Source: Sediminibacterium sp. Gen4 (GTDB lineage: Bacteria; Bacteroidota; Bacteroidia; Chitinophagales; Chitinophagaceae). From it: a stretch of 64,000 nt of DNA. The stretch covers positions 1-64,000 of the forward strand of contig JACBFI010000009.1 of NCBI GenBank assembly GCA_013391385.1. The letters run 5' to 3'. Each line of letters opens with the position of its first letter. Position 1 is the first letter of the stretch. The notes under the pieces are model-generated. The model searched no databases. It was not told the DNA's origin and saw only the letters and a list, made by a program, of their open reading frames with translations. Below, piece by piece: positions 1 to 64,000 of this stretch. A program made the translations under genes and the position numbers.

Positions 1-36
1 AAATTAAAAAAATTAGTCAAAACTTTGTTTCTTAAC

Positions 37-53
37 ACAGAATCTCTGTGGTT
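37..53. repeat. Small CACAGA/TCTGTG hairpin
   Basis: A short inverted repeat, CACAGA then TCTGTG with three bases between, lies just past the stop codon of the lipoprotein gene. Related CTCTG-rich words appear in the hairpin near 7434 and in the sequence near 9417. It may serve as a weak transcription end for the lipoprotein gene, but it has no clear T tract on the minus strand. Confidence 0.3.
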
Positions 54-58
54 AATAA

Positions 59-487
59 CTACTCAGCCCCTGAAATATCGCCGATCGCTTTATTAACGGA
101 AATGGCAACACTATCCGTTCCCTTAGGTGCGAAATATTTGGTTTTGAATTTGACCGTTTGTCCGGGTCCAATATTTTCATAAATCGTTTCCAATCCTTCA
201 TCCAGTTTTGCACCTGTTTTGCTAAAGAAAGACAATCGCAGTTCTACATCTTTATACCAGCAGACTGTTGCTTTATTTGAAATAGATCCCATCACCACTG
301 TTTGTCCGATCAGATTTTTTCTATCTCGATTGGTGACCATCAAAAATTTTTTAGGATTGTTCTTTTCCTTTTCTGCCAGTGTTTCTTTTACTGTCTCATA
401 ACTTTTTTCAAGATTCTTCTCTTCTTTATTTGACTCACAAGCACTCAATAACGCAATGATGATCAGTAGGGTGCCAATTTTTTGCAT
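59..487 (-). CDS. Small predicted lipoprotein, unknown function
   Basis: A 142-residue protein with a lipoprotein signal: a hydrophobic stretch at residues 5-16 ending in LLSAC, so Cys17 would be lipidated and the protein anchored to a membrane facing the periplasm or the surface. A charged Glu/Lys-rich linker follows (about residues 18-48), then a small domain with alternating beta-strand-like segments from about residue 50. I do not recognise a family. It is transcribed away from upp and stands alone. The start codon is supported because the signal peptide begins directly at it. Confidence 0.7.
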   Translation of the reverse strand: MQKIGTLLIIIALLSACESNKEEKNLEKSYETVKETLAEKEKNNPKKFLMVTNRDRKNLIGQTVVMGSISNKATVCWYKDVELRLSFFSKTGAKLDEGLETIYENIGPGQTVKFKTKYFAPKGTDSVAISVNKAIGDISGAE

Positions 488-590
488 AAGGGTTTATTTC
501 TACCAAAATAACCTTTTTACCGTTTTGAAGACGTTAAAGCCATTGAAACAGCTCGAAAAACTTAAATTTCCGATTCCAAGAGATAGATTT

Positions 591-598
591 TAGTTTTG
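591..598 (+). promoter_or_regulatory. Candidate -7 promoter box for upp
   Basis: TAGTTTTG matches the Bacteroidota -7 consensus TAnnTTTG and ends 22 bases before the upp start codon. No convincing -33 TTTG is visible at the usual distance, so the call rests on one box and its position. Confidence 0.4.
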
Positions 599-620
599 GA
601 GCCTTCAATCCTATCATACC

Positions 621-1274
621 ATGATCGTCAACCTTAGTCAGGAACATAGCCTTGTTAGTAACTGGGTATCGGAATTAAGAAATGTAGATATCCAAGGTGA
701 CCGTATGCGTTTTCGCAGAAATCTGGAACGTATCGGTGAGATTGCTGCTTATGAAATTAGCAAGCGTATGCCCTACAAGATTACCGAAGTACCAACCCCC
801 TTGGGTACACATGATAGTAAAATATTGGAACAGCAACCGGTATTAGCCACTATTCTGAGAGCTGGTTTACCTATGCACAATGGTATGTTGAATTACTTTG
901 ATCGGGCAGATAATGCTTTTGTCTCTGCTTATAGAAAACACCACAGAGACGGCTCTTTTGAAATCAGTCTGGAATACATGAGTTGTCCGTCATTAGACAA
1001 TCGCATCGTTATTATCAGCGATCCTATGCTGGCTACCGGTGCTTCTATTGTAAAAACCATCCAGTACATGAAAGATGAGGGTACTCCGAAAGAGTTCCAT
1101 GTAGTGGTAGCTATTGCTTGCAGCGTGGGTATAGAGTTGATTCATAGAGAATGCGGAGAAGATATTCATATCTGGTGCGGGGATATTGATGATGAATTAA
1201 CCGCTAAGGGATACATCGTCCCCGGTCTTGGAGATGCAGGCGATTTAGCCTTCGGAACCAAAAATCAATCCTAA
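621..1274 (+). CDS. upp: Uracil phosphoribosyltransferase
   Basis: Salvage enzyme that joins uracil to PRPP to give UMP and pyrophosphate in the cytoplasm. The 217-residue length fits the family (about 208). The PRPP-binding loop is seen as DPMLATGAS at residues 134-142, and the uracil-binding C-terminal signature as YIVPGLGDAGD near residue 198. The N-terminal region (LVSNWVSELRN) resembles other Bacteroidota Upp proteins. The gene stands alone, divergent from the lipoprotein gene, with a promoter-like box just upstream. It complements the de novo pyrimidine genes for dihydroorotase and PyrD further along the window. Confidence 0.95.
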   Translation: MIVNLSQEHSLVSNWVSELRNVDIQGDRMRFRRNLERIGEIAAYEISKRMPYKITEVPTPLGTHDSKILEQQPVLATILRAGLPMHNGMLNYFDRADNAFVSAYRKHHRDGSFEISLEYMSCPSLDNRIVIISDPMLATGASIVKTIQYMKDEGTPKEFHVVVAIACSVGIELIHRECGEDIHIWCGDIDDELTAKGYIVPGLGDAGDLAFGTKNQS

Positions 1275-1281
1275 TCAGTGC

Positions 1282-1298
1282 AGCGATCATCGCTTTTT
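1282..1298 (+). terminator. Weak terminator-like hairpin after upp
   Basis: A short inverted repeat AGCGAT-C-ATCGCT followed by a run of five T lies 8 bases past the upp stop. The usable stem is only about 4 bp with a 5-base loop, so termination would be weak. A second imperfect inverted repeat (AATCTTCTGAA against TTCAGGAAGATT) lies between about 1330 and 1366. Confidence 0.35.
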
Positions 1299-1384
1299 CA
1301 GGGTCAAAGATGGACGTTAAGGACAACCTAATCTTCTGAACGAACGTATCTGTTTCAGGAAGATTATCCTAAATTAGACCCCTA

Positions 1385-2383
1385 GTGAAAAAGCTATACA
1401 AAATATGCTGTTTGGGATTTACAATGATATTACTAAATACTGCATTGGCGCAAGATGTGCATTTCTCACAGTTTTTTTCTGCTCCTCTAATTTTAAACCC
1501 AGCTTTTACTGGGAAATTTGATGGCAATTTGCGAGTTATTAGTAATTATAAAAATCAATGGCAAAATATAGAAAAAGCTTTTGCTACAGCCACTGTTTCT
1601 GCTGATTTTCAAGTGTTGAAAAATAAAATATCTCCTCTTGACTCGTGGGGAGTTGGAGTATTAGCACTAACTGACAAAAGTGCTAACGGTACAGTTAGTT
1701 TTAACTATGCAGCTATTAGCACGAGCTTTCATAAAGCAATGGATGAAGATGGAAGAAGCCATCTTTCACTCGGCTTCCAAGGAACTTACGCGAACTTTAT
1801 AATTAACACATCAAAGTTAGAATTTGAAGACCAACTCACAATTCGTGGTTTTACAAATATTACTTCAGAAGTATTTACTTCAGACATGATAAACAAAAAA
1901 TATGCTGACATAAACGCAGGTTTTTTATATTCAGCAAATTTTTTAAATGATACGTATTTTTATTTAGGCATTAGTGGACACCACTTGAATAGACCTAGAA
2001 TTAAATTTACTGGAGCAGATTATCTTCTAAACACTAAAATTAACTTCCAAGCTGGAGGAATAATCCCTATATCACCAATTAGTGTATTGCATCTAAGTGG
2101 ATTACATAGTAACCAAGCAAAAGCTGGTGAAACTATAGTTGGTGGTATTTGGGAAAGAATACTTGATAACGATTATAGTTTTTTCTTAGGAGGCTGGTCT
2201 AGGGTAAATGATGCAATCATACCATATTTGGGATTTACTAAAAATGGATTTAACTTGGGCATTACATATGATGTTAATATTAGTAGTTTGAGGACTGCGA
2301 GTTCCTTACGAGGTGGGATTGAGTTATCGTTAGGATATAATTTTACTGATGGAGTTAAAAAAGTAAAGTGCCCAAAATTTTAA
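1385..2383 (+). CDS. PorP/SprF family type IX secretion outer-membrane protein
   Basis: A 332-residue protein with a cleavable signal peptide (to about residue 22, ...LAQ) and the PorP/SprF hallmark straight after it: a FSQFF...LNPAFTG...N stretch at residues 27-48. The rest is alternating beta-strand-like sequence of an outer-membrane barrel. Known family members assist secretion or surface attachment of specific type IX substrates, notably those with CHU_C (type B) sorting domains. It starts with GTG at 1385; I see no better ATG because the signal peptide begins here. It is the first gene of a tight three-gene set (12 bases, then 7 bases between genes) that ends with such a substrate. The DNA is visibly more AT-rich than upp or the following glycosylase gene. 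Confidence 0.88.
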   Translation: MKKLYKICCLGFTMILLNTALAQDVHFSQFFSAPLILNPAFTGKFDGNLRVISNYKNQWQNIEKAFATATVSADFQVLKNKISPLDSWGVGVLALTDKSANGTVSFNYAAISTSFHKAMDEDGRSHLSLGFQGTYANFIINTSKLEFEDQLTIRGFTNITSEVFTSDMINKKYADINAGFLYSANFLNDTYFYLGISGHHLNRPRIKFTGADYLLNTKINFQAGGIIPISPISVLHLSGLHSNQAKAGETIVGGIWERILDNDYSFFLGGWSRVNDAIIPYLGFTKNGFNLGITYDVNISSLRTASSLRGGIELSLGYNFTDGVKKVKCPKF

Positions 2384-2395
2384 TACTGCTTTGAG

Positions 2396-3400
2396 ATGAA
2401 AAAAACAGTTCTTTCAATTTTTTTTTCAATTCTAATAAGTGTATCTTTTTCTCAATCCTTTCTCTCTCAATATGAGTTTAATAATATTTTAATTAACCCT
2501 GCCAATACTGGTAATTTTCGAGGACATTTTCGTACAGGAGTATTACATAGAAGTGAGGGAGCAGGGTTAACTGGTAATGTTACCAATTCATCATTTTTTT
2601 TCGAAACTAAACTATTGAAAAAATTATTAAAAGAAACTGATCAATTATCTATTGGGGTTACTGGTATAGGGGAAAAAAATCCTTTTGATGGTATAAAAAA
2701 TAGCTTTTTGTTAATATCTGGCTCATTTCAAAAAGGTTTGAATGAGGATGGTAGTGAAAAAATAGTTATAGGCTTTCAATCAGGGTTCAGTAATAGGCGT
2801 ATTGAGCCCCCCCTCTATATTTTTGAATCACAATTAAATAGGTGGATATCTTCAGGCTTTGTGGGATTAGATCCGACACAGGCACAAACCATAAATATTG
2901 GCTACAATGATTTAAATACTGGGATTGTATACGAGTTAAATAACATAAATAAAATACGACTTAGGGTTGGTGCTACCTTTGCCCATATTAATTCTCCGTA
3001 TAAGCCTTTTAATGGGGGAGTTTTTTCATTGTCTATGAAAACATCCTTTCAAATAGAAATAGAAAAAACTTATTCAAGCCAAAATAAGGTTGTTATCTCA
3101 TTAATAAAGAACAACTTACAGAATAATGATTATTCTGGACTAGGATTATTATATAATATAAAAATACCATACAAAAATTACTTATGGGGTATTGGTATGA
3201 ATTTTAGGTCATCAAAAACTTATGGGGAAGCTATTATTCCAAAAACTCATATATTGTTTAATACTTTTTCAATAAATTTATCATATGATATCCCATTACA
3301 GAATAGTTCTTTTTTCCAACAGAATGCTTTTGAAATAGGGCTATCTTATATCGGATTAACCCCTTTGATGGTTAGAAAAACTTTGAAGAATACAAAATGA
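2396..3400 (+). CDS. Second PorP/SprF-like outer-membrane protein
   Basis: A 334-residue protein with a signal peptide to about residue 19 (...SVSFSQ) and a degenerate form of the PorP/SprF opening (SQYEFNNILINPANTGNF, then R-rich VLHRSEG). The body is strand-rich and aromatic, as in an outer-membrane barrel. It resembles its upstream neighbour in plan but not closely in sequence, so it may be a diverged second copy or a related partner. It lies 12 bases after the first PorP/SprF gene and 7 bases before the secreted CHU_C protein gene. The likely role, inferred from context, is to help secrete or anchor that protein. Confidence 0.75.
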   Translation: MKKTVLSIFFSILISVSFSQSFLSQYEFNNILINPANTGNFRGHFRTGVLHRSEGAGLTGNVTNSSFFFETKLLKKLLKETDQLSIGVTGIGEKNPFDGIKNSFLLISGSFQKGLNEDGSEKIVIGFQSGFSNRRIEPPLYIFESQLNRWISSGFVGLDPTQAQTINIGYNDLNTGIVYELNNINKIRLRVGATFAHINSPYKPFNGGVFSLSMKTSFQIEIEKTYSSQNKVVISLIKNNLQNNDYSGLGLLYNIKIPYKNYLWGIGMNFRSSKTYGEAIIPKTHILFNTFSINLSYDIPLQNSSFFQQNAFEIGLSYIGLTPLMVRKTLKNTK

Positions 3401-3407
3401 TTTCACA

Positions 3408-5249
3408 ATGAATATTTTTTTCACCATTATTCTTGCTCTTTTGTTTACAAAACCAGTAGTAAGAGATAATGCAACAATATCTGGAAATACAAATTCTAGA
3501 CAAGGGAAATTAGAAATATACTCTGTGACTTGGTCGTATTGGGATTACTATTACACGAATTATGCAAACGTTAGTTGGAATGTAACTGGTGGAAGTATAA
3601 TAGCATCTGATAAGCATAGTGTAACAGTTCAGTGGAATAATTTAGAGGGTTACGAAGATGCTACTGGCCAAGTATCTGTTAGTGAGGATTTAACAGGACA
3701 GTCTGGAGACTTAATTGTAACAGTAGTTAACGATACCCAAGGACCTTCACAATTTTGTAATGGAGTGCTAGGACCGCCGGTAATTGCAATTGATTTTGGA
3801 AGTGGTCCTAACCCTGGACCAGCTTTATCTGCTGGCACTACTTCGTATGAATATAATCCAATTTGTGCTATAAGTGCAAACCAATATACCATAGTAAATA
3901 GTACTGTTGGATGTAGATCCCAATGGCATAATATTCCTGCTGATCATACACCAAACGACGTTAATGGTTATTTTTTACTCATAGATGGAAACGATCAAAA
4001 AAATGAGTTTTTTAGATCGACGGTATCTGGACTTAATCCTACACTTAAGTATGAATTTTCCGCATGGGTAGGAAATCTTTCATCGATTGGTGAAAATCCA
4101 AAAATTAGATTTGAAATCTACAATCAAGGAACTCAGATTGCAAATAGTGGTACAATTGAGGTACCATATAATTCTACCTTTCAATGGGAGAAAATTGGAT
4201 TCATGTTTACTTTACCAAACAATGTTTCCTCAGTTGATGTAGTTATTGTTAATATGAATACTGGAAGTATTGGCAATGACCTTGTACTTGATGATATTGC
4301 ATTTGCAGCTTGCTACCCCCCAATATTAGCCTCTTTTTCATCAACATCTATTTTAGATAAATCATACACATGTGATATTGGGTCTGTAACATTATATTCA
4401 TCTTGGCCTAATGTAATACCTTATCAAAACCCAGCGTTTCAGTGGCAGAAAAGTTCTGATGGTGGTAATAATTGGACAAATATACCAAATGCAACAAGTC
4501 AATCTTATACCCAGACAGAAAGATCGCCTAGCATTTACCAATACAGAGTCATCGCATTTGAATCAAGTAATCCTCAATTATCAGTAATATCGAATACATT
4601 AATTTTTTATGTACAGCAATTAGTTGTAGATCCCAAAAGCACAACTTTTTATTCTTGTGAAGCTGTTTCAGGTCAAATTGGTACTAATAACTTTCGACTA
4701 TTGTATAGTGACCCAAGTATTAATCAAACTTTTTCATTTTTATGGAGCCCTAGCACTTATTTAAATAATCCGAATACAGCTTCACCATATATAAATTTAC
4801 CTGCCCCACCACCACCTAATCCTTCTATGCCCAATGCCCCTATCAATTATCCTCCGTATACACTAACAATCACTAATACAAATTTTGGATGTGTTGGTGC
4901 TAACACACATACTGTTACAGTACTTGTACCAAGAAAAGTTTATGTACCAAGTGCTTTTACTCCTGACGGTGATGGGCTTAATGATACATTCAGACCCATT
5001 AATCTTGAAGATTATCCTGGCGCAATATTTAGAGTCTATAATAGATGGGGACAACTTATTTTCTTTTCACAAGGTCCAACAGCACAAGATTATAGCTGGG
5101 ATGGTACCGTCTTTAGTAACGGCTTTCATCAACCTCAACCATCTGGAACTTACGTTTGGACTGTTGAAATGCCTAGTTGTCAAACAAATATTTATAGTGG
5201 CAGCAGCGGTGATGGAATTGCAAATGGAACAGTAGTTTTAATTAGATAA
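3408..5249 (+). CDS. Large secreted protein with CHU_C / gliding-type C-terminal sorting domain
   Basis: A 613-residue putative type IX cargo. It opens with a short hydrophobic leader (residues 2-14). A PKD/Ig-like strand region follows (SWNVTGGSI near residue 56), then a jelly-roll-like middle (about 150-300, with LKYEFSAWVGN), and an Ig-like segment near 345-390 (FQWQKSSDGG). The last 100 residues are a gliding-motility-associated (CHU_C, type B) domain: VPSAFTPDGDGLNDTF, then RVYNRWGQLIF, a Trp-Asp-Gly motif and a terminal GTVVLIR. No catalytic motif is visible, so an adhesin or surface-structural role is the simplest guess. It closes a three-gene AT-rich cassette with two PorP/SprF proteins. 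The leader lacks a clear cleavage site, so the exact start is less certain than the frame. Confidence 0.82.
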   Translation: MNIFFTIILALLFTKPVVRDNATISGNTNSRQGKLEIYSVTWSYWDYYYTNYANVSWNVTGGSIIASDKHSVTVQWNNLEGYEDATGQVSVSEDLTGQSGDLIVTVVNDTQGPSQFCNGVLGPPVIAIDFGSGPNPGPALSAGTTSYEYNPICAISANQYTIVNSTVGCRSQWHNIPADHTPNDVNGYFLLIDGNDQKNEFFRSTVSGLNPTLKYEFSAWVGNLSSIGENPKIRFEIYNQGTQIANSGTIEVPYNSTFQWEKIGFMFTLPNNVSSVDVVIVNMNTGSIGNDLVLDDIAFAACYPPILASFSSTSILDKSYTCDIGSVTLYSSWPNVIPYQNPAFQWQKSSDGGNNWTNIPNATSQSYTQTERSPSIYQYRVIAFESSNPQLSVISNTLIFYVQQLVVDPKSTTFYSCEAVSGQIGTNNFRLLYSDPSINQTFSFLWSPSTYLNNPNTASPYINLPAPPPPNPSMPNAPINYPPYTLTITNTNFGCVGANTHTVTVLVPRKVYVPSAFTPDGDGLNDTFRPINLEDYPGAIFRVYNRWGQLIFFSQGPTAQDYSWDGTVFSNGFHQPQPSGTYVWTVEMPSCQTNIYSGSSGDGIANGTVVLIR

Positions 5250-5267
5250 CTTTTTAAGAAAAGTGTT

Positions 5268-5909
5268 TTAGACAGTTTTGTTGTAAACATGTTTGGTTAC
5301 TTGAAGATGTTCTTTTACTATAAAACGATAGGGTAAAAGCGCATCTTCTTCAGCGTAATCAACCCCAATTCGAGGAGTAGCCAATATGTTTGATTTGGAT
5401 GTTTTCCAGCCATCATCCGATATAAATAGAGAAGATTCATGCAATGACATTCCGGTATGACCCGTTTTGATATCCAAGGCTTTTGTTACATTACCCGGAC
5501 CTCTACCTAAACCAGGGTCAAACTTTGTTTTTTTAAAGCGTTGTAACATATGCTCCACCCCATCTATCGGCTCAATACCTCGAATTAAAACTGCATGTGG
5601 AATGGATGCTTTATTGGTAACTACATTGAATAGATGATGAATACCATAGCAGAGATACACATAGGCAATTCCACCGGGTTCATACATCACCGCTGTTCTA
5701 TTGGTGAATCTACCCCCATAAGCATGGGAAGCCTTATCAATTACCCCATTATATGCTTCCGTCTCAACAATTCTACCCGTAGTTAATGTATGCTCAAAAT
5801 AAGTGACCAATATTTTACCGATGAGCTGTTTGGCTACCGTACAAACATTGTTGTTTCGATAGAAATCAAATGGCAATCTGTTTCTATAATATTCATTCAA
5901 AGGTTTCAC
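5268..5909 (-). CDS. DNA-3-methyladenine glycosylase (AAG/MPG family)
   Basis: A base-excision repair enzyme that removes alkylated purines such as 3-methyladenine. The 213-residue length fits bacterial members of the Aag/Mpg family. Diagnostic stretches are visible: a GRIVETEAY block at residues 45-53 that contributes the catalytic Glu, SHAYGGRFTNRTAVMYEPGG after it, and YVYLCYGIHHLFN around residue 88, followed by the LIRGIEP motif. The gene converges on the CHU_C protein gene. Its start codon faces the EI24-like gene, whose longest possible frame would overlap it by 40 bases; the overlap disappears with the start preferred for that neighbour. Confidence 0.93.
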   Translation of the reverse strand: MKPLNEYYRNRLPFDFYRNNNVCTVAKQLIGKILVTYFEHTLTTGRIVETEAYNGVIDKASHAYGGRFTNRTAVMYEPGGIAYVYLCYGIHHLFNVVTNKASIPHAVLIRGIEPIDGVEHMLQRFKKTKFDPGLGRGPGNVTKALDIKTGHTGMSLHESSLFISDDGWKTSKSNILATPRIGVDYAEEDALLPYRFIVKEHLQVTKHVYNKTV

Positions 5910-5959
5910 AGAATAAACATACTGAATACATTAACTTAGTGCATCAAAATCCCCTCAGC

Positions 5960-6721
5960 TTGCTTAAGGAACTTATTATTGCGATACAATCCTATTCACA
6001 AGCCCATCAGTTTATCATCAAACATAAACTCTGGAAATGGATCCTTATTCCAGGTCTGTTGTATACCCTGCTGTTTTTAACCGGCATGTATTATTTCGGA
6101 CAAACAGCCGGAGATTTTATTGAGTGGATGGCGATGAAAACCGGTTTAAGAGGATGGATTGATCAGTTCTCGAATAGTTTTGTAGGTTTTCTTTTCGTTT
6201 TTGGTACCGCTTTATTATGGCTGGTATTGATGTTGCTGTACTTCTCATTGTTCAAATTTTTATTCCTGATCATTGGCTCCCCTGTATTTGCATATTTAAG
6301 TGAAAAAACAGCATCAATCATTGAAGGAAAAGATTTCCCATTTAGCTTCGCGCAATTGGGAAAAGATATTTTGCGTGGTATTAAACTCGCATTGAGAAAT
6401 AGTGTGTGGCAAACAGTGTATGTACTATCCATCTTATTATTAAGTCTGATTCCACTCATCGGGTGGCTCACTCCTATCTTGGCTGTGTTGGTTGATTGTT
6501 ATTATTACGGATTCTCTATGCTAGACTACAGTATGGAGCGCCAAAAAAAATCGCCGGCTGAAAGTATTTTTTACATTGGCAATCATAAAGGACTTGCCAT
6601 TGGGAATGGCTTTATATTTTATTTGATGCATATGTTTCCGATCATCGGTTGGATACTTGCTCCATCTTATGCAGTAGTAGCTGCAACACTCAGTACCTAT
6701 CCCAACAGTTCAAAGCAATAA
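5960..6721 (+). CDS. EI24/CysZ-like integral membrane protein
   Basis: About 253 residues with four hydrophobic segments. The N-terminus (LLKELIIAIQSYSQAHQFIIKHKLW) resembles the soluble lead of EI24-domain proteins. I chose the TTG at 5960 because it starts that conserved lead. The longer frame from 5870 adds 30 unconserved residues and overlaps the divergent glycosylase gene. The EI24 family includes CysZ sulfate-uptake proteins and eukaryotic EI24; the substrate here is unknown. The stop lies 1 base before the start of the RsmI-like methylase, so the two are probably co-transcribed. Confidence 0.75.
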   Translation: MLKELIIAIQSYSQAHQFIIKHKLWKWILIPGLLYTLLFLTGMYYFGQTAGDFIEWMAMKTGLRGWIDQFSNSFVGFLFVFGTALLWLVLMLLYFSLFKFLFLIIGSPVFAYLSEKTASIIEGKDFPFSFAQLGKDILRGIKLALRNSVWQTVYVLSILLLSLIPLIGWLTPILAVLVDCYYYGFSMLDYSMERQKKSPAESIFYIGNHKGLAIGNGFIFYLMHMFPIIGWILAPSYAVVAATLSTYPNSSKQ

Positions 6722-6722
6722 T

Positions 6723-7424
6723 ATGCAGTTCGGAAAGTTATACCTGATTCCTACGGTTTTGTATGAAGATGCGATTGAAACAATTCCTCCTTATATTCTG
6801 GATGCCGTAAAAGACTGCTCTGTTTTTTTTGTAGAACAGGAAAAGACTGCTCGACGTTTTCTAAAAAAATTATGGAGAGAAATGATCATTGATGACTATC
6901 AGTGGTTTGCCATTCATAAAGCTGAGGCTGAAGTAAAACAAACATTTATTCAACTGCTACAAACGGGCAAGAATATTGGCATTATTAGTGAAGCAGGGTG
7001 TCCGGGTATTGCTGATCCCGGACAAATACTTGTAGAAGCAGCACAAAATATAGGAGTTACAGTAAAACCATTGGTAGGCCCCAGTTCTATTTTACTGGCT
7101 TTAATGGCCAGTGGTATGAACGGACAATGTTTTCAGTTTCATGGCTATTTACCTATTGATGGAACTGAGCGAAAGAAAAAAATTCGAGAATTAGAGGCAG
7201 ACTCTTCAAAACGAAACTGTACACAACTATTCATTGAAACCCCTTATCGCAATAATGCACTCATGAATGATCTTCTTCAAAGTTGTAAGCAGGAGACAAA
7301 ACTATGCATAGCAGTAGATATTACTGCCACAACGGAATCAATCAAAACAAAAACGATTCGTCAATGGAAGCAGGATCAACCTGATATCCATAAAAGGTTG
7401 GCAATCTTTTTACTACAAGCCTAA
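6723..7424 (+). CDS. SAM-dependent methyltransferase, RsmI-like (tetrapyrrole methylase fold)
   Basis: A 233-residue protein of the tetrapyrrole (corrin/porphyrin) methylase superfamily. Within it, the closest relatives are the RsmI ribosomal RNA 2'-O-methyltransferases. The signature ISEAGCPGIADPGQ (near residue 88) corresponds to the RsmI SDAGTPGISDPG motif, and VGPSSILLALMASG follows as in RsmI. It is shorter than typical RsmI (about 280) and lacks its C-terminal extension. Bacteroidota carry such a short version beside genuine RsmI, so substrate identity is uncertain. It sits 1 base after the EI24-like gene and ends before a 12-bp hairpin. Confidence 0.82.
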   Translation: MQFGKLYLIPTVLYEDAIETIPPYILDAVKDCSVFFVEQEKTARRFLKKLWREMIIDDYQWFAIHKAEAEVKQTFIQLLQTGKNIGIISEAGCPGIADPGQILVEAAQNIGVTVKPLVGPSSILLALMASGMNGQCFQFHGYLPIDGTERKKKIRELEADSSKRNCTQLFIETPYRNNALMNDLLQSCKQETKLCIAVDITATTESIKTKTIRQWKQDQPDIHKRLAIFLLQA

Positions 7425-7433
7425 TCATTTCAA

Positions 7434-7462
7434 ATTCTCTGCGGTATAAGACCGCAGAGAAT
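7434..7462. terminator. Bidirectional terminator-like hairpin
   Basis: A perfect 12-bp inverted repeat, ATTCTCTGCGGT against ACCGCAGAGAAT with a 5-base loop, lies between the convergent RsmI-like gene and the small membrane protein gene. The T tract is weak on both strands, so termination may be only partial. The CTCTG word recurs at 37-53 and near 9417. Confidence 0.55.
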
Positions 7463-7490
7463 GAGAGAAAGGGAGTTGGCACAGAGAGGT

Positions 7491-7892
7491 TCAGGGTTGT
7501 TTGGGAGCAATGATACTTTCGGTTGCAGCACTGCGAACTTCATACACACTATCTACAATGTTTCGTTCCAATCCGCGCCAAGGCAATGTACCTATATATC
7601 TTTTATAATGGAGCTCTACTTCCTTACCGGAGCAACGCAATAATTGTTCAGCAACAGATTCACTGGTAACACTAAAATCAAATTCATTGCTTTGTACATT
7701 GGCTCGAAAGCCGCTTTGAATAATCTTCCCTTCCCAGGTTTTAAAAAGAACTCCTTTTTTCTGAAAGGTATTCAACAAGCCCGCTTTGGTTCCTTCCGCA
7801 TAAACGAAATAATAACGCCAATAAATAAAACCTGAAAGCGCAACAAATACAATAATAATAGTGGTCCAGATGATTTTTTGTTTGGTTGTCAT
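7491..7892 (-). CDS. Conserved small membrane-anchored protein, unknown function
   Basis: A 133-residue protein with one N-terminal transmembrane helix (about residues 8-26) and a periplasmic-type domain. It contains EGTKAGLLNTFQKKGVLFKTWEGKIIQSGF and LHYKRYIGTLPWRG segments, which I recognise from a conserved Bacteroidota protein usually annotated as hypothetical (and sometimes wrongly as 6-phosphogluconate dehydrogenase). No catalytic motif is evident. Its start codon abuts the stop codon of the M28 peptidase gene (7893) on the same strand, so the two genes are very likely one operon, with the peptidase first. Confidence 0.75.
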   Translation of the reverse strand: MTTKQKIIWTTIIIVFVALSGFIYWRYYFVYAEGTKAGLLNTFQKKGVLFKTWEGKIIQSGFRANVQSNEFDFSVTSESVAEQLLRCSGKEVELHYKRYIGTLPWRGLERNIVDSVYEVRSAATESIIAPKQP

Positions 7893-9257
7893 TTATAAAC
7901 CATATTTATCTACAAGGTAAATCAATGCTGCCATATTCACAGCGCCTAGTAACAGTTCGCGCTTGTTGACATTTTCAAATACATCAGTCCTTGCATGATG
8001 CAGATCAAAATAACGCTGAGGATCAGGAATAAATCCGGCGATCGGTGTACCAAATGTTCGATTCAGCGGACCAATATCTGCACCGCCTCCACTACCAGAC
8101 ATATCTTCTGTTCCATACGGTTTTAAAAGAGGTAGCCAAGCCTGTATTTTATCATGTTTATCTTTAGGAGCTGTAAACCCAAAACCTCTGGGTGTGAATC
8201 CACCTGCATCACTTTCCAGTGCAAAAATGTGTTTCTCTCCTTTTTCTTTGGCTTCAGCTGCATATTTATTGCCACCACGCATTCCATTTTCTTCATTGGC
8301 AAAGAGCACAAAGCGAATGGTTCTTTTGGGTTGATAACCGATGGCTTTCAATGCGCGCATTACTTCAATAGTGTGTACCACTCCGGCGCCGTCATCATGC
8401 GCACCTTCATTCACATCCCAGCTATCCAAGTGTCCGCCAACAGTAATGATTTCATCCGGGAAAGTTGTTCCTCTGAGCTCTCCAATTACGTTGTGTCCAA
8501 TGGTATCCGGTAGAAATTTGGCGCTTGTCTTCATAGAAACACTGAAGGAAGATTGCTTACTCAGTTCCCAGATATAATCAGCATCTCTGGGTCCCATAGC
8601 AATAGCAGGGATTTTAGGAAATGAATCATTATATGCTGTGCTTCCTGTATGTGGATCATTGGCTGTTGATTCCGTTAAAGAACGAATCATCACCCCAACA
8701 GCCCCATATTTAGCAGCCATACTAGGACCGGCTCTTCTGGATACTCCGGTTTGTCCGTATGAAACAAAGGGTTTGATATTGGTGGGATCAAAGGAATGAT
8801 TGAAGTATACGATTTTACCCTTTACTTCTTCCTTTCTTTTTTCCATCTCATCAAAACTATTAAAGGCAATCACTTGTGCTGTTACGGGTTTTCCATTTCC
8901 TAAAGAATTTCCTAAAGCGAGTACATCCAATGCTCTGTTTACTTTTTTTCCGTCGATCGTTACAACTTTTGCTTCTTCTTTTGCACCTCTTACCCAACGG
9001 GGAACCATACATTCCTGTAACCACACTTTATCTGCACCCATTTCTTTGAGTGCTTTTTCACCCCAGGCTTCGGCTTTATACATTTGAGGGGAACCTGCTA
9101 TTCTTCCGCCTACTTGCTTGGTCAATTGGTATAAAAGGTCATAAGCCTTCCCATTTCTCAATATTTCATCTGAAATCTTTTTGATGATAGCAGCATCTTC
9201 TTGCTGTGCAAAGCCGCCAAATGGCAGTAATAGTAAAAGAAAATATATTTTTTTCAT
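7893..9257 (-). CDS. M28 family zinc aminopeptidase/carboxypeptidase, secreted
   Basis: A 454-residue exported metallopeptidase with a signal peptide (MKK...GGFAQQ). It has a PA-like insert domain (about residues 120-240) and an M28 catalytic domain. The dizinc ligands and base are recognisable: GGHLDSWD near residue 275 (His, Asp), GAHDDGAG (bridging Asp), ANEENGMRGG (catalytic and metal Glu), ESDAGG (Asp) and a late DLHHARTDVFENV (His). The arrangement resembles carboxypeptidase Q/PGCP-like M28 enzymes that release amino acids from short peptides. It probably leads a two-gene operon with the small membrane protein gene. A TAnnTTTA-like box lies just upstream of its start. Confidence 0.9.
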   Translation of the reverse strand: MKKIYFLLLLLPFGGFAQQEDAAIIKKISDEILRNGKAYDLLYQLTKQVGGRIAGSPQMYKAEAWGEKALKEMGADKVWLQECMVPRWVRGAKEEAKVVTIDGKKVNRALDVLALGNSLGNGKPVTAQVIAFNSFDEMEKRKEEVKGKIVYFNHSFDPTNIKPFVSYGQTGVSRRAGPSMAAKYGAVGVMIRSLTESTANDPHTGSTAYNDSFPKIPAIAMGPRDADYIWELSKQSSFSVSMKTSAKFLPDTIGHNVIGELRGTTFPDEIITVGGHLDSWDVNEGAHDDGAGVVHTIEVMRALKAIGYQPKRTIRFVLFANEENGMRGGNKYAAEAKEKGEKHIFALESDAGGFTPRGFGFTAPKDKHDKIQAWLPLLKPYGTEDMSGSGGGADIGPLNRTFGTPIAGFIPDPQRYFDLHHARTDVFENVNKRELLLGAVNMAALIYLVDKYGL

Positions 9258-9543
9258 AGCGCTAAAGTTAATGATTTGTCGTGTTTCCTACGCCTATGAT
9301 GAACGGAGAACAGTATTGTGATAAATATTGTTAATTGCGGGGTATCTTTGAAGGATGGATTCCTGATTGATTATCCTAGTTATTGTATAGACTCTCTTGT
9401 TGTAGATTGAAGTATGAACCACAGAGGGTGCAGAGGTTTGCACAGAGTTGCACAATGTATACTAGTACAATATTAATAGACTTGAATCGTCAAATCAAAG
9501 ATCCCCGAAGGGGTCCTTCGGACATAAAAATCAAAGATTAGCT
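9258..9543. other. 286-base intergenic region between divergent genes
   Basis: No gene is visible here. It holds a TATCTTTG box at 9343-9350 on the plus strand (a TAnnTTTG match), a CACAGAG-rich stretch near 9417-9455, and a short perfect hairpin at 9505-9521 close to the bshA start. Promoters for the M28 peptidase and bshA genes must lie here, but only the single box stands out. Confidence 0.4.
9505..9521 (+). repeat. CCGAAGG/CCTTCGG hairpin upstream of bshA
   Basis: A perfect 7-bp inverted repeat with a 3-base loop, 22 bases before the bshA start codon. A near copy (CGAAGGA-C-TCCTTCG, followed by the same GGA.AT context) lies 26 bases before the yifB start at 20037. No T tract follows, so a terminator is unlikely. 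It may be a small dispersed repeat or a structured leader element. Confidence 0.45.
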
Positions 9544-10680
9544 ATGCGTATAGGAATTGTTTGTTACCCAACATTTGGTGGTAGTGGCGTACTGGCGACG
9601 GAATTGGGAAAGGCACTGGCAGATGAAGGTCATCAGGTACATTTTATTACTTACCAGCAACCCGTGAGACTGAATGTCTTTAATGCCAATATTTTTTATC
9701 ATGAAGTGCGCGTGCCTACCTATCCGCTTTTTGATTATCCGCCTTATGAAGTAGCATTGGCGAGTACCATGGTAGATGTGATCATGAATCATGATCTGGA
9801 TCTGTTACACGTGCATTATGCCATACCGCATGCTTCTGCTGCCTATATGGCTAAACAGATTGTGAAACAAAAAGCCAATCGAAATATCCCTGTAATCACA
9901 ACCTTACATGGTACCGATATTACTTTAGTGGGTAAAGACAAAACCTATGAACCAGTTGTGACCTTTTCCATTAATGAAAGCGATGCGATAACCGCAGTGT
10001 CTAATAATCTTCGTGAAGAGACTTACAAATCATTTCATATACAGAAGGAGATTGAAGTCATACACAACTTTGTTGATGTTGGACGATTTGATAAAAAACC
10101 TATTGATGCATTTAGAAAAGTGATTGCTCCCAATGGAGAAAAAATATTGATCCATGCATCCAATTTCCGTAAGGTCAAGAGAGTGATTGATGTAGTGAAA
10201 ATATTTGCGGCAGTCAGAAAAGAAATGCCGGCTAAACTTTTGATGGTGGGTGATGGACCTGAAAGACCCGGTACAGAAGAGTTAACCAGAGAATTGGGGA
10301 TTGAAGATGATGTTCGTTTTTTAGGGAAGCAAGAGCAAATGGAAGATATTTTGGCGGTAAGTGATGTGTTTATACTTCCTTCTGAATATGAAAGCTTTGG
10401 TCTGGCAGCTTTAGAAGCGATGGCTGCGAGAACAGTAGTGATTAGTTCAAATGCCGGCGGATTAACGGAGATCAATATTCAGGGAGAAACAGGATTTATG
10501 GCCGATGTAGGAGATGTAGCTACCATGAGCAAGTTCGCCATTAATCTTCTGAAAAACGATCTACAACTGGAAACCATGAAAGAAGCTGCTTATGCACAAG
10601 CATGCAGATTTGATATCAAAAACATCATTCCCCTCTATGAAAAATTATATAGCAGGTTTTGCAGAATGGGGCCCTGCTAG
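9544..10680 (+). CDS. bshA: N-acetyl-alpha-D-glucosaminyl L-malate synthase
   Basis: A GT4-family glycosyltransferase that couples UDP-GlcNAc to L-malate, the first step of bacillithiol synthesis. The 378-residue length and the opening MRIGIVCYPTFGGSGVLATELG are characteristic of BshA. So are the HVHYAIPHASAAYMAKQ and TTLHGTDITLVG stretches. The C-terminal GT-B domain shows the nucleotide-sugar motif PSEYESFGLAALEAMA. Bacillithiol is the main low-molecular-weight thiol in many Bacteroidota; bshB and bshC are not in this window. The gene stands alone between the M28 peptidase and the exchanger gene. Confidence 0.94.
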   Translation: MRIGIVCYPTFGGSGVLATELGKALADEGHQVHFITYQQPVRLNVFNANIFYHEVRVPTYPLFDYPPYEVALASTMVDVIMNHDLDLLHVHYAIPHASAAYMAKQIVKQKANRNIPVITTLHGTDITLVGKDKTYEPVVTFSINESDAITAVSNNLREETYKSFHIQKEIEVIHNFVDVGRFDKKPIDAFRKVIAPNGEKILIHASNFRKVKRVIDVVKIFAAVRKEMPAKLLMVGDGPERPGTEELTRELGIEDDVRFLGKQEQMEDILAVSDVFILPSEYESFGLAALEAMAARTVVISSNAGGLTEINIQGETGFMADVGDVATMSKFAINLLKNDLQLETMKEAAYAQACRFDIKNIIPLYEKLYSRFCRMGPC

Positions 10681-10686
10681 ATACTA

Positions 10687-11619
10687 TTAAATAGTAATGA
10701 CTTTAATAATAAATAAAACGTATAAAAGAATAAACATCAGTCCTTCCCAAACGGAGATCTTTTTATCCTGGGTCAACAGATAAAATAATAAGCCACATGC
10801 GGCCATAAAGGGTAATGAGAAGCTGAGTAAGTTGGCAGGAACCTGAATGGTACCAAAGACAGATGCTATAGATGGAATAACGAGTGTATTAAAAACAGAT
10901 GACCCAAGTATATTACCTAAAGCCATTTCTGCCTTTCCTTGGTTAATAGCCGCAATATTTACAGCTAACTCTGGTAGAGTAGTTCCTAATGAAAGTAAAG
11001 TGAGTGCAATAATAGATCGTGGTACATGTAGACCAGTGGCGATTTGATCTAAAGAACTTACTGTATAATCTGCACCGAAATAAATACCTGTACATGCTAA
11101 TAATAAAAACACCATGCTCTTAAAAGGAAACGATTGTCTTTTAATATCCTTACTACTACCAAGTTCAGTAACACCCCCTTTTATCAGATAAATAGCATAC
11201 ACGATAAAAATAAAAAGTCCCATAATAGACTCTGAAAAATCCATAACCCCATCATAGGCTATGACAACAAAATAAATAAAACTGCCAATCAGAAAATGGA
11301 GATCTATATATAAATAAGCACTGGATAAAGTAATTGTTTTTCTATTCAATACTACCGCAATTCCCGTTATCAGTAACAGATTGGAAATATTTGCTCCCAT
11401 GATATTTCCGGGTAATATTTCAGATACTCCTTTGTTAATGGAAATAAGGCCGGAGATTAACTCAGGCAAGGAAGTACCAATACCTACGATAAATATACCA
11501 ATAACGAAAGAGGGCAATTTCATCCATGCTCCAATTACTTCTGCTGATTTAGTAAAAAAACGAGCAGACATAATCAGCACAAATAAAGCAACGACGAATA
11601 TTAGTATTTGTATAAGCAT
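10687..11619 (-). CDS. Calcium/sodium antiporter (CaCA family, YrbG-like)
   Basis: A 310-residue inner-membrane exchanger of the Ca2+:cation antiporter family. It has about ten hydrophobic segments and the two inverted alpha-repeat motifs that form the ion path: GIGTSLPELISGL followed by GNIMGANISNLL near residue 47, and LGTTLPELAVNIA followed by GNILGSSVFNTL near residue 215. The two halves are related, as in all CaCA proteins. The ion preference cannot be read from sequence alone. It converges on bshA, with only 6 bases between the stops. Confidence 0.92.
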   Translation of the reverse strand: MLIQILIFVVALFVLIMSARFFTKSAEVIGAWMKLPSFVIGIFIVGIGTSLPELISGLISINKGVSEILPGNIMGANISNLLLITGIAVVLNRKTITLSSAYLYIDLHFLIGSFIYFVVIAYDGVMDFSESIMGLFIFIVYAIYLIKGGVTELGSSKDIKRQSFPFKSMVFLLLACTGIYFGADYTVSSLDQIATGLHVPRSIIALTLLSLGTTLPELAVNIAAINQGKAEMALGNILGSSVFNTLVIPSIASVFGTIQVPANLLSFSLPFMAACGLLFYLLTQDKKISVWEGLMFILLYVLFIIKVITI

Positions 11620-11669
11620 AGCATCGATGATATCATGATCAGCTAATCAATACCATAAAGATAGATACT

Positions 11670-12866
11670 TCAGCTCCTAACATCACAAACTTCACAAATA
11701 CTTTTATGAATCATTTCACAAACCGTATCTAACTCCTCATGCGTAATAATCAATGGAGGTGCAATACGAAGGCGATCAGGTGCAAACAAAAACCAATCCG
11801 TGATTAAGCCATTTTGAACACAGCGATGTACTATTTTTTGATTCATAGTGTTATCTTGAAACTGAAGTGACATCCATAACCCATGTGATCTTTTTTCGAC
11901 AATGGCTGTATGATTAAGCTGTTCTTGCAATATTTTCTCTTTCTCCTTGATAGTAGATAGCTTTCCTTCCGTTAACAATACTTCAAAAGCTGCTTTTCCA
12001 GCGGCACAACTCACAGGATGACCACCAAATGTGGTGATATGTCCGAGTACCGGATCATATGTTAGGGTTGACATTAGTTTTTTATCGGCAATAAAAGCCC
12101 CCAAGGGCATACCACCACCCAATGCTTTTCCTAATAGTAAAACATCGGGTACAACATCGAATTGTTCAAATGCCCAAAGGGTGCCGGTTCTACCAAAGCC
12201 TGCTTGAATTTCATCGAAAATAAGTAACACACAGTGTTCATCACATTTTTTTCGGATAGCTTGCAACCACTCTTTACGAGGAACGGTAATACCGCTTTCT
12301 GCTTGAACTGTTTCTAAAATCACACAGGCAACTGATGAGTCGATCGATTCAATTACTACATCATCGTCATAATTAAAATGTAAGATGTCTGGCAATAAAG
12401 GTCTGAAAGCATTACGCCAATACTCTCCCCCCATGACACTTAATGCTCCCTGTGTACTCCCATGATAAGCGTTATGGAAAGCAATCATTTTAGATCTTCC
12501 TGTGATACGCTTAGCCAATTTCATGGCGCCTTCTGTAGCTTCAGCACCACTGTTGGTGAAATAGACACAGTTAAGCGAGGCAGGTAAATGATCGGTCAAT
12601 AATTTCGCATATTGTACTTGTGGACTTTCAACAAACTCACCATACACGATCAGGTGCATATATTCCGCAGCCTGTTCCTGCACGGCTTTCACCACTGCAG
12701 GATGACTATGACCGATATTACAAACACTAAAACCGGAGATGAGATCAACATATTTTTTTTCCGAGCTATCCCAAAGATGTATGCCCTTTGCCTTAGTGAT
12801 CTCTAACCCAATCGGAGCAGAAGACGTCTGGGCAACATGCTGCAGAAAAAGTTCCCTGTTATTCAT
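11670..12866 (-). CDS. Class-III PLP-dependent aminotransferase
   Basis: A 398-residue fold-type I aminotransferase of the acetylornithine/ornithine/4-aminobutyrate group. Visible features are TNSGAEATEGAMKLAK (phosphate-binding region, about residue 101), AYHGSTQGALSV, IFDEIQAGFGRTG with the ring-stacking Asp, and LGKALGGGMPLGAF with the Schiff-base Lys near residue 245. The exact amino donor is not evident; Bacteroidota homologues are usually left as aspartate aminotransferase family. The start codon directly abuts a four-unit heptad array (12868-12897), so that array would form the 5' end of its leader. No arginine-pathway neighbours are present. Confidence 0.85.
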   Translation of the reverse strand: MNNRELFLQHVAQTSSAPIGLEITKAKGIHLWDSSEKKYVDLISGFSVCNIGHSHPAVVKAVQEQAAEYMHLIVYGEFVESPQVQYAKLLTDHLPASLNCVYFTNSGAEATEGAMKLAKRITGRSKMIAFHNAYHGSTQGALSVMGGEYWRNAFRPLLPDILHFNYDDDVVIESIDSSVACVILETVQAESGITVPRKEWLQAIRKKCDEHCVLLIFDEIQAGFGRTGTLWAFEQFDVVPDVLLLGKALGGGMPLGAFIADKKLMSTLTYDPVLGHITTFGGHPVSCAAGKAAFEVLLTEGKLSTIKEKEKILQEQLNHTAIVEKRSHGLWMSLQFQDNTMNQKIVHRCVQNGLITDWFLFAPDRLRIAPPLIITHEELDTVCEMIHKSICEVCDVRS

Positions 12867-12867
12867 G

Positions 12868-12897
12868 AGTTGACAGATGATAGTTGACAGATGATAG
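12868..12897. repeat. Heptad array, left arm of four-helix-bundle element 1
   Basis: Four tandem 7-base units alternate between AGTTGAC and AGATGAT. The reverse complement matches the array at 13446-13480 unit for unit with few changes. The two form inverted arms around the four-helix-bundle gene. The array begins one base after the start codon of the aminotransferase gene on the minus strand. Confidence 0.85.
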
Positions 12898-12940
12898 AAA
12901 AAAGTCGCTGGTAATGATTAAGACAAAATAAAGATAGTAA

Positions 12941-13308
12941 CTATTTAAGCAGACCTTGCTCGAAATAGGTAATAAACCCATTGAGTATTTTTAAACACTC
13001 ATGCAATAAAAGAATAATTTTCTGAACTTCTTCTTTGGGTATAATTTCTATCAGCAACGCTATCTTCAGTAAAGTTTCAAGTTCATACATTGAACCTCTA
13101 GCCACATGAAAGAATTGTATACTATCCTTTTTATAATTACGACCACAACCTTCTGCAATATTAGCCGGAATAGATACAACTGCTCGACGTGATTGAGCTG
13201 TAAGGGCATATAATTCCTCTCGAGGATATAGTTTTGTAAAAAACTGTATACTTCGCCTACCAACTCCATCGATTTTTTCCAAACTATTAAATTTTCATAG
13301 TAAGTCAT
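12941..13308 (-). pseudogene. Frameshifted S23/four-helix-bundle protein gene
   Basis: The gene is split over two frames. From 13308 one frame reads MTYYENLIVWKKSMELVGEVYSF, the normal start of S23-type four-helix-bundle proteins. The rest (YPREELYALTAQSRRAVVSIPANIAEG, then GRNYKKDSIQFF and ARGSMYELETLL) is in another frame down to 12941. The frames meet at a run of six A on the plus strand (13238-13243, TTTTTT in the coding sense); a seventh T would restore one 120-residue protein. So it is either a recent frameshift, a phase-variable switch or a sequencing error. The family was first known from intervening sequences in 23S rRNA genes; its biochemical role is unclear. A promoter-like pair lies just upstream and inverted heptad arrays lie on both sides. 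Confidence 0.85.
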
Positions 13309-13332
13309 ATATTATATTTTACTCCAATTTTG

Positions 13333-13363
13333 CAAAATATAATACCGATAATATATTTCCAAA
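13333..13363 (-). promoter_or_regulatory. Candidate promoter of four-helix-bundle gene 1
   Basis: On the minus strand a TTTG (13360-13363) is followed after 18 bases by TATATTTTG (13333-13341). This is close to the Bacteroidota pattern of TTTG, 17-21 bases, TAnnTTTG, with one extra T. It lies 25 bases before the ATG at 13308 and inside the pair of heptad arms, so the element would carry its own promoter. Confidence 0.5.
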
Positions 13364-13445
13364 CGCCTAAATACAAAGCGGTTCGCTTCAGTTATATTCT
13401 CTTGATTTAAAGTATACGATCTAACTATTTTGATTGTAACTTTAA

Positions 13446-13480
13446 ATTATCTGTCAACTATTATCTATCAACTGTCAACT
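13446..13480. repeat. Heptad array, right arm of four-helix-bundle element 1
   Basis: Five tandem 7-base units: ATTATCT, GTCAACT, ATTATCT, ATCAACT, GTCAACT. They are the inverted counterpart of the array at 12868-12897, with one unit more. The array ends seven bases before the start codon of the carbonic anhydrase-like gene, so it would lie in that gene's leader. Confidence 0.85.
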
Positions 13481-13487
13481 AAAAAAA

Positions 13488-14009
13488 ATGCCACTAATCC
13501 TCCCCGTCCTTGGTAAACATCCTCAATTTGGTGAAAATTGTTTTATTGCGCCCAATGCCACCATTGTTGGTGATGTGATCATGGGCGATGATTGCAGTAT
13601 TTGGTTCAATGCGGTGGTAAGAGGTGATGTTCATTACATCCGTATGGGGAACAAAGTAAATATTCAGGATGGTGCAGTCATTCATTGCACGTATCAAAAA
13701 AATCCTACTGAAATCGGAAATAACGTATCCATTGGACATAATGCCTTGGTACATGGCTGTACGATTCATGATAATGTACTCATTGGTATGGGCGCCATTG
13801 TTATGGATCGTTGTGTTGTTCACAGCAATTCCATTATTGCCGCAGGTGCTGTTTTATTAGAAGGAACAATTGTAGAAGCAGGTTGTATTTATGCAGGTGT
13901 ACCCGCTAAAAAAGTAAAAGATGTTTCGAAAGAACTTATCAATGGAGAGATCAATCGTATTTCTAATAACTATGTGATGTATGCATCTTGGTTTCAGCAA
14001 GGGGAATAG
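13488..14009 (+). CDS. Gamma carbonic anhydrase-like hexapeptide-repeat protein
   Basis: A 173-residue left-handed beta-helix protein of the gamma carbonic anhydrase (YrdA/CaiE-like) family. Hexapeptide repeats run from about residue 12 to 145. The zinc-binding histidines of the family are present: one in DGAVIHCTYQ (near residue 64) and two in SIGHNALVHGC (near 84 and 89). WFNAVVRGDV is the usual conserved block. The family includes active zinc carbonic anhydrases and proteins of unknown activity, so catalysis is not assured. It starts just after a heptad array and is divergent from four-helix-bundle gene 1. Confidence 0.88.
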   Translation: MPLILPVLGKHPQFGENCFIAPNATIVGDVIMGDDCSIWFNAVVRGDVHYIRMGNKVNIQDGAVIHCTYQKNPTEIGNNVSIGHNALVHGCTIHDNVLIGMGAIVMDRCVVHSNSIIAAGAVLLEGTIVEAGCIYAGVPAKKVKDVSKELINGEINRISNNYVMYASWFQQGE

Positions 14010-14048
14010 AGTTGTTAGTTGACAGGAGGAAAAGTTAGTTAGCAGATA

Positions 14049-14127
14049 GCTTATGGTTCATGGCTTATAGGCAATAGCAATAGATGATTTCTCTACCATA
14101 TACCATGACCTATTAGCCATAAGCTAA
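14049..14127. repeat. Heptad palindrome between carbonic anhydrase-like gene and rsgA
   Basis: The left arm holds units GCTTATG, GTTCATG, GCTTATA and GGCAATA. The right arm (14095-14127), read in reverse complement, holds GCTTATG, GCTAATA, GGTCATG and GTATATG. Both arms begin with the same outer unit. The TAG stop codon of rsgA (14124-14126) lies inside the right arm. A few AGTT-type bases at 14011-14040 may be the remains of another array. Confidence 0.8.
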
Positions 14128-15047
14128 TATTCCTCCCCCATCGTATCCAATATCGTTCTATAACTGATATATCTTTCTTCAGAAATTTCTCCCTGCATCA
14201 CCGCTTTCTTTACCGCACAATTGGGTTCTTCAATATGCATGCAGTTATTGAATTGGCAGTCATTCATCTTTTTTCTCATTTCAGGAAAATAATGAGCCAG
14301 CTCTTCTTTCTCTATATCAACGAGACCAAATTCACGTACACCGGGGGTATCAATGATATGACCACCTCCCGGCAGGTCAAACATTTCTGCAAAAGTGGTG
14401 GTATGCATTCCTTTACCACTCCAACCACTTACTTCCTGTGTACGTAGATTGAATTCAGGGAACAAGGTATTCACACAGGTTGATTTACCCACTCCACTAT
14501 GTCCACTGAGCAAAGATGTTTTATGATGCAGTATATTTTTGAGCGCTTCCAATCCTTCTCGTTTTTCAACACTACACAATAGCACTTCATAACCAATCTT
14601 TGTATAGATATCCTTCAACTGTTCAAATTTTTCCATCTCTTTTTTGCGATAGAGATCCGATTTATTAAAAACGATGATAGCCGGAACATGATAGGCTTCA
14701 CAGGAGATTAAAAATCGGTCCATAAAACCCTGAGAGGTTTTTGGATCTTTCAAGGTTACAAATAATAGACTCTGATCCAGATTGGATGCAATGATATGGT
14801 GTAGGTGTTTATTGTGTGGTGAGATACGGGCTACATAATTCTTACGGTCATGAATTGTATTAATGATGGCAGACTCTTCTTCTACCTCTTCAATCTCCAT
14901 TTCTACTTCATCCCCTACTGCAATAGGATTGGTAGAAGTAATACCCTCAATTTTCATCACACCTTTGATACGGGCATTGTACAAACGTCCGTCTTCCCCT
15001 TTAGCGATATACCAACTACCGGTTGATTTATAAATTCTGGCCCTCAT
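14124..15047 (-). CDS. rsgA: Ribosome small-subunit-dependent GTPase A
   Basis: A 307-residue circularly permuted GTPase that helps late 30S ribosome maturation. Domains in order are an N-terminal OB fold (about 1-70), then the permuted G domain with G4 NKSD (near residue 123), G1 GHSGVGKST (near 181) and G3 DTPGVREFG, and a C-terminal zinc finger with Cys and His in CQFNNCMHIEEPNC (near 266-279). The length is normal for Bacteroidota. The stop codon falls inside a heptad palindrome, so the last residues (GEEY) are set by the repeat boundary. The start is back-to-back with ubiE. Confidence 0.95.
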   Translation of the reverse strand: MRARIYKSTGSWYIAKGEDGRLYNARIKGVMKIEGITSTNPIAVGDEVEMEIEEVEEESAIINTIHDRKNYVARISPHNKHLHHIIASNLDQSLLFVTLKDPKTSQGFMDRFLISCEAYHVPAIIVFNKSDLYRKKEMEKFEQLKDIYTKIGYEVLLCSVEKREGLEALKNILHHKTSLLSGHSGVGKSTCVNTLFPEFNLRTQEVSGWSGKGMHTTTFAEMFDLPGGGHIIDTPGVREFGLVDIEKEELAHYFPEMRKKMNDCQFNNCMHIEEPNCAVKKAVMQGEISEERYISYRTILDTMGEEY

Positions 15048-15181
15048 TCAAACGAAGATAATAAGCCTTCTCCGCTTTCCAACCATTGATAAAAACAGTC
15101 TAAAATCAATATTTGCGAAACATTAACCCCTGTTTTAAGGGCTATCACGTAACAATGACTGACCTTCAGGGTGGAAATCAA

Positions 15182-15189
15182 TATCTTTG
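15182..15189 (+). promoter_or_regulatory. Candidate -7 promoter box for ubiE
   Basis: TATCTTTG is a full TAnnTTTG match and ends 7 bases before the preferred ubiE ATG at 15197. If used, the transcript would have almost no leader. No -33 TTTG is obvious. Confidence 0.35.
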
Positions 15190-15196
15190 TTGCCTT

Positions 15197-15940
15197 ATGG
15201 CAAAGTTTGCGCACGATGAGGTAGTTCCTTACCAGCAAAGTGAAAAAGGAAAAAAGGAGCAGGTAGCAGAGATGTTCAACAGTATCGCTTTCCGATACGA
15301 TTTTCTAAATCGTTTTCTGACAGCGGGTATAGATATCCAATGGCGGAAAAAAGCCATCAGACAACTGAAAGACATTCATCCGCAGTTGGTATTGGATGTG
15401 GCAACAGGTACTGCTGACGTAGCCATTATGACGCATCAGATGCTTAAAACCAACAAGATCATTGGCATAGATATTTCTGAAGGGATGTTGGAACTCGGAA
15501 GAGAGAAGTTGAAAAAACTTAATCTAACCGACCACATCAGCCTTCAAACCGGAGACAGTGAAACCATTCATTTCCCCGACAACTATTTTGATGCCATTAC
15601 AGTATCGTTTGGTGTTCGGAATTTCGCTCACTTGGATAAGGGAATGTCGGAAATGTATCGGGTACTTCGTCCGGGTGGAAAATTGGTGGTTTTGGAATTC
15701 TCCAGACCAAAACAGCCACTTTTCAGAAAAATGTGTGATTTTTATACCAATGTGATTACACCGGGTGTAGGAAAATTATTTGCGAATAACAAAGACGCGT
15801 ATCAATACCTGAACGATAGTGTTCAAGCCTTCCCTGAAGGAGAAAACTTTTTAAATATTATGCATGAAGCAGGATTTACTCAAACTTATTTGAAAAAACT
15901 CAGTTTCGGCATATGCACTATTTATTGCGGAAGCAAGTAA
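15197..15940 (+). CDS. ubiE: Demethylmenaquinone methyltransferase
   Basis: A SAM-dependent C-methyltransferase that converts demethylmenaquinone to menaquinone, the respiratory quinone of Bacteroidota. I chose ATG 15197 (MAKFAHDEVVPY, 247 residues) rather than the longer frame from 15113, because family members start near here and the extra 28 residues look like non-coding sequence. Diagnostic stretches are FNSIAFRYDFLNRFLTAGID, motif I LDVATGTADVA, SFGVRNFAHLDKG, and RVLRPGGKLVVLEFSRP. The gene overlaps porT by 28 bases. I recall a ubiE-porT order from other Bacteroidota. Confidence 0.93.
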   Translation: MAKFAHDEVVPYQQSEKGKKEQVAEMFNSIAFRYDFLNRFLTAGIDIQWRKKAIRQLKDIHPQLVLDVATGTADVAIMTHQMLKTNKIIGIDISEGMLELGREKLKKLNLTDHISLQTGDSETIHFPDNYFDAITVSFGVRNFAHLDKGMSEMYRVLRPGGKLVVLEFSRPKQPLFRKMCDFYTNVITPGVGKLFANNKDAYQYLNDSVQAFPEGENFLNIMHEAGFTQTYLKKLSFGICTIYCGSK

Positions 15941-16632
15941 TCCTGTTTGCGATGATCCTTTTTTCTTCTGTGTCTGTAGAGGCGCAGAAGCAACGTTATC
16001 GTCCTAATCACGATGATCTGCCTTATTATTTCGGTCTTACATTGGGCTATAATAGTTCCTATCTCCATCAAAACAAATCACCACTTTTTCTACAATCCGA
16101 TTCGGTCTTATCCGTTAATCCCGGAGCCAGTGGCGGTATTGTAATGGGACTTTTGGCTACGGTTAAAATGACCAATCGATTTGAATTTCGTGCCAATCCG
16201 CAGCTGATCATTGGCGGCTCGAAATTCATGGCTTATCGTTTAGGGCCTACCAAACCCGGAGAGGCTTCCTTTCAAAAACAAACGTTACCTGCCACGCTCA
16301 TCAGTTTACCATTACATTTTAAATTCAATTCCGACCGTATCGGTAATTTCAGAACCTATTTGTTAGGGGGCATTAAACTAGATACAGACTTATCCAGTAA
16401 TTCATCTGCTCGTTTATCGGAAGACCTACTCAAACTGAAGAGAAATGATTTCGGTTTTGAAACAGGTATTGGTTTTAATTTTTATCTGCCTTTTGTAACC
16501 GTTTCCCCGGAGATCAAATTCAGTTATGGCTTATCCAATATTCATCAGTATGATCCGAATCTTAAATACTCCAATGTTTTGGATAAGATTCAATCCCGCA
16601 TGATCATTTTTTCGATTCATTTGGAAGATTAA
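15913..16632 (+). CDS. porT: Type IX secretion outer-membrane protein PorT
   Basis: A 239-residue predicted outer-membrane beta-barrel with an N-terminal signal peptide (hydrophobic residues 8-22, ...SVEAQ). The body has PorT/SprT-type features: YYFGLTLGYN after the signal, a GGSKFM strand, LISLPLHFKFNS, and an RNDFGFETGIGFNFYLPFVTVSPEIKFSYG block near the C-terminus. PorT is a part of the type IX secretion machinery needed for secretion of CTD proteins. The position immediately after, and overlapping, ubiE supports the call. The likely cargo types are represented by the CHU_C protein at 3408. Confidence 0.85.
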   Translation: MHYLLRKQVILFAMILFSSVSVEAQKQRYRPNHDDLPYYFGLTLGYNSSYLHQNKSPLFLQSDSVLSVNPGASGGIVMGLLATVKMTNRFEFRANPQLIIGGSKFMAYRLGPTKPGEASFQKQTLPATLISLPLHFKFNSDRIGNFRTYLLGGIKLDTDLSSNSSARLSEDLLKLKRNDFGFETGIGFNFYLPFVTVSPEIKFSYGLSNIHQYDPNLKYSNVLDKIQSRMIIFSIHLED

Positions 16633-16682
16633 GGTTTACTGCTCATGATGTAATAAATTGCAGCATTGCTAACGCTTTGCTT

Positions 16683-18023
16683 ATGAAAGATTATATCATT
16701 AAAAATACCGCCATTGTAAACGAAGGACGGATTACACATGGCGATGTTTGGATCAGAAATTCAAGAATTGAAAAAATTGGCGGCTCACTAAACCCTGCTG
16801 TGAATGCAGTGGAAATCGATGGTAGTCAGCAGTATCTCTTACCGGGTGTTATTGACGATCAGGTTCATTTCCGCGAACCCGGACTTACCCATAAAGCCAC
16901 GATTTATACCGAGGCAAAAGCAGCTGTGGCAGGCGGTGTTACCAGTTTTATGGAAATGCCGAATACGAGTCCACCGGCCTTTACCCAGGAATTATTGGAG
17001 CAGAAATATGAAACAGGAAGAAATACTTCACTGGCCAATTACTCATTCTTCATGGGCACTTCCAACGATAACCTGGATGAGGTATTGCGAACTAATGAAA
17101 AGAAAAATGAGATCTGTGGTATCAAAATATTCATGGGCTCTTCTACCGGGAATTTGTTGGTAGATAATCCATTGATTCTGGAAAAAGTATTTGAAGGCTC
17201 TGAAGTATTGATTGCTACCCATTGTGAGGAAGAAAGTATCATTAAAGAAAACCTAGCTACACTAAAAGCTAAAAAAGGAATCCTCGAGCCATCTGATCAT
17301 CCGATCATTCGAAATGAAGATGCTTGTTTTGAATCCTCTTTCAGAGCCATTCAATACGCAAAAAAGTACAATACGCGCTTACATATCCTGCATATTACTA
17401 CTGCCAAAGAATTGCAGCTTTTTGGCAATATGCTCCCCTTAAAAGACAAACGTATTACTTCGGAAGTGTGCGTACATCATCTCCATTTTACCAGTGATGA
17501 TTATGCACGTTTGGGTAATCAGATCAAGTGTAACCCTGCTATCAAAGCACCTCATAATAAACAAGCATTATGGGAAGCTTTGCTAGATGATCGTTTGGAT
17601 GTCATCGCAACAGATCATGCCCCTCATACCTGGGCAGAGAAACAAGAAGATTATGAACATGCCCATGCCGGATTACCATTGATCCAACATTCGCTAGGAC
17701 TCATGTTACATTATGTGAAAGAGGGGAAAATCAGTATCGAGAAAGTGGCAGAGAAAATGAGTCATGCTGTTGCACAGTGTTTCCAGATCAAGGAAAGAGG
17801 ATTTATTCGTGAAGGATATTTTGCAGATCTGGTACTGGTAGATATGCATCAATCAAATACTATTCAAAAAGACAATATTCTTTATAAATGTGGCTGGAGT
17901 CCACTCGAAGGCATGACACTCCCCGCAACCATCAACTACACTTTTGTCAATGGACATCCTGTTTATGGAAAAGGAGTGTTTGATGAGTCTAAGAGGGGAA
18001 TGAGGTTGAGCTTTGAGAGATAG
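16683..18023 (+). CDS. Dihydroorotase (class I, Bacteroidota type)
   Basis: A 446-residue amidohydrolase that cyclises carbamoyl-aspartate to dihydroorotate in pyrimidine synthesis. ATG 16683 was chosen over the upstream TTG 16677. Metal-site stretches are IDDQVHFREPGLTHK (residues 58-70), HILHITTAKEL, VCVHHLHF and the catalytic IATDHAPHTWAEK. In the first motif the usual His-x-His is Gln60-Val-His62, so one classical metal ligand is replaced; as far as I recall this is common in Bacteroidota homologues. Another cyclic amidase cannot be fully excluded, but the FREPG motif favours dihydroorotase. The gene is followed at once by a heptad palindrome. Confidence 0.87.
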   Translation: MKDYIIKNTAIVNEGRITHGDVWIRNSRIEKIGGSLNPAVNAVEIDGSQQYLLPGVIDDQVHFREPGLTHKATIYTEAKAAVAGGVTSFMEMPNTSPPAFTQELLEQKYETGRNTSLANYSFFMGTSNDNLDEVLRTNEKKNEICGIKIFMGSSTGNLLVDNPLILEKVFEGSEVLIATHCEEESIIKENLATLKAKKGILEPSDHPIIRNEDACFESSFRAIQYAKKYNTRLHILHITTAKELQLFGNMLPLKDKRITSEVCVHHLHFTSDDYARLGNQIKCNPAIKAPHNKQALWEALLDDRLDVIATDHAPHTWAEKQEDYEHAHAGLPLIQHSLGLMLHYVKEGKISIEKVAEKMSHAVAQCFQIKERGFIREGYFADLVLVDMHQSNTIQKDNILYKCGWSPLEGMTLPATINYTFVNGHPVYGKGVFDESKRGMRLSFER

Positions 18024-18024
18024 T

Positions 18025-18107
18025 ATGTTAGCTTATGGTTCATAGCATATAGTTAATAGAATGACTATATGCTATGAACTATAAGCCATTCGCTCAAATT
18101 CTAACAT
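18025..18107. repeat. Heptad palindrome after dihydroorotase
   Basis: Left-arm units from 18031 are GCTTATG, GTTCATA, GCATATA and GTTAATA. The right arm (18064-18087), in reverse complement, gives GCTTATA, GTTCATA and GCATATA. The central stem of 17 bp (GTTCATAGCATATAGT region) is nearly perfect with a 10-base loop. An outer 7-bp pair, ATGTTAG (18025-18031) and CTAACAT (18101-18107), closes the structure. It begins one base after the stop codon. Confidence 0.88.
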
Positions 18108-18121
18108 AATAACCACTAACC

Positions 18122-19435
18122 ATGCAAATAGACAAAACCACACTAGCTGATCTCTCCATTTTTCATAGTGAGGAAGAATTATCGGTTGTTCATTTTTTAG
18201 ATCATACCCAAACAGGTGGTGGTAGAGACTATTTGTATGATATCGTGTCAAAGCCTTTAGCTACTGTTGATGCCATTCTCAGTAATCAACAGATCATTAA
18301 GGATCTGATGCAGGTGAGCGATCAATGGCCGGCCTCCATCACCAATGGAACCATTATGGTGATCGCCCGATTTTATGAATCGCAGATCAATAAGTATCCT
18401 ACACAGCCAAATGTATTCAACAGTTTCACTTATAAACTTTTCAATGCACCTGATTTTTCTTTGACCCGTTATACCATCACACATTGTATTGATTTTATTA
18501 AAGGAATGATGCAGGTCAGCGCTTTGCTAAAAGAGAGTAGCACTAGTACACAATTGAAAATATGGGCAGAAAGAATTGATATGTTGTTGAATAAGGGATT
18601 GATACCTGAGATCGGAACACAATCAAAAGAAGATCTGGTCAACTGGCGCATCCTCAGTTATGCAGATTTCATTCGTTTTCATTATAAGAATCAGATTTTT
18701 GAATTAATTGATATCTATAGCAGAATCGATGCATTTCTATCTTTAAGTATCGCTTGTAAAAAATATCATTTTTCATTCCCGGAAGTAAGTCAGTCTACAC
18801 AACCTTTTATTGAAGCAACAGGATTGTATCATCCATTGTTACAAACCCCTACTTCTTACAATGTAGATATGAGTCGCGACAAGAATTTCCTTTTCTTAAC
18901 GGGTGCAAATATGGCCGGGAAAAGTACTTTTATTAAAGCAGTAGGTGTAAGTGTATATCTGGCACATTTAGGAATGGCAGTACCTGCGACCAAGATGCAG
19001 TTGAGTTTGTTTGATGGATTACTGAGTAATATTAATGTGGTAGATAATATCATTAAAGGTGAAAGTTATTTCTTCAATGAAGTACAACGTATCCGTAATA
19101 CGATTGAAAAAATTAGTGATGGCAGAAACTGGCTCATTCTTATTGATGAACTTTTCAAGGGAACCAATGTACAAGATGCTATGAAATGTAGTACCACGGT
19201 GATCGAGGGTTTGCGTAAAATGAAGAACGTACTATTTATCTTATCTACGCACTTATATGAAATAGGAGAACCACTACAACAATACAGCAATATTCAATTC
19301 CGCTATTTCGAAACCAGTGTACAAGATGAACAACTGGTCTTCAGCTATCAACTAAAAGAAGGCATCAGCAATGACAGATTGGGGTATTTGATTTTGAAAA
19401 GAGAGGGAGTGGTGGAGTTGTTGGAGAAATTATAA
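18122..19435 (+). CDS. MutS-like ATPase without the mismatch-recognition domain
   Basis: A 437-residue protein with a MutS lever/core-like helical region (about 20-230) and a C-terminal MutS ATPase domain. That domain has Walker A TGANMAGKST (near 258), the FNEVQRIRNTIE helix, Walker B LILIDELFKGT (near 340) and the STHLYE switch. It lacks the N-terminal mismatch-binding and connector domains of MutS1, and has no Smr nuclease domain as in MutS2. It belongs to the poorly studied short MutS-family ATPases common in Bacteroidota; a role in mismatch repair should not be assumed. It is followed after 8 bases by the left arm of four-helix-bundle element 2. Confidence 0.85.
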   Translation: MQIDKTTLADLSIFHSEEELSVVHFLDHTQTGGGRDYLYDIVSKPLATVDAILSNQQIIKDLMQVSDQWPASITNGTIMVIARFYESQINKYPTQPNVFNSFTYKLFNAPDFSLTRYTITHCIDFIKGMMQVSALLKESSTSTQLKIWAERIDMLLNKGLIPEIGTQSKEDLVNWRILSYADFIRFHYKNQIFELIDIYSRIDAFLSLSIACKKYHFSFPEVSQSTQPFIEATGLYHPLLQTPTSYNVDMSRDKNFLFLTGANMAGKSTFIKAVGVSVYLAHLGMAVPATKMQLSLFDGLLSNINVVDNIIKGESYFFNEVQRIRNTIEKISDGRNWLILIDELFKGTNVQDAMKCSTTVIEGLRKMKNVLFILSTHLYEIGEPLQQYSNIQFRYFETSVQDEQLVFSYQLKEGISNDRLGYLILKREGVVELLEKL

Positions 19436-19443
19436 GGGAATTT

Positions 19444-19471
19444 CTGATGTAGGATGTCTGATGTCGGATGT
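19444..19471. repeat. Heptad array, left arm of four-helix-bundle element 2
   Basis: Four tandem 7-base units: CTGATGT, AGGATGT, CTGATGT, CGGATGT. The reverse complement of the last two is found at 19898-19911 at the far end of the four-helix-bundle gene. The match extends outward through TTTCTGATG and GGAA. The array begins 8 bases after the stop codon of the MutS-like gene. Confidence 0.85.
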
Positions 19472-19486
19472 GTATTATTCGCTTCA

Positions 19487-19516
19487 TTTCGTACGTATTG
19501 CTCTGATGTAGCTTTG
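19487..19516 (+). promoter_or_regulatory. Candidate promoter of four-helix-bundle gene 2
   Basis: TAGCTTTG (19509-19516) fully matches TAnnTTTG and lies 14 bases before the ATG at 19531. A TTTCG at 19487-19491, 17 bases further upstream, could act as a poor -33 box. The promoter lies between the heptad arms, as in element 1. Confidence 0.45.
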
Positions 19517-19530
19517 TTTAAACAGGTTTT

Positions 19531-19917
19531 ATGGACAGAGTTACTCTTCAAAAAAGAACTAAGAACTTTCATTTATCAATCATTGAATTATGTAAGCATT
19601 TACCTTACAATAGTATTGGATTTGAAGTCGGTAAGCAATTGATAAGATCAGCCGGGTCAGTTGGAGCTAACTATAGGGCAAGCGTAAGGGCCAAGTCACA
19701 AGCTGATTTTATATATAAAATTGAGATAGTTCTTGAAGAAGCCGATGAGTCATTGTATTGGCTGGAAATTATTCAAGAGAGTAACTTATCAAGCTTTCCA
19801 AAAATCACTCAACTCATTCAAGAGGCAAAAGAGCTGACTGCGATTTTCGCAGCTACAGATAAAACATTAAAAGCCAAGAATAAAAACAACAAATTAGACA
19901 TCCGACATCAGAAATAA
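19531..19917 (+). CDS. S23/four-helix-bundle protein, intact
   Basis: A 128-residue all-helical protein of the S23/four-helix-bundle family. The core matches the family pattern: a first helix (LQKRTKNFHLSIIELC), IGFEVGKQLIRSAGSVGANYRAS with the conserved Ser-x-GAN turn, KSQADFIYKIEIVLEEADESLYWLEII, and a long last helix with a Lys/Asn-rich tail. Relatives include the proteins encoded in 23S rRNA intervening sequences and the Avd accessory protein of diversity-generating retroelements; no reverse transcriptase is nearby. The final residues (DIRHQK) and the stop are read out of the right-hand heptad array, so the repeat sets the C-terminus. Confidence 0.9.
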   Translation: MDRVTLQKRTKNFHLSIIELCKHLPYNSIGFEVGKQLIRSAGSVGANYRASVRAKSQADFIYKIEIVLEEADESLYWLEIIQESNLSSFPKITQLIQEAKELTAIFAATDKTLKAKNKNNKLDIRHQK

Positions 19918-19965
19918 TTCCATCAAATCTGAGATTTGCCATCTGACATCTGCCATCAAATCAGG
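19898..19965. repeat. Heptad array, right arm of four-helix-bundle element 2
   Basis: Two units, ACATCCG and ACATCAG (19898-19911), are the exact inverse of the inner end of the left arm and lie within the coding sequence. After the stop codon comes a small palindrome, CAAATCT-g-AGATTTG (19924-19938). Four further heptads follow: GCCATCT, GACATCT, GCCATCA and AATCAGG (19938-19965). Confidence 0.8.
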
Positions 19966-20036
19966 TGTTTCTACGTGTATTATTACCTGTTTTACTCATC
20001 TTGGATTTTGCTTCTGTATTTTTCCTTTCTTTTGTT

Positions 20037-20051
20037 CGAAGGACTCCTTCG
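20037..20051 (+). repeat. CGAAGGA/TCCTTCG hairpin upstream of yifB
   Basis: A perfect 7-bp inverted repeat with one central base, 26 bases before the yifB start. It is nearly identical in core and flank to the hairpin before bshA at 9505-9521. Between the hairpin and the ATG lie two TTTTTAC units and a T run. Confidence 0.45.
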
Positions 20052-20077
20052 GAGATTTTTTACTTTTTACTTTTTTT

Positions 20078-21619
20078 ATGCTCGTAAAAACATTCGGCAG
20101 TGCTGTTTATGGCGTGGAAGCGATTACAATTACGATTGAGGTGAATGTGAGCGCGGGACAAGGGTACCAGATCGTTGGGTTACCGGATAATGCTATTCGC
20201 GAAAGTTTGCAAAGAACGGAGAGTGCCATCAAGACAAATGATTTTGATATGCCACGCACCAAGATCGTTGTGAACCTGGCTCCGGCAGATATTCGAAAAT
20301 CAGGTTCTTCTTTTGATCTGCCCATTGCATTAGGGATATTGGGTGCGAGTGAGCAACTAGAAAATGTTGAGGCACTAAAGGAATATGTGATCATGGGAGA
20401 GCTGAGCTTGGATGGAAGTATTCAACCTATCAAAGGTGCTTTACCAATCGCCATTCAAGCAAGAAAAGAAGGGTTTAAAGGATTGATTGTACCCAAAGCG
20501 AATGCACGAGAAGCGGGCATGGTGAATAACCTGAATGTATACGGCGTAGAACATTTAGATGAAGTGGTGGCATTCTTTGCAGATGAAAACAGTTTACAAC
20601 CTGTAATCGTCAATACACGAGAAGAATTTTTCATCGACCAATATCTATTTGAATTTGATTTCACAGATGTAAAGGGGCAAGAAAACATCAAACGTGCTTT
20701 GGAGATTGCAGCGGCCGGTGGACATAACGCTATTTTAATTGGTCCGCCCGGTGCAGGTAAAACCATGTTGGCGAAACGTTTACCTACTATTCTGCCTCCG
20801 CTGAGTTTGCAAGAAGCACTGGAAACAACCAAGATTCACAGTGTAGCCGGTAAATTACCTGAGCATAGTGCATTGATCAGTAAGCGTCCGTTCAGGTCAC
20901 CGCATCATACGATAAGCGATGTGGCATTGGTAGGTGGAGGTGGTGTGCCTCAACCGGGTGAAATATCATTGGCGCATAATGGGGTCTTATTTTTAGATGA
21001 GTTACCTGAATTTAAAAGAACGGTTTTAGAAGTGATGCGTCAACCGATGGAGGAAAGAAGGGTCACCATTTCAAGAGCTAAAATTGCACTCGATTTTCCT
21101 GCGAATTTCATGTTGATCGCATCGATGAATCCTTGCCCCTGTGGTTACTACAACCACCCTGAAAAAGAATGTACCTGCGGACCGGGTATGGTTCAGAAAT
21201 ATTTAAACAAGGTATCCGGCCCATTATTAGATAGGATTGATCTGCATGTTGAAGTAACACCTGTTGCCTTTAGTGAACTCAGCAATCAGCAACAAGGAGA
21301 AAACTCTGCAAGCATTCGAGAACGTGTCATCAAAGCGAGAGAGATACAGTCACAGCGATACAATGGAGAAAATGGCGTCTATGCCAATGCACAAATGAGT
21401 AGTAAACAGCTCAGAGAAATTTGCAGGATCAGTAGTGTGGGTGAAAATTTATTGAAACGTGCGATGGAAAAATTAAACTTAAGTGCAAGAGCGTATGACC
21501 GTATTTTAAAAGTAAGTAGAACGATTGCGGATCTGGCAGGAAGTGATGATATTCAGCCGGAGCATTTGGCGGAAGCGATTCATTATAGAAGTTTGGATCG
21601 AGAAGGGTGGGCAGGATAA
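20078..21619 (+). CDS. YifB/ComM family Mg-chelatase-like AAA+ ATPase
   Basis: A 513-residue protein of the ComM/YifB family, whose best-studied member is a branch-migration helicase helping integration of incoming DNA. Domains in order are an N-terminal Lon-protease-like (ChlI) fold (about 1-170), then an AAA+ module with Walker A GPPGAGKTMLAK (near 224) and Walker B VLFLDELPEFKR (near 307). A Cys-rich insert MNPCPCGYYNHPEKECTC follows, then a Mg-chelatase C-terminal domain with YDRILKVSRTIADLAG near 475. The length is typical. A hairpin shared with bshA lies upstream. The ComEA-like protein at 45124 is a second possible DNA-uptake-related gene in the window. Confidence 0.94.
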   Translation: MLVKTFGSAVYGVEAITITIEVNVSAGQGYQIVGLPDNAIRESLQRTESAIKTNDFDMPRTKIVVNLAPADIRKSGSSFDLPIALGILGASEQLENVEALKEYVIMGELSLDGSIQPIKGALPIAIQARKEGFKGLIVPKANAREAGMVNNLNVYGVEHLDEVVAFFADENSLQPVIVNTREEFFIDQYLFEFDFTDVKGQENIKRALEIAAAGGHNAILIGPPGAGKTMLAKRLPTILPPLSLQEALETTKIHSVAGKLPEHSALISKRPFRSPHHTISDVALVGGGGVPQPGEISLAHNGVLFLDELPEFKRTVLEVMRQPMEERRVTISRAKIALDFPANFMLIASMNPCPCGYYNHPEKECTCGPGMVQKYLNKVSGPLLDRIDLHVEVTPVAFSELSNQQQGENSASIRERVIKAREIQSQRYNGENGVYANAQMSSKQLREICRISSVGENLLKRAMEKLNLSARAYDRILKVSRTIADLAGSDDIQPEHLAEAIHYRSLDREGWAG

Positions 21620-21697
21620 AAAATCGAACGGGATATGATGTTGGTAAGGCGACCAACAGCGGCGAGTTTTGGAACTTCCCAAAAGTTGAAGCTATAC

Positions 21698-22333
21698 TCA
21701 ATACGAAAACTTAACCCCTACTAAAAAAGGAAGTTCACCGGATATGTTTTTTCTGGAATCATCCCATATCCTACAATCTATTTGCAGCAATCTCATAGTG
21801 ATAGCCAGGGATTTTCCGAGCTTGTACTGCATATTGAAATTGACCCCTACCCTTGCAGAATAGTTATTGAAAGTCTTACGTTCATAGGTTCCAGATGAAT
21901 CAGTTACAAAGATGAGATTACCTTTCTCCACCTCTTTGAAATCAAGGTATTGGATATATGCACTTGGAAACAGATCTACACGTTTTCCAAGTGGAAAGAT
22001 TCTTTCATAAAAAACACCCAATGCAGTGATTTGATGGGTAAGTTTCCCATATCGATTTAATGGTACAGGACCGGAAACCGGTTGCTGCCAAAACAGTCCG
22101 GATACCATGGTATTTTGATGAACCCTTGAAAACTGAAGCCCTATAATACCATGCTTACCGATATCCGTTCCTATCTTTCCTTCAAACATGAATGGGGTAT
22201 TATTGATATTATTCGGATCAGTCGTTACCCTGTAACCACCAAAAGAAGGATTGATATACACTCTTTTTTCAGCAGTCTGTGCAAATATTGCGTTGACAGC
22301 ACATAACCCTAAAAAAAAGAGTATAATTTTCAT
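21698..22333 (-). CDS. Predicted outer-membrane/exported beta-rich protein, unknown function
   Basis: A 211-residue protein with a clear signal peptide (MKIILFFLGLCAVNAIFAQ, cleavage near residue 19). The remainder has alternating hydrophobic and polar strands, many Tyr/Phe residues, and a last residue Tyr after KFS, as in small outer-membrane beta-barrels. I do not recognise a specific family. It is a single gene converging on yifB. A small inverted repeat (GTTGGT against ACCAAC, near 21641-21657) lies between the two stops. Confidence 0.65.
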   Translation of the reverse strand: MKIILFFLGLCAVNAIFAQTAEKRVYINPSFGGYRVTTDPNNINNTPFMFEGKIGTDIGKHGIIGLQFSRVHQNTMVSGLFWQQPVSGPVPLNRYGKLTHQITALGVFYERIFPLGKRVDLFPSAYIQYLDFKEVEKGNLIFVTDSSGTYERKTFNNYSARVGVNFNMQYKLGKSLAITMRLLQIDCRIWDDSRKNISGELPFLVGVKFSY

Positions 22334-22436
22334 AAATACACACTATATCCTTTATTGGTATAGTTGTGATATTGAAGTTAATAAAATTTGAGTACTAAAC
22401 ATCTTTGCCTTCTTGGGTCGGCCTAACCCACCAACC

Positions 22437-22799
22437 TCAATACTGTCCCGTTCCCAACAATACCAAAGTACAAGCTTCCATGGCTTGAATTCCATTGGAT
22501 GTCGCAAGTTCTTCTAACTCATCATTTTCTGTTCCCGGATTGAAAATGATACGCTTGGGTTTTAGCGAAAGGATATAATCATAATACTGTTGCTGTAGCT
22601 GCGGATTGAGATAGAGGGTTACAGTATCAATGTCTTTTTCATCCGGTCTTTCTGTGGTGATGACAACATCCCCAATCGCGCCTTTTTTATTTCCGATGGC
22701 CACCACCGTATGTCCATATGCACGTAATTTATTCACCGCCAGATAACTATAGCGCGATGGATTTTCTGAAGCTCCCAATACCACTGTTTTCTTACTCAT
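22437..22799 (-). CDS. CoA-binding domain protein (YccU-like)
   Basis: About 120 residues making a single Rossmann-like CoA-binding domain. Features are MSKKTVVLGASENPSRYSYLAVNKL at the N-terminus, the GYDVV-like GHTVVAIGNKKG segment, DTVTLYLNP, and IIFNPGTENDELEELA with IQAMEACTLVLL near the end. The start was set at 22799 (MSKKTV), because the longer frame overlaps the upstream gene by about 40 bases. That upstream gene's TGA stop overlaps this ATG, so the two are translationally coupled. The physiological role of such small CoA-binding proteins is unknown. Confidence 0.88.
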   Translation of the reverse strand: MSKKTVVLGASENPSRYSYLAVNKLRAYGHTVVAIGNKKGAIGDVVITTERPDEKDIDTVTLYLNPQLQQQYYDYILSLKPKRIIFNPGTENDELEELATSNGIQAMEACTLVLLGTGQY

Positions 22800-23218
22800 A
22801 CTTGTTCTTTTTGATAATACCGATAGATCTTTCTCCAATAACGAATAGCCAATACATCAATCGTGATAAAATAAATGGCTAATACATACACCATATACGC
22901 TTTCCTATTATCCAATGGTATCTTCAACATACCGAATGATGCCATGATAAAAAAGAAAACTCCTAAAATGATTCCCATCAACAAGTTGGTTCTAAAAAAA
23001 CGACTATCGGTATCATTTGCCTGTAAGAGATTCAATAAACAACTCACCAATTGCCAGATACCAATGATCATGAGTCCAAGTCCATGAACCAGGATCAACA
23101 TATAGAAATCACTTTTTTTAAGTGCTTCCGGAAAAAAATATACAAAGGGCACCCATGACATGATCCATACGGCTGCCTGTCCGAAAATATCCGCCTTTTG
23201 TAAAATAGATCCTTGCAT
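22796..23218 (-). CDS. Small integral membrane protein, unknown function
   Basis: A 140-residue protein with four predicted transmembrane helices: about residues 13-30, 41-62, 80-98 and 106-126. The loops are short and the C-terminus is basic (RYWRKIYRYYQKEQ). I recognise no family motif. Its stop overlaps the start of the CoA-binding protein gene in an ATGA arrangement, so they form a two-gene operon. A heptad palindrome (23280-23371) lies upstream, between this gene and the divergent phosphoesterase gene. Confidence 0.7.
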   Translation of the reverse strand: MQGSILQKADIFGQAAVWIMSWVPFVYFFPEALKKSDFYMLILVHGLGLMIIGIWQLVSCLLNLLQANDTDSRFFRTNLLMGIILGVFFFIMASFGMLKIPLDNRKAYMVYVLAIYFITIDVLAIRYWRKIYRYYQKEQV

Positions 23219-23279
23219 ACTATTGCTGTTTCTACTATTAAAGATACGATAACAGGTAAAGGATGTTATAGTTTAATTG

Positions 23280-23371
23280 GCTATGAGCCATGAGCTGCGA
23301 GCTGCGAGCAAATCGCATGATATTTGCACCCTAATAAAAAGCTCATGGCTCATAGCTCGAAGCTCGTAGCT
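23280..23371. repeat. Heptad palindrome between divergent genes
   Basis: The left arm has units GCTATGA, GCCATGA, GCTGCGA and GCTGCGA (23280-23307). The right arm (23341-23371), in reverse complement, has GCTACGA, GCTTCGA, GCTATGA and GCCATGA. The shared GCTATGA-GCCATGA pair is offset by two units between arms, as expected if whole heptads were gained or lost. This is the only heptad locus lying between two divergent promoters without a gene inside it. Confidence 0.85.
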
Positions 23372-23431
23372 TTCTTATTGTAAAAAGGCTACCAAGTATT
23401 CAGATCCATTTACAGTTTGTAACTTTCCGGC

Positions 23432-25279
23432 ATGAAGAAATTAGTTGTTTGTTTACTGATACTATCGTTTGTTAGTGCTAACGCACAAATCAAACCTTTT
23501 CGTTTTGCTTTTATTTCCGATACCCATATCGGTTCTCCGAATGGCAGTGCTGAAGAAGATTTGAGAAGAACTGTATCCGATATCAATCAAATGACTGATA
23601 TCGCATTTGTAGTACTCACCGGTGATATCACTGAGCTGGGCACCACCGAAGAAATTAAAATGGCAAAAGCCATATTAAGTGAATTGAAAGTACCCTATTA
23701 CATTATTCCCGGTAATCATGATACCGGATGGAGTGAAACCGGGGGCGTTGCTTTTACCCAAATATTCGGCTATGACAAATTCATTTTTGAGCACAACGGT
23801 ATTACATTTATCGGCTGCGCATCCGGACCCTATGTTCGTATGAGTGATGGTCATATTCCACGCGATGCCGTGAATTGGCTCGATCAAGAACTCAAAAAAC
23901 GCAGCAATGATCAGCCCATCGTTTTCCTAAATCACTATCCATTGGATAATGGACTGGATAATTGGTATGAAGCCATCGACAGACTCAAACAAAAAAATAC
24001 CATTGCGGCACTTTGTGGTCATGGCCATGCTAATAAAGCCATGAATCTGGAAGGTATCCCTGCGGTGATGGGACGTTCGAATCTGAGAGCTAAAGCTGAG
24101 ATTGGCGGGTATAACCTGGTAGATGTGCGTGCTGACTCCATGATCTTCTCAGAACGCAGACCCGGACTAGAAACACGCAGTCCATGGACGGGTATTCGCA
24201 TCCAAAAACATAATTATCAGGCGAGTCCGGCAAGCATGCGTCCATCCTATGCCGTGAATGATAGTTTCCCGAATGTGAAGGCAAAATGGGTGTATCATTC
24301 TCCAGCCAATGTTATTTCAACACCGGCAACAGACGGCAAACTGGTGTTCTTTGGAAACAGCATGGGTACCATTACAGCTGTGGATCTTGTATCGGGTAAA
24401 GAACAATGGAGCTTTCAAACACAAGGCTCTGTTTTTTCTTCTCCAGCCGTTATCGGAAAGCAAGTGGTAGTAGGGTCTGGTGATGGCTGGGTCTATTGCT
24501 TGCAAACCCGTAATGGAAAAATTATCTGGAAATATCAAACAGATGCGGCTGTTTTAGGTTCTCCTCTAATAGAAAAAGATATCGTTTACATAGGTTCCAG
24601 TGATCATCATTTCAGGGCTTTGGACCTCTCAACGGGGAAAGAACGCTGGCGTTTTGGTGGATTGACTGGTCCGGTGATGAGTAAACCTGTCATCCATGGT
24701 GATCAAATATTGTTTGGTGCGTGGGACAGAAACCTTTATGCACTCAATAAACAGAACGGACAATTGATATGGAAATGGAACAATGGGTCTAGTGTACTGA
24801 ACTTCTCTCCTGCAGCCTGTATTCCGGTGATCAAGGATGATGTGGTATATGTGGTGGCGCCGGATCGCTATATCAGTGCTATTGACCTTGCAACCGGAAC
24901 CACTTTATGGAGAAACAATGAAGCGACCGTGCGAGAGTCGATCGGTATTTCAGCGGATGGCAAATATGTGTATGGCAAAACCATGAATGATGTGATTGTG
25001 GCTTTTCCCACCTCCAGAGAGAAACAGTCGGTTGCCTGGAAAGTCAATTGTGGCTTTGGTTATGAGCATGTCCCCTCCATGTTGATCGAAAAGGAGCAAA
25101 CCGTTGTTTTCGGAACAAAAAGTGGCAGGGTATATGCGATTGACCCGATCAAACAAGCAAAAAAATGGGTGTATAAGATCGACAATTCGATGGTGAATAC
25201 GGTGAATATGATCAGCAGTAAACAGATCATTGCAGCAACTATGGATGGTAAAGTAACCTTGCTGGAAGTCAAGGAATGA
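23432..25279 (+). CDS. Exported metallophosphoesterase fused to a PQQ-type beta-propeller
   Basis: A 615-residue secreted protein with a signal peptide (to about residue 19, ...VSANAQ). The N-terminal half is a calcineurin-like phosphoesterase carrying the full metal set: ISDTHIG (28-34), GDITELG (near 64), GNHD (near 94), NHYPLD (near 170) and CGHGHAN (near 196). From about residue 280 there are five or six PQQ-like propeller blades, seen as repeated DLVSGKEQWSF and GKIIWKYQT type motifs. The substrate is unknown. The propeller may bind a ligand or a polymer rather than PQQ. The gene stands alone and its ATG is preceded by a TAACTTTC box 4 bases upstream. Confidence 0.88.
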   Translation: MKKLVVCLLILSFVSANAQIKPFRFAFISDTHIGSPNGSAEEDLRRTVSDINQMTDIAFVVLTGDITELGTTEEIKMAKAILSELKVPYYIIPGNHDTGWSETGGVAFTQIFGYDKFIFEHNGITFIGCASGPYVRMSDGHIPRDAVNWLDQELKKRSNDQPIVFLNHYPLDNGLDNWYEAIDRLKQKNTIAALCGHGHANKAMNLEGIPAVMGRSNLRAKAEIGGYNLVDVRADSMIFSERRPGLETRSPWTGIRIQKHNYQASPASMRPSYAVNDSFPNVKAKWVYHSPANVISTPATDGKLVFFGNSMGTITAVDLVSGKEQWSFQTQGSVFSSPAVIGKQVVVGSGDGWVYCLQTRNGKIIWKYQTDAAVLGSPLIEKDIVYIGSSDHHFRALDLSTGKERWRFGGLTGPVMSKPVIHGDQILFGAWDRNLYALNKQNGQLIWKWNNGSSVLNFSPAACIPVIKDDVVYVVAPDRYISAIDLATGTTLWRNNEATVRESIGISADGKYVYGKTMNDVIVAFPTSREKQSVAWKVNCGFGYEHVPSMLIEKEQTVVFGTKSGRVYAIDPIKQAKKWVYKIDNSMVNTVNMISSKQIIAATMDGKVTLLEVKE

Positions 25280-25385
25280 CTATGTGTATAGCCGGTTAAC
25301 ATTTTTTGAAAGAACTAATACTTTGAATTCACAAATTATTTTCTAACTTTCCTATCTCATCATTTACAACAACAAACTAACCATC

Positions 25386-25841
25386 ATGGCAAAAGCTAAA
25401 AAGAAAGCCGCTAAAAAACCCGCAGCGAAGAAAACTCCTGCAAAAAAGGCTGTAAAGAAGGCCGCTAAGAAAGCTGTAAAAAAAGCTGCTAAGAAAAAAT
25501 CACCTGCTAAAAAAGCTGCTCCTAAAAAGAAAGCTGCTGTTAAAAAAGCAGTGAAGAAAGCCGCTGCAAAAAAACCGGCTGCTAAGAAAAAAGCCGCACC
25601 TAAAAAGAAGGTAGCTAAAAAAGCTGCACCTAAAAAGAAAGCTGCCGTTAAAAAAGCGAAAGCTCCAGCTAAAAAGGCTGCACCTAAAAAAGCTGCTGCA
25701 AAAAAACCAGCTGCTAAGAAAAAAGCTGCTCCTAAGAAAGTGAGCAAACCGGCACCAGTTGCGGCCCCTGCTCCGGCACCAGCTCCTGCGCCAGTTGAAA
25801 CACCGGCTGTAAGCACTCCGGAAATTCCATTCAACGCTTAA
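25386..25841 (+). CDS. Histone H1-like Lys/Ala/Pro-rich DNA-binding protein
   Basis: A 151-residue protein made almost wholly of KKAA/KKAP/AKKP repeats from residue 2 to about 118. It ends in an Ala-Pro linker and a short acidic-neutral tail (STPEIPFNA). This matches histone-H1-like (Hc1/AlgP-like) nucleoid proteins, which bind DNA without sequence preference through charge. The opposite strand has a long open frame only because of the repeated codons. Such lysine-repeat genes often vary in length between strains. The start is clear, and a terminator follows the stop by about 25 bases. Confidence 0.85.
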   Translation: MAKAKKKAAKKPAAKKTPAKKAVKKAAKKAVKKAAKKKSPAKKAAPKKKAAVKKAVKKAAAKKPAAKKKAAPKKKVAKKAAPKKKAAVKKAKAPAKKAAPKKAAAKKPAAKKKAAPKKVSKPAPVAAPAPAPAPAPVETPAVSTPEIPFNA

Positions 25842-25868
25842 TCAGCGATTGAACTCAACTTTATAATG

Positions 25869-25901
25869 ATCCTGTTACTGTTTTCGGTAACAGGATTTTT
25901 A
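25869..25901 (+). terminator. Rho-independent terminator of the histone-like gene
   Basis: A 10-bp stem (ATCCTGTTAC against GTAACAGGAT) with a short loop is followed by a run of five T, 27 bases past the stop codon of the histone-like gene. Confidence 0.85.
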
Positions 25902-25977
25902 TTGCTGTTTTCTGAAGCCTCTCCTGTTTTTAAAATATCTTTATCAACATTCATTTTCATCACCAAAACTTCTTTTC

Positions 25978-28392
25978 ATGCGTACACTGCTTTGGGTTTG
26001 TTGTTGTTTGTTGTTTTTACAAACACAATCACAAACTACTTCTTCCAAAATCGCCGAGAAAACAAAAAATATGAAGCGGTATGATGGTTATTTCACTTAT
26101 TGGTGGGATGCCAATACCGGTAAGATATGGTTACAGGTAGATAAACTGAATCAGGAATTTTTGTATGTCAATTCTTTGCCCGCCGGATTGGGATCCAATG
26201 ATATTGGTCTGGATCGCGGACAATTGGGTGGTACCCGAATTGTTTTCTTTCATAAGATCGGGAAAAAATTATTGATGATTCAGCCCAACTATCGTTACAG
26301 GGCCAACTCATCAGACGAAAAAGAGAGAAAAGCAGTACAGGAATCATTTGCGCAATCTGCCATTGCCGGATTTACGATTGATGAAGATGAAGGTGATAAA
26401 GTATTGGTAGATGCCACTTCTTTTTTTCTTAGGGATGCACATGGTATTGCCGATCGTATACGTGGTATGCGTCAGGGTTCCTATACATTCAATGAAGCCC
26501 GTTCTGCCATCTATCTTCCCAACACCCGAAATTTCCCGTTGAATAGCGAATTTGAAGCCATCATCACTTTTACCGGAGGTAATGATGCTGGTAGATATGT
26601 GAATGCAGTAACTCCTTCTGCCGAAGCCATTACTGTACGTATGCACCATTCTTTTGTGCAATTACCGGACAATCATTACAAACCCCGCAAATACGATATC
26701 CGTAGCGGGTATTTTGGGATCAACTATTTCGATTTCAGTAGTCCATTCACTGAGCCGATTGAACAAATGTTTATTGCCCGTCACCGACTGGAAAAGAAAG
26801 ATCCTAGTGCTGCCATCAGTGATCCGGTGGAGCCAATTGTTTATTATTTAGACAATGGTACCCCCGAGCCTATTCGCTCGGCATTATTGGAAGGTGGTCG
26901 TTGGTGGAATCAGGCTTTCGAAGCTGCAGGATATCGAAATGCATTCATAGTAAAAGTTCTACCCGATGATGCAGACCCGATGGATATCCGTTATAACATG
27001 ATCAATTGGGTGCATCGTTCTACCAGAGGATGGAGTTATGGTGCCTCTGTAACCGATCCGCGTACCGGAGAAATCATCAAAGGACAAGTTACACTCGGCT
27101 CTTTACGTGTACGTCAGGATCATTTGATTTTTACGGGTCTTTTGTCTCCGTATGAAACAGGCAAACCCGTTCCGGCCACCATGCGTGAAGCCGCTTTACA
27201 ACGCTTACGCCAATTATCTGCGCATGAAATTGGACATACACTTGGATTACAACATAATTATGCATCCAGCTACAATGATCGTGGCTCTGTAATGGATTAT
27301 CCGCATCCCAATATTTTCGTGAACAGCAAAGGCGAGATCGATTTTTCGAAAGTGTATACCAATGAAATTGGTGAGTGGGATAAGAGAGCCATTATATATG
27401 GCTACCAGGATTTCCCTGACGGAACCAATGAAGAAAAAGCCTTAAAGAATTTACTGGATGAGAATACTAAAAAGGGATTATTATTTATTGCGGATGCTGA
27501 TGCCAGAGCAGCAGGGGGTCTACATCCCTATGCACATTTATGGGACAATGGAAAAGATGTGACTGATGAATTGAAAAATGTTTTACAAGTTCGACAAAAA
27601 GCATTGGATCAGTTTTCAGAAAAAGTCATTCAGGAAACTATGCCGATGTCTAGAATGGAAGATGTTTTAGTACCGGTATACAATTATCATCGTTATCAGA
27701 TTGAAGCAGTAGTAAAACTGATTGGGGGTATGAATTACAGTTATAGTGTTCGTGGCGATGCACAGCAACAACCACAAATACTCGACAATGCCATTCAGCA
27801 AAAAGCACTGAAGGCGGCATTGGATTGTTTATCTCCTGACGTACTCACACTACCAGATCGTATCAGTCTGATGATTCCTCCTCGTCCACCTATGTATTAT
27901 GGTGTGGGAGAAACTTTTGCCAAAAGAACAGGAATGAGTTTTGATCCCATGGCAGCTGCAGAAGCGTTGGCACATTTTGAATTAGGATTTTTATTCAATG
28001 CAGAAAGAGCCAATCGATTGGAACAATTCAAAGCACAAAAAGGAACCATGGGCTGGGGCGAAGTCTTGGACGCCATCATCCAAAAAACATGGATGGCACC
28101 TAAACAAGAAGGCTTAAAAGGCCAGGTTCAGGCGCAAACGCAGCAAATTGTTTTGACATGGTTACTTGCTTTAAGCAAGCATAATAACGCCAATTATATG
28201 GTCAAATCGATTTGCTTCGATAGATTAAATAATCTGAAAGCATATGCCAAAAGACAAGCCGATTTGAATCCTATCGCCTGGAGACCACATTATTTATATG
28301 CTATTGAAAGAATCGAAAAACCCAAAGACATTGAACTCCCTCAACATGCAGAAATTGCTCCGGGAGCGCCGATTGGATGTGATGAGTGGTGA
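25978..28392 (+). CDS. Large exported zinc-dependent metalloprotease (DUF5117/DUF4953 type)
   Basis: An 804-residue protein with a signal peptide (hydrophobic residues 3-14). The zinc site is explicit: HEIGHTLGLQHN (HExxHxxGxxH, near residue 417), followed by SVMDYPHPN as a met-turn-like stretch. The N-terminal region (YDGYFTYWWDANTGKIWLQV...FLYVNSLPAGLGSNDIGLDRGQLGGTRIV in part) is typical of the DUF5118/DUF5117 proteins found in Bacteroidota and relatives. The substrate is unknown. The last codons (Asp-Glu-Trp-stop) lie inside a heptad array, so the C-terminus adjoins repeat DNA. The gene stands alone, with a strong hairpin terminator downstream. Confidence 0.9.
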   Translation: MRTLLWVCCCLLFLQTQSQTTSSKIAEKTKNMKRYDGYFTYWWDANTGKIWLQVDKLNQEFLYVNSLPAGLGSNDIGLDRGQLGGTRIVFFHKIGKKLLMIQPNYRYRANSSDEKERKAVQESFAQSAIAGFTIDEDEGDKVLVDATSFFLRDAHGIADRIRGMRQGSYTFNEARSAIYLPNTRNFPLNSEFEAIITFTGGNDAGRYVNAVTPSAEAITVRMHHSFVQLPDNHYKPRKYDIRSGYFGINYFDFSSPFTEPIEQMFIARHRLEKKDPSAAISDPVEPIVYYLDNGTPEPIRSALLEGGRWWNQAFEAAGYRNAFIVKVLPDDADPMDIRYNMINWVHRSTRGWSYGASVTDPRTGEIIKGQVTLGSLRVRQDHLIFTGLLSPYETGKPVPATMREAALQRLRQLSAHEIGHTLGLQHNYASSYNDRGSVMDYPHPNIFVNSKGEIDFSKVYTNEIGEWDKRAIIYGYQDFPDGTNEEKALKNLLDENTKKGLLFIADADARAAGGLHPYAHLWDNGKDVTDELKNVLQVRQKALDQFSEKVIQETMPMSRMEDVLVPVYNYHRYQIEAVVKLIGGMNYSYSVRGDAQQQPQILDNAIQQKALKAALDCLSPDVLTLPDRISLMIPPRPPMYYGVGETFAKRTGMSFDPMAAAEALAHFELGFLFNAERANRLEQFKAQKGTMGWGEVLDAIIQKTWMAPKQEGLKGQVQAQTQQIVLTWLLALSKHNNANYMVKSICFDRLNNLKAYAKRQADLNPIAWRPHYLYAIERIEKPKDIELPQHAEIAPGAPIGCDEW

Positions 28393-28429
28393 GTTTGTGA
28401 TGAGTGAGTAGTCAATAGTGAGTAGTGAG
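28381..28429. repeat. Heptad array at the end of the metalloprotease gene
   Basis: Seven units in register: GATGAGT, GGTGAGT, TTGTGAT, GAGTGAG, TAGTCAA, TAGTGAG, TAGTGAG. The first two contain the last codons and stop of the metalloprotease gene. There is no clear inverted partner; a strong terminator hairpin follows directly. Confidence 0.65.
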
Positions 28430-28432
28430 TAT

Positions 28433-28471
28433 AACGAGAGAGCCGCTGAATAAATCAGCGGCTCTCTCGTT
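28433..28471. terminator. Strong bidirectional hairpin terminator
   Basis: A perfect 17-bp inverted repeat (AACGAGAGAGCCGCTGA and its complement) with a 5-base loop lies between the convergent metalloprotease and lipoprotein genes. The T tract is short on either side, but the stem is the longest non-heptad GC-containing stem in the window. Confidence 0.8.
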
Positions 28472-28490
28472 AATGATCGTTCATTATCTT

Positions 28491-29009
28491 CTACAGCTTT
28501 TTTGTAGGGAAGTGACGAATAGATTCGTTGAGCTCAACAATCTTTCCATTTGCAACTTTGATATCGTTGACCATCGCTAAAGAATCTGTTTTACCAGTTT
28601 TATCTGTTACAATTTCTGTGTACCATAAAGTTACCCATTCATCTTTTTTATCCTTAGAAATAACAGATTCAAAATCTCCCATTTTAACTTGTACAGCTTG
28701 AATAGAATTTCTCAAATTGGTCATAGCAACTCTCAAACTATCTTTGGATAATGTTTGATCCATGTAATCAGCACGCCATCTAACAGTATCTGCAAAATAG
28801 GAAAGACAATCTTCTACTTTGTTGTCTTCAAAAGCCTTCAAAGCGTTCATCACCAGTAGGGTATTTTCCTTACTTCCGATATCCCAGTTATCAGGTTTTT
28901 CTAATGAATAAGGGTAGGTAACATTAGATGCTACTTCTTTTTTTTCTTCGGCATTTTTACAGCCAAAAATGAGGGCTACCATTAGAGTAATGGCTACAAA
29001 TTTTCTCAT
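28491..29009 (-). CDS. Predicted lipoprotein with SnoaL/NTF2-like domain
   Basis: A 172-residue protein with a lipoprotein signal ending VALIFGC (Cys17) and a charged linker (KNAEEKKE). A domain of about 120 residues follows: a helix with VMNALKAFEDNKVEDCLSYFADTVRW, then strands. The pattern suggests the NTF2/SnoaL-like cone fold often found in small exported Bacteroidota proteins. The fold call is an inference from pattern only; no catalytic residues can be assigned. It lies downstream of the pyruvate dehydrogenase E2 gene on the same strand, separated from it by a terminator. Confidence 0.7.
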   Translation of the reverse strand: MRKFVAITLMVALIFGCKNAEEKKEVASNVTYPYSLEKPDNWDIGSKENTLLVMNALKAFEDNKVEDCLSYFADTVRWRADYMDQTLSKDSLRVAMTNLRNSIQAVQVKMGDFESVISKDKKDEWVTLWYTEIVTDKTGKTDSLAMVNDIKVANGKIVELNESIRHFPTKKL

Positions 29010-29086
29010 GGTAAAGGGGTTTAGTTGTTGTGATTAATTAGAATGCAACAGAACAAAATACCCTTTAACCCCCATAAATGCAAGAA

Positions 29087-29118
29087 AAAAGCTTTTTCCC
29101 TTTCGGGAAAAAGCTTTC
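29087..29118 (-). terminator. Rho-independent terminator of the E2 gene
   Basis: A perfect 13-bp stem (GGGAAAAAGCTTT and its complement) with a 4-base loop lies 31 bases past the E2 stop. On the minus strand it runs into a tract of six T. It separates the E2 gene from the lipoprotein gene. Confidence 0.88.
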
Positions 29119-29148
29119 AGTAAAATGTATGATGATCATTAAGACTGC

Positions 29149-30780
29149 TTATACAAGCATTCTCAGTGGCTCTTCTAACAAGGATTTCAATGTTTGCAGG
29201 AATGCAGCACCTGTAGCACCATCTACAGAACGGTGATCACAGCTCAATGTCACTTTCATGATATTGCCAGGAACCACTTGTCCGTTTTTAACGACAGGAA
29301 CTTGTGAAATGCCTCCTACTGCCAGGATGCAAGAATCTGGCGGATTGATAATGGCAGTGAATTGATCAATTCCATACATACCCAAATTGGAAATTGTGAA
29401 TGTACTTCCTTCCCAATCTGCAGGTTGTAATTTTTTATCTTTTGCTTTTTGTGCGTATTCTTTTACTTCAGCACCGATCTGACTCAATGATTTGGTATCT
29501 GCGAAGCGAACAACCGGTACCAATAAACCATCTTCTACTGCTACAGCTACTCCAATATTGATATGATGGTTGTAACGAATGCTATCACCCAACCAACTAC
29601 TATTGACTTTTGGATGTTGTTTCAATGCCATTGCAGTTGCTTTCAATACCATATCATTGAAACTGATCTTCACAGGAGCCACTTCATTGATTTTGGCGCG
29701 TGCTGCAACGGCAGCATCCATATCAATACTCATGGTCAGGTAAAAATGCGGGGCTGTAAACAAACTCTCACTCAAACGACGCGCAATGGTTTTGCGCATC
29801 TGAGAAACCGGAACGTCTTCAAAGCTAACCTGTCCGGCAGGTGCTGCTGCAATCGGTGTAGCAGACTTGGCTGCTTGAGGAGCAGGAGCAGCAGCCGTAG
29901 GAACGTATGCATCAACATCATTCTTGGTAATTCTACCATTGTCGCCCGTACCTTTTACATAACGGAGGTCAATACCTTTTTCACCGGCTATTTTTTTAGC
30001 CAATGGCGATGCTAATATTCGTCCTTCATTTACTACAGTTTCACTTTGAACCTGAGGGGCTGCTACTGGTGCAGATGCCGGAGCTGTAGCAGCAGGAGCT
30101 GGTGCTGCAGCAGCGGGAGCTGAACCTCCGCTAGCTTTTACTGCTTGTACAATGGCATTTACATCTAACCCTTCTTTACCAATGATACAAAGCAAATCAT
30201 TTACAAGGATTTTTTCACCCGGCTGTGCACCTTGGTACAGCAATACACCATCTTTATAACTTTCCAGTTCCATGGTAGCTTTATCGGTTTCGATATCAGC
30301 CAACACTTCTCCTTTCTTTACCGTATCTCCTACTTTTTTATGCCATCCCGCAATAACGCCTTCGGTCATGGTATCACTTAAACGAGGCATTAATACCACT
30401 TCTTCCATACTTGATACATCCATAGCTGGGGCAGATGAAGTAGCAACCGGTGCCTGAGCTGTTTCTGGCGCTGGTGCTGATACTGCAGCAGGGGCCGCAT
30501 TTCCACCGGCATGTTGTGCCAATAATGCTGAGATATCTTCTCCTGCTTTACCAAAAATAGCCAACAGGTCATTCACCTGAAGTTTCCCGCCTTTAGGGGT
30601 TCCAATATGTAAAAGAATGCCATCCTGATAGCTTTCCAGCTCCATGGTGGCTTTATCGGTTTCTATTTCTGCGAGAAGGTCTCCTTTCTTTACTGCATCA
30701 CCCACATTTTTATGCCATGCGGCAATAACACCTTCGGTCATGGTATCACTCAGGCGGGGCATTAAAATCACTTCGGCCAT
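29149..30780 (-). CDS. Pyruvate dehydrogenase complex, dihydrolipoamide acetyltransferase (E2)
   Basis: A 543-residue E2 core subunit that transfers the acetyl group from lipoamide to CoA. There are two lipoyl domains (about 1-80 and 128-205), each with the lipoylated Lys in ETDKATMELES. Ala/Pro-rich linkers follow, then a peripheral-subunit-binding domain (RILASPLAKKIAGEKGIDLRYVKGTGDNGRI, in part, near 250), and the catalytic domain with the active-site His/Asp in LSCDHRSVDGATGA near residue 515. The catalytic stretch and two-lipoyl layout fit pyruvate rather than 2-oxoglutarate E2. E1 and E3 genes are not adjacent. It is bounded by terminators on both sides, so it is likely monocistronic. 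Confidence 0.93.
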   Translation of the reverse strand: MAEVILMPRLSDTMTEGVIAAWHKNVGDAVKKGDLLAEIETDKATMELESYQDGILLHIGTPKGGKLQVNDLLAIFGKAGEDISALLAQHAGGNAAPAAVSAPAPETAQAPVATSSAPAMDVSSMEEVVLMPRLSDTMTEGVIAGWHKKVGDTVKKGEVLADIETDKATMELESYKDGVLLYQGAQPGEKILVNDLLCIIGKEGLDVNAIVQAVKASGGSAPAAAAPAPAATAPASAPVAAPQVQSETVVNEGRILASPLAKKIAGEKGIDLRYVKGTGDNGRITKNDVDAYVPTAAAPAPQAAKSATPIAAAPAGQVSFEDVPVSQMRKTIARRLSESLFTAPHFYLTMSIDMDAAVAARAKINEVAPVKISFNDMVLKATAMALKQHPKVNSSWLGDSIRYNHHINIGVAVAVEDGLLVPVVRFADTKSLSQIGAEVKEYAQKAKDKKLQPADWEGSTFTISNLGMYGIDQFTAIINPPDSCILAVGGISQVPVVKNGQVVPGNIMKVTLSCDHRSVDGATGAAFLQTLKSLLEEPLRMLV

Positions 30781-30819
30781 ATAGTTTCGATTGCGCTGTT
30801 TAAATGAGCCGTGAAATTA

Positions 30820-30872
30820 GGAAAAAAGCGGCATGCTTGTAGCTTGTAGCTCTGAGCTTGCCGCTTTTTTCC
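30820..30872 (-). terminator. Terminator hairpin with heptads in its loop
   Basis: A 13-bp stem (GGAAAAAAGCGGC and its complement) carries six T on each exit side, so it could terminate in both directions. It follows the isocitrate dehydrogenase stop. The 27-base interior consists of heptads GCTTGTA, GCTTGTA, GCTCTGA and GCTTGCC. It is thus both a normal terminator and a member of the heptad family. Confidence 0.82.
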
Positions 30873-30896
30873 ATCAATTCGGGGAAAATCGGGTAA

Positions 30897-32351
30897 TTAT
30901 TGACCCTGTGCCAGACTATAACCCTTCTTATCGCCCCAGGCATTCAACAGCTCGGTTGAACATATCTTAAAATCTGTTGATAAACGCTTATACAATTCGA
31001 GAATATCTACCTGCGTCAATCCTACTTCTCCTACACTTTCAAAGCGGCAACGGTATTGGTTGATCAGATTCGTAAATACTGATCCTTTAGGCCATACCTG
31101 CGTACCTCTGTTACTGATGGTTACTAATTTGAATAGATCCAGTGTATGTTGCAAACATTTCTCGGCTACCATTTGTGGTTGTTCATTGCTTTCAATGAAC
31201 ATATCTACGCCCACAATTCTTTCTTCTGATTCTTCATTGCTTTCCAACATGGGGTTTCTCTCCAGCTTGAAAACAGTCTGTGTTACCGGCAAATCTGAAA
31301 GAATGGGTTTAGGATTATGTGCAGGTTGTTTTCCAAAATTAGCAATGATGGCATTGGCAAAAGTGGTGGTATCGGAAGAAGCTGTACCCTTATCACCAAA
31401 GTCACCCGTATGAATACCACTCTCTAGGGTAAAGAGCAAAGCATTTTCAATTTTTGCTGCACTTTCCATCATTCCCAAATGTCGCAACATACCTATACCA
31501 CTCAATAACAAAGCTGTGGGGTTGGCAATATTTTTTCCGGCAATATCCGGTGCTGTTCCGTGTACGGCTTCAAAAATAGAAATATGATCTCCAATATTGG
31601 CTGACGGCGCAAATCCAAGTCCACCCACCAATCCGGCACATAAATCACTCACGATATCTCCCTGTAAGTTGGTCAATACTACTACATCAAAAAGATCAGG
31701 GCGGCTCACCAATTTCATACACAGATCATCAACGATCACATCATCTGCTTTCAATTCAGGATAGTCTTTTGCTACTTCATAGAACACTTCCAGAAACAAT
31801 CCATCTGTAAGCTTCATGATATTGGCTTTGTGTCCGCAAGTAATTCTCTTCGCTCCTTTTTTCTTAGCCATTTCAAATGCATACTTGATCACCTGCATGC
31901 TTCCCGGACGGGTAATGAATCTTCTGCTCAGTGCCACATCATGTGTAAGCATGTGTTCAATACCACCATAGGTATCTTCAATATTTTCACGAACAATCGT
32001 GATATCAATCGGTATACCTGCTTTGCTAAATACTGTATCTACACCATGTAAGGTTTGGAATGTGCGTTTGTTAGCATAGGTATTCCAGGTTTTACGAGCG
32101 GTAACATTCACACTCTTTACACCTTTCCCTTTTGGCGTTTCCATCGGACCCTTAAAAAGGATTCCCAATGACTCGATCGTTTGTTGTGCCTCGGGTGTCA
32201 TACCGTTGCTGTAGCCTTTGTCGAACACCCACTTACCCATATCAACAAAATCATATTCCAGTGGCACTTTTGCGGCACTGAAAATAGACAAAACAGCATC
32301 CATGATTTCGGGACCAATTCCATCCCCTTTAGCTACGGCAATCTTTGTCAT
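30897..32351 (-). CDS. icd: NADP-dependent isocitrate dehydrogenase (Thermus/Rickettsia-like long type)
   Basis: A TCA-cycle enzyme oxidising isocitrate to 2-oxoglutarate and CO2. The 484 residues comprise a normal isopropylmalate/isocitrate dehydrogenase core (1 to about 330) and a C-terminal extension of about 140 residues, as in the Thermus and Rickettsia enzymes. Core motifs are AKGDGIGPEIM (7-17), the substrate-binding VRENIEDTYGGIEH (near 110), GHKANIMKLTDGLF, the metal-site DLCMKLV and LQGDIVSDLCAGLVGGLG, and GTAPDIAGKNIANPTA near the nucleotide site. NADP preference is inferred from the family, not read from residues. A heptad-containing terminator follows. Confidence 0.92.
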   Translation of the reverse strand: MTKIAVAKGDGIGPEIMDAVLSIFSAAKVPLEYDFVDMGKWVFDKGYSNGMTPEAQQTIESLGILFKGPMETPKGKGVKSVNVTARKTWNTYANKRTFQTLHGVDTVFSKAGIPIDITIVRENIEDTYGGIEHMLTHDVALSRRFITRPGSMQVIKYAFEMAKKKGAKRITCGHKANIMKLTDGLFLEVFYEVAKDYPELKADDVIVDDLCMKLVSRPDLFDVVVLTNLQGDIVSDLCAGLVGGLGFAPSANIGDHISIFEAVHGTAPDIAGKNIANPTALLLSGIGMLRHLGMMESAAKIENALLFTLESGIHTGDFGDKGTASSDTTTFANAIIANFGKQPAHNPKPILSDLPVTQTVFKLERNPMLESNEESEERIVGVDMFIESNEQPQMVAEKCLQHTLDLFKLVTISNRGTQVWPKGSVFTNLINQYRCRFESVGEVGLTQVDILELYKRLSTDFKICSTELLNAWGDKKGYSLAQGQ

Positions 32352-32416
32352 AATTCCTTTTTTTAAAGTGCTGCGAAGGTAAGGGTTGGGAGGTATTTTT
32401 TTGTGTTAAAAAACTA

Positions 32417-32495
32417 GCATATGGCTGATAGTTCATAGCTTATGGCCAGCAATAATCAATTTTTTCTATTTGCCATGAACCATAAGCCATCAGCC
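32417..32495. repeat. Heptad palindrome upstream of apaG
   Basis: Left-arm units are GCATATG, GCTGATA, GTTCATA and GCTTATG (32417-32444). The right arm (32472-32495), in reverse complement, reads GCTGATG, GCTTATG and GTTCATG. It lies between the divergent icd and apaG genes, about 50 bases before the preferred apaG start. Confidence 0.85.
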
Positions 32496-32546
32496 AATAA
32501 ACTAACCACTATTTTCCCTACTTTTACCTCAAGCAAACTCTCCCAC

Positions 32547-32933
32547 ATGGTATCCAAAATTTCAGAAGGGGTTGAAATCAGTGTAGAGACTTTTTTCCAG
32601 TCTGATTACAGCAACCCGCTGAATGGAGAGTACATGTTTGCTTACCGTATTACCATCGAGAACCACAACAATTTTACGATCAAATTACTGCGCAGACATT
32701 GGCATATTTTTGATAGCAATGGAGAGCATCGTGAAGTAGAGGGTGAAGGTGTAGTGGGTATTCAGCCTGTATTACGTCCGGGTGAGCATTACCAATATGT
32801 GAGCGGTTGTAACCTGAGAACAGAAATGGGCAGAATGCATGGCAGTTATCTCATGGAAAATCAGGATACCAAGGGTTTCTTTGATGTCAATATCCCTTCC
32901 TTTGATATGATTGTTCCCGCTAAAATGAACTGA
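32547..32933 (+). CDS. apaG: ApaG domain protein
   Basis: A 128-residue single-domain protein of the ApaG family, a fibronectin-III-like fold linked genetically to Co2+/Mg2+ homeostasis in enterobacteria; its molecular role is not settled. Diagnostic stretches are MVSKISEGVEISVETFF at the start, YRITIENHNNFTIKLLRRHWHIFDSNG, and EGVVGIQPVLRPGEHYQYVSG with the conserved GxQPxLxPGxxxxYxSG motif. ATG 32547 was chosen because the longer frame (from 32442) begins inside a heptad palindrome and adds unconserved residues. The stop adjoins the stop of gldB. Confidence 0.92.
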   Translation: MVSKISEGVEISVETFFQSDYSNPLNGEYMFAYRITIENHNNFTIKLLRRHWHIFDSNGEHREVEGEGVVGIQPVLRPGEHYQYVSGCNLRTEMGRMHGSYLMENQDTKGFFDVNIPSFDMIVPAKMN

Positions 32934-33938
32934 TTAAGGTTTGTATTTAGCTTCTTCAAAAATTTTCTTCGCAGGTGTGTCCATCAGTCTCATTAAGTTC
33001 TGAGGATCTTTTTGTTTACTCATCCATTTTTTAACGATCTGCCATCCCACAAACTGTCCGATAAAACCTGGAGAAGCTTCTCCCAGTGTAGGTGTATTGG
33101 GTGCATCAATCATATAATCACGCACCATTTCGGGGTCAATGATGTACAATAAATTATTTTGTATAAAAAAACTCCAGATATTCTTCTCATTCTCTAAACA
33201 ACCTTCCAATTGTTTGGCGGTATATCCTGTTTTCAAGGTATCGGCTGTTTCAGGAAGAAAATGATCCAAGAGATACAATCTTTTGCCCGCTTCTATCATT
33301 TGCTCTACCAACGGCTTATCAGCATAATTGGGTGGATACAGATCGTCGATAATATTCTTGATGGCATTAACAGGAATATAGGCCCTGTCAAATCTTCTCG
33401 ATAGATAATTCGGATACATTTGCTGCCCTTCTTCCGATTGGTAAATAGGATGTGTACTTCCTAAATATAATTGTAAACCAACGCCCAATCCATCAGGGGT
33501 GATAATACTTCCATAACTATTCAGTGGACCAATAAACGTGATTACTTTTTCCGGCAGTTTGTATTCGGGGAAATAGTATTTAACGAATTGAAGCCCTTGT
33601 TGTATCGCATTCAACTCACGGCTCATGTCTTTGAACTGTGGTTGAATTTCTTTGAATAATGGCTGATAAGAACGAATGAAAGCAGGGATATCTTGTCGCA
33701 CCGCATCCGGACGTGTTCCCATGATATTAAACAGAAAGTCCTGAGGAAAACCACGGTATTCATTGGTGAGTTCCATCAATGATTCTTCGAGTTGTAAAGT
33801 ATCGATGGTAAAAAAAGATTGTTCAAATCTTTGCAAACTCAAGGGTGCTTTTATTCCGGTAACATCGGGAATGAATTTTTTTTCACCGCATGCAAAAAGT
33901 ATCCATACACATGACAATAAATACCATCGACGCATCAT
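32934..33938 (-). CDS. gldB: Gliding motility lipoprotein GldB
   Basis: About 334 residues with a lipoprotein signal (MMRRWYLLSCVWILFACGEKK). The start was moved to 33938, because the 16 extra residues of the longer frame would precede the signal peptide. The mature part carries GldB features: SLQRFEQSFFTID, a run of helical segments, ITFIGPLNSYGSIITPDGLGVGLQLYLGSTHPIY, and the YLSRRFDRAYIPVNAIKNIIDDLYP block. GldB is one of the lipoproteins required for gliding in Flavobacterium and is widespread in Bacteroidota whether or not they glide. It fits with the other type IX secretion genes in the window. Confidence 0.87.
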   Translation of the reverse strand: MMRRWYLLSCVWILFACGEKKFIPDVTGIKAPLSLQRFEQSFFTIDTLQLEESLMELTNEYRGFPQDFLFNIMGTRPDAVRQDIPAFIRSYQPLFKEIQPQFKDMSRELNAIQQGLQFVKYYFPEYKLPEKVITFIGPLNSYGSIITPDGLGVGLQLYLGSTHPIYQSEEGQQMYPNYLSRRFDRAYIPVNAIKNIIDDLYPPNYADKPLVEQMIEAGKRLYLLDHFLPETADTLKTGYTAKQLEGCLENEKNIWSFFIQNNLLYIIDPEMVRDYMIDAPNTPTLGEASPGFIGQFVGWQIVKKWMSKQKDPQNLMRLMDTPAKKIFEEAKYKP

Positions 33939-34054
33939 ATTCTGAATTTTGACAAAGATGCTGATAAAACCATCAGCTACCTGCAAAGAATCCTGTAAAA
34001 CCTATGTAAAAGTTACTGAACTTTGCAGCTTACCAGTAGTAAAAGCTAGTATTC

Positions 34055-35737
34055 ATGAAGATCAGCATCGCACAACAGAATTATCATATCGGAAATTTTG
34101 AAGAGAATACCTGCAAGATCATTGCTGCGATTGAAGCAGCCAAGGCAGAAGGATCAGAATTGATCATCTTCAGTGAAATGAGCGTATGTGGTTATCCCGC
34201 CAGAGATTTTGTGGAGTTCAGTGATTTTATTGATAAATGCTACCAAGCTGTTGATCAGATAAAAGCACATGCGGATACCATTGCTGTTTTGATTGGTTCA
34301 CCGGCGCATAATACCATACAAAAAGGTAAGGACCTGTTCAACGCAGCTTTCTTCCTCTATGAAAAAGAAATCAAAGCAGAAATACATAAGACATTATTAC
34401 CTACCTATGATGTTTTTGATGAGTACCGGTATTTTGAACCCGCTTACGAATGGAAGATCGTTCCATTCAAAGGAAAAAAATTAGCGATCACTATTTGTGA
34501 AGACATTTGGAACCTAGGCGATAACCCATTGTATAGGATTTGTCCGATGGATCAATTGATGGATCAACAGCCGGATGTGATGCTGAATATCAGTGCCTCT
34601 CCATTTGACTATACCCATGATGAAGACCGTAAATCAGTGATCAAAGCCAATGTGCAGAAATATAAAATCCCGATGTTCTACTGTAATTCGGTAGGTAGTC
34701 AAACAGAAATTATTTTTGATGGTGCATCGCTGGTATTTGATAAAGATGCAAATCTATGTGGCGCTCTACCGATGTTTCAGGAAGCCATGTCAACCTGGGA
34801 ACTGAATGATGATGGCAGTATCAACGCGCCGATTTTGGAGCCCGCCAGTCGCGTACCCGATAAAGAACTGAACCCTGCCACTTTAGAACCTGGGTTGAAC
34901 ATTGCACAGGTATATGATGCATTGATCATGGGTATCCGTGATTATTTCTCAAAGATGGGTTTCAGTAAAGCGATCCTTGGATCATCCGGAGGTATTGATT
35001 CAGCGGTAACTTTAGCCATTGCTTGCGATGCATTGGGAAAAGAAAATGTTCGTGCAATACTTATGCCTTCTCCTTATTCTACCGATCATTCAGTAAATGA
35101 TGCAGTTCAATTAAGTAAGAATTTGGGTAATCCTTATGATATCATTCGTATTGATGAAGTCTATGAGTCATTTTTACAAACATTGAAACCTGTTTTCAAT
35201 GACTTACCTTTTTCATTAGCGGAAGAAAATATACAAAGCAGAAGCAGGGGAAATTTATTAATGGCCATCGCAAATAAATTTGGATATATCTTACTCAATA
35301 CTTCCAATAAAAGTGAACTGGCTACCGGTTATGGAACTTTGTATGGTGATATGGCGGGTGGGTTAGGTGTATTGGGAGACTGCTATAAACTACAAGTCTA
35401 TGAACTAGCTCAATACATCAACCGAGAAAAAGAAATCATTCCCACAAATATCATTACCAAAGCCCCTAGCGCAGAATTAAGACCCAATCAAAAAGACAGT
35501 GATAGTTTACCGGATTATACGGTGTTGGATCAGATACTTTACCAATACATTGAAAAAAGAAAAGGTCCGGCTGAGATCAAAGCCATGGGGTATGATGTAG
35601 CATTGGTAGACCGCACACTGAAGATGGTCAACAACAATGAATACAAGCGCAATCAGTTTTGTCCGATCATCCGCATTTCACCCAAAGCTTTTGGGGTGGG
35701 TAGACGGGTACCGATTGTGGGGAAGTATTTGAGCTGA
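34055..35737 (+). CDS. nadE: Glutamine-dependent NAD+ synthetase
   Basis: A 560-residue two-domain enzyme making NAD+ from nicotinic acid adenine dinucleotide with glutamine-derived ammonia. The N-terminal nitrilase domain shows the triad: Glu in IIFSEMSVCGY (near 46), Lys in AEIHKTLLPTYDVFDE (near 114) and Cys in AITICEDIW (near 149). The C-terminal synthetase domain shows the PP-loop SSGGIDSAVTLA (near 312) and the LLNTSNKSELATGYGTLYGDMAGG motif (near 413). The length is normal for the bacterial two-domain form. The gene stands alone after gldB on the opposite strand. Confidence 0.95.
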   Translation: MKISIAQQNYHIGNFEENTCKIIAAIEAAKAEGSELIIFSEMSVCGYPARDFVEFSDFIDKCYQAVDQIKAHADTIAVLIGSPAHNTIQKGKDLFNAAFFLYEKEIKAEIHKTLLPTYDVFDEYRYFEPAYEWKIVPFKGKKLAITICEDIWNLGDNPLYRICPMDQLMDQQPDVMLNISASPFDYTHDEDRKSVIKANVQKYKIPMFYCNSVGSQTEIIFDGASLVFDKDANLCGALPMFQEAMSTWELNDDGSINAPILEPASRVPDKELNPATLEPGLNIAQVYDALIMGIRDYFSKMGFSKAILGSSGGIDSAVTLAIACDALGKENVRAILMPSPYSTDHSVNDAVQLSKNLGNPYDIIRIDEVYESFLQTLKPVFNDLPFSLAEENIQSRSRGNLLMAIANKFGYILLNTSNKSELATGYGTLYGDMAGGLGVLGDCYKLQVYELAQYINREKEIIPTNIITKAPSAELRPNQKDSDSLPDYTVLDQILYQYIEKRKGPAEIKAMGYDVALVDRTLKMVNNNEYKRNQFCPIIRISPKAFGVGRRVPIVGKYLS

Positions 35738-35925
35738 TTTGTCTGTGATGATTTGTATTTTCAACAACCGAATAGGTCTAAAAGAAATATGAGGTTAAAT
35801 TTTGAAGGAAATAGATACACATAACCAAGATCAATAAGCTACTTTATCAATTTTAGGGATAAAACTGTTTACAACTTTCTACTCATTTTTTGGCGGTTTA
35901 ATTTATTTTGCAAAAAACCTTTTAA

Positions 35926-36678
35926 TTGAAAGACTATATAAATAAGATCATTACTGGCGACTCCTTAGAAGTGATGAAGCAATTACCAGATCAATGTGTT
36001 GATTTGGTAATAACTTCACCACCTTACAATTTGAAAAATTCGACAGGAAATGGAATGAAATCAAACACAAAAACAGGTAAATGGGCTGGAGCTGCATTAC
36101 AAAATGGCTATAGTCATCACAACGATTGCATGCCTCACAATGAATATGTAAAATGGCAAAACGATTGTTTAAAAGAAATGTTCCGGTTAATCAAAGATGA
36201 TGGAGCCATTTTTTATAATCACAAACGTAGAGTTCAAAATGGCTTATTGCAAGACCGAGATGATATATTAAAAGGCTTACCTGTAAGGCAAATTATTATT
36301 TGGAAAAGAGCAGGCGGCATTAATTTTAACCCTGGTTATTTTTTACCAACACATGAGGTTATTTATTTAATCCCTAAACCTAAATTTAAACTTGTACCAA
36401 AGGCAAATGCTTACGGAGATGTTTGGGAATTTACACAGGAAATGAAAAATCCTCATCCCGCTCCATTCCCTTTTGCTTTAGTTGATAGAATCATTTCGTC
36501 AACTTATTCAGAAATTGTTTTAGACCCATTTATGGGAAGTGGCACAACTGCTATAGCTGCTTTAAGCAATGAAAGAAAATATATTGGCATTGAACTTTCA
36601 CAAGAATATGCGAAAATGGCTGAAGATAGAATTTCAAGTTATGTTAAACAAACTGAACTAAAATTCGCCTCTTTATAA
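35926..36678 (+). CDS. Type II DNA methyltransferase (N6-adenine/N4-cytosine, beta-type)
   Basis: A 250-residue DNA methyltransferase with the catalytic motif IV TSPPYNL (near residue 30) preceding the SAM-binding motif I DPFMGSGTT (near 203). This order is that of the beta class of amino-methyltransferases. The TSPPY form suggests N4-cytosine or N6-adenine methylation; specificity cannot be read. The start is a TTG (35926), since the conserved INKIITGDSLEVM begins here and no ATG fits. It is 15 bases upstream of the putative restriction endonuclease gene. Both are more AT-rich than their neighbours, in keeping with an acquired restriction-modification unit. Confidence 0.92.
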   Translation: MKDYINKIITGDSLEVMKQLPDQCVDLVITSPPYNLKNSTGNGMKSNTKTGKWAGAALQNGYSHHNDCMPHNEYVKWQNDCLKEMFRLIKDDGAIFYNHKRRVQNGLLQDRDDILKGLPVRQIIIWKRAGGINFNPGYFLPTHEVIYLIPKPKFKLVPKANAYGDVWEFTQEMKNPHPAPFPFALVDRIISSTYSEIVLDPFMGSGTTAIAALSNERKYIGIELSQEYAKMAEDRISSYVKQTELKFASL

Positions 36679-36693
36679 TTATAATTTTTAAAA

Positions 36694-37755
36694 GTGCAGT
36701 CATCCGAAATTTTACAACAAATAGAAAATCGCTGGCATAATGCTTATTGGTTTTCGCGAATGTTAATAAACAAAGACAAATATGTTGCATTAGGAAAGGA
36801 AAATAAACTACTAAGTACAATTGCCAGTTCATTAAGAATTATTGCTAAAACAAACAGGAACTCCTCCGATACAATTATTTTACAAAAACAGACACTACGT
36901 AATTTAATTGAGGACCGATATAAGAAAACACTCTCTACTAAAATACGGGTTGAAACTCTATTGAGAGAACTTGATGAAATGATCCTTACCGTTGAAGATA
37001 TGGACGTTTTCATATTAACCTGCGAGAATATAATGGTCCCGCTGAATGATGCAATTAAGAATATTCCTAGTGACGATAAAGAGTTTACTGAAAATATTGC
37101 TAAATCATATCTTGATGTGCAAGGTGAAAAGGGGTTGGCAACGGTCATTAATTTATGGGATGACTTAGGTGTAAAAGGTTGTTTAACAGCTGAAAGAACA
37201 GAAATCACAAGAGCTTTTACAGCTTTACGAATATTATTGAATAAAGATTTAACTGTATCGGATGAAGATAGAGATATTGTACTTTCCGGTTTTACACAAG
37301 AGTTTGAAAGACGAGCTGGGCAGAAAAGAAAACAAAGAGCTGGCGGGAGTCTAGAAGATGTAACTGATTTTATTTTAGACTATTATAATATAAAATGTGC
37401 AGAAGCCCCCGTCCATTTTCAAGCTGATATTGAAGTAGATAATTGGGTAAAAACAAAAGATTCGTGGTTAATTGGAATTTCTTGTAAAAGAACTCTTCGT
37501 GAAAGATGGAAACAAGTTAGCTCAGCAGAATCTTCCATATTAAGTAAGTTTAAAATTAAGTACATTTTCCATGTTGTTACTTATGATGAAGATTTGTCTG
37601 ATGAAAAATTAACTTTACTCGGCGGGCATAGACATATTTTTTACCTACCTGATAACAGTAGAAGACTTGAATATGCACTTAATCATATAGGATTGAAAGA
37701 CTACGTTAGACCAATTAGCGAATTCATTAATGATATTCGCAAAGAGATAAAATAA
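36694..37755 (+). CDS. Putative type II restriction endonuclease
   Basis: A 353-residue protein directly after the DNA methyltransferase, starting with GTG. Residues 1-210 are mostly helical. The likely nuclease core is near residues 245-275, where DIEVDNWVKTKDSW precedes a strand with GISCKRTLRERW. An Asp...Ser-Cys-Lys arrangement followed by a Glu recalls PD-(D/E)xK variants such as NgoMIV or EcoRII. This assignment is inferred from position and motif; I cannot name the cut site. The low GC content matches its partner. The nearby R-x-K and Trp residues could be DNA contacts. Confidence 0.75.
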   Translation: MQSSEILQQIENRWHNAYWFSRMLINKDKYVALGKENKLLSTIASSLRIIAKTNRNSSDTIILQKQTLRNLIEDRYKKTLSTKIRVETLLRELDEMILTVEDMDVFILTCENIMVPLNDAIKNIPSDDKEFTENIAKSYLDVQGEKGLATVINLWDDLGVKGCLTAERTEITRAFTALRILLNKDLTVSDEDRDIVLSGFTQEFERRAGQKRKQRAGGSLEDVTDFILDYYNIKCAEAPVHFQADIEVDNWVKTKDSWLIGISCKRTLRERWKQVSSAESSILSKFKIKYIFHVVTYDEDLSDEKLTLLGGHRHIFYLPDNSRRLEYALNHIGLKDYVRPISEFINDIRKEIK

Positions 37756-37802
37756 GAATAGAACGTATATTTTATTTGAGATCTAGCTATCCTCAACCTG
37801 AT

Positions 37803-38636
37803 CTACTCATGTATCACCATAATCGGCACATTACTATGATAAGCTAGTTTCTTAGTAGCACTACTATGAAACAATCCTTCAAACAATCCATGCTTTTTTG
37901 GAATGGTAATGATGAGGTCGACCATTTTTTCCAGTGCTACAATGTTGACAGCTTCTACAAAGTTATTATTGTTCTCAAATAGGTATTCGGGTTTATAACC
38001 GTACAAAAGCGTATCCAGCATCAGGCTTTCAAAAGGCGTATCAGCAGACCACTGTTTGTTTTCATGATCTACATGTAAGACAAACAATTTAGCGCCAGTA
38101 GTATCCAAAATGTTTTTAATGGGTTGAACCGGCGTAGTTTCTACCACTTTTTTAAAATCACAGGCAAGCATTACTTCTTCAATCTTTGTAAATACTGCTT
38201 TTGGAGGAACAATGATGACCGGAACTGTTCCGTTCTCTGCCACACTTAATGTATTACTACCGATCAATTTTTCTTCCAAAATACCGGCACCGGTAATACC
38301 CATTACAATCAGTGCCGCACCCGTTTCATGGCAGATATCATCCAGTCCATCTCCTAAATGATCATACCTCGCCAAGGTAGAAACGGTGATACCAGGCTCA
38401 CAAAAAGGACATACAACTGATTTAAAATGCTCCAAAGCTTTTTCACTACTCGCTCTCAACGTATCAATATCAGGCATTACTACCGTTGGAACCATGGGAT
38501 CAATATTCACAGGTGCCTGATAACCATGATATAAGATCACTTCTTCAGCATGTAATTGTTCTGCAAGTTTAAATGCATAAAAAGCTGCATTTTTAGCCGT
38601 GGCAGAGAAATCGGTGGGTACGAGAATCTTTTTCAT
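37803..38636 (-). CDS. Universal stress protein, tandem UspA domains
   Basis: About 277 residues forming two UspA-type domains. The first starts MKKILVPTDFSATAKNAAFYAFKLA and ends with MGITGAGILEEKLIGSNTLSVAENGTVPVIIVPP, the G-2x-G-9x-GS nucleotide-binding pattern. The second starts near residue 140 and ends HSSATKKLAYHSNVPIMVIHE with a degenerate loop. Such tandem proteins are common in Bacteroidota; the ligand and stress role are unknown. The start was set at 38636, since the longer frame adds six residues ahead of the standard domain start. It converges on the restriction endonuclease gene. Confidence 0.9.
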   Translation of the reverse strand: MKKILVPTDFSATAKNAAFYAFKLAEQLHAEEVILYHGYQAPVNIDPMVPTVVMPDIDTLRASSEKALEHFKSVVCPFCEPGITVSTLARYDHLGDGLDDICHETGAALIVMGITGAGILEEKLIGSNTLSVAENGTVPVIIVPPKAVFTKIEEVMLACDFKKVVETTPVQPIKNILDTTGAKLFVLHVDHENKQWSADTPFESLMLDTLLYGYKPEYLFENNNNFVEAVNIVALEKMVDLIITIPKKHGLFEGLFHSSATKKLAYHSNVPIMVIHE

Positions 38637-38819
38637 ACTATTTGTTTGTAACATAAAGCTACCTAGCTATGAATGCATAAAAAATGACATTGGTCAGTAA
38701 ATCTTCTTTTCTTTTTAATCATGCAGAAATGCCGTTTATCAGCTCTAATGTGCTGATCATGTAGCCTTAACAAATTCATGTACATCGCACCAATACCTTC
38801 GCGCACGAAATTCTAAGCA

Positions 38820-39536
38820 ATGAAAACTGTTTTTCGATTTGTATTGTTCATCATAACAACTATCAGTGTTTTTGCAAGTTGTAAAACACTATCCTTTACG
38901 GAAAAGACCATTTTGGCTGAAATACCCGTACAGTATTATTCAAAATCCATCGTTGTAGTAGATGCAGGTGAAGTATACACACCCGGACTCGCCATCACTA
39001 AAAAAAGAGAAGAAGTAGTAACACAGATCAAACGTAAATATTTTTCCAATCTACCGGATGTATTGAGAAAAGATCTGCAGATGGTTGTCTTTACTGATAC
39101 CAGTTTAACCGAAGGAGAAAAAGCACTCTTACTACAAAATGATAACAATGTACGAGCAAAGATCATGGAGCTTTACAAAGCAAATATTGTAATCATCTTA
39201 CAGAATTATGAAGGCGGCTTTAGTCAGGATGAAATACAACGTTCCAGAAACAATGATGGGTCTGTTAATAAACAGGCCACCTATTCTGTTTTCTTCAACA
39301 CCAACATGACAATTATACAAGGTGATCAATTGTATCGTAAACGAATTACTGCCAGTAAATATCATTCTCAAAGACAAGTACTCAGCGGACTCTTTGCGCG
39401 CGGCCCCGGCTACGAAGCCAACAAAAAAGACATCGCCTCCATGGCAGATAGAAATGCCTCTTATGTATCAGGATTGTTTAGAGATAGAAAGGGACTGGTG
39501 AATGGTAGAGGGGAGTTTGTGGAGACGGGGAGATAG
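38820..39536 (+). CDS. Predicted lipoprotein, unknown function
   Basis: A 238-residue protein with a lipoprotein signal (hydrophobic residues 5-19, ending VFASC, Cys21) and a mature domain I do not recognise. Visible stretches are IVVVDAGEVYTPGLAITKKREEVVTQIK and IVIILQNYEGGFSQDEIQRS, then basic strands. No enzyme motif is evident. It stands alone; the stop is followed after 7 bases by a perfect 23-bp heptad hairpin shared with the convergent thiolase gene. Confidence 0.7.
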   Translation: MKTVFRFVLFIITTISVFASCKTLSFTEKTILAEIPVQYYSKSIVVVDAGEVYTPGLAITKKREEVVTQIKRKYFSNLPDVLRKDLQMVVFTDTSLTEGEKALLLQNDNNVRAKIMELYKANIVIILQNYEGGFSQDEIQRSRNNDGSVNKQATYSVFFNTNMTIIQGDQLYRKRITASKYHSQRQVLSGLFARGPGYEANKKDIASMADRNASYVSGLFRDRKGLVNGRGEFVETGR

Positions 39537-39543
39537 GAAAATA

Positions 39544-39609
39544 GTTGATAGTTGACAGTTGACAGTGATGGTTTCTTCCTGTCAACTGTCAACTATCAAC
39601 TATCAACTT
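39544..39609. repeat. Perfect heptad hairpin between convergent genes
   Basis: The left arm has AGTTGAT, AGTTGAC, AGTTGAC and two more bases. The right arm (39580-39609) has GTCAACT twice and ATCAACT twice. The stem is 23 bp with no mismatch and a 13-base loop. The right arm has one more heptad than the left and ends at the stop codon of the thiolase gene. The words are the same as in the arms of four-helix-bundle element 1. Confidence 0.92.
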
Positions 39610-40784
39610 TAAAGATTCTCAATAATCCCCGCAATACCCTGTCCACCACCTACACAAGCGGTGACCATGCCGTATTTTTTATTGAGGCGTTTCATGTCGT
39701 TCAATAGTTGCACCGTGAGTTTACAACCTGTGCAGCCTAGTGGATGTCCGAGTGCAATGGCGCCACCATTGATATTAACGATATCAGGATTTAAGCCGAG
39801 TTCTCTGATCACTGCCAGTGATTGTGAAGCAAAAGCTTCATTGAGTTCAATCAAATCGATATCATTCTGACTCATACCGGCTTGCTTCAATACTTTAGGT
39901 ATTGCAGCAACAGGACCAATACCCATGATGCGTGGATGAACACCTGCAGAAGCACAGTTCACCAATCTACCGATAGGTTTCAATCCTAACTCTACCACCA
40001 TTCGTTCACTCATCACGATCACAAATGCGGCACCGTCACTGGTTTGAGAAGAGTTACCCGCGGTAACACTTCCACCCATGGCAAAAGCCGGTTTTAATTT
40101 TCCGAGCGCTTCGATATTGGTATCAGCACGTACCCCTTCATCTGTATCTACTACATAAGAGCGTACTGCTTTTTTCCCTTTTTCATTTAAATAAGTTTCT
40201 TCAACCGTAATAGGCAGAATACCGGATTTGAAATATCCATTCTCAATCGCCTGCATCGCTTTCTGGTGCGACTGATAGGCAAAAGCATCTTGGTCTTCAC
40301 GGCTCACTTTAAATTCTTTGGCCACTGCTTCGGCAGTTAAACCCATGCTTAAATAATAATCAGGTTCATCTTTCGCAATAGAATAAGCAGGCACTGTTTT
40401 CCAACCTGCTGTTGGCACCAAACTCATGCTCTCCGTACCACCGGCAATGATACAATCCGCCATACCGGTTCTGATCTTTGCAGAAGCAATTGCAATGCTT
40501 TCTAATCCACTCGCACAATAACGATTGATGGTAAATCCGGCCACATCAATACCCAATGCCCGTGCAGAAATAATTCTTCCAAACTGCAAACCTTGTTCTG
40601 CTTCAGGAACGGCATTTCCCACGATCACATCATCCACTCTCTTTGCTTCCAATTGTGGCACGGCAGCCATTAGTCCTTTGATGACTTCAACGGCCAGATC
40701 ATCCGGACGAAAAAATCTGAATCCGCCACGTTTACTTTTGGTCACAGCCGTTCTGTATCCGGCAACGATATAAGCTTCCTGCAT
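39609..40784 (-). CDS. Acetyl-CoA acyltransferase (thiolase)
   Basis: A 391-residue degradative thiolase that cleaves 3-ketoacyl-CoA in fatty-acid beta-oxidation. The start was set at 40784 ([25 protein letters not shown]), as family members begin here. Active-site stretches are [14 protein letters not shown] with the acyl-carrying Cys (near 90), [32 protein letters not shown] (near 345, His) and [11 protein letters not shown] with the second catalytic Cys (near 377). It could also work in the synthetic direction, but the sequence sits with FadA-type enzymes. An acyl-CoA dehydrogenase gene lies 3 kb away. The stop codon touches a heptad hairpin. Confidence 0.92.
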
Positions 40785-40903
40785 AAACTCGGTTTTACCT
40801 ATCAAATGTAGGGAATTTTTCAAAAAAAGTTGTTTATGCAACCAAATTTAACGCAGACCGGTTCTTCCTACTGAAATCAAATGCCCCTTATCTTCGCAGC
40901 ACC

Positions 40904-41935
40904 ATGATCTACCCGCTTATCAGACAATTGCTTTTTTGTTTCCCACCTGAAGATGTACACTATTTTTCGATGGATATTTTGCGCAGTATCTGTTCCGTGC
41001 AACCATTGAAAAAAATGATTAGCGGGTCCTTTTCCCCCAAACAAAACGGATTGGGAAAAGAGGTATTTGGATTGCATTTTCCCAATCCGGTGGGTTTGGG
41101 TGCCGGCTTTGATAAAAATGCTTTGTACCTGAACGAATTGGAAGCTTTGGGATTTGGGTTTGTAGAGATCGGCACTGTTACCCCACTACCCCAACCCGGT
41201 AATGACAAACCCCGACTTTTTCGCTTACCTGCTGATCAAGCATTGATCAACCGTATGGGTTTTAATAATTACGGAGCAAAAGCCATTGCAGGCAGATTGG
41301 AAATGCACAAGAAAAAGCAATCAGCACTCATCGTGGGTGGAAACATTGGAAAGAATAAAGTAACAGCCAATGAAGATGCCTGGAAAGATTATCTAACTTG
41401 CTTCGATACGCTACATGATGGGGTTGATTATTTTGTTGTGAATGTAAGTTCGCCCAATACACCCGGACTCAGAGAATTGCAAGAAAAAGACTCCTTGAAG
41501 AAAATATTTAGCGAACTTCAAAACAGCAATCAAGGAAAAACAAATCCAAAACCACTCTTATTGAAAATTGCACCGGATCTTACCAAGGAACAATTGGATG
41601 ATATTGTTGCACTGGCATTTGAAGTGAAGTTGGATGGACTCGTTGCTACCAATACCACCATCAGTAGAGAACATCTTCGAACACCTGCATCCACCATTCA
41701 AAAAATAGGTGCAGGAGGATTGAGTGGTAAGCCTGTACAGCAGCGATCAACCGAAGTAGTACAATATCTTGCTGAACAAACCGGAAAACAGATTCCCATT
41801 ATTGCCAGTGGTGGAATTTTTACGGGTGCAGATGCCAAAGAGAAAATCGATGCAGGTGCCAACTTAGTTCAGGTATGGACCGGATTTGTGTATAAAGGTC
41901 CGGGTATTGTGAAACAAATTTGTAAGCATTTATAA
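40904..41935 (+). CDS. pyrD: Dihydroorotate dehydrogenase (quinone), class 2
   Basis: A 343-residue membrane-associated flavoenzyme that oxidises dihydroorotate to orotate with quinone as acceptor. Class 2 is shown by the N-terminal amphipathic extension (residues 1-45). FMN and catalytic stretches are VGLGAGFDKNALYL, FVEIGTVTPLPQPGN, the active-site Ser in NVSSPNTPGLRELQ (near 182), LLKIAPDL, TNTT and IIASGGIFTGADA. A TATCTTCG box, near the -7 consensus, ends 7 bases before the start. It uses the menaquinone made by UbiE, follows dihydroorotase in the pathway, and lies 7 bases before the terC gene. Confidence 0.95.
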   Translation: MIYPLIRQLLFCFPPEDVHYFSMDILRSICSVQPLKKMISGSFSPKQNGLGKEVFGLHFPNPVGLGAGFDKNALYLNELEALGFGFVEIGTVTPLPQPGNDKPRLFRLPADQALINRMGFNNYGAKAIAGRLEMHKKKQSALIVGGNIGKNKVTANEDAWKDYLTCFDTLHDGVDYFVVNVSSPNTPGLRELQEKDSLKKIFSELQNSNQGKTNPKPLLLKIAPDLTKEQLDDIVALAFEVKLDGLVATNTTISREHLRTPASTIQKIGAGGLSGKPVQQRSTEVVQYLAEQTGKQIPIIASGGIFTGADAKEKIDAGANLVQVWTGFVYKGPGIVKQICKHL

Positions 41936-41942
41936 ATCGTTT

Positions 41943-42740
41943 ATGGAACATTTATTGACATCAGAGAGTTTGATCAGTTTTTTAATCCTTGTCATTTTAG
42001 AAGTGGTATTGGGAATTGACAATGTGATTTTCGTTAGTATCATCATGAACCGTATGGAAAAAAAGCATCAGCCGCGTGCTAGAATGCTTTGGATGATCAT
42101 GGGTATCAGCACAAGAATTGTTTTATTGTTTGGTCTTGGCTGGCTATTGGCGCAAAAAGGAAAACCCGTATTCAGCGCATGGGGCAAAGATTTTGATCTA
42201 GCCAGTTTGGTAATGTTGGCAGGAGGTTTATTTCTATTATACAAGACAGTACGAGAAATTCATCATAAACTGGAAGGTGAAGAAGAATCTTTACATGGCA
42301 CTGCTGCAAAACCGCTGAATTTTATGACAGCCATTTTCCAAATTATGTTAATAGATATGGTATTTAGTTTTGACAGTATCATTACAGCGGGTGGTACTGC
42401 AAAACATATTGAGATCATGATTGCTGCTGTTGTTATTGCCATGATCGTTATGTTTTTATTCAGCGCAAATATTTCTAGTTTTATTCATAAGCATCCCACA
42501 CTAAAAATGCTGGCTTTATCTTTTCTTGTGATGATCGGTTTTGTTCTAATTGTAGAGGGATGGGACAGCGTGAATGCACATGAGCTTCATCTTAAAAATT
42601 ATGTGTATTTCGCAATGGCATTTTCATTTATAGTAGAGTTACTCAATATGAAGCTTCGCAAGAAACATGTAAAACCTGTAGAATTACGATCCCCTGCTGT
42701 TCCACAAAAAGAATTGCGAGATTCGGATATGGCTCATTAA
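41943..42740 (+). CDS. TerC family integral membrane protein
   Basis: A 265-residue inner-membrane protein with seven to eight hydrophobic segments. The TerC signature is seen near the N-terminus: EVVLGIDNVIFVSIIMNRM (Asp in a membrane helix). A second acidic helix motif MVFSFDSIITAGG follows near residue 135. The family is tied to tellurium resistance and, in some bacteria, to Mn2+ export; the substrate here is unknown. It follows pyrD by 7 bases, so they may be co-transcribed. Confidence 0.9.
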   Translation: MEHLLTSESLISFLILVILEVVLGIDNVIFVSIIMNRMEKKHQPRARMLWMIMGISTRIVLLFGLGWLLAQKGKPVFSAWGKDFDLASLVMLAGGLFLLYKTVREIHHKLEGEEESLHGTAAKPLNFMTAIFQIMLIDMVFSFDSIITAGGTAKHIEIMIAAVVIAMIVMFLFSANISSFIHKHPTLKMLALSFLVMIGFVLIVEGWDSVNAHELHLKNYVYFAMAFSFIVELLNMKLRKKHVKPVELRSPAVPQKELRDSDMAH

Positions 42741-42808
42741 TGAATTGCTTTTGACTAAAAAAGTAAAATCTCCTCGTATCTATTTACTTTTAACCTCAAA
42801 GTGCTTTT

Positions 42809-43444
42809 ATGAAAGAGGAACAAAAACATTTGGATACGCTTCAGGATATCAAGCAGATCATGGATCGAAGCAGCCGGTTCATCAGTTTAAGCGGACTCAG
42901 TGGTATTGCTGCTGGACTCTGTGCTTTGGGAGCAGTAAGTTATGTTTGGCCACTGTGGAATATCTCTTTGGGTAGCAGTATTGAGGAATCCAACCCGGTT
43001 TTACTGATTTTAGATAGCCAACAGAAAGCGCGCCTTTTGGTAACAGGTATCACTTGTTTTATTAGCGCCTTTATTTTTGCCGTCATCTTTACTTGGTTCA
43101 GAACCAAAAAAACATATGCTTCTCTTTGGAATAGTACGGTTCGCAGACTCGTCATTAATACGGGTATTCCTTTTGTTGCAGGTGCAATACTCGTTGTGTA
43201 TTTAATGAATTGGAATTTAACCGGACTGATCGCTCCGGTATGTCTTATTTTTTACGGTTTAGCTTTATTGAGCGGAAGTAAATACACCGTTTCTGAAATA
43301 CGTTGGTTAGGTATCAGTGAATTGTTATTGGGGTTATTGACTCTTCAATTCTTACAATATGGCATTATCGCTTGGGGAATTGGGTTTGGATTGCTGCATA
43401 TCATTTATGGGGCACTGATGTGGTGGAAATATGAAAGAGCATGA
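42809..43444 (+). CDS. Integral membrane protein paired with a regulator
   Basis: A 211-residue protein with a soluble helical N-terminus (KHLDTLQDIKQIMDRSSRFISLSG) and about six transmembrane helices: near 29-50, 70-92, 110-128, 132-150, 162-180 and 183-203. I recognise the type as a conserved Bacteroidota membrane protein without known function. Its stop overlaps the start of a small winged-helix regulator gene (ATGA), so the two proteins are made together and the regulator probably controls or reports on this protein. Confidence 0.75.
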   Translation: MKEEQKHLDTLQDIKQIMDRSSRFISLSGLSGIAAGLCALGAVSYVWPLWNISLGSSIEESNPVLLILDSQQKARLLVTGITCFISAFIFAVIFTWFRTKKTYASLWNSTVRRLVINTGIPFVAGAILVVYLMNWNLTGLIAPVCLIFYGLALLSGSKYTVSEIRWLGISELLLGLLTLQFLQYGIIAWGIGFGLLHIIYGALMWWKYERA

Positions 43445-43740
43445 AAAATCCGATTGAACAATTAAATAAAGTTTTTGATAGTCGTGTGCGACTAGGTATC
43501 ATGAGTGCTGTAATGGTGAATGATGAAGTGAATTTCAATGAACTGAAAGAACTGATACAGGTTACGGATGGAAACCTTGCCAGTCATCTTAAGACACTCG
43601 AAGAAAATGGATATCTCCTTGTGAAAAAAGGTTTTATTGGTAGAAAGACCAATACTACTTATGCCATTACCAAATCAGGTGAGAAAGCATTCAAAGCACA
43701 TATCGATGCGTTGGAAAAAATGATCAAGGGATTACATTGA
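43441..43740 (+). CDS. Small winged-helix transcriptional regulator
   Basis: A 99-residue single-domain winged-helix protein. The helix-turn-helix is seen in VNFNELKELIQVTDGNLASHLKTLEENGYL (about 30-59) and the wing in VKKGFIGRKTNTTYAITKSG (about 60-80). The pattern matches the ArsR/MarR-like 'transcriptional regulator' group in which TDGNLASHL is the recognition region. No ligand-binding domain is present. It overlaps the preceding membrane protein gene by 4 bases and is followed by a clear terminator, which closes this two-gene operon. Confidence 0.88.
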   Translation: MKNPIEQLNKVFDSRVRLGIMSAVMVNDEVNFNELKELIQVTDGNLASHLKTLEENGYLLVKKGFIGRKTNTTYAITKSGEKAFKAHIDALEKMIKGLH

Positions 43741-43778
43741 CCTTTCTACTATCAATATTTCTCACTACATATAAAACA

Positions 43779-43801
43779 AAAGCCCCGCAGAACGGGGCTT
43801 T
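43779..43801. terminator. Rho-independent terminator, bidirectional
   Basis: A 9-bp GC-rich stem, AAAGCCCCG against CGGGGCTTT with a 5-base loop, lies between the convergent regulator and acyl-CoA dehydrogenase genes. The stem has T or A tracts on both sides. Confidence 0.88.
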
Positions 43802-43828
43802 AGATATAAGCAAGCAATCGAAAAGAGA

Positions 43829-44971
43829 CTATCCATTGAGAACCTCTCGGGAGATAACCAGCTTCTGGATCTCTGAAGTTCCTTCTCCAATAGTACACAA
43901 TTTTGCGTCACGATAGTACTTTTCTACCGGAAAATCTTTTGTATAGCCATAACCACCGAATATTTGGATGGCTTCAGTAGCTGTTTTTACCGCTACTTCA
44001 CTGGCATAATATTTAGCCATCGCCCCTTCTTTGGTTACTTTTTGTCCGCGATTTTTCAGGTCACAGGCCTGCCAGATGAGTAAGTCTGAAGCCATGATCT
44101 CCGTAGCCATATCTGCCAGTTTGAAGCTGATGCCCTGAAAATTACTGATGGGTTGATCAAACTGATAGCGCTCTTTTGAGTATTTGGTGGCCGCTTCATA
44201 AGCTCCTTTGGCGATTCCGACAGACAGTGCTGCAATAGATATCCTACCGCCATCCAGGATTTTCATCGCCTGTCTGAATCCATCACCCACTTCACCCAAA
44301 CGGTTTGCATCTGGAATGCGACAATTTTCAAAGATCATCTCCGCAGTTTCACTGGCACGCATACCCAATTTGTTTTCTTTTTTCCCTGCTGAAAATCCGG
44401 GTGTACCTCTTTCCACAACGAATGCGGTTGAATTACCACTGGTTCTGGGCTCACCGGTTCTGCATATGACCACTGCTATATCGCCGCTCTTACCGTGTGT
44501 GATCCAGCTTTTGGTACCATTCAATATCCAATCATTACCGTCTTTTACAGCTACTGTTTTCATATTTCCGGCATCACTACCTGTATTGGGCTCAGTGAGT
44601 CCCCAGGCACCGATCCATTCCGCAGTAGCCAATTTCGGTAACCACTTCTTTTTTTGTTCCTCATTTCCAAAGGAAAGAATATGATTCGTACACAGTGAAT
44701 TGTGTGCTGCCAAACTCAGTCCGACAGATCCACACACTTTTGATATCTCTTGAATGATCGCATTGTATTCAAAGTATCCCAATCCGGCTCCTCCGTACTG
44801 TTCAGGTACCAATACCCCCATCAATCCCAACTTCCCCATTTCTTTGAACACGTTTACAGGAAATTCCTGACTTTCATCCCATTCCATCACATGTGGAAGA
44901 ATATACTGTTGTGCGAAATCCCGGGCTGTTTGTGCTACCTGTTCTGTTAGTTCTGTTGGTTGAAAATGCAT
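43829..44971 (-). CDS. Acyl-CoA dehydrogenase
   Basis: A 380-residue flavoenzyme that makes the 2,3-double bond of acyl-CoA in beta-oxidation. The start was set at 44971 (MHFQPTELTEQVAQTARDF), where family members begin. Family stretches are GAWGLTEPNTGSDAGNM (flavin contact, near 128), the WILNGTKSWITHG segment, RYQFDQPISNFQGISFKLADMA, and YRDAKLCTIGEGTSEIQKLVISR near the C-terminus with the catalytic Glu in the IGEGTSEI region. Length and motifs match short/medium-chain enzymes; isovaleryl-CoA is another possible substrate. A palindromic operator-like site and a hairpin lie just upstream. Confidence 0.92.
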   Translation of the reverse strand: MHFQPTELTEQVAQTARDFAQQYILPHVMEWDESQEFPVNVFKEMGKLGLMGVLVPEQYGGAGLGYFEYNAIIQEISKVCGSVGLSLAAHNSLCTNHILSFGNEEQKKKWLPKLATAEWIGAWGLTEPNTGSDAGNMKTVAVKDGNDWILNGTKSWITHGKSGDIAVVICRTGEPRTSGNSTAFVVERGTPGFSAGKKENKLGMRASETAEMIFENCRIPDANRLGEVGDGFRQAMKILDGGRISIAALSVGIAKGAYEAATKYSKERYQFDQPISNFQGISFKLADMATEIMASDLLIWQACDLKNRGQKVTKEGAMAKYYASEVAVKTATEAIQIFGGYGYTKDFPVEKYYRDAKLCTIGEGTSEIQKLVISREVLNG

Positions 44972-44993
44972 ATATGGTACTTTTAAAATAGAC

Positions 44994-45034
44994 GAAGGTT
45001 GCCTAACTAAGCAATCGTTACTAAGGCAACCTTC
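44994..45034. promoter_or_regulatory. Hairpin in the leader of the acyl-CoA dehydrogenase gene
   Basis: An 11-bp perfect inverted repeat, GAAGGTTGCCT against AGGCAACCTTC with 19 bases between, lies 23-63 bases before the start codon. It could be a second protein-binding palindrome or a leader RNA hairpin. It has no heptad structure. Confidence 0.45.
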
Positions 45035-45038
45035 TGAA

Positions 45039-45056
45039 AACAAACGACCGTTTGTT
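45039..45056. promoter_or_regulatory. Candidate TetR-type operator
   Basis: An 18-base palindrome, AACAAACG-AC-CGTTTGTT, with 8-bp perfect half-sites, lies 68 bases upstream of the acyl-CoA dehydrogenase start. Size and symmetry fit sites bound by TetR-family repressors of fatty-acid breakdown. No TetR gene is present in the window, so the regulator is not known. Confidence 0.5.
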
Positions 45057-45123
45057 AGTTTTCAATGCAAAAGAAATGCTTTTTGCTATTACCTCCAAAA
45101 ATGGTTTAAGGGTTAACATTTTT

Positions 45124-45972
45124 TTATTCAATATAGAAAAGGGCTTTGAATCGGTCGATCCATTCAGGTTTGAATCCGGGTATTGCTAATAATTCCTCTA
45201 TTTCGGTAAACAAGCCATTTTCCTGACGCCAGCGCACAATAACTGTTGCGAGCTCTGCCGGAATTCCTGTTTTTATGACCATCTGATACGCCGATGCACG
45301 GTTCAAGGATATTTTTTGCTGGGTAGATGCATGAACTTGTAAATAAGGATCGAGTTGTGTTAAGAGACTATCGCTCAACCCAAACACAGATCTCAATTCT
45401 TCTTTACTAGCAAATCCATCGGATCTCTCGCGGTATTTGATGATTCTTTCCGCCAACACATTACCAATCCCCGGTAAAGATTTCCAGGCTTCAACATCAG
45501 CTGTATTGATATCAATCGGTTGTATCGACTGTTTTGTTTTTCCAAAGATTTTTTCTCGTTGCTTAATGCTGACGTAAGGAATCAAACGGCTGGCCAATGA
45601 TGGTGGCATGCCCCATATTTTCCGTAAATCTTCTGCTTTGCGAAATTGTCCGCCTTTACTGAGATAATTGCTGATACGCTTAGCTACTGTTATGGGTACA
45701 CCCATTCTTTGCCATTCTGTTTCATCGATCAGATTGGGATCAAAAGGATACATAGGTGTGTTTATGGAATGGGTTGCTGTTGCCACAAGTTCTCGGCTCA
45801 GCATCTCCTTCCATTTTGCTCCCTCTTTGGTCATGATTGATACATCAGGTAATGGTTTCGGCGGTATCAGGTAAGGGAGTATTAGCAAAACCACAGCAAG
45901 GATACACGCAGCGAGTATACCAATTCGTTCCTTTTTGCTGAATTGATCGTAAGCACGAAATTTCTTTTGCAT
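45124..45972 (-). CDS. Membrane-anchored helix-hairpin-helix protein (ComEA-like)
   Basis: A 282-residue protein with one N-terminal transmembrane helix (about 17-35), a linker, and tandem helix-hairpin-helix repeats. Repeats are seen in AKRISNYLSKGGQFRKAEDLRKIWGMPPSLASRL (near 90-125), in INTADVEAWKSLPGIGNVLAERIIKYRE (near 153-180, the classical ComEA form), and in ISLNRASAYQMVIKTGIPAELATVIVRWRQ (near 222-250). HhH repeats bind DNA backbone without sequence preference. ComEA is the DNA receptor in natural transformation, but many Bacteroidota have such proteins of untested role. Only a short gap separates it from the PhnP-like gene on the same strand. Confidence 0.85.
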   Translation of the reverse strand: MQKKFRAYDQFSKKERIGILAACILAVVLLILPYLIPPKPLPDVSIMTKEGAKWKEMLSRELVATATHSINTPMYPFDPNLIDETEWQRMGVPITVAKRISNYLSKGGQFRKAEDLRKIWGMPPSLASRLIPYVSIKQREKIFGKTKQSIQPIDINTADVEAWKSLPGIGNVLAERIIKYRERSDGFASKEELRSVFGLSDSLLTQLDPYLQVHASTQQKISLNRASAYQMVIKTGIPAELATVIVRWRQENGLFTEIEELLAIPGFKPEWIDRFKALFYIE

Positions 45973-46004
45973 ACAATGGATTTGATTGTATGCCTTTCTT
46001 TCTG

Positions 46005-46781
46005 CTATACATGAACTTGTAACCCATCATACGCTAACTGTATGTGTGATGGAAGCTCTTTATTGATATGTTGATGTAACCCTAACTGATGACTGATATG
46101 CGTAAAATATACTTGTGGCACTGCCAGCTCCTGTGCTAAAGCAACTGCTTCATCCAGCGTAAAATGCGAAAGATGATTTTCTTTTCGAAGCGCATTCAGT
46201 ACCAATATTTTCGAGCCACGTATTTTTTCTTTCTCGGATGCTTCAATTCTATTGGCATCCGTGATATAGGTGAAATCACCAAATCGAAAACCAAAAACAG
46301 GCATCTTATAATGCCATACCTCGATCGGTAAAACAGGGATATCACCAACGAAAAAAGGATGTTCATCGATGGTGATCAAATTCAACTCCGGCACCCCCGG
46401 ATATCTTGTGTCAGAAAATGCATAATAATAATCCCTACGCAATGCCTCTTCGGTTAGGGTATTGGCATAAATATCCATAGGCTTCTTGGTGAAGTAATTG
46501 TAGGCACGGATATCATCCAATCCCGCCAAATGATCTTTATGCGGATGGGTATATACAACAGCATCCAGTCTCCGATTATTGATACGCAACATCTGGTACC
46601 GAAAATCAGGTGTGGTATCTACCACCAAAGAGGTTTGTTGAGATTGAATGAGTACGCTACTTCGTAAACGATTATCATTTGGATCAGTAGAAGTACAAAC
46701 CTCGCAATCACAACCAATCATGGGTACACCACTACTGGTTCCTGTTCCCAAAAATGTTATGGTAAGAGATGGGATTTGCAC
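46005..46781 (-). CDS. MBL-fold metallo-hydrolase, PhnP-like
   Basis: A 258-residue metallo-beta-lactamase-fold enzyme. The metal motif is YTHPHKDHLAGLDD (HxHxDH, near residue 77), with later ligands in DTTPDFRYQM and FTHISHQLG near 230. The N-terminal GTGTSSGVPMIGCDCEVC has the Cys cluster that in PhnP binds a structural zinc. PhnP cleaves cyclic ribose phosphate during phosphonate use. Without phn neighbours, a general phosphodiesterase role is as likely. The ComEA-like gene follows 32 bases downstream on the same strand, possibly in one transcript. Confidence 0.88.
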   Translation of the reverse strand: MQIPSLTITFLGTGTSSGVPMIGCDCEVCTSTDPNDNRLRSSVLIQSQQTSLVVDTTPDFRYQMLRINNRRLDAVVYTHPHKDHLAGLDDIRAYNYFTKKPMDIYANTLTEEALRRDYYYAFSDTRYPGVPELNLITIDEHPFFVGDIPVLPIEVWHYKMPVFGFRFGDFTYITDANRIEASEKEKIRGSKILVLNALRKENHLSHFTLDEAVALAQELAVPQVYFTHISHQLGLHQHINKELPSHIQLAYDGLQVHV

Positions 46782-46836
46782 AGATCAAATCTATGGAAAT
46801 ATAGGCAGACACGGTATGCGTATTTTCCGCAAAAAA

Positions 46837-47109
46837 TTAAGCTTCGGTGGCTGATTTCTTGACCACTTCTTCATAGAGTTTTTGCGACTCCAAAGTCAGT
46901 TTGTCAAAATCAATCTGCAATTGTGGAATGATTTCCATCAATGTATTGATCCTTCCTTCAATATTCAGGAATTTATTCAGTACTACGATACGCTTGGCTT
47001 CTAATAAACACCATCCGCTTTGAAAAGTGCCTCTCTCATATCGCACAACATACTCAGATTCACCCAGTATGTCTTCCAATTTGTCTAAAGTAGTTTGAGT
47101 GTATTTCAT
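46837..47109 (-). CDS. Small conserved protein, unknown function
   Basis: A 90-residue soluble protein without signal or membrane segments. The N-terminal half (LDKLEDILGESEYVVRYERGTFQSGWCLLEAKRIVVLNKFLNIEGRI, in part) is strand-rich, and the C-terminal half is a helix with a heptad-like hydrophobic pattern. I have the impression of a conserved Bacteroidota family without assigned function. It is located just upstream of, and on the same strand as, the PhnP-like gene, with 55 bases between. Confidence 0.7.
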   Translation of the reverse strand: MKYTQTTLDKLEDILGESEYVVRYERGTFQSGWCLLEAKRIVVLNKFLNIEGRINTLMEIIPQLQIDFDKLTLESQKLYEEVVKKSATEA

Positions 47110-47208
47110 CCTGCTAATCGGTCATTAAATCATGAAACAATATCTCAGCAAATGTAAGATTCGGGGCTTGTTTGGAAGGGGGTGTTGGGGATTAGTTATT
47201 CACATTTA

Positions 47209-47362
47209 GCTGCTAGCTTTGCGCTGCAAGCTGCAAGCTGCAAGCTGCAGGCTGCAGGCTGCAGGCTTCAAGCTACAAGCTGCAAGTATATTGAATAGAT
47301 GATGTTCCGACCACAAACTTTGGAACCTGCAGCCTGCGGCTTGCAGCTTGTAGCTTGCAGCT
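47209..47362. repeat. Largest heptad palindrome, next to porX
   Basis: The left arm holds eleven consecutive units (47209-47285): GCTGCTA, GCTTTGC, GCTGCAA three times, GCTGCAG three times, GCTTCAA, GCTACAA, GCTGCAA. The right arm (47326-47362), in reverse complement, holds GCTGCAA, GCTACAA, GCTGCAA, GCCGCAG and GCTGCAG. The copy number differs, eleven to five, but the word order at the outer end is similar. The TAG stop codon of porX (47361-47363) lies at the tip of the right arm. Confidence 0.93.
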
Positions 47363-48917
47363 ATTTACTCACCATCTTAATAATCGGCACAATCATTTCT
47401 TCCAGACTGATGCCGCCATGTTGGAAGGTATTGCGGTAATAATTCACGTAATGGTTATAGTTGTTGGGATAACATAAAAAACCATCTTCTTTCGCGAAAA
47501 TATAGGATGAATTTACATTGGGTACCGGAAGCCCTGCTTCCTTAGGGTCTTTGAATGCTAACACATCTCTTGGTTCAAAATTGAGGTTACGACCATGTTT
47601 ATATCTGAGATTGGTGGTGGTTTGTTTATCACCAATCACTTTATGTGGAGTCTTTACTCGAACACTACCATGATCTGTTGCCAATACTACCTTGATAGAT
47701 TTGTCCGCAATTTTCTTCAAAGCCTGATGCAAGGGACTATGCTCAAACCAGCTTTTGGTTAAACTTCTATAACTCGTTTCATCACTTGCCAATTCCTTCA
47801 ATACTTCCATTTCAGTTCTGGCATGACTAAGCATATCAACGAAATTGTATACGATTACATTCAAGTCGTTCTGTAACAGATTATGGATATTATTCACGAG
47901 TTGTTGTCCATCGTTATGATTCAAAATCTTATGATAACTGATTTTGAGATCTTCTTTTTTCAACCGTTTTAACTGTGCTCGAAAAAAAGTTTCTTCCTCA
48001 TTATTTTTTCCTCCCTCCTCTTCATCATTTTTCCATAGTTGGGGAAATTGTTTTTCGATATCTATCGGCATCAATCCGGCGAAAATGGCGTTGCGACAGT
48101 ATTGTGTGGCGGTTGGGAGAATAGAGTAAAAGGTTTCTTCTTCTAATATCCGAAAGCTCTCTGCAAAAATGGGTTGGATGGCTTTCCATTGATCAAAGCG
48201 AAGATTATCAATAACAATAAAAAAAAGCGGCGTTCCCTTCTCTACATGCGGCAATACTTTAAACTTAAACAGCTGATGACTCATGATAGGAGATGCTGCG
48301 GAAGAAGGTGATACCCAAGATGCATAATGTTTACTGATAAATTTAAAGAACTCTGTATTGGCTTCCTGTTTTTGTGTATGAAATACTTCACGCATTTCCG
48401 GACTATCGCTCTTCTCCATTTCAAGCTCCCAGTAAACGAGTTTTTTATAAATCTCCATCCATTGGTTGTAATCCGGATTATCATTCAACGCCATAAACAA
48501 TTCCCGAAACTGTTGCTGATATGCTGTGGTAGTTGTTTCTGCCACCAATCTTTTATTGTCAATGATTTTTTTTAAGCTTAGCAATACCTGATTAGGATTT
48601 ACCGGCTTGATCAAATAATCACTGATCTGCCTACCAATCGCTTCATTCATCAGGTTCTCTGTTTCATTTTTGGTGATGAGTACCACCGGAATATTGCTAT
48701 TCACTTCTTTGATGCGAACCAAGGTCTCCAATCCGGTGATACCAGGCATGGTTTCATCCATCAACACCACATCTACCGGTTCATTTTTCACAAATTCGAT
48801 GGCATCAAAGCCATTGGTCAGTGTGGTTACGGCATATCCTTTCTGCTCCAAAAATAATTTCTGTGACTGAAGGCTTTCGATCTCATCGTCGACCCATAAA
48901 ATGTTGGCTAATGGCAT
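47361..48917 (-). CDS. porX: PorX: response regulator with alkaline-phosphatase (PglZ-like) effector domain
   Basis: A 518-residue two-component regulator that controls type IX secretion in Bacteroidota. The N-terminal receiver domain shows the acidic pair at WVDDE (9-12), phospho-acceptor Asp54 in VLMDETMPG and the conserved Lys near 104. After a helical linker (about 120-200) comes an alkaline-phosphatase-superfamily domain with VIDNLRFDQW (near 220) and the metal motif VLATDHGSVRV (near 425). The stop codon falls at the tip of a heptad palindrome, so the C-terminal Lys-stop is set at the repeat border. Its partner PorY and sigma factor SigP are not in the window. Confidence 0.93.
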   Translation of the reverse strand: MPLANILWVDDEIESLQSQKLFLEQKGYAVTTLTNGFDAIEFVKNEPVDVVLMDETMPGITGLETLVRIKEVNSNIPVVLITKNETENLMNEAIGRQISDYLIKPVNPNQVLLSLKKIIDNKRLVAETTTTAYQQQFRELFMALNDNPDYNQWMEIYKKLVYWELEMEKSDSPEMREVFHTQKQEANTEFFKFISKHYASWVSPSSAASPIMSHQLFKFKVLPHVEKGTPLFFIVIDNLRFDQWKAIQPIFAESFRILEEETFYSILPTATQYCRNAIFAGLMPIDIEKQFPQLWKNDEEEGGKNNEEETFFRAQLKRLKKEDLKISYHKILNHNDGQQLVNNIHNLLQNDLNVIVYNFVDMLSHARTEMEVLKELASDETSYRSLTKSWFEHSPLHQALKKIADKSIKVVLATDHGSVRVKTPHKVIGDKQTTTNLRYKHGRNLNFEPRDVLAFKDPKEAGLPVPNVNSSYIFAKEDGFLCYPNNYNHYVNYYRNTFQHGGISLEEMIVPIIKMVSK

Positions 48918-49069
48918 ATCCTATTTTGACTGATTACATGAAATCAACCATAGCGGTTGTATTCACCTGTTAAAATAAAGAAATAAATACGGTTTGTGTA
49001 ACAGTAAAAGAATAGGCAGGTTATTGTTGCGTTTATAAGGTTTAACCGCCGTAAATCTATTTCATTCTC

Positions 49070-49097
49070 TTTGATCGGGTATCTATTTGTATTTTTG
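49070..49097 (+). promoter_or_regulatory. Candidate promoter of the HD hydrolase gene
   Basis: TTTG (49070-49073), 16 bases, then TATTTTTG (49090-49097), a full TAnnTTTG match. It lies 41 bases before the start codon. The spacing is at the short end for Bacteroidota promoters. Confidence 0.5.
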
Positions 49098-49138
49098 CCA
49101 ACTGTCTCAACAACCGATTTAACAAATCACCAACAGGT

Positions 49139-50353
49139 ATGCCTGATCTGAAAAGAAAAATCATCAATGACCCGGTCTATGGTTTTATTACCATTAATCA
49201 TCCATTGATATTTGACATCATTGCCCACCCTTATTACCAACGTTTGCGTCGCATCAAACAAATGGCGATGGCGCAATTGGTATATCCTGGTGCAGTGCAT
49301 ACCCGATTGCATCACTCATTGGGTGCATATCATTTGATGGGCAATGCTGTGAATGAGCTCAGGAGTAAAGGTATTGACATAAACACCGATGAAGAGATTG
49401 CTGTAAAAGCCGCTATTCTTTTGCATGATGTTGGACATGGACCTTTCTCACATGCGTTGGAGCAAGTAGTGGTTCAAGGTGTTCACCACGAGCAGCTATC
49501 CTTACAGATCATGGAGAAAATGAATAGAGACCTGAACGGACAGTTATCATTGGCCATTGCTATTTTTACTGATCAATACCACAAACCATTTTTACACCAG
49601 TTGATCAGTGGTCAATTAGATGTTGACAGAATGGATTATCTGAGTCGTGATAGTTTTTTTTGTGGTGTCAGTGAGGGTGTAATTGGTTATGACCGTATCC
49701 TTAAAATGCTGATGGTGCATGAAGGACAATTGATGATAGAGGAAAAAGGTATTTATAGTGTTGAGAAATTTTTAGTGGCAAGAAGACAGATGTACTGGCA
49801 GGTTTATCTCCATAAAACAGTATTGGCAGCTGAAAGAATGCTGGTAAAAATATTAGAACGTGTTCGGGAAATTTATCAACCTACTGATACTGCTTTACAA
49901 ACACAATCTGCTATCGATTTTTTCCTGGGAGACTTTGATGGTCGTATGAACGATCGTATACTGGATCTGTTTTGCTCTTTGGATGATCATGATATCATGC
50001 ATGCTTTAAAAAGATGGTCGAAGCATCCGGATGGTATTCTTTCTTTATTGTGTACCCGTTTTTTAAACAGACAATTGTACAAGTCCAGAATTCAGGCAGA
50101 ACCATTTGATACTGCATGGGTAAAAACAAAAGAGAAAGAAGCAGCTGAAAAGTTTGGCATTGGACTTGCATCTATTCATTACCTGTGTTTTACGGGTGAG
50201 GCAACGAATACGTTGTATCAAACCGTAGATGAAAGGATCAATATTTTGTTCAGGGATCAGACGGTAAAAGACATATCACAAGTAGATAACGCCCTGATCC
50301 ACCAAAACCTTTCAGCACCGGTTAAAAAAAATTACATTTGTTTATTGACTTAG
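49139..50353 (+). CDS. HD-domain phosphohydrolase (dNTPase/SAMHD1-like)
   Basis: A 404-residue HD-superfamily protein. The N-terminal stretch KRKIINDPVYGFITINHPLIFDIIAHPYYQRLRRIKQM, read in pieces, is typical of the YdhJ/SAMHD-like group. The metal motif is seen as TRLHHSLGAYHLM (His, near 60), AAILLHDVGHGPFSHALE (HD, near 97) and DVDRMDYLSRDS (Asp, near 161). Members cut dNTPs or other nucleotides; the substrate here is unknown. It precedes the lpx operon but a heptad palindrome separates them. Confidence 0.88.
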   Translation: MPDLKRKIINDPVYGFITINHPLIFDIIAHPYYQRLRRIKQMAMAQLVYPGAVHTRLHHSLGAYHLMGNAVNELRSKGIDINTDEEIAVKAAILLHDVGHGPFSHALEQVVVQGVHHEQLSLQIMEKMNRDLNGQLSLAIAIFTDQYHKPFLHQLISGQLDVDRMDYLSRDSFFCGVSEGVIGYDRILKMLMVHEGQLMIEEKGIYSVEKFLVARRQMYWQVYLHKTVLAAERMLVKILERVREIYQPTDTALQTQSAIDFFLGDFDGRMNDRILDLFCSLDDHDIMHALKRWSKHPDGILSLLCTRFLNRQLYKSRIQAEPFDTAWVKTKEKEAAEKFGIGLASIHYLCFTGEATNTLYQTVDERINILFRDQTVKDISQVDNALIHQNLSAPVKKNYICLLT

Positions 50354-50359
50354 TGGATG

Positions 50360-50423
50360 GCTTATGGTTCATGGCTAATAGCATTTTCCTTCTATTAGCT
50401 ACTTGCTATGAACTATTCGCTAT
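50360..50423. repeat. Heptad palindrome before lpxD
   Basis: Left-arm units are GCTTATG, GTTCATG and GCTAATA (50360-50380). The right arm (50392-50423), in reverse complement, gives GCGAATA, GTTCATA, GCAAGTA and GCTAATA. The order is the same, but the right arm has one additional heptad (GCAAGTA) between two shared ones. It starts 6 bases after the HD hydrolase stop. Confidence 0.88.
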
Positions 50424-50444
50424 TTACAACCTAAACTCCACCAT

Positions 50445-51500
50445 ATGCAATTTACCGCCGCGCAGATCGCCATGTTGATCAATGGCCAACTGGAGGGTGA
50501 TGCCCAAGTAACCGTTTCTTCCTTTGGTAAAATTGAAGAGGCTGTTGATGGACAAATTTCTTTTTTAGCAAATCCGAAATACGAAGAATATTTATATCAA
50601 ACCCAAGCATCTGTCATCATTATCAACCAACAGTTGGTATTAAAAAAGGCAGTCCCCAATACTTTGATCAGGGTACCTGATGCGTACACTGCATTTGCGA
50701 CCTTACTTACCAAGTACCAGCAAATGGTGACCATGCAATTGCAGGGCATACAGCAACCCAGTTATATTCATGCATCTGCAAAACTGGGAGAAAATATTTT
50801 TGTAGGTGCTTTTGCTTACCTCGATGAGGGTGTTGAAATCGCTTCCAATACTAAAATATTTCCGGGAGTGGTATTGGGTAAGGATGTGAAAATAGGTAGT
50901 AATACCATTATTCATGCAGGAGCTAAGATTTACCACAGTTGCGTGATCGGAAACAATGTGATCATTCATGCAGGTGCGGTGATTGGCAGTGATGGTTTTG
51001 GTTTTGCGCCACAGGGCAATGGTTCCTTTCAAAAAGTGCCGCAAATCGGCAATGTGATCATAGAAGATGAGGTTGAGATCGGTGCCAATACCACCATTGA
51101 TCGCGCAACTATGGGATCAACCATCATCAGGTCTGGTGCTAAAATTGATAACTTGGTGCAGATTGCTCACAATGTAGAAGTGGGTTGCAATACCGTGATC
51201 GCTGCCCAAACCGGCGTGAGTGGAAGTACCAAAATAGGTAAGTCGGTAATGATTGGCGGACAAACAGGTATTGCCGGACATATCACCATTGCCGATGGTA
51301 GTAAGATCAATGGACAAAGTGGCATTACAAAAAGTATCAAAGAATCCAATCGAACATTAACAGGTACCCCCGCCGATGATTTTACCCGTTTTCTTCGGGC
51401 TCAGGCACAACTCAGGAATTTGCCCGATCTTGAAAAAAGGGTTAAAGAACTTGAAAAAATGCTCTCACAGCTCCTATCTGAGCGGGTAAATGCATCATAA
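50445..51500 (+). CDS. lpxD: UDP-3-O-acylglucosamine N-acyltransferase
   Basis: The third enzyme of lipid A synthesis, adding the N-linked acyl chain to UDP-3-O-acyl-glucosamine. The 351 residues include an N-terminal uridine-binding domain (about 1-100, with [26 protein letters not shown] in part) and a left-handed beta-helix of hexapeptide repeats (about 105-300). The catalytic His is in [11 protein letters not shown] near residue 240, and the GSDGFGFAP motif is near 185. A helical C-terminus follows. It starts 118 bases ahead of lpxC/fabZ on the same strand; a promoter-like box between the genes suggests the latter may also be transcribed on its own. Confidence 0.95.
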
Positions 51501-51525
51501 TCACCCATTAACCGCCCTGAAATCT

Positions 51526-51533
51526 TATTTTTG
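51526..51533 (+). promoter_or_regulatory. Candidate -7 box upstream of lpxC/fabZ
   Basis: TATTTTTG, a full TAnnTTTG match, lies 84 bases before the start codon in the 117-base gap after lpxD. No clear -33 TTTG is visible. Confidence 0.35.
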
Positions 51534-51617
51534 CACTATATTTCTAAGCAGGGAATCACTGATACAGTGATTGAACCAGTTATCGAATGAGATAATCTGA
51601 CCGGAAAACAGTATAGC

Positions 51618-53024
51618 ATGGACAATCTTTTCAACCCAGACAAACAACATACCCTCAGTAGTGCGGTAAGCATTAGCGGTACAGGTTTACATACCGGCGT
51701 ATTGGTAGATATGACCCTGAAGCCGGCCAATCCGGGTTTCGGCATTCAGTTTCAACGTATTGACCTGGCTGCACAGCCCATCATCAAAGCCGATTGTGAT
51801 TTGGTGACTGATACGAGTAGAGGAACGACCCTACAGGTGGGAGATGCCAAGGTGAGCACGGTAGAACATGTATTGGCTGCCCTCGTTGGTATGGGTGTTG
51901 ATAATGTGCTGATTGAATTGAATGGCCCCGAGATACCCATCATGGATGGAAGCTCTGCTCCTTTTATTGAACTGATTGCATCAGCCGGCGTGGTTGAACA
52001 GGAAGCAGCAAAAGCTTGGTATAGTCTGGATGAAAACATCTACCATTACGATGAAGCCAAAAGAGTAGAGATGGTGGCTTTACCATCACTCGACTATCAA
52101 ATTACTACACTGATTGATTTTAATAGTCCTGTATTGGGTACACAGCATGCCGGATTAAAAACCATCAAAGATTTTAGAGCAGAAATTGCTCCATGTAGAA
52201 CTTTCTGTTTTCTTCATGAACTGGAAGCATTGCTGGATAATGATCTCATCAAAGGTGGGGATATCAATAACGCCATCGTTGTAGTAGACAAACCAGTTAC
52301 AGATGAAGAGATGGAAAGGCTTGCAAAAGTGTTTAAGCGTGATAAAATTGAAGTGAAAAGTGAAGGTTATCTCAATAACCTTGAATTACGTTTCCCCAAT
52401 GAGCCTGCAAGACATAAATTATTGGATGTAGTAGGCGATTTGGCCTTGATAGGCTATCCGATTAAAGCCAGAATTATTGCCAATCGTCCGGGGCATAGCA
52501 GCAATGTTGAGTTTGCTAAAAAAATCAAACAGTATATCAAGAAGAATAAGCATGTGAAGGATGTTCCCGTGTATGATCCTACCATGCCTCCTATTTTCCC
52601 GCTTGAAAAAATTGAAAAAACATTACCACATCGTCACCCATTTTTACTGGTTGATAAAATCATTGAGCTTACCGATACTCATATTGTTGGGGTAAAAAAT
52701 GTAACATTTAACGAATGGTTCTTCCCGGGTCACTTCCCCGGAAACCCTGTGATGCCGGGCGTTTTACAAATTGAAGCACTGGCACAAACCGGTGGTATCC
52801 TTTGTATCAATTCTATGCCGGAAGGACAATATGATACTTACTTCCTGAAAATTGATAATTGTAAATTCAAACAAATGGTTCGTCCGGGCGACACCATGCT
52901 TTTAAAAATGGAATTTACCGGACCCATCCGCAGAGGTATCTGTGAAATGAGGGGTACTGTTTATGTGGGAGGTAAGGTAGCTACCGAGGCCGACCTTGTT
53001 GCTCAAATTGTAAAAAGATCCTAA
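51618..53024 (+). CDS. lpxC/fabZ: Bifunctional UDP-3-O-acyl-GlcNAc deacetylase / 3-hydroxyacyl-ACP dehydratase
   Basis: A 468-residue fusion of two enzymes, known as normal in Bacteroidota. Residues 1 to about 310 are LpxC, the committed zinc deacetylase of lipid A synthesis: STVEHVLAALVGMG with the zinc His (near 78), KGGDINNAIVV, and the LLDVVGDLALIG zinc-binding region, then NRPGHSSNVEFAK. Residues from about 325 are FabZ: LPHRHPFLLVDKI with the catalytic His, FPGHFPGNPVMPGVLQIEALAQTGG with the second active-site residue. The join couples lipid A commitment to fatty-acid elongation. lpxA follows after 39 bases. Confidence 0.96.
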   Translation: MDNLFNPDKQHTLSSAVSISGTGLHTGVLVDMTLKPANPGFGIQFQRIDLAAQPIIKADCDLVTDTSRGTTLQVGDAKVSTVEHVLAALVGMGVDNVLIELNGPEIPIMDGSSAPFIELIASAGVVEQEAAKAWYSLDENIYHYDEAKRVEMVALPSLDYQITTLIDFNSPVLGTQHAGLKTIKDFRAEIAPCRTFCFLHELEALLDNDLIKGGDINNAIVVVDKPVTDEEMERLAKVFKRDKIEVKSEGYLNNLELRFPNEPARHKLLDVVGDLALIGYPIKARIIANRPGHSSNVEFAKKIKQYIKKNKHVKDVPVYDPTMPPIFPLEKIEKTLPHRHPFLLVDKIIELTDTHIVGVKNVTFNEWFFPGHFPGNPVMPGVLQIEALAQTGGILCINSMPEGQYDTYFLKIDNCKFKQMVRPGDTMLLKMEFTGPIRRGICEMRGTVYVGGKVATEADLVAQIVKRS

Positions 53025-53063
53025 TCCCTAACATCTTATTATCTACAACCGAATCTGCAAATA

Positions 53064-53861
53064 ATGACACATCCGTATACTTATATAGATCCCAATGCAA
53101 GGGTCGCACCCAATGTCAAAATTGATCCCTTCACTGTTATCCACGGTGATGTTCAAATTGGAGAGGGCACTTGGATTGGCAGTAATGTAACCATCATGGA
53201 TGGAACACGTATCGGTAAAAACTGTCGGGTTTTCCCGGGTGCAGTACTCGGTGCCATTCCTCAGGATTTGAAGTTTGCAGGTGAAAGAACTACCGTTGAG
53301 ATTGGAGATAATACCACCATCCGCGAATTTGTTACCATCAATCGCGGTACTACCGACAGATGGAAAACCAAAGTAGGTGATAACTGTCTGATCATGGCTT
53401 ATAGTCATATTGCACATGATTGCTTGATTGGAGACAATTGTATCCTGAGCAATAGTGTTCAATTAGCCGGTCACGTTGTAATGGGCGATTGGGCATGGAT
53501 CGCCGGCGTGAGTGCGGTTCACCAATTCGTTACCATTGGACAACACGCTTATATTGCGGGAGGTAGCTTGGTAAGTAAAGATGTACCACCGTATATCAAA
53601 GCCGTGAGAAATCCATTGAGCTATGGGGGTGTAAATAGTGTGGGGTTGAAAAGAAGAGGATTTGAACTGGAGAAAATCAATCATATTCTAGACATCTACA
53701 GGATCATTTTTAATAAGGGCATGAATACTTCACAAGCATTGGAGTTTATTGAAGAAGAATTGACTGCCAGCGATGAAAGAGATGAGATCGTTACCTTTAT
53801 TCGTGAAAGTGGTCGTGGTATCATCAAACGTTTTGTAAAAGGTGGTGGCGACGAAGATTAA
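53064..53861 (+). CDS. lpxA: UDP-N-acetylglucosamine acyltransferase
   Basis: The first enzyme of lipid A synthesis, adding a 3-hydroxyacyl chain to UDP-GlcNAc. The 265-residue length is standard. The left-handed beta-helix runs from about 5 to 190 with TTIREFVTINRGT (near 92) and the catalytic His in MAYSHIAHDCLIGDNC (near 118). The helical C-terminal domain includes SVGLKRRGFELEKI near 198, typical of LpxA. It lies in one direction with lpxD and lpxC/fabZ, and its product feeds LpxC. Confidence 0.96.
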   Translation: MTHPYTYIDPNARVAPNVKIDPFTVIHGDVQIGEGTWIGSNVTIMDGTRIGKNCRVFPGAVLGAIPQDLKFAGERTTVEIGDNTTIREFVTINRGTTDRWKTKVGDNCLIMAYSHIAHDCLIGDNCILSNSVQLAGHVVMGDWAWIAGVSAVHQFVTIGQHAYIAGGSLVSKDVPPYIKAVRNPLSYGGVNSVGLKRRGFELEKINHILDIYRIIFNKGMNTSQALEFIEEELTASDERDEIVTFIRESGRGIIKRFVKGGGDED

Positions 53862-53903
53862 TTCATAACACTTATTCTTCCATTCATTAATTCATAAGGA
53901 TAC

Positions 53904-54521
53904 ATGCTGATCGAACTCTCGGATGCTGGAAAAAAATTCAACCGGGAATGGATATTTCGTGGCATTCATTATCGTTTTGAACCCGGCAAAAAAATTGCAC
54001 TAACAGGTCCGAATGGAAGCGGCAAAAGCACCCTGCTACAAGTATTGGCAGGAAGCATGAATATAAGTGAGGGGCATATCAATTGGACCATGCATCAACA
54101 AAACATTGAGGTAGATCATGTGTTCAAATACCTTTCTATTGCGGCACCCTATTTAGAGCTTATTGAAGAAATGACAGCTGTTGAATTTCTGAATTTTCAT
54201 CGTTCTTTCAAACCGCTACTCAATAATATTTCGATTGAAGAAATACTACAGATCATTGGATTGGAAAAAGCATCCCATAAACAAATTCGCTATTTCAGCA
54301 GTGGAATGAAGCAAAGAATAAAACTGGCACAAGCCATTTTTAGCGACTGCCCTTTATTACTGCTAGATGAGCCCTGTACCAATTTAGATGAGCATGGCTA
54401 TGCTTTATACCATCATTTAATGGATACCTATACCAAAGACAAAACAGTTATTGTGAGCAGTAATGATGTGAATGAATATGGGTTCTGTACAGATAAAATC
54501 TATGTGCCCGATCATAAGTAA
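53904..54521 (+). CDS. ABC transporter ATP-binding protein
   Basis: A 205-residue ABC ATPase with complete motifs: Walker A GPNGSGKST (near 35), a Q-loop region (near 75), signature YFSSGMKQRIKLAQ (near 133), Walker B LLLLDEPCTNLDEHG and a switch stretch IVSSNDVNEYGF with Asn in place of the usual His. The length is short, a single nucleotide-binding domain. No permease gene is adjacent, so the substrate is unknown. It follows lpxA by 42 bases on the same strand and may be the last gene of the lipid A operon. Confidence 0.88.
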   Translation: MLIELSDAGKKFNREWIFRGIHYRFEPGKKIALTGPNGSGKSTLLQVLAGSMNISEGHINWTMHQQNIEVDHVFKYLSIAAPYLELIEEMTAVEFLNFHRSFKPLLNNISIEEILQIIGLEKASHKQIRYFSSGMKQRIKLAQAIFSDCPLLLLDEPCTNLDEHGYALYHHLMDTYTKDKTVIVSSNDVNEYGFCTDKIYVPDHK

Positions 54522-54527
54522 GATGGA

Positions 54528-55649
54528 TTATTTCATCCATTGAAAGAAAAAGGTACTTCCTTCTCCCTTTTTAGAATCTACCCAAATCTTTCCGCCTTGT
54601 TCTTCTACAATAATTTTTAAAAGATTCAATCCAATACCCGTACTGCTATCGCGGGTAGAAGTATTATCCGTGATCTCAAACAAACGAAAGATACGTGAGC
54701 GATCTTCCTCGGCTATACCCGGACCATTATCTCTCACAAAAAATTCATAATGATTATCTCTGTCTGTATACCCTATTTCAATATACCCCTTGGCTTTATC
54801 ATTGTACTTAATAGCATTACTGATTAAGTTCTGAAATACTTGCTCAAGTTTTACTCTTCTTGTTCGGAATATGGGTAGTGTTTGAAGGATTTGAATTTGG
54901 ATATGTTTAGGTGGGAATAAAAGAGCCGCTAACTCTTCTACCATCAAATGGGTATTGGTCTCTTCCACCACTTGCTGTGATAAACTGGTGGTTGAATATT
55001 CAAGTAAAGCCATGATCATTTCTGATAACCTGCCTGAAGCCTGATATACCATACCGATATTTTCACTGATTTCTGCATCTGCTTTTATGTAGGGATCATT
55101 CTTGATCAATTCCAGCATCATGATAACAGATGACAATGGAGATTTTAAATCATGAGATACGATATATACAAATTTCTCCAACTGCTTATTGATCCTGTCT
55201 AATTCTGTAAGTGCAGTTTTAAGTCGGTACTGGTTAAAGTACAGCTGTTCAAACACATTCACTTTTGCTCGAACTACATTGATATCAAGTGGTTTTTGCA
55301 GATAATCGACAGCTCCTTCTGCAAAGCCTTTTAAAACATATTGTTCTTCGCGGCTCAATGCGGTTACAAAAATGATAGAGATATCTTTTGTACGCGGATT
55401 TGACTTCAGGATTCTTGCCACTTCAAATCCATCCATCTCCGGCATCTGTACATCCAGCATGATCAATCCGATATGATCGTGTTTCAATACTTGTTTTAAA
55501 GCCTCATTACCGGAATTGGCTTTGAGAAATTGTCGACCCTGCTTCACCAATATCTCTTCCAGTGATAACAGATTTTCAGGTCTGTCATCTACTAATAGTA
55601 TGGTAAAATCATGCTGTTGTATTGGTGGAATATTCATGAGTAGCAGCAA
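54528..55649 (-). CDS. Receiver-linked sensor histidine kinase
   Basis: A 373-residue soluble protein with a receiver domain at the front (acidic LVDDRPEN at 19-26, phospho-acceptor Asp66 in IMLDVQMPEMDG) and a coupling helix. Then come a HisKA domain with SHDLKSPLSSV (His near 164) and an HATPase domain with NLISNAIKYN, DNGPGIAEED and STGIGLNLLK. So a phospho-signal can arrive at its own N-terminal receiver and control the kinase. It is the last gene of a four-gene operon (hybrid kinase, cheR, cheB, this gene); the gap to cheB is 5 bases. Confidence 0.92.
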   Translation of the reverse strand: MLLLMNIPPIQQHDFTILLVDDRPENLLSLEEILVKQGRQFLKANSGNEALKQVLKHDHIGLIMLDVQMPEMDGFEVARILKSNPRTKDISIIFVTALSREEQYVLKGFAEGAVDYLQKPLDINVVRAKVNVFEQLYFNQYRLKTALTELDRINKQLEKFVYIVSHDLKSPLSSVIMMLELIKNDPYIKADAEISENIGMVYQASGRLSEMIMALLEYSTTSLSQQVVEETNTHLMVEELAALLFPPKHIQIQILQTLPIFRTRRVKLEQVFQNLISNAIKYNDKAKGYIEIGYTDRDNHYEFFVRDNGPGIAEEDRSRIFRLFEITDNTSTRDSSTGIGLNLLKIIVEEQGGKIWVDSKKGEGSTFFFQWMK

Positions 55650-55654
55650 TTTAA

Positions 55655-56227
55655 TTATAATTCTTGTAAGAAAGCAATCATCTCCACTTCCGTCATGATA
55701 CGGATATTTTTCTCTAATGCGATTGCTGAAGAAGGCATGGTTGGATATTGTGCTGAATTGGGATCTTGTACAATACAGTCTGCTCCGATATCTGATAAGT
55801 AAGATAATCCTTCCGCTCCATCAGCATTGGCACCACTTAATAAGATGGCCAGTACCCTGTTACCATAAGCACGCCCGGCACTTTCAAAACTCACATCAAT
55901 AGAAGGACGACTATAATGAACAGGATCAGAGTAGTCGAGACTGAAGCTATAATCTTCTTCAAAGAGCAAATGATAATTCTGTGGAGCTAAATATATCTTT
56001 CCTTTGGTAATTGCTTGCTTGTCCTCAGGTTCAGTAATTTTTACAGAACCAGCCTCACGTGTTAATAATTTATCCAACTGACTAACCACATTACGCATTC
56101 GATGGATAACCAATACTACCGGAATATGTTGATTATTGATTAGGGCTTTGAGTAATGAAATACAAACAGGAATACTTCCTGCTGAACCACCAATGACAAT
56201 CATATCATATTTTGGCAATGACATCAT
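55655..56227 (-). CDS. CheB-type methylesterase domain protein
   Basis: A 190-residue protein that is only the CheB catalytic domain. The Ser of the catalytic triad is in VIGGSAGSIPV (near 13), His in VIHRM (near 41) and Asp in LLSGANADGAEGL (near 138). The usual N-terminal receiver domain of CheB is absent. Such stand-alone domains occur next to CheR in Bacteroidota signalling operons with no flagellar or methyl-accepting chemoreceptor genes, so the substrate may be a protein of the same operon. It lies 5 bases upstream of the receiver-kinase gene and 0 bases after cheR. Confidence 0.9.
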   Translation of the reverse strand: MMSLPKYDMIVIGGSAGSIPVCISLLKALINNQHIPVVLVIHRMRNVVSQLDKLLTREAGSVKITEPEDKQAITKGKIYLAPQNYHLLFEEDYSFSLDYSDPVHYSRPSIDVSFESAGRAYGNRVLAILLSGANADGAEGLSYLSDIGADCIVQDPNSAQYPTMPSSAIALEKNIRIMTEVEMIAFLQEL

Positions 56228-57079
56228 TTAGCTTTTTTTCCTAAAAATTTTTACGGCGCCATCAACAACCGAGTATTTGGATCTGTATTCGGAAAATAAC
56301 AGACTTTCTTTCATCCCCAATCCAATAAAACCTAATGACGATAAACTCTCATGAAACAATTTCAAAACTTTATTCTGCAATTGTTTATTGAAATAGATCA
56401 TGACATTTCTACAAATTATGAGTTGGAATTCATTAAATGAACGATCCGTGACCAAATTATGTTGAAGAAATACTACCCGTTCTCTGATTTCTCGATGAAT
56501 CAATACATGATCATACAAAGCAGTATAATAATCTGAAAAATCACCTGTACAACCCGATTGAAGATAATTAAGTGTGTATTCGCGCATATGTGTCATGGGC
56601 AATACTCCTGTTCTTGCTTTTTCAAGATAAGAAGCATTGATATCAGTAGCATATATGCGTGTTCGATGTAATAAACCAGCTTCATGCAACAGGATACACA
56701 AGGAAAATACTTCCTCCCCTGTTGAGCATCCTGCATGCCAGATATTAATTTGTGGATAGGTGGCCAATACCGGCAACACTTTTTCACGAATAGATTTATA
56801 AAACCCGGGATCTCTGAACATCTCGGTTACATTCACCGTAATGGTTTCAAGAAAGGAATGAAAAACAGAAGTGTCGCCTGCTAACAATTGTATGAGTTGT
56901 TGTCCATCAGTGACTCCCTGTACATCCATAAATTTATAGATACGTCGTAACAGCGAAGCTTTTGAATAGCCGGAAAAATCATACCCATACACATGATGCA
57001 GCAGATGAAGCAATTGTTCAAACGCCTGGGTACTAAGTTGCGGTTTAGGGTTGAGTCCGATCACATTATTCATATACAC
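56228..57079 (-). CDS. CheR-type methyltransferase
   Basis: A 283-residue protein with the CheR N-terminal helical domain (about 15-90, with YGYDFSGYSKASLLRRI) and the SAM-binding catalytic domain. The latter has TEMFRDPGFYKSIREKVLP (near 107), motif I HAGCSTGEEVFSLCILL (near 132), and FQLIICRNVMIYFN (near 222). CheR methylates glutamate residues on chemoreceptors; no receptor gene is in the window, and the large hybrid kinase upstream is a possible target. It ends where cheB begins, and lies 9 bases from the kinase gene. Confidence 0.92.
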   Translation of the reverse strand: MYMNNVIGLNPKPQLSTQAFEQLLHLLHHVYGYDFSGYSKASLLRRIYKFMDVQGVTDGQQLIQLLAGDTSVFHSFLETITVNVTEMFRDPGFYKSIREKVLPVLATYPQINIWHAGCSTGEEVFSLCILLHEAGLLHRTRIYATDINASYLEKARTGVLPMTHMREYTLNYLQSGCTGDFSDYYTALYDHVLIHREIRERVVFLQHNLVTDRSFNEFQLIICRNVMIYFNKQLQNKVLKLFHESLSSLGFIGLGMKESLLFSEYRSKYSVVDGAVKIFRKKS

Positions 57080-57088
57080 ATCATATCA

Positions 57089-60000
57089 TCAGGTTAACCA
57101 AACTCTCATGAGTGATAATAATTTTTGCATGTCAACAGGCTTGGTAATATAATCCGAAGCACCGGCGGTGATACATTTTTCTCTATCGCCCGCCATGGCT
57201 TTTGCAGTAAGCGCAATGATGGGTAGTTCCATCATTTTCAAATCTTTTCGGATTCGTTGCATCGCTTCATATCCATCCATTTCAGGCATCATGATATCCA
57301 TCAGTACAATATGCGTATCTGGGAATTTTTTCAATTGCTCCAACGCTTCTCTGCCATCACTGGCCGTTAAAACCTTCATTTTATTCGATTCCAGCACGGC
57401 GCTCAAGGCAAATACATTGCGCATGTCATCATCCACTACCAATACTGTTTTATTCAGTAGACTCTGATCATTCAATACCGAAACATTCATTCCCGATTCG
57501 GTTTTCTTATCAGACTTTTGCATTTTGTGTAGGAATAATTCCAACTCATCCAATAATCGAGTGCTTGCATTGACCGCACTTCGGATAATGATTCCGGAAA
57601 TTTTCCGATACTCCATCTCATCAGCCTGATTGATATCATCGTCCAGATGAATGATAATAGGCGTTTTTTGATCTACCACAAACTGACTGATCTGTTTAGC
57701 TTCTTGTAGTTGAATGGAACCTCCAATATGAATAATGACACAGTCATAATTGAGTTCACTGATACTTTTTTTGGCAGTATCAATATCCAATACCTGTTCA
57801 AAATGTAGTTTGTAGTCTTTCTCACTCGCCAGCTGATGTAGATCCTGTTCTTCAAAATGAACGGCAGATACAATCAATATCTGTTTCAAACTTTTCCGAA
57901 TATGCTCTCCTAACATTTGGAAAGCTTTTTCAAGAGAGTTGGCATCAATGGGTTTTTTCAAATAAGCCATGATATCTTCCTGCTTGAATCGATTATCATC
58001 AATAGCTGAGATGATATGTACAGGTGTATGTTTAATAGATTCATCAGCCCTGATCTGTTTCAGGATCGTCCACCCATCCATTACCGGCAATTGAATATCC
58101 AGTATGATGGCATTCGGCTTGTATCTTCTGGCATAATACAATCCTTCATCACCTTCCAATGCAATTACTACTTTATATCCTTTATGTCGTGCATAATCAC
58201 GGATAATCGTAGCAAAATTGACATCATCTTCAATGATCAGCATCAGTTTTTCACCAGCTGTAAGCTGATGCCTGTCGTCCGGCACCTTATTCTGCTCCCG
58301 AATATTTTCAAAAGGTAAAATACTGATCGAGTCATGATCATCTGCAAGTGCTTCCAATGCTGTAAATTCCTGTTGTGGTTGTACGACAGGTACATATTGA
58401 TAAGGAATATAAATGGTGAATTCACTTCCTTTATTGACTTCACTTTTTACTTCGATAGAGCCGCCCAATAAACGAATCAATTCCCTACTAATAGAAAGTC
58501 CAAGACCTGTACCTCCATATTTTCTACTCGTTGAACCATCTGCCTGTTGAAATGCTTCAAAAATAAGTTTCTGTTTATCAGGTGCAATGCCAATACCTGT
58601 GTCGATAACGCGAATGGCCATTTCTGCTGTTCTACCTGGAACTGAACGGAAATCAACGGTGATCTTACCACCACCGGGTGTAAATTTGAATGCGTTAGAA
58701 AGTAGGTTTTTGATCACCTGAAATAATCGTTGTTTATCCGTATGAATCTCAGCAGGAATATCTTGTTGTTGTTCAATTTGTAAATGGATATTTTTCTCTG
58801 AAGCAACCACCGAAAATAATTGTTGAATATCTGTGACTAATGACTGAATAGGTACGTCCTCAATCACCAGATCAATTTTTCCGGATTCGATTTTAGACAG
58901 ATCCAATATATCATTGATCAATTGCAATAAATCGTTTCCTGATTTATAAATGATATTGGCATATTCAATCTGTTTTGTATTCAGATTTTGGGTATTGTTA
59001 TCTGCCAGCAGTTTTGCAAGTATCAGCACACTATTCAATGGTGTGCGTAGTTCATGCGACATATTGGCCAGGAATTCAGACTTATAGCGACTCGTCATCT
59101 CCAGCTCTTTGGCTTTTAGTGTGAGTGCTTGTCGGGCATTTTCGATGGCTTCATTTCTTTCTTTTAGTTCTACGTTGATCTGCTTTAATTCTTCTTCCTG
59201 TGTTTTCAATTCTTCTTCTGAAGCTTGTAACTCTTCTGCTTGTCTACTGAGTTCATCATTGGTTTGACGCAGTTCTTCTTGTTGTTCCAGCAAAGCTTCT
59301 TTCTGCTCCTGTAATTCATCTAATAGCTGATTAATCCTATCCCTCGACTGATAAGAATTAATAGCTGCAGAAAGAATATCAGAAATGCTTTTCAGTAAAG
59401 AGATCTGCAAATCTGTGAATTGGGTAAAACAACCCAGTTCTATCAATCCTTTTAGTTCTTCATTCATCCACAAAGGCACACAAGCAATTTCTCCGTTACC
59501 ACTTACTTGTCCGAGAGAAGAATCCACTTTCCAATAATCGGGTGGAATATTTTTTATGATGGTAACGGTTTTAGATAAAGCAGCATTACCTACAACTCCT
59601 TCTCCTATAACAAATGATTTTTTTGAAGATGAACTTAGTGCTACTGAAGCAACCGTTACCAACTGCTCCGTTTTGGGGTCAACAAAATAAATTACGCCTG
59701 CAGGCACTTCCAGGTATTGTACCATGGCAGTAATGATACGATTTGCCAACTCTCCGGAACTGTCTACTACCTGTAAGCGGTTATTGATATAACTCATGCC
59801 CTCCAACACCCAGTTCTTTTCCTGGGCGAGAATACTCGCTTTCTCGGTTTGTTCAAGTGTGGCCTGTAATTTTAATCCCGCTTTATATCGACTTTTCAAT
59901 GTTTGAATCACAGCATTGATCAATAGTAACACTACGATCATTAATACGCTGATTCCGATATATAAAATCAATTTGGTTCTTTCATTGTATGAGAGTACTA

Positions 60001-60514
60001 CAGCTTCTCTTTTTGCCAATAAGCCCTCTTCTTCAATTTTTACTTTTTCGATTTGTTGGTAGATTTTATTCAATCTTCCTTCTTCTTCCAGAATGATTTT
60101 TTTAAACGATTCAGCAGACATATTAGGATAAATCACACCCTCTGTTCTCCAATATCGCAATAGATCTGTAGTGAGTGAGTCCAAGCTCATTACATTGGCA
60201 ACTTGAGATGCATTGTCTTTTACAAAGTCTCTAAGATCCATGATCCGATTGGGAATAAAAGTGATCCCCTTTTCATAAGCATCCATATCCTTGGGATCAT
60301 CTGTTACCCAATAAGCCCTTCTTCCACCTCTGATCTGCATAATGGAAAACCGAATATCTCTTACATAAGAAATCGCCTGATGGGTATGACGAACGCGATC
60401 TGCTTCTTTGGCTTGCTTTTCGAGAGAATCGATGGTTATAAAACCTACTAGAAATACGAGCAAAACTGCAATACCTAAACCGGAATACAGTCTGAGGGGC
60501 AGGGAACGAATCAT
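57089..60514 (-). CDS. Large membrane hybrid histidine kinase with GAF and three receiver-like domains
   Basis: About 1141 residues, the start set at 60514 (MIRSLPLRLYSG) just before the first transmembrane helix. In order: TM1, a periplasmic CHASE3-like helical sensor (about 30-170), TM2 (about 180-200), a GAF domain (about 240-390), a long coiled coil rich in Glu/Gln, HisKA with SHELRTPLNSV (near 485), and HATPase with NLLSNAFKFTPGG and GGTGLGLSIS. Receivers follow: the first with Asp in ILDIQLPVMDG (near 806), a middle domain lacking the phospho-acceptor (VIIHIGG in its place, near 926), and a third with VLMDIMMPEMDG (near 1073). It leads the four-gene signalling operon. Confidence 0.93.
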   Translation of the reverse strand: MIRSLPLRLYSGLGIAVLLVFLVGFITIDSLEKQAKEADRVRHTHQAISYVRDIRFSIMQIRGGRRAYWVTDDPKDMDAYEKGITFIPNRIMDLRDFVKDNASQVANVMSLDSLTTDLLRYWRTEGVIYPNMSAESFKKIILEEEGRLNKIYQQIEKVKIEEEGLLAKREAVVLSYNERTKLILYIGISVLMIVVLLLINAVIQTLKSRYKAGLKLQATLEQTEKASILAQEKNWVLEGMSYINNRLQVVDSSGELANRIITAMVQYLEVPAGVIYFVDPKTEQLVTVASVALSSSSKKSFVIGEGVVGNAALSKTVTIIKNIPPDYWKVDSSLGQVSGNGEIACVPLWMNEELKGLIELGCFTQFTDLQISLLKSISDILSAAINSYQSRDRINQLLDELQEQKEALLEQQEELRQTNDELSRQAEELQASEEELKTQEEELKQINVELKERNEAIENARQALTLKAKELEMTSRYKSEFLANMSHELRTPLNSVLILAKLLADNNTQNLNTKQIEYANIIYKSGNDLLQLINDILDLSKIESGKIDLVIEDVPIQSLVTDIQQLFSVVASEKNIHLQIEQQQDIPAEIHTDKQRLFQVIKNLLSNAFKFTPGGGKITVDFRSVPGRTAEMAIRVIDTGIGIAPDKQKLIFEAFQQADGSTSRKYGGTGLGLSISRELIRLLGGSIEVKSEVNKGSEFTIYIPYQYVPVVQPQQEFTALEALADDHDSISILPFENIREQNKVPDDRHQLTAGEKLMLIIEDDVNFATIIRDYARHKGYKVVIALEGDEGLYYARRYKPNAIILDIQLPVMDGWTILKQIRADESIKHTPVHIISAIDDNRFKQEDIMAYLKKPIDANSLEKAFQMLGEHIRKSLKQILIVSAVHFEEQDLHQLASEKDYKLHFEQVLDIDTAKKSISELNYDCVIIHIGGSIQLQEAKQISQFVVDQKTPIIIHLDDDINQADEMEYRKISGIIIRSAVNASTRLLDELELFLHKMQKSDKKTESGMNVSVLNDQSLLNKTVLVVDDDMRNVFALSAVLESNKMKVLTASDGREALEQLKKFPDTHIVLMDIMMPEMDGYEAMQRIRKDLKMMELPIIALTAKAMAGDREKCITAGASDYITKPVDMQKLLSLMRVWLT

Positions 60515-60607
60515 TTGATATCGGCTTTTTAAATGACTTGTAAGATAGGTAAATAAATGATAATCAATGCCCCACAATAAGATAAGAAACCAGAGATTCG
60601 TTTGATG

Positions 60608-60663
60608 GGTTATGGCTTATGATCGTTGGACCATGGACTATTGACTATTGTCTATGGTCTATT
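60608..60663. repeat. Heptad array upstream of the hybrid kinase operon
   Basis: Units are GGTTATG and GCTTATG, then after one non-matching unit GACCATG, GACTATT twice, GTCTATG and GTCTATT. The part from 60629 to 60659 is an imperfect palindrome. It lies between the hybrid kinase start and the SusD terminator. Confidence 0.7.
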
Positions 60664-60667
60664 ACAA

Positions 60668-60704
60668 AAAGAGGCTGTATCAAAACTTTTGATACAGCCT
60701 CTTT
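60668..60704 (-). terminator. Rho-independent terminator of the SusC/SusD operon
   Basis: An inverted repeat of 18 bp (AAAGAGGCTGTATCAAAA and its complement) with a one-base centre, so the working stem is about 15 bp. On the minus strand it is followed by a run of five T. It lies 19 bases past the susD-type stop. Confidence 0.9.
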
Positions 60705-60723
60705 AGATTAATATTCGAATGCT

Positions 60724-62019
60724 TTAGAAAGCAGGATCCGCCGGTGTATTCGGGTTACTGTCACGCTCACGGAAAGGATAAGGGAAGAAGTTTCTCTTTC
60801 TCTCAGCAGTTGGTCTACCGAAACGACGCATGTCTTCCAGCTTCATGCCAGACAGATATAGTTCGATACAACGATTGCGATAGATCTGTGTCAACAAATC
60901 ATTGGCCGTTGCGGGTGCCACCGGTGCAAGGTCTGCACCAATACCCAATACATCATTGACAGCTCTCTTGGTTACCACTCTATTCAATTCAATATTACCA
61001 TTCACCAGATCAGGTGTTGCCTGACGTGCATAACACTCAGCTTTGATCAACATGATCTCACCAGGGAAATACAGAGGAATAGCTGTTGTAGGTGTATTCC
61101 AGAATCCATTCAATCTGAAACGTGGATTGATGGTGGCATTGATAACGGTATAAAACGGAATACGCTTATCAGCCAGATCAGGTGCTATAGCTGCAGGTAA
61201 ACCCAATGTAGAGTCAACAGGCTGGTACACGTTATTGGTAGACGTTACAAAGTTGAAGATCGGATTTGGGTTGGCCGCTTCAAAATTCATGGTTGAACGC
61301 TTTGTGAGGTCTACCGCATTCGCTGCTTGTAAAGCTGCTGCATAGTTACCCGCAAACAATGAATAACGCGCTTTCAATGCATTCAATGTATTCACGATGT
61401 CTACACCAACCGGAACATCTGCTGCAAAGGAAGCAGAAATCGCATTGGCACTGATCGTTGCCAGTGCTTTATCGATTGCTGCAATGGCTCTTGCAAAACC
61501 AACATTTCTGTCAGAGAATGTAGTGGTGGCTGTTCCAACGGTATCCGGTACTTTTTCCCAATAGCTAGACAATGCACCTATTGCAAGTGCCTTATAAATA
61601 CTGGCATAACCGATCAATCCACTGGCATAACTTTTATCGGTCAATTTTGACGCGGCATTGATTACATTATTGGCATCAAAGATGACTTTATTGGCAGAAC
61701 TCCATACATTACCCAATAAGGCATTGGTACCATCTACTGCTGCCCCACCGGTACTGAATTGAAATTCAGAAACGTTACCGGGATTCATTAAAATAGTTTC
61801 ATTGGTGATGAGTCCGGTTGCATCAGACATACCATATGCAACATTTGAAGCATAGGTTCTTTGCAAACCTACCACAACACCAGCCAAACCTTTCGCCGAA
61901 CTAAAAACCTGATCCGAAGTAGCGGCATTCGGATTATTGAAGTCTTTTTTGCAACCTGCAGTTGTGAGAAGCAGTGCTGCCAGACCTGTATATAATGATG
62001 TTTGAATACTCTTTTTCAT
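60724..62019 (-). CDS. SusD/RagB family outer-membrane nutrient-binding lipoprotein
   Basis: A 431-residue lipoprotein (signal to LLLTTAGC, Cys23) that follows the SusC-like gene on the same strand. Features are the opening CKKDFNNPNAATSDQVFSSAKGLAGVVVGLQRTYA, helical tetratricopeptide-like repeats in the middle, and the C-terminal YRNRCIELYLSGMKLEDMRRFGRP typical of SusD proteins. SusD proteins act as lids on SusC channels and bind the imported substrate on the cell surface. The substrate is not evident: no glycosidase or peptidase gene is present in the visible part of the locus. A strong terminator follows. Confidence 0.92.
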   Translation of the reverse strand: MKKSIQTSLYTGLAALLLTTAGCKKDFNNPNAATSDQVFSSAKGLAGVVVGLQRTYASNVAYGMSDATGLITNETILMNPGNVSEFQFSTGGAAVDGTNALLGNVWSSANKVIFDANNVINAASKLTDKSYASGLIGYASIYKALAIGALSSYWEKVPDTVGTATTTFSDRNVGFARAIAAIDKALATISANAISASFAADVPVGVDIVNTLNALKARYSLFAGNYAAALQAANAVDLTKRSTMNFEAANPNPIFNFVTSTNNVYQPVDSTLGLPAAIAPDLADKRIPFYTVINATINPRFRLNGFWNTPTTAIPLYFPGEIMLIKAECYARQATPDLVNGNIELNRVVTKRAVNDVLGIGADLAPVAPATANDLLTQIYRNRCIELYLSGMKLEDMRRFGRPTAERKRNFFPYPFRERDSNPNTPADPAF

Positions 62020-62037
62020 ACAAGTAATTTTTGAGGA

Positions 62038-64000
62038 TTAAAATTTAGCCTGAATACCAAAACTGAAAGTTCTTGGAATAGGCACTGCACCAAAATCAAT
62101 TCCACGCAGAATGGTACTTTGTCCACCCGCATTTACTTCAGGATCATATCCTTTGTAATTGTCCCAACTGATCAGGTTTCGTCCACTGAAATTGATACTC
62201 AGGTCACTGAATCCTTTTACTTTTCCGAAATTATAACTGAGTGATAATTCACGCAACTTGGTATAACTACCGTTATCAATTCTCCACTCTTCAATTGCAT
62301 AAATACCATTGATATAACCACGTGGTAATTGTCCGCGATGCTCTTGCTCTGCTACTTTACCATTACCTACACCCTGACGAGTACGGAAGTCGGCATTGAA
62401 TACATCTACACCCTGCACCGCATCAATCTGAACACGTAAGCTCAATCTCTTATAGGTAAATTCATTCACGAGACTGGTAGTATAATCAGGATTGGGATCA
62501 CCGATCACTCTACGAAGTACAGCACCACTTGGCAATCCGGAGGTTCTTCCGGGTGTAAATACCAATGCACTATTTTGAACACCTCTTTCTGTTTGAGGAA
62601 TACCACCTGCGTTTTTCACTTCACTTCCATCCGGATTACGTGCAAAGAAAGTTCCGTAGAAGACACCTACCGGCTGACCTTCAATGATAGCAACCGGTGC
62701 ACCGGCATTTGTACTTAACAGTGTCAATGCTTGTCCGATACGAACTGCTTTATTTCTGTTACGGTTGAAAATACCGGTAATGTTCCAGTTGAAATCTTTT
62801 TTCGCAATTGGATTACCTGTCAATACAATCTCAAAACCTTTGTTTTCCAATGATCCAAAATTATCCAACAAGCTGCTGAAGCCGGATGTTGGAGCAATGA
62901 ATCGATTGATCAACAGGTCCGTTACTTTCTTATTGTAAATGTTTACTGTTAACCCTACTCTGTTATTCAGGAAAGCAAGATCGAAACCTAGTTCAGTTTC
63001 TTGTTGTCTTTCAGGCTTTACATTTTCGTTCGCTAATGTACCGCTAGAGTTCAATGCTGTTCTTCCCAAATAAGAAGATGAACTGTAAGTGTTAAATCTA
63101 GAGTAAGCGCCGATACCTGTCAGGTTTCCGCTTTCACCATATGCCAAACGAACTTTGAACAAATCCCACCATTTAGAAACACCGGAATTGGCCCAAAAAT
63201 CAGCCCCTGAGATCACATAGCTACCACTTGCTTTGTAATAAGTTTGGTTACGTTGATTTTTACCAAACACAGATGATCCATCCACACGTATCGCACCTGT
63301 TACAAAGAACTGGTTACGGTATTTGAAGTTTTGCTGAACATAAGCACCAGAGATAGACAGCTCACTTCTATCATCCACAGGATCCAATCTGGTGCTCGCA
63401 CCATTTACAGTTTGTACAAAGGGAGCGAGACCTCTTCCTTGCAACAGAGAGAAATTATTTTTCTCGTACTGCTGAGAGAATCCGACCTGAGTCACTGAAT
63501 TGATATTGTTCGTGATATTTCTTGAATAGGTAGCATTCAGATCATGGTTGATGGCAAAGAAATTATTATTCGCTGCACTTGAATAACCATTTTGTGTAGG
63601 ATCCAATGCCGGACCACCTCCAAAGAATGCAGTACTCACATTATAAGCGAATGGAGGAATATAGGTGTTCCCATTCTGTGCATAGTTATCAATACCCATG
63701 GTATAATCAACGGTCAATCCAGTGATCGGACGTAGTTTCAATCCCAGATTCGCAATCAAACGATTCGTGGTTTGACGCTGCTTGATATCTTCAATCACAG
63801 ACACCGGGTTGGCACGACCACGCTCACCTACTGCACGAACATTACCCAAAGCATCTCTGGTCCAGATATCATGGAAATTACCAATGATGGTAACAGAGTT
63901 CATGGGAGAGAAAAAAGAGTTACCATCCGGCTTTTCATTGGCTGTACTATTGATATAGTTCAAACCTAAATTGAAGCTTGCCCATTTATTCAATACCTGA
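62038..64000 (-). CDS. SusC/RagA family TonB-dependent outer-membrane transporter (C-terminal part)
   Basis: At least 654 residues of the C-terminal beta-barrel of a SusC-like TonB-dependent transporter. The reading frame is open to the window edge (…QVLNKWASFNLGLNY), so the signal peptide, carboxypeptidase-like domain, TonB box and plug lie outside. Visible hallmarks are SGAYVQQNFKYRNQFFVTGAIRVDGSSVFG, KVRLAYGESGNLTGIG, NENVKPERQQETELGFDLAFLNNRVGLTVNIYNKKV (in pieces), and the final SGRNLISWDNYKGYDPEVN followed by PIPRTFSFGIQAKF. It lies 18 bases upstream of the SusD gene, forming the usual pair for TonB-driven import. Confidence 0.93.
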   Translation of the reverse strand, partial: QVLNKWASFNLGLNYINSTANEKPDGNSFFSPMNSVTIIGNFHDIWTRDALGNVRAVGERGRANPVSVIEDIKQRQTTNRLIANLGLKLRPITGLTVDYTMGIDNYAQNGNTYIPPFAYNVSTAFFGGGPALDPTQNGYSSAANNNFFAINHDLNATYSRNITNNINSVTQVGFSQQYEKNNFSLLQGRGLAPFVQTVNGASTRLDPVDDRSELSISGAYVQQNFKYRNQFFVTGAIRVDGSSVFGKNQRNQTYYKASGSYVISGADFWANSGVSKWWDLFKVRLAYGESGNLTGIGAYSRFNTYSSSSYLGRTALNSSGTLANENVKPERQQETELGFDLAFLNNRVGLTVNIYNKKVTDLLINRFIAPTSGFSSLLDNFGSLENKGFEIVLTGNPIAKKDFNWNITGIFNRNRNKAVRIGQALTLLSTNAGAPVAIIEGQPVGVFYGTFFARNPDGSEVKNAGGIPQTERGVQNSALVFTPGRTSGLPSGAVLRRVIGDPNPDYTTSLVNEFTYKRLSLRVQIDAVQGVDVFNADFRTRQGVGNGKVAEQEHRGQLPRGYINGIYAIEEWRIDNGSYTKLRELSLSYNFGKVKGFSDLSINFSGRNLISWDNYKGYDPEVNAGGQSTILRGIDFGAVPIPRTFSFGIQAKF

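Follow-up and report, generated by a model that had tools for sequence, protein, structure and literature searches.

Heptamer arrays and S23 genes in the Gen4 window

The window analysed here, 64,000 nucleotides of Sediminibacterium sp. Gen4 (contig JACBFI010000009.1, positions 1 to 64,000), carries two elements, at 12868–13481 and 19440–19957, in which an S23/IVP open reading frame is enclosed by complementary end arms, as in the intervening sequences (IVS) of 23S rRNA. The window copies are not inside a 23S rRNA gene but sit between protein genes. A sequence-only reading of this DNA had listed separate sites built of tandem 7-base units. Every listed site could be read, but 12868/13446 and 19444/19898 proved to be one element per pair, and the S23 genes inside them, which match the profiles TIGR02436 and PF05635, had been missed. 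The features are as follows, with strands given for genes.

12868–12897: outer arm of S23 element 1 (GTTGACA/GATGATA words; TRF), pairing with 13446–13481 at an inverted score of 20.5
12941–13282, reverse strand: S23/IVP four-helix-bundle gene of element 1 (TIGR02436, E 7e-28; PF05635, E 1e-26)
13446–13481: second arm of element 1 (tandem-repeat and arm-pair search)
14035–14125: gene-less palindrome, GCTTATG/GTTCATG, the weakest site (inverted p=0.02, period p=0.115)
18020–18125: gene-less palindrome, GCTTATG/GTTCATA; genomes G048 and G065 have other words there
19440–19471: outer arm of S23 element 2 (GATGTCT words), pairing with the 19898 segment at an inverted score of 18
19531–19917, forward strand: S23/IVP gene of element 2 (TIGR02436, E 6e-24; PF05635, E 1.8e-15), its 3' end running into the start of the right arm
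19893–19957: right arm or arms of element 2 (tandem-repeat and arm-pair search)
20057–20075: small additional array TTTTTAC ahead of the next gene, absent from the earlier list
23280–23371: gene-less palindrome, GCTGCGA/GCTCATA words (period and inverted-repeat tests)
28383–28431: single arm GTGAGTA/GTCAATA, with a stop codon on one side and a hairpin terminator on the other (by eye); the orthologous site in G062 holds a palindrome of similar words
30835–30860: a few GCTTGTA units, inside the loop that a terminator-like stem of 14 bp encloses (by eye)
32410–32530: gene-less palindrome, GCTGATA/GTTCATA words (read directly, resampling tests)
39541–39608: gene-less palindrome, GTTGACA/GTTGATA, taking up all the space that separates the stop codons of two convergent genes
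47208–47362: gene-less palindrome, GCTGCAA/GCTACAA, the longest in the window (tandem-repeat search, resampling)
50355–50440: gene-less palindrome, GCTTATG/GTTCATG words (read directly, resampling tests)
60608–60663: array GACTATT/GTCTATG adjoining a hairpin terminator (by eye)

Period-7 signal

The dispersed 7-base arrays are real. Period 7 and its multiples dominate the range from 3 to 30 in 448 kb of Gen4 DNA, where segments scoring at least 14 number 49 at period 7, 21 at 14, 10 at 21 and 5 at 28, and 0–3 at every other period. The comparison with shuffled sequence proposed in the sequence-only reading was run, and three Markov-3 shuffles gave no such segment at the periods tested (6, 7, 8 and 14). 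When each of the 14 listed segments was compared with 200 Markov-1 resamples, p≤0.01 was obtained for the period-7/14 score in 13 (all except 14049, where p=0.115) and p≤0.05 for a local inverted repeat in 9, with no local inverted repeat in segments 12868, 13446, 19444, 19898 and 28381; these p-values are flattering because the segments had been chosen by the earlier reader, and the 448-kb scan is the unbiased test. Our array catalogue, which is stricter than that reader (it misses 14049, 18025, 30835, 32417 and 50360) and takes in at least one coding low-complexity stretch (30071–30122), contains many words within one genome, as dispersed, mainly intergenic tandem 7-nt units, and extrapolates to about 500 arrays per genome.

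S23 genes between inverted arms

PF05635, the S23/23S-rRNA-IVS four-helix bundle, matches five places in the Gen4 genome, and all five genes lie between inverted arms of differing words (inverted scores 15–31; the arms at one locus, L054, mix units of 7 and 8 nt). The 448 kb hold 34 inverted arm pairs, with loops shorter than 60 bp in 22, of 60–200 bp in 7, of 200–900 bp in 3 and above 900 bp in 2. Two of the 200–900-bp loops contain the S23 genes of the window and the third, with a YjbR gene inside, has a complete palindrome on either side, while the two widest pairs (1.3 and 3.2 kb), which enclose two and four ordinary genes, are taken for chance pairs of like-worded arrays. S23 arms have a median length of 4.4 units. 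The five S23 proteins are divergent (16–33% identity to the first), so that no recent gene copying is seen.

S23 genes are associated with such arms in several phyla. Among 63 S23 loci from Gen4, its genus and its phylum (61 with both flanks), a period-7 score of at least 9 was found within 220 bp upstream in 24 and downstream in 27, against 1 of 59 and 2 of 60 control windows 900 bp away, and an inverted score of at least 14 in 28 of 61, against 3 of 599 mixed pairs and 4 of 61 direct repeats. In named GTDB loci from many phyla (79, of which 77 have both flanks), period 7 was present in 29 and 44 of the 77 flanks on the two sides, compared with 26 of 553 control windows, and inverted arms scoring at least 13 in 47 of 77, compared with 17 of 762 controls; the other 30 had no inverted repeat at this threshold. 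A new set, drawn from the phylum to which a Mesorhizobium MAG belongs, includes L385 despite its short flank; of its 29 loci, 24 had period 7 on one or both sides and 21 had inverted arms (controls, 32 of 562). Ten further loci had period 7 on a side in nine cases and an inverted score of at least 13 in only four. On cyanobacterial plasmids (12 of 21 matching records fetched), a period-7 score of at least 10 was found on at least one side of all 11 S23 loci and an inverted score of at least 15 at seven, and cyanobacterial S23 genes have AGGGAAC, TAGGGAG and AGGTGAC arms. These locus lists are best-scoring matches rather than random draws, and loci L294–L303 were left out of the analysed set. 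A restriction of the pattern to Bacteroidota is not supported, the same anatomy being found in cyanobacteria, in the phylum of the Mesorhizobium MAG and in MAGs of several other phyla.

In Azospirillum lipoferum (L367), the S23 gene lies within a 23S rRNA gene and has inverted heptamer arms (score 21). Rfam found no rRNA match in 52 other S23 loci (13 outside Bacteroidota and sets of 29 and 10), the sole match being a small SRP RNA at L392. Six divergent S23 relatives from the same genus (L068–L073) lack arms. Units of 8 or 9 nt, or a mixture of 7 and 8, occur in some arms. Calothrix PCC 7103, where 10 of 12 stretches were compared, has five copies with at least 99.5% identity over about 2.6 kb, plus one shortened copy. 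We rejected these as a case of recent S23-driven movement, since they belong to a larger element, which has heptamers in its 94-bp inverted ends and a seeming transposase coding end (by eye).

The recurring leading G of the units, pointed out from the window alone, is borne out by 112 S23 arms read from the outside inwards: the unit contains AG in 82, only GG in 16 and neither in 14, whereas the reverse complements give 25, 5 and 82, respectively. Stop codons in all frames were considered as a reason for the number seven and rejected: a stop is present in 74 of the 112 arm words, where plain shuffled words would give 64.5 and shuffling with AG kept 73.0, so that the AG content explains it.

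Arm words and S23 subfamilies

The arm words are coupled to the S23 protein. When loci of different genomes were paired, provided that their flanks had no homologues in common, and coding DNA was trimmed, an arm similarity of at least 14 was reached by 0.7% (15/2241) at S23 identity below 0.3, 2.7% (11/406) at 0.55–0.6, 11% (12/106) at 0.6–0.7 and 9 of 12 at higher identity, and alignment confirmed heptamer matches in 8 of the 9 top-class pairs and 10 of the 12 in the 0.6–0.7 class. The share at identity of at least 0.55 was reached by none of 2000 permutations; the overall correlation is small (r=0.078; Mantel, 1/2000), and few clusters carry the coupling, six of the eight top arm pairs coming from five loci (L220, L223, L234, L235 and L248). 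The idea that the process acts on the length of the unit and not on its sequence therefore holds only in part: words do drift at kept length, but they follow the S23 subfamily, and some units are 8 or 9 nt long.

Part of the solo arrays match resident S23 arms. The arms of the Gen4 S23 genes match 22 of 62 other Gen4 arrays (21 of 61 once an array overlapping an S23 flank is removed), whereas five foreign S23 loci drawn at random match 2.6 on average and at most 21 in 2000 draws; about 40 of the 61 match no resident arm. Sampling the first 20 kb of contig 1 from genomes picked by S23 count alone, we found no period-7 array scoring at least 12 in 366 kb from 20 S23-free genomes of the same phylum (the 20 listed of 32) and 15 in 332 kb from 20 genomes with at least eight S23 genes, these 15 being spread over six genomes (at most 20 kb sampled each), with eight in a single one; at a score of at least 10 the numbers are 2 and 20. 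Six of the sampled contigs are shorter than 8 kb. One genome without a PF05635 match (G010) nevertheless has some heptamer palindromes (pattern 22/27 versus control 8/5), and T-rich, period-7-like gaps were seen by eye in two others (G013 and G061). Array densities in the samples of G065, G048, G075, G046, G054, G042, G023, G050, G003 and G013 are biased because their contigs were known beforehand from S23 or thiolase matches.

Orthologous sites

Arrays are present or absent at orthologous sites. The gap 18023/18122 contains heptamer palindromes with three different words in three genomes of the genus (by eye) and measures 7–31 bp in eight others. This comparison of orthologous regions, which the sequence-only reading had suggested, bears out its view of one family whose words drift at constant unit length, with no fixed-sequence repeat. 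No target-site duplication has been established, the one junction read (19435/20078) having relatives that are too diverged. Insertion into existing hairpin loops was rejected, the sequences that immediately flank 31 Gen4 hairpins showing no greater complementarity (4.42) than mixed pairs (4.63). Site 30835 and the 23S rRNA case do look like insertions into a hairpin loop.

Origin of the palindromes

The arrays could have been made by ordinary polymerase slippage, with quasi-palindrome template switching keeping the arms complementary and S23 genes in the loops by chance. Heptanucleotides are the commonest 5–11-nt repeat class in most of the repeat-rich genomes covered in the relevant part of PMC4679880, which also cites the hypothesis of Mrazek (2007) that 7 nt is a polymerase contact length. 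DNA-level correction of the arms would fit the irregular order of words that the two arms have in common and the lack of G-U excess over A-C mismatches (13 versus 17 in codirectional gaps, 8 versus 8 in convergent gaps and 86 versus 111 at S23 loci). We nevertheless regard slippage as unlikely, since it fails to predict S23 as the enclosed gene, the subfamily–word coupling between unrelated loci, the matches to resident S23 arms, the absence from the 20 S23-free samples or the outside-in AG polarity. The same mismatch counts led us to reject selection on an RNA stem, and they weigh against host-selected 3' structures, that is, palindromes acting as terminators or mRNA 3' stems in place of canonical terminators. 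The arrays are indeed stop-adjacent: one lies within 12 bp of the stop codon at 42 of 66 gene 3' sides (21.2 expected) and within 12 bp at 7 of 50 gene 5' sides (11.3 expected), and 37 of the 51 arrays having a 3' neighbour fall in the stop-adjacent class. At the 3' end of the thiolase gene, moreover, G000 and G075 have arrays at the place where 10 of the 17 relatives compared have a GC hairpin and T-run (by eye). However, tolerance of insertions would give the same placement, the T excess after the arms is only slight (3.5 per 10 nt, 2.5 before them), three window arrays adjoin an intact terminator-like hairpin or lie within one, and the S23 coupling is left without explanation, which makes this reading improbable.

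Least probable of all, to the point of being hardly credible, is REPIN/RAYT-like or retroelement spread by an HUH transposase or reverse transcriptase with S23 as a helper. REPINs, too, are short palindromes found dispersed and linked to a gene that is rare, and S23 is distantly related to Avd, the protein of diversity-generating retroelements (bAvd, E 0.003; DivGenRetAVD, E 1e-4 for one S23). Nevertheless, the words vary, the single Y1_Tnp gene of Gen4 has no arms beside it (one array is about 600 bp off) and the genome has no RVT_1 (reverse transcriptase) match, on which grounds both drivers were rejected.

We consider it probable that the palindromes represent the ends of S23 elements and, for the most part, either remnants that have no gene or copies that are non-autonomous; S23 is predicted to read the heptad. 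In such an element a four-helix-bundle S23/IVP gene would be enclosed by a pair of inverted arms, both of them made up of a few tandem units of a single degenerate heptamer that is G/purine-rich. Since S23 subfamilies keep their own heptamer words, the protein most likely binds the array, a prediction drawn from sequence. The S23 unit may move, the solo arrays would derive from S23 elements, with S23 maintaining or multiplying them in trans, and one arm could be copied from the other by the host at the DNA level, through hairpin-templated synthesis or repair. Gene-bearing and gene-less forms would settle in tolerated places. In Gen4 these are often immediately 3' of a stop codon; elsewhere, at least one such place lies inside a 23S rRNA gene and gives the classical IVS. 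Against this reading, we know of no catalytic function of S23, and the S23p of Coxiella is, according to the relevant part of PMC4990558, probably not produced in vivo. One heptad per S23 ring subunit is our guess for the number seven; both solved relatives have five chains.

More tentatively, and without quite leaning towards it, we raise the possibility that S23 proteins are the heptad-reading factors of a widespread mobile class with IVS, cyanobacterial, Xanthomonas GGGAATC and perhaps Beggiatoa TAACTGA branches, seven being the subunit footprint. In that class each S23 subfamily would have its own heptad, and the ends, instead of having a fixed sequence, would be tandem arrays of this heptad in which both arms are rewritten together. 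The function and origin of rRNA IVS are still called unclear in the relevant part of PMC4990558; likewise, the relevant parts of PMC4692102 and PMC4679880 give no agreed maker or function for the heptamer repeats of Nostoc, Xanthomonas and Beggiatoaceae. The present analysis ties both puzzles to one small protein family and makes them testable: the S23 link supplies a candidate partner and a binding code (S23 subfamily versus heptad word), for which word–protein pairs from many phyla form a natural series. The results suggest a selfish element whose ends change sequence yet keep their unit length; to our knowledge, no such transposon ends are known.

Comparison with known systems

REPIN/RAYT systems combine many short palindromes with few gene-bearing units of the same motif, whereas the Gen4 arms have no HUH gene and no fixed sequence, and they differ from MITEs in lacking a fixed terminal inverted repeat, their words varying from copy to copy. 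Avd of the diversity-generating retroelements is a pentamer and, like its distant homologue S23, a four-helix bundle; unlike those retroelements, Gen4 lacks a reverse transcriptase match. Dispersed heptanucleotide repeats are understood to involve one or few words per genome, in contrast to the many words of Gen4. An S23 gene with close similarity to Xanthomonas XCC0516 (E 1e-36) has GGGATTC arms and is flanked by open reading frames that we take, by eye, to be accB and accC. The heptanucleotide repeats of Nostoc (GGGGA(C/T)T), Xanthomonas (GGGAATC, with an inverted pair shown and four units commonest) and Calothrix, as cited (PMC4692102), and TAACTGA of Beggiatoaceae, beside which other heptamers were noted in two Bacteroidetes (PMC4679880), share with the Gen4 arrays the period of 7 and a dispersed, mainly intergenic location; they are described mainly word by word, with no S23 link in the relevant parts of these two papers, and MacGregor raised an unknown repeat-binding protein as the mobile part. 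The 23S rRNA IVS with an S23p open reading frame also has an S23/IVP gene between inverted arms, those of the Azospirillum IVS being inverted heptamers, whereas the window elements are intergenic, mostly gene-less and vary in word from element to element.

Heptamer arrays and the anatomy of their arms

The sequence-only reading had described about a dozen dispersed palindromic arrays of 7-base units in the window, with words (unit sequences) that drift while unit length is kept. The finding as such is real: tandem heptamers, mostly in two inverted arms, were read at the 13 reported places, and period 7 or 14 exceeded that of resampled sequence at p ≤ 0.01 in 13 of 14 tested segments, these being the reader's own picks and the genome-scale test the unbiased one. 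On that scale, in 448 kb (the window and 20 further stretches of the 3.52-Mb genome), 7 and its multiples were the sole strong periods in the range 3–30, and shuffled sequences gave none. A catalogue of six joined contig stretches, built at a stricter threshold that misses five weaker places in the window, holds 66 arrays, of which 58 occupy intergenic gaps with genes on either side, two lie at contig ends and six fall within predicted ORFs, at least one of the six (window 30071-30122) being plain coding low complexity. Extrapolation gives ~500 arrays per genome. Their words are many (GTGAAAA, GTCAATA, GATGTCT, GTTGACA, GCTTATG, GCTGCAA, GTACTAG and others), one shading into the next.

Arm pairs are often near-perfect inverted copies, irregular word order included (e.g. 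C3:42533-42610, on another contig stretch, and window 39541-39608), and the inverted score, a measure of arm-pair complementarity, reaches at least 14 in 30 of 60 arrays tested. The leading G noted earlier was recovered as a unit rich in G and purines when read from the outside inwards: among 112 arms flanking S23 genes (S23/IVP, PF05635, 23S rRNA intervening sequence), G outnumbers C in 92, and the consensus unit contains AG in 82 and only GG in 16. Arrays keep close to stop codons, with 42 of 66 gene 3′ sides no more than 12 bp from the array versus 21.2 expected under random placement in the same gaps, and 7 of 50 gene 5′ sides versus 11.3; where an array has a 3′ neighbour, it lies near the stop in 37 of 51 cases. 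Because G-U mismatches are not in excess over A-C mismatches in the arms (13 versus 17 in codirectional gaps, 8 versus 8 in convergent ones and 86 versus 111 at S23 loci), we take the arms to be corrected at the DNA level. Some S23 loci have arms of 8-nt units (L082, GGTAATTA-like; L219, GATTTTTC), 9-nt units (L267, AGTTGTTGA) or mixed 7- and 8-nt units (L054, of this genome, and L077), and unit length is therefore not strictly 7.

S23 genes between inverted arms

Two pairs of the reported places turned out not to be separate sites, each pair representing the two arms of a single S23 element, whose genes are as follows.

12941-13282, minus strand: S23 ORF of element 1 (TIGR02436/PF05635)
19531-19917, plus strand: S23 ORF of element 2 (TIGR02436/PF05635)

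All five PF05635 matches in the genome lie between inverted arms (inverted scores 15–31), with a different word at each locus. The 448-kb sample contains 34 inverted arm pairs, three of them with loops of 200–900 bp; two of these are the S23 elements of the window and the third spans a YjbR gene that has a complete palindrome on either side. Two pairs with longer loops hold two and four ordinary genes, apparently through chance pairing of arrays whose words are alike.

The arrangement extends well beyond this genome, as judged from S23 loci picked by protein alone among the best-scoring matches. Within a set of 63 loci (five own, 28 from the same genus and 30 from the same phylum; 61 usable), the upstream flank had period 7 at 24 loci and the downstream flank at 27, versus 1/59 and 2/60 in nearby controls, and inverted arms at 28 of 61 loci, versus 3/599 mixed pairs; direct repeats occurred at 4/61. 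For 79 GTDB loci from named organisms (77 usable), the corresponding figures were 29 and 44 flanks versus 26/553 controls, and 47 loci with inverted arms versus 17/762; loci with inverted arms include, under the names given by the records, Verrucomicrobia, a cyanobacterium, Geobacter, Patescibacteria, Planctomycetota, Thiohalocapsa and Desulfosarcina. PF05635 is present in 62 of 398 genomes of the phylum of a Mesorhizobium MAG; 29 loci from this phylum showed period 7 on a side in 24 cases and inverted arms in 21 (versus 32/562), and ten lower-ranked loci did so in nine and four cases, respectively. Cyanobacterial plasmid loci, drawn from 12 of 21 matching plasmid records, had period 7 in 11/11 and an inverted score of at least 15 in 7/11.

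Several cyanobacterial settings are worth recording. On plasmids of Anabaena sp. 90 and Pseudanabaena galeata (L357, L359), an S23 gene with heptamer arms lies between cas6 and cas4 of a type I-D CRISPR-Cas system, at the same position but with different words, and a Nostoc edaphicum plasmid carries an S23 element with TAGGGAG arms (L356) that separates the annotated genes for the beta and alpha subunits of ribonucleotide reductase. Calothrix sp. PCC 7103 (L304-L310, L313) holds several near-identical copies of a ~2.6 kb element with the S23 gene as a passenger, 94-bp inverted ends that contain the heptamers CTGCCCT/CTGCCTA, and an upstream coding sequence that appears transposase-like by eye.

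The word follows the S23 protein

For pairs of loci from different genomes with no homologous flank ORF in common in the retrieved DNA, arm similarity climbs with S23 identity, also once coding sequence is trimmed. The share of pairs with arm similarity of at least 14 is 0.7% at S23 identity below 0.3, 0.5–2.0% at 0.3–0.55, 2.7% at 0.55–0.6, 11% (12/106) at 0.6–0.7 and 9/12 above; a reversed-sequence control, run before trimming, stayed at or below 1% in all non-syntenic classes. Taken over all pairs, the correlation is weak (r 0.078) but exceeds that of permutations (Mantel 1/2000), and at identity of at least 0.55 the share of similar arms is 6.1%, a value reached by 0/2000 permutations (1.3% on permutation, maximum 4.4%). 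Heptamer matches account for 10 of 12 pairs in the 0.6–0.7 class and for eight of nine in the top class, the exception being two Methanophagales MAGs, although the top eight are not independent, since six stem from five loci in related hosts. Shared words include AGCTGTG-like arms (own genome, the genome G075, a Chitinophagaceae MAG, two Bacteroidetes MAGs and Roseivirga), GATTTGA/GATATGA (Mucilaginibacter, Pedobacter, Daejeonella and Flavihumibacter), GGTCTTT (G058, G065 and a Saprospiraceae MAG) and AGGGAAC (Calothrix and an Oscillatoriaceae MAG).

A part of the arrays away from the gene follows the same pattern. Among 162 such array segments in S23 loci (overlapping period-7 and period-14 rows counted apart), 51 match the arms of their own locus at 14 or more, and the own locus is within the best 5% for 71. 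The S23 arms of this genome match 22 of its 62 other arrays (21/61 minus one that overlaps an S23 flank), whereas 2000 sets of foreign S23 loci averaged 2.6 matches and reached 21 at most.

Turnover at orthologous sites and S23 content of genomes

Element 1 is absent at 12866/13488 in all 11 relatives with an alignable gap (gaps of 59–211 bp), and element 2 at 19435/20078 in all four. The latter gap measures 78 bp in the relative G010 and begins after the stop with AATCAGGTG, which recurs in the present genome straight after the right arm. Comparison by eye of the gap after 18023 fits the word turnover claimed earlier: palindromes are present in three genomes, each with different words (GCTTATG here, GTTTGTA/GTCTGTG in G048 and GTTAGGA/GTCTGGA in G065). 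Gaps of 80 bp (G062) and 98 bp (G058) show no clear array by eye, and eight other genomes have 7–31 bp. At 28392/29149, the words of this genome and G062 are alike. Read together, these two gaps suggest that an array can persist and that its two arms can take on new words in concert; independent insertions at a single place are the alternative. In the G010 ortholog of gap 28392/29149 (on C1), the place is taken by another repeat, GTCATCCTGAGCGAGCGAAG, which has an inverted counterpart.

Array presence was sampled in the first 20 kb of contig 1 of genomes chosen by S23 count. No period-7 arrays scoring at least 12 were found in 366 kb of 20 S23-free genomes (two at ≥10), versus 15 (20 at ≥10) in 332 kb of 20 genomes with at least eight S23 genes, these 15 sitting in six of the 20 genomes, eight of them in one. 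Within the genus, samples of G017, G052, G011, G049, G003 and G061 contained no arrays, and these genomes have no PF05635 match or just a divergent, arm-less one. There are counter-cases: a pattern count finds heptamer palindromes in G010, which lacks a PF05635 match, although the 80 kb sampled from it held no arrays; G046 (five S23 genes) and G023 (two) had none in the 11 and 13 kb sampled. The divergent relative, one per genome in G011, G017, G052, G021, G056 and G074 (L068-L073), is possibly a domesticated, vertically inherited form. High counts of the reversed control pattern in G013 (74/77), G025 (123/76), G026 (92/78) and G033 (32/45) suggest other heptamer words there.

A putative S23 element family

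S23 is a small helical bundle, with five chains in both solved relatives (2gsc and 2rld), and is distantly related to Avd. We propose that S23 would hold the heptad array, that the hairpin-prone unit would be copied or moved by host enzymes, and that gene-less palindromes would be served in trans. Neither a nuclease nor an RT was identified as a partner for S23, and the genome has no RVT_1 match. A literature search, with most subscription journals outside its scope, yielded no paper recognised as tying S23 genes to dispersed heptamers.

Related arrangements occur in other systems. An independent report on the Coxiella IVS (PMC4990558) describes tandem GACAGAT heptamers immediately upstream of the S23p gene. 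On an Azospirillum lipoferum plasmid, the 23S rRNA gene (1274-4472) contains an S23 gene at 2501-2812, flanked on both sides by arms of GAGGACG/GATGACA units. The GGGAATC repeats of Xanthomonas (PMC4692102) and the S23 protein XCC0516 have their species in common, and an S23 gene in our data that resembles XCC0516 (E 1e-36) bears GGGATTC arms, a lead rather than a test. The best reading takes the arrays as members, either solo or with a gene, of one putative S23 element family, and this family, in turn, as a dispersed variant of the known rRNA intervening sequence.
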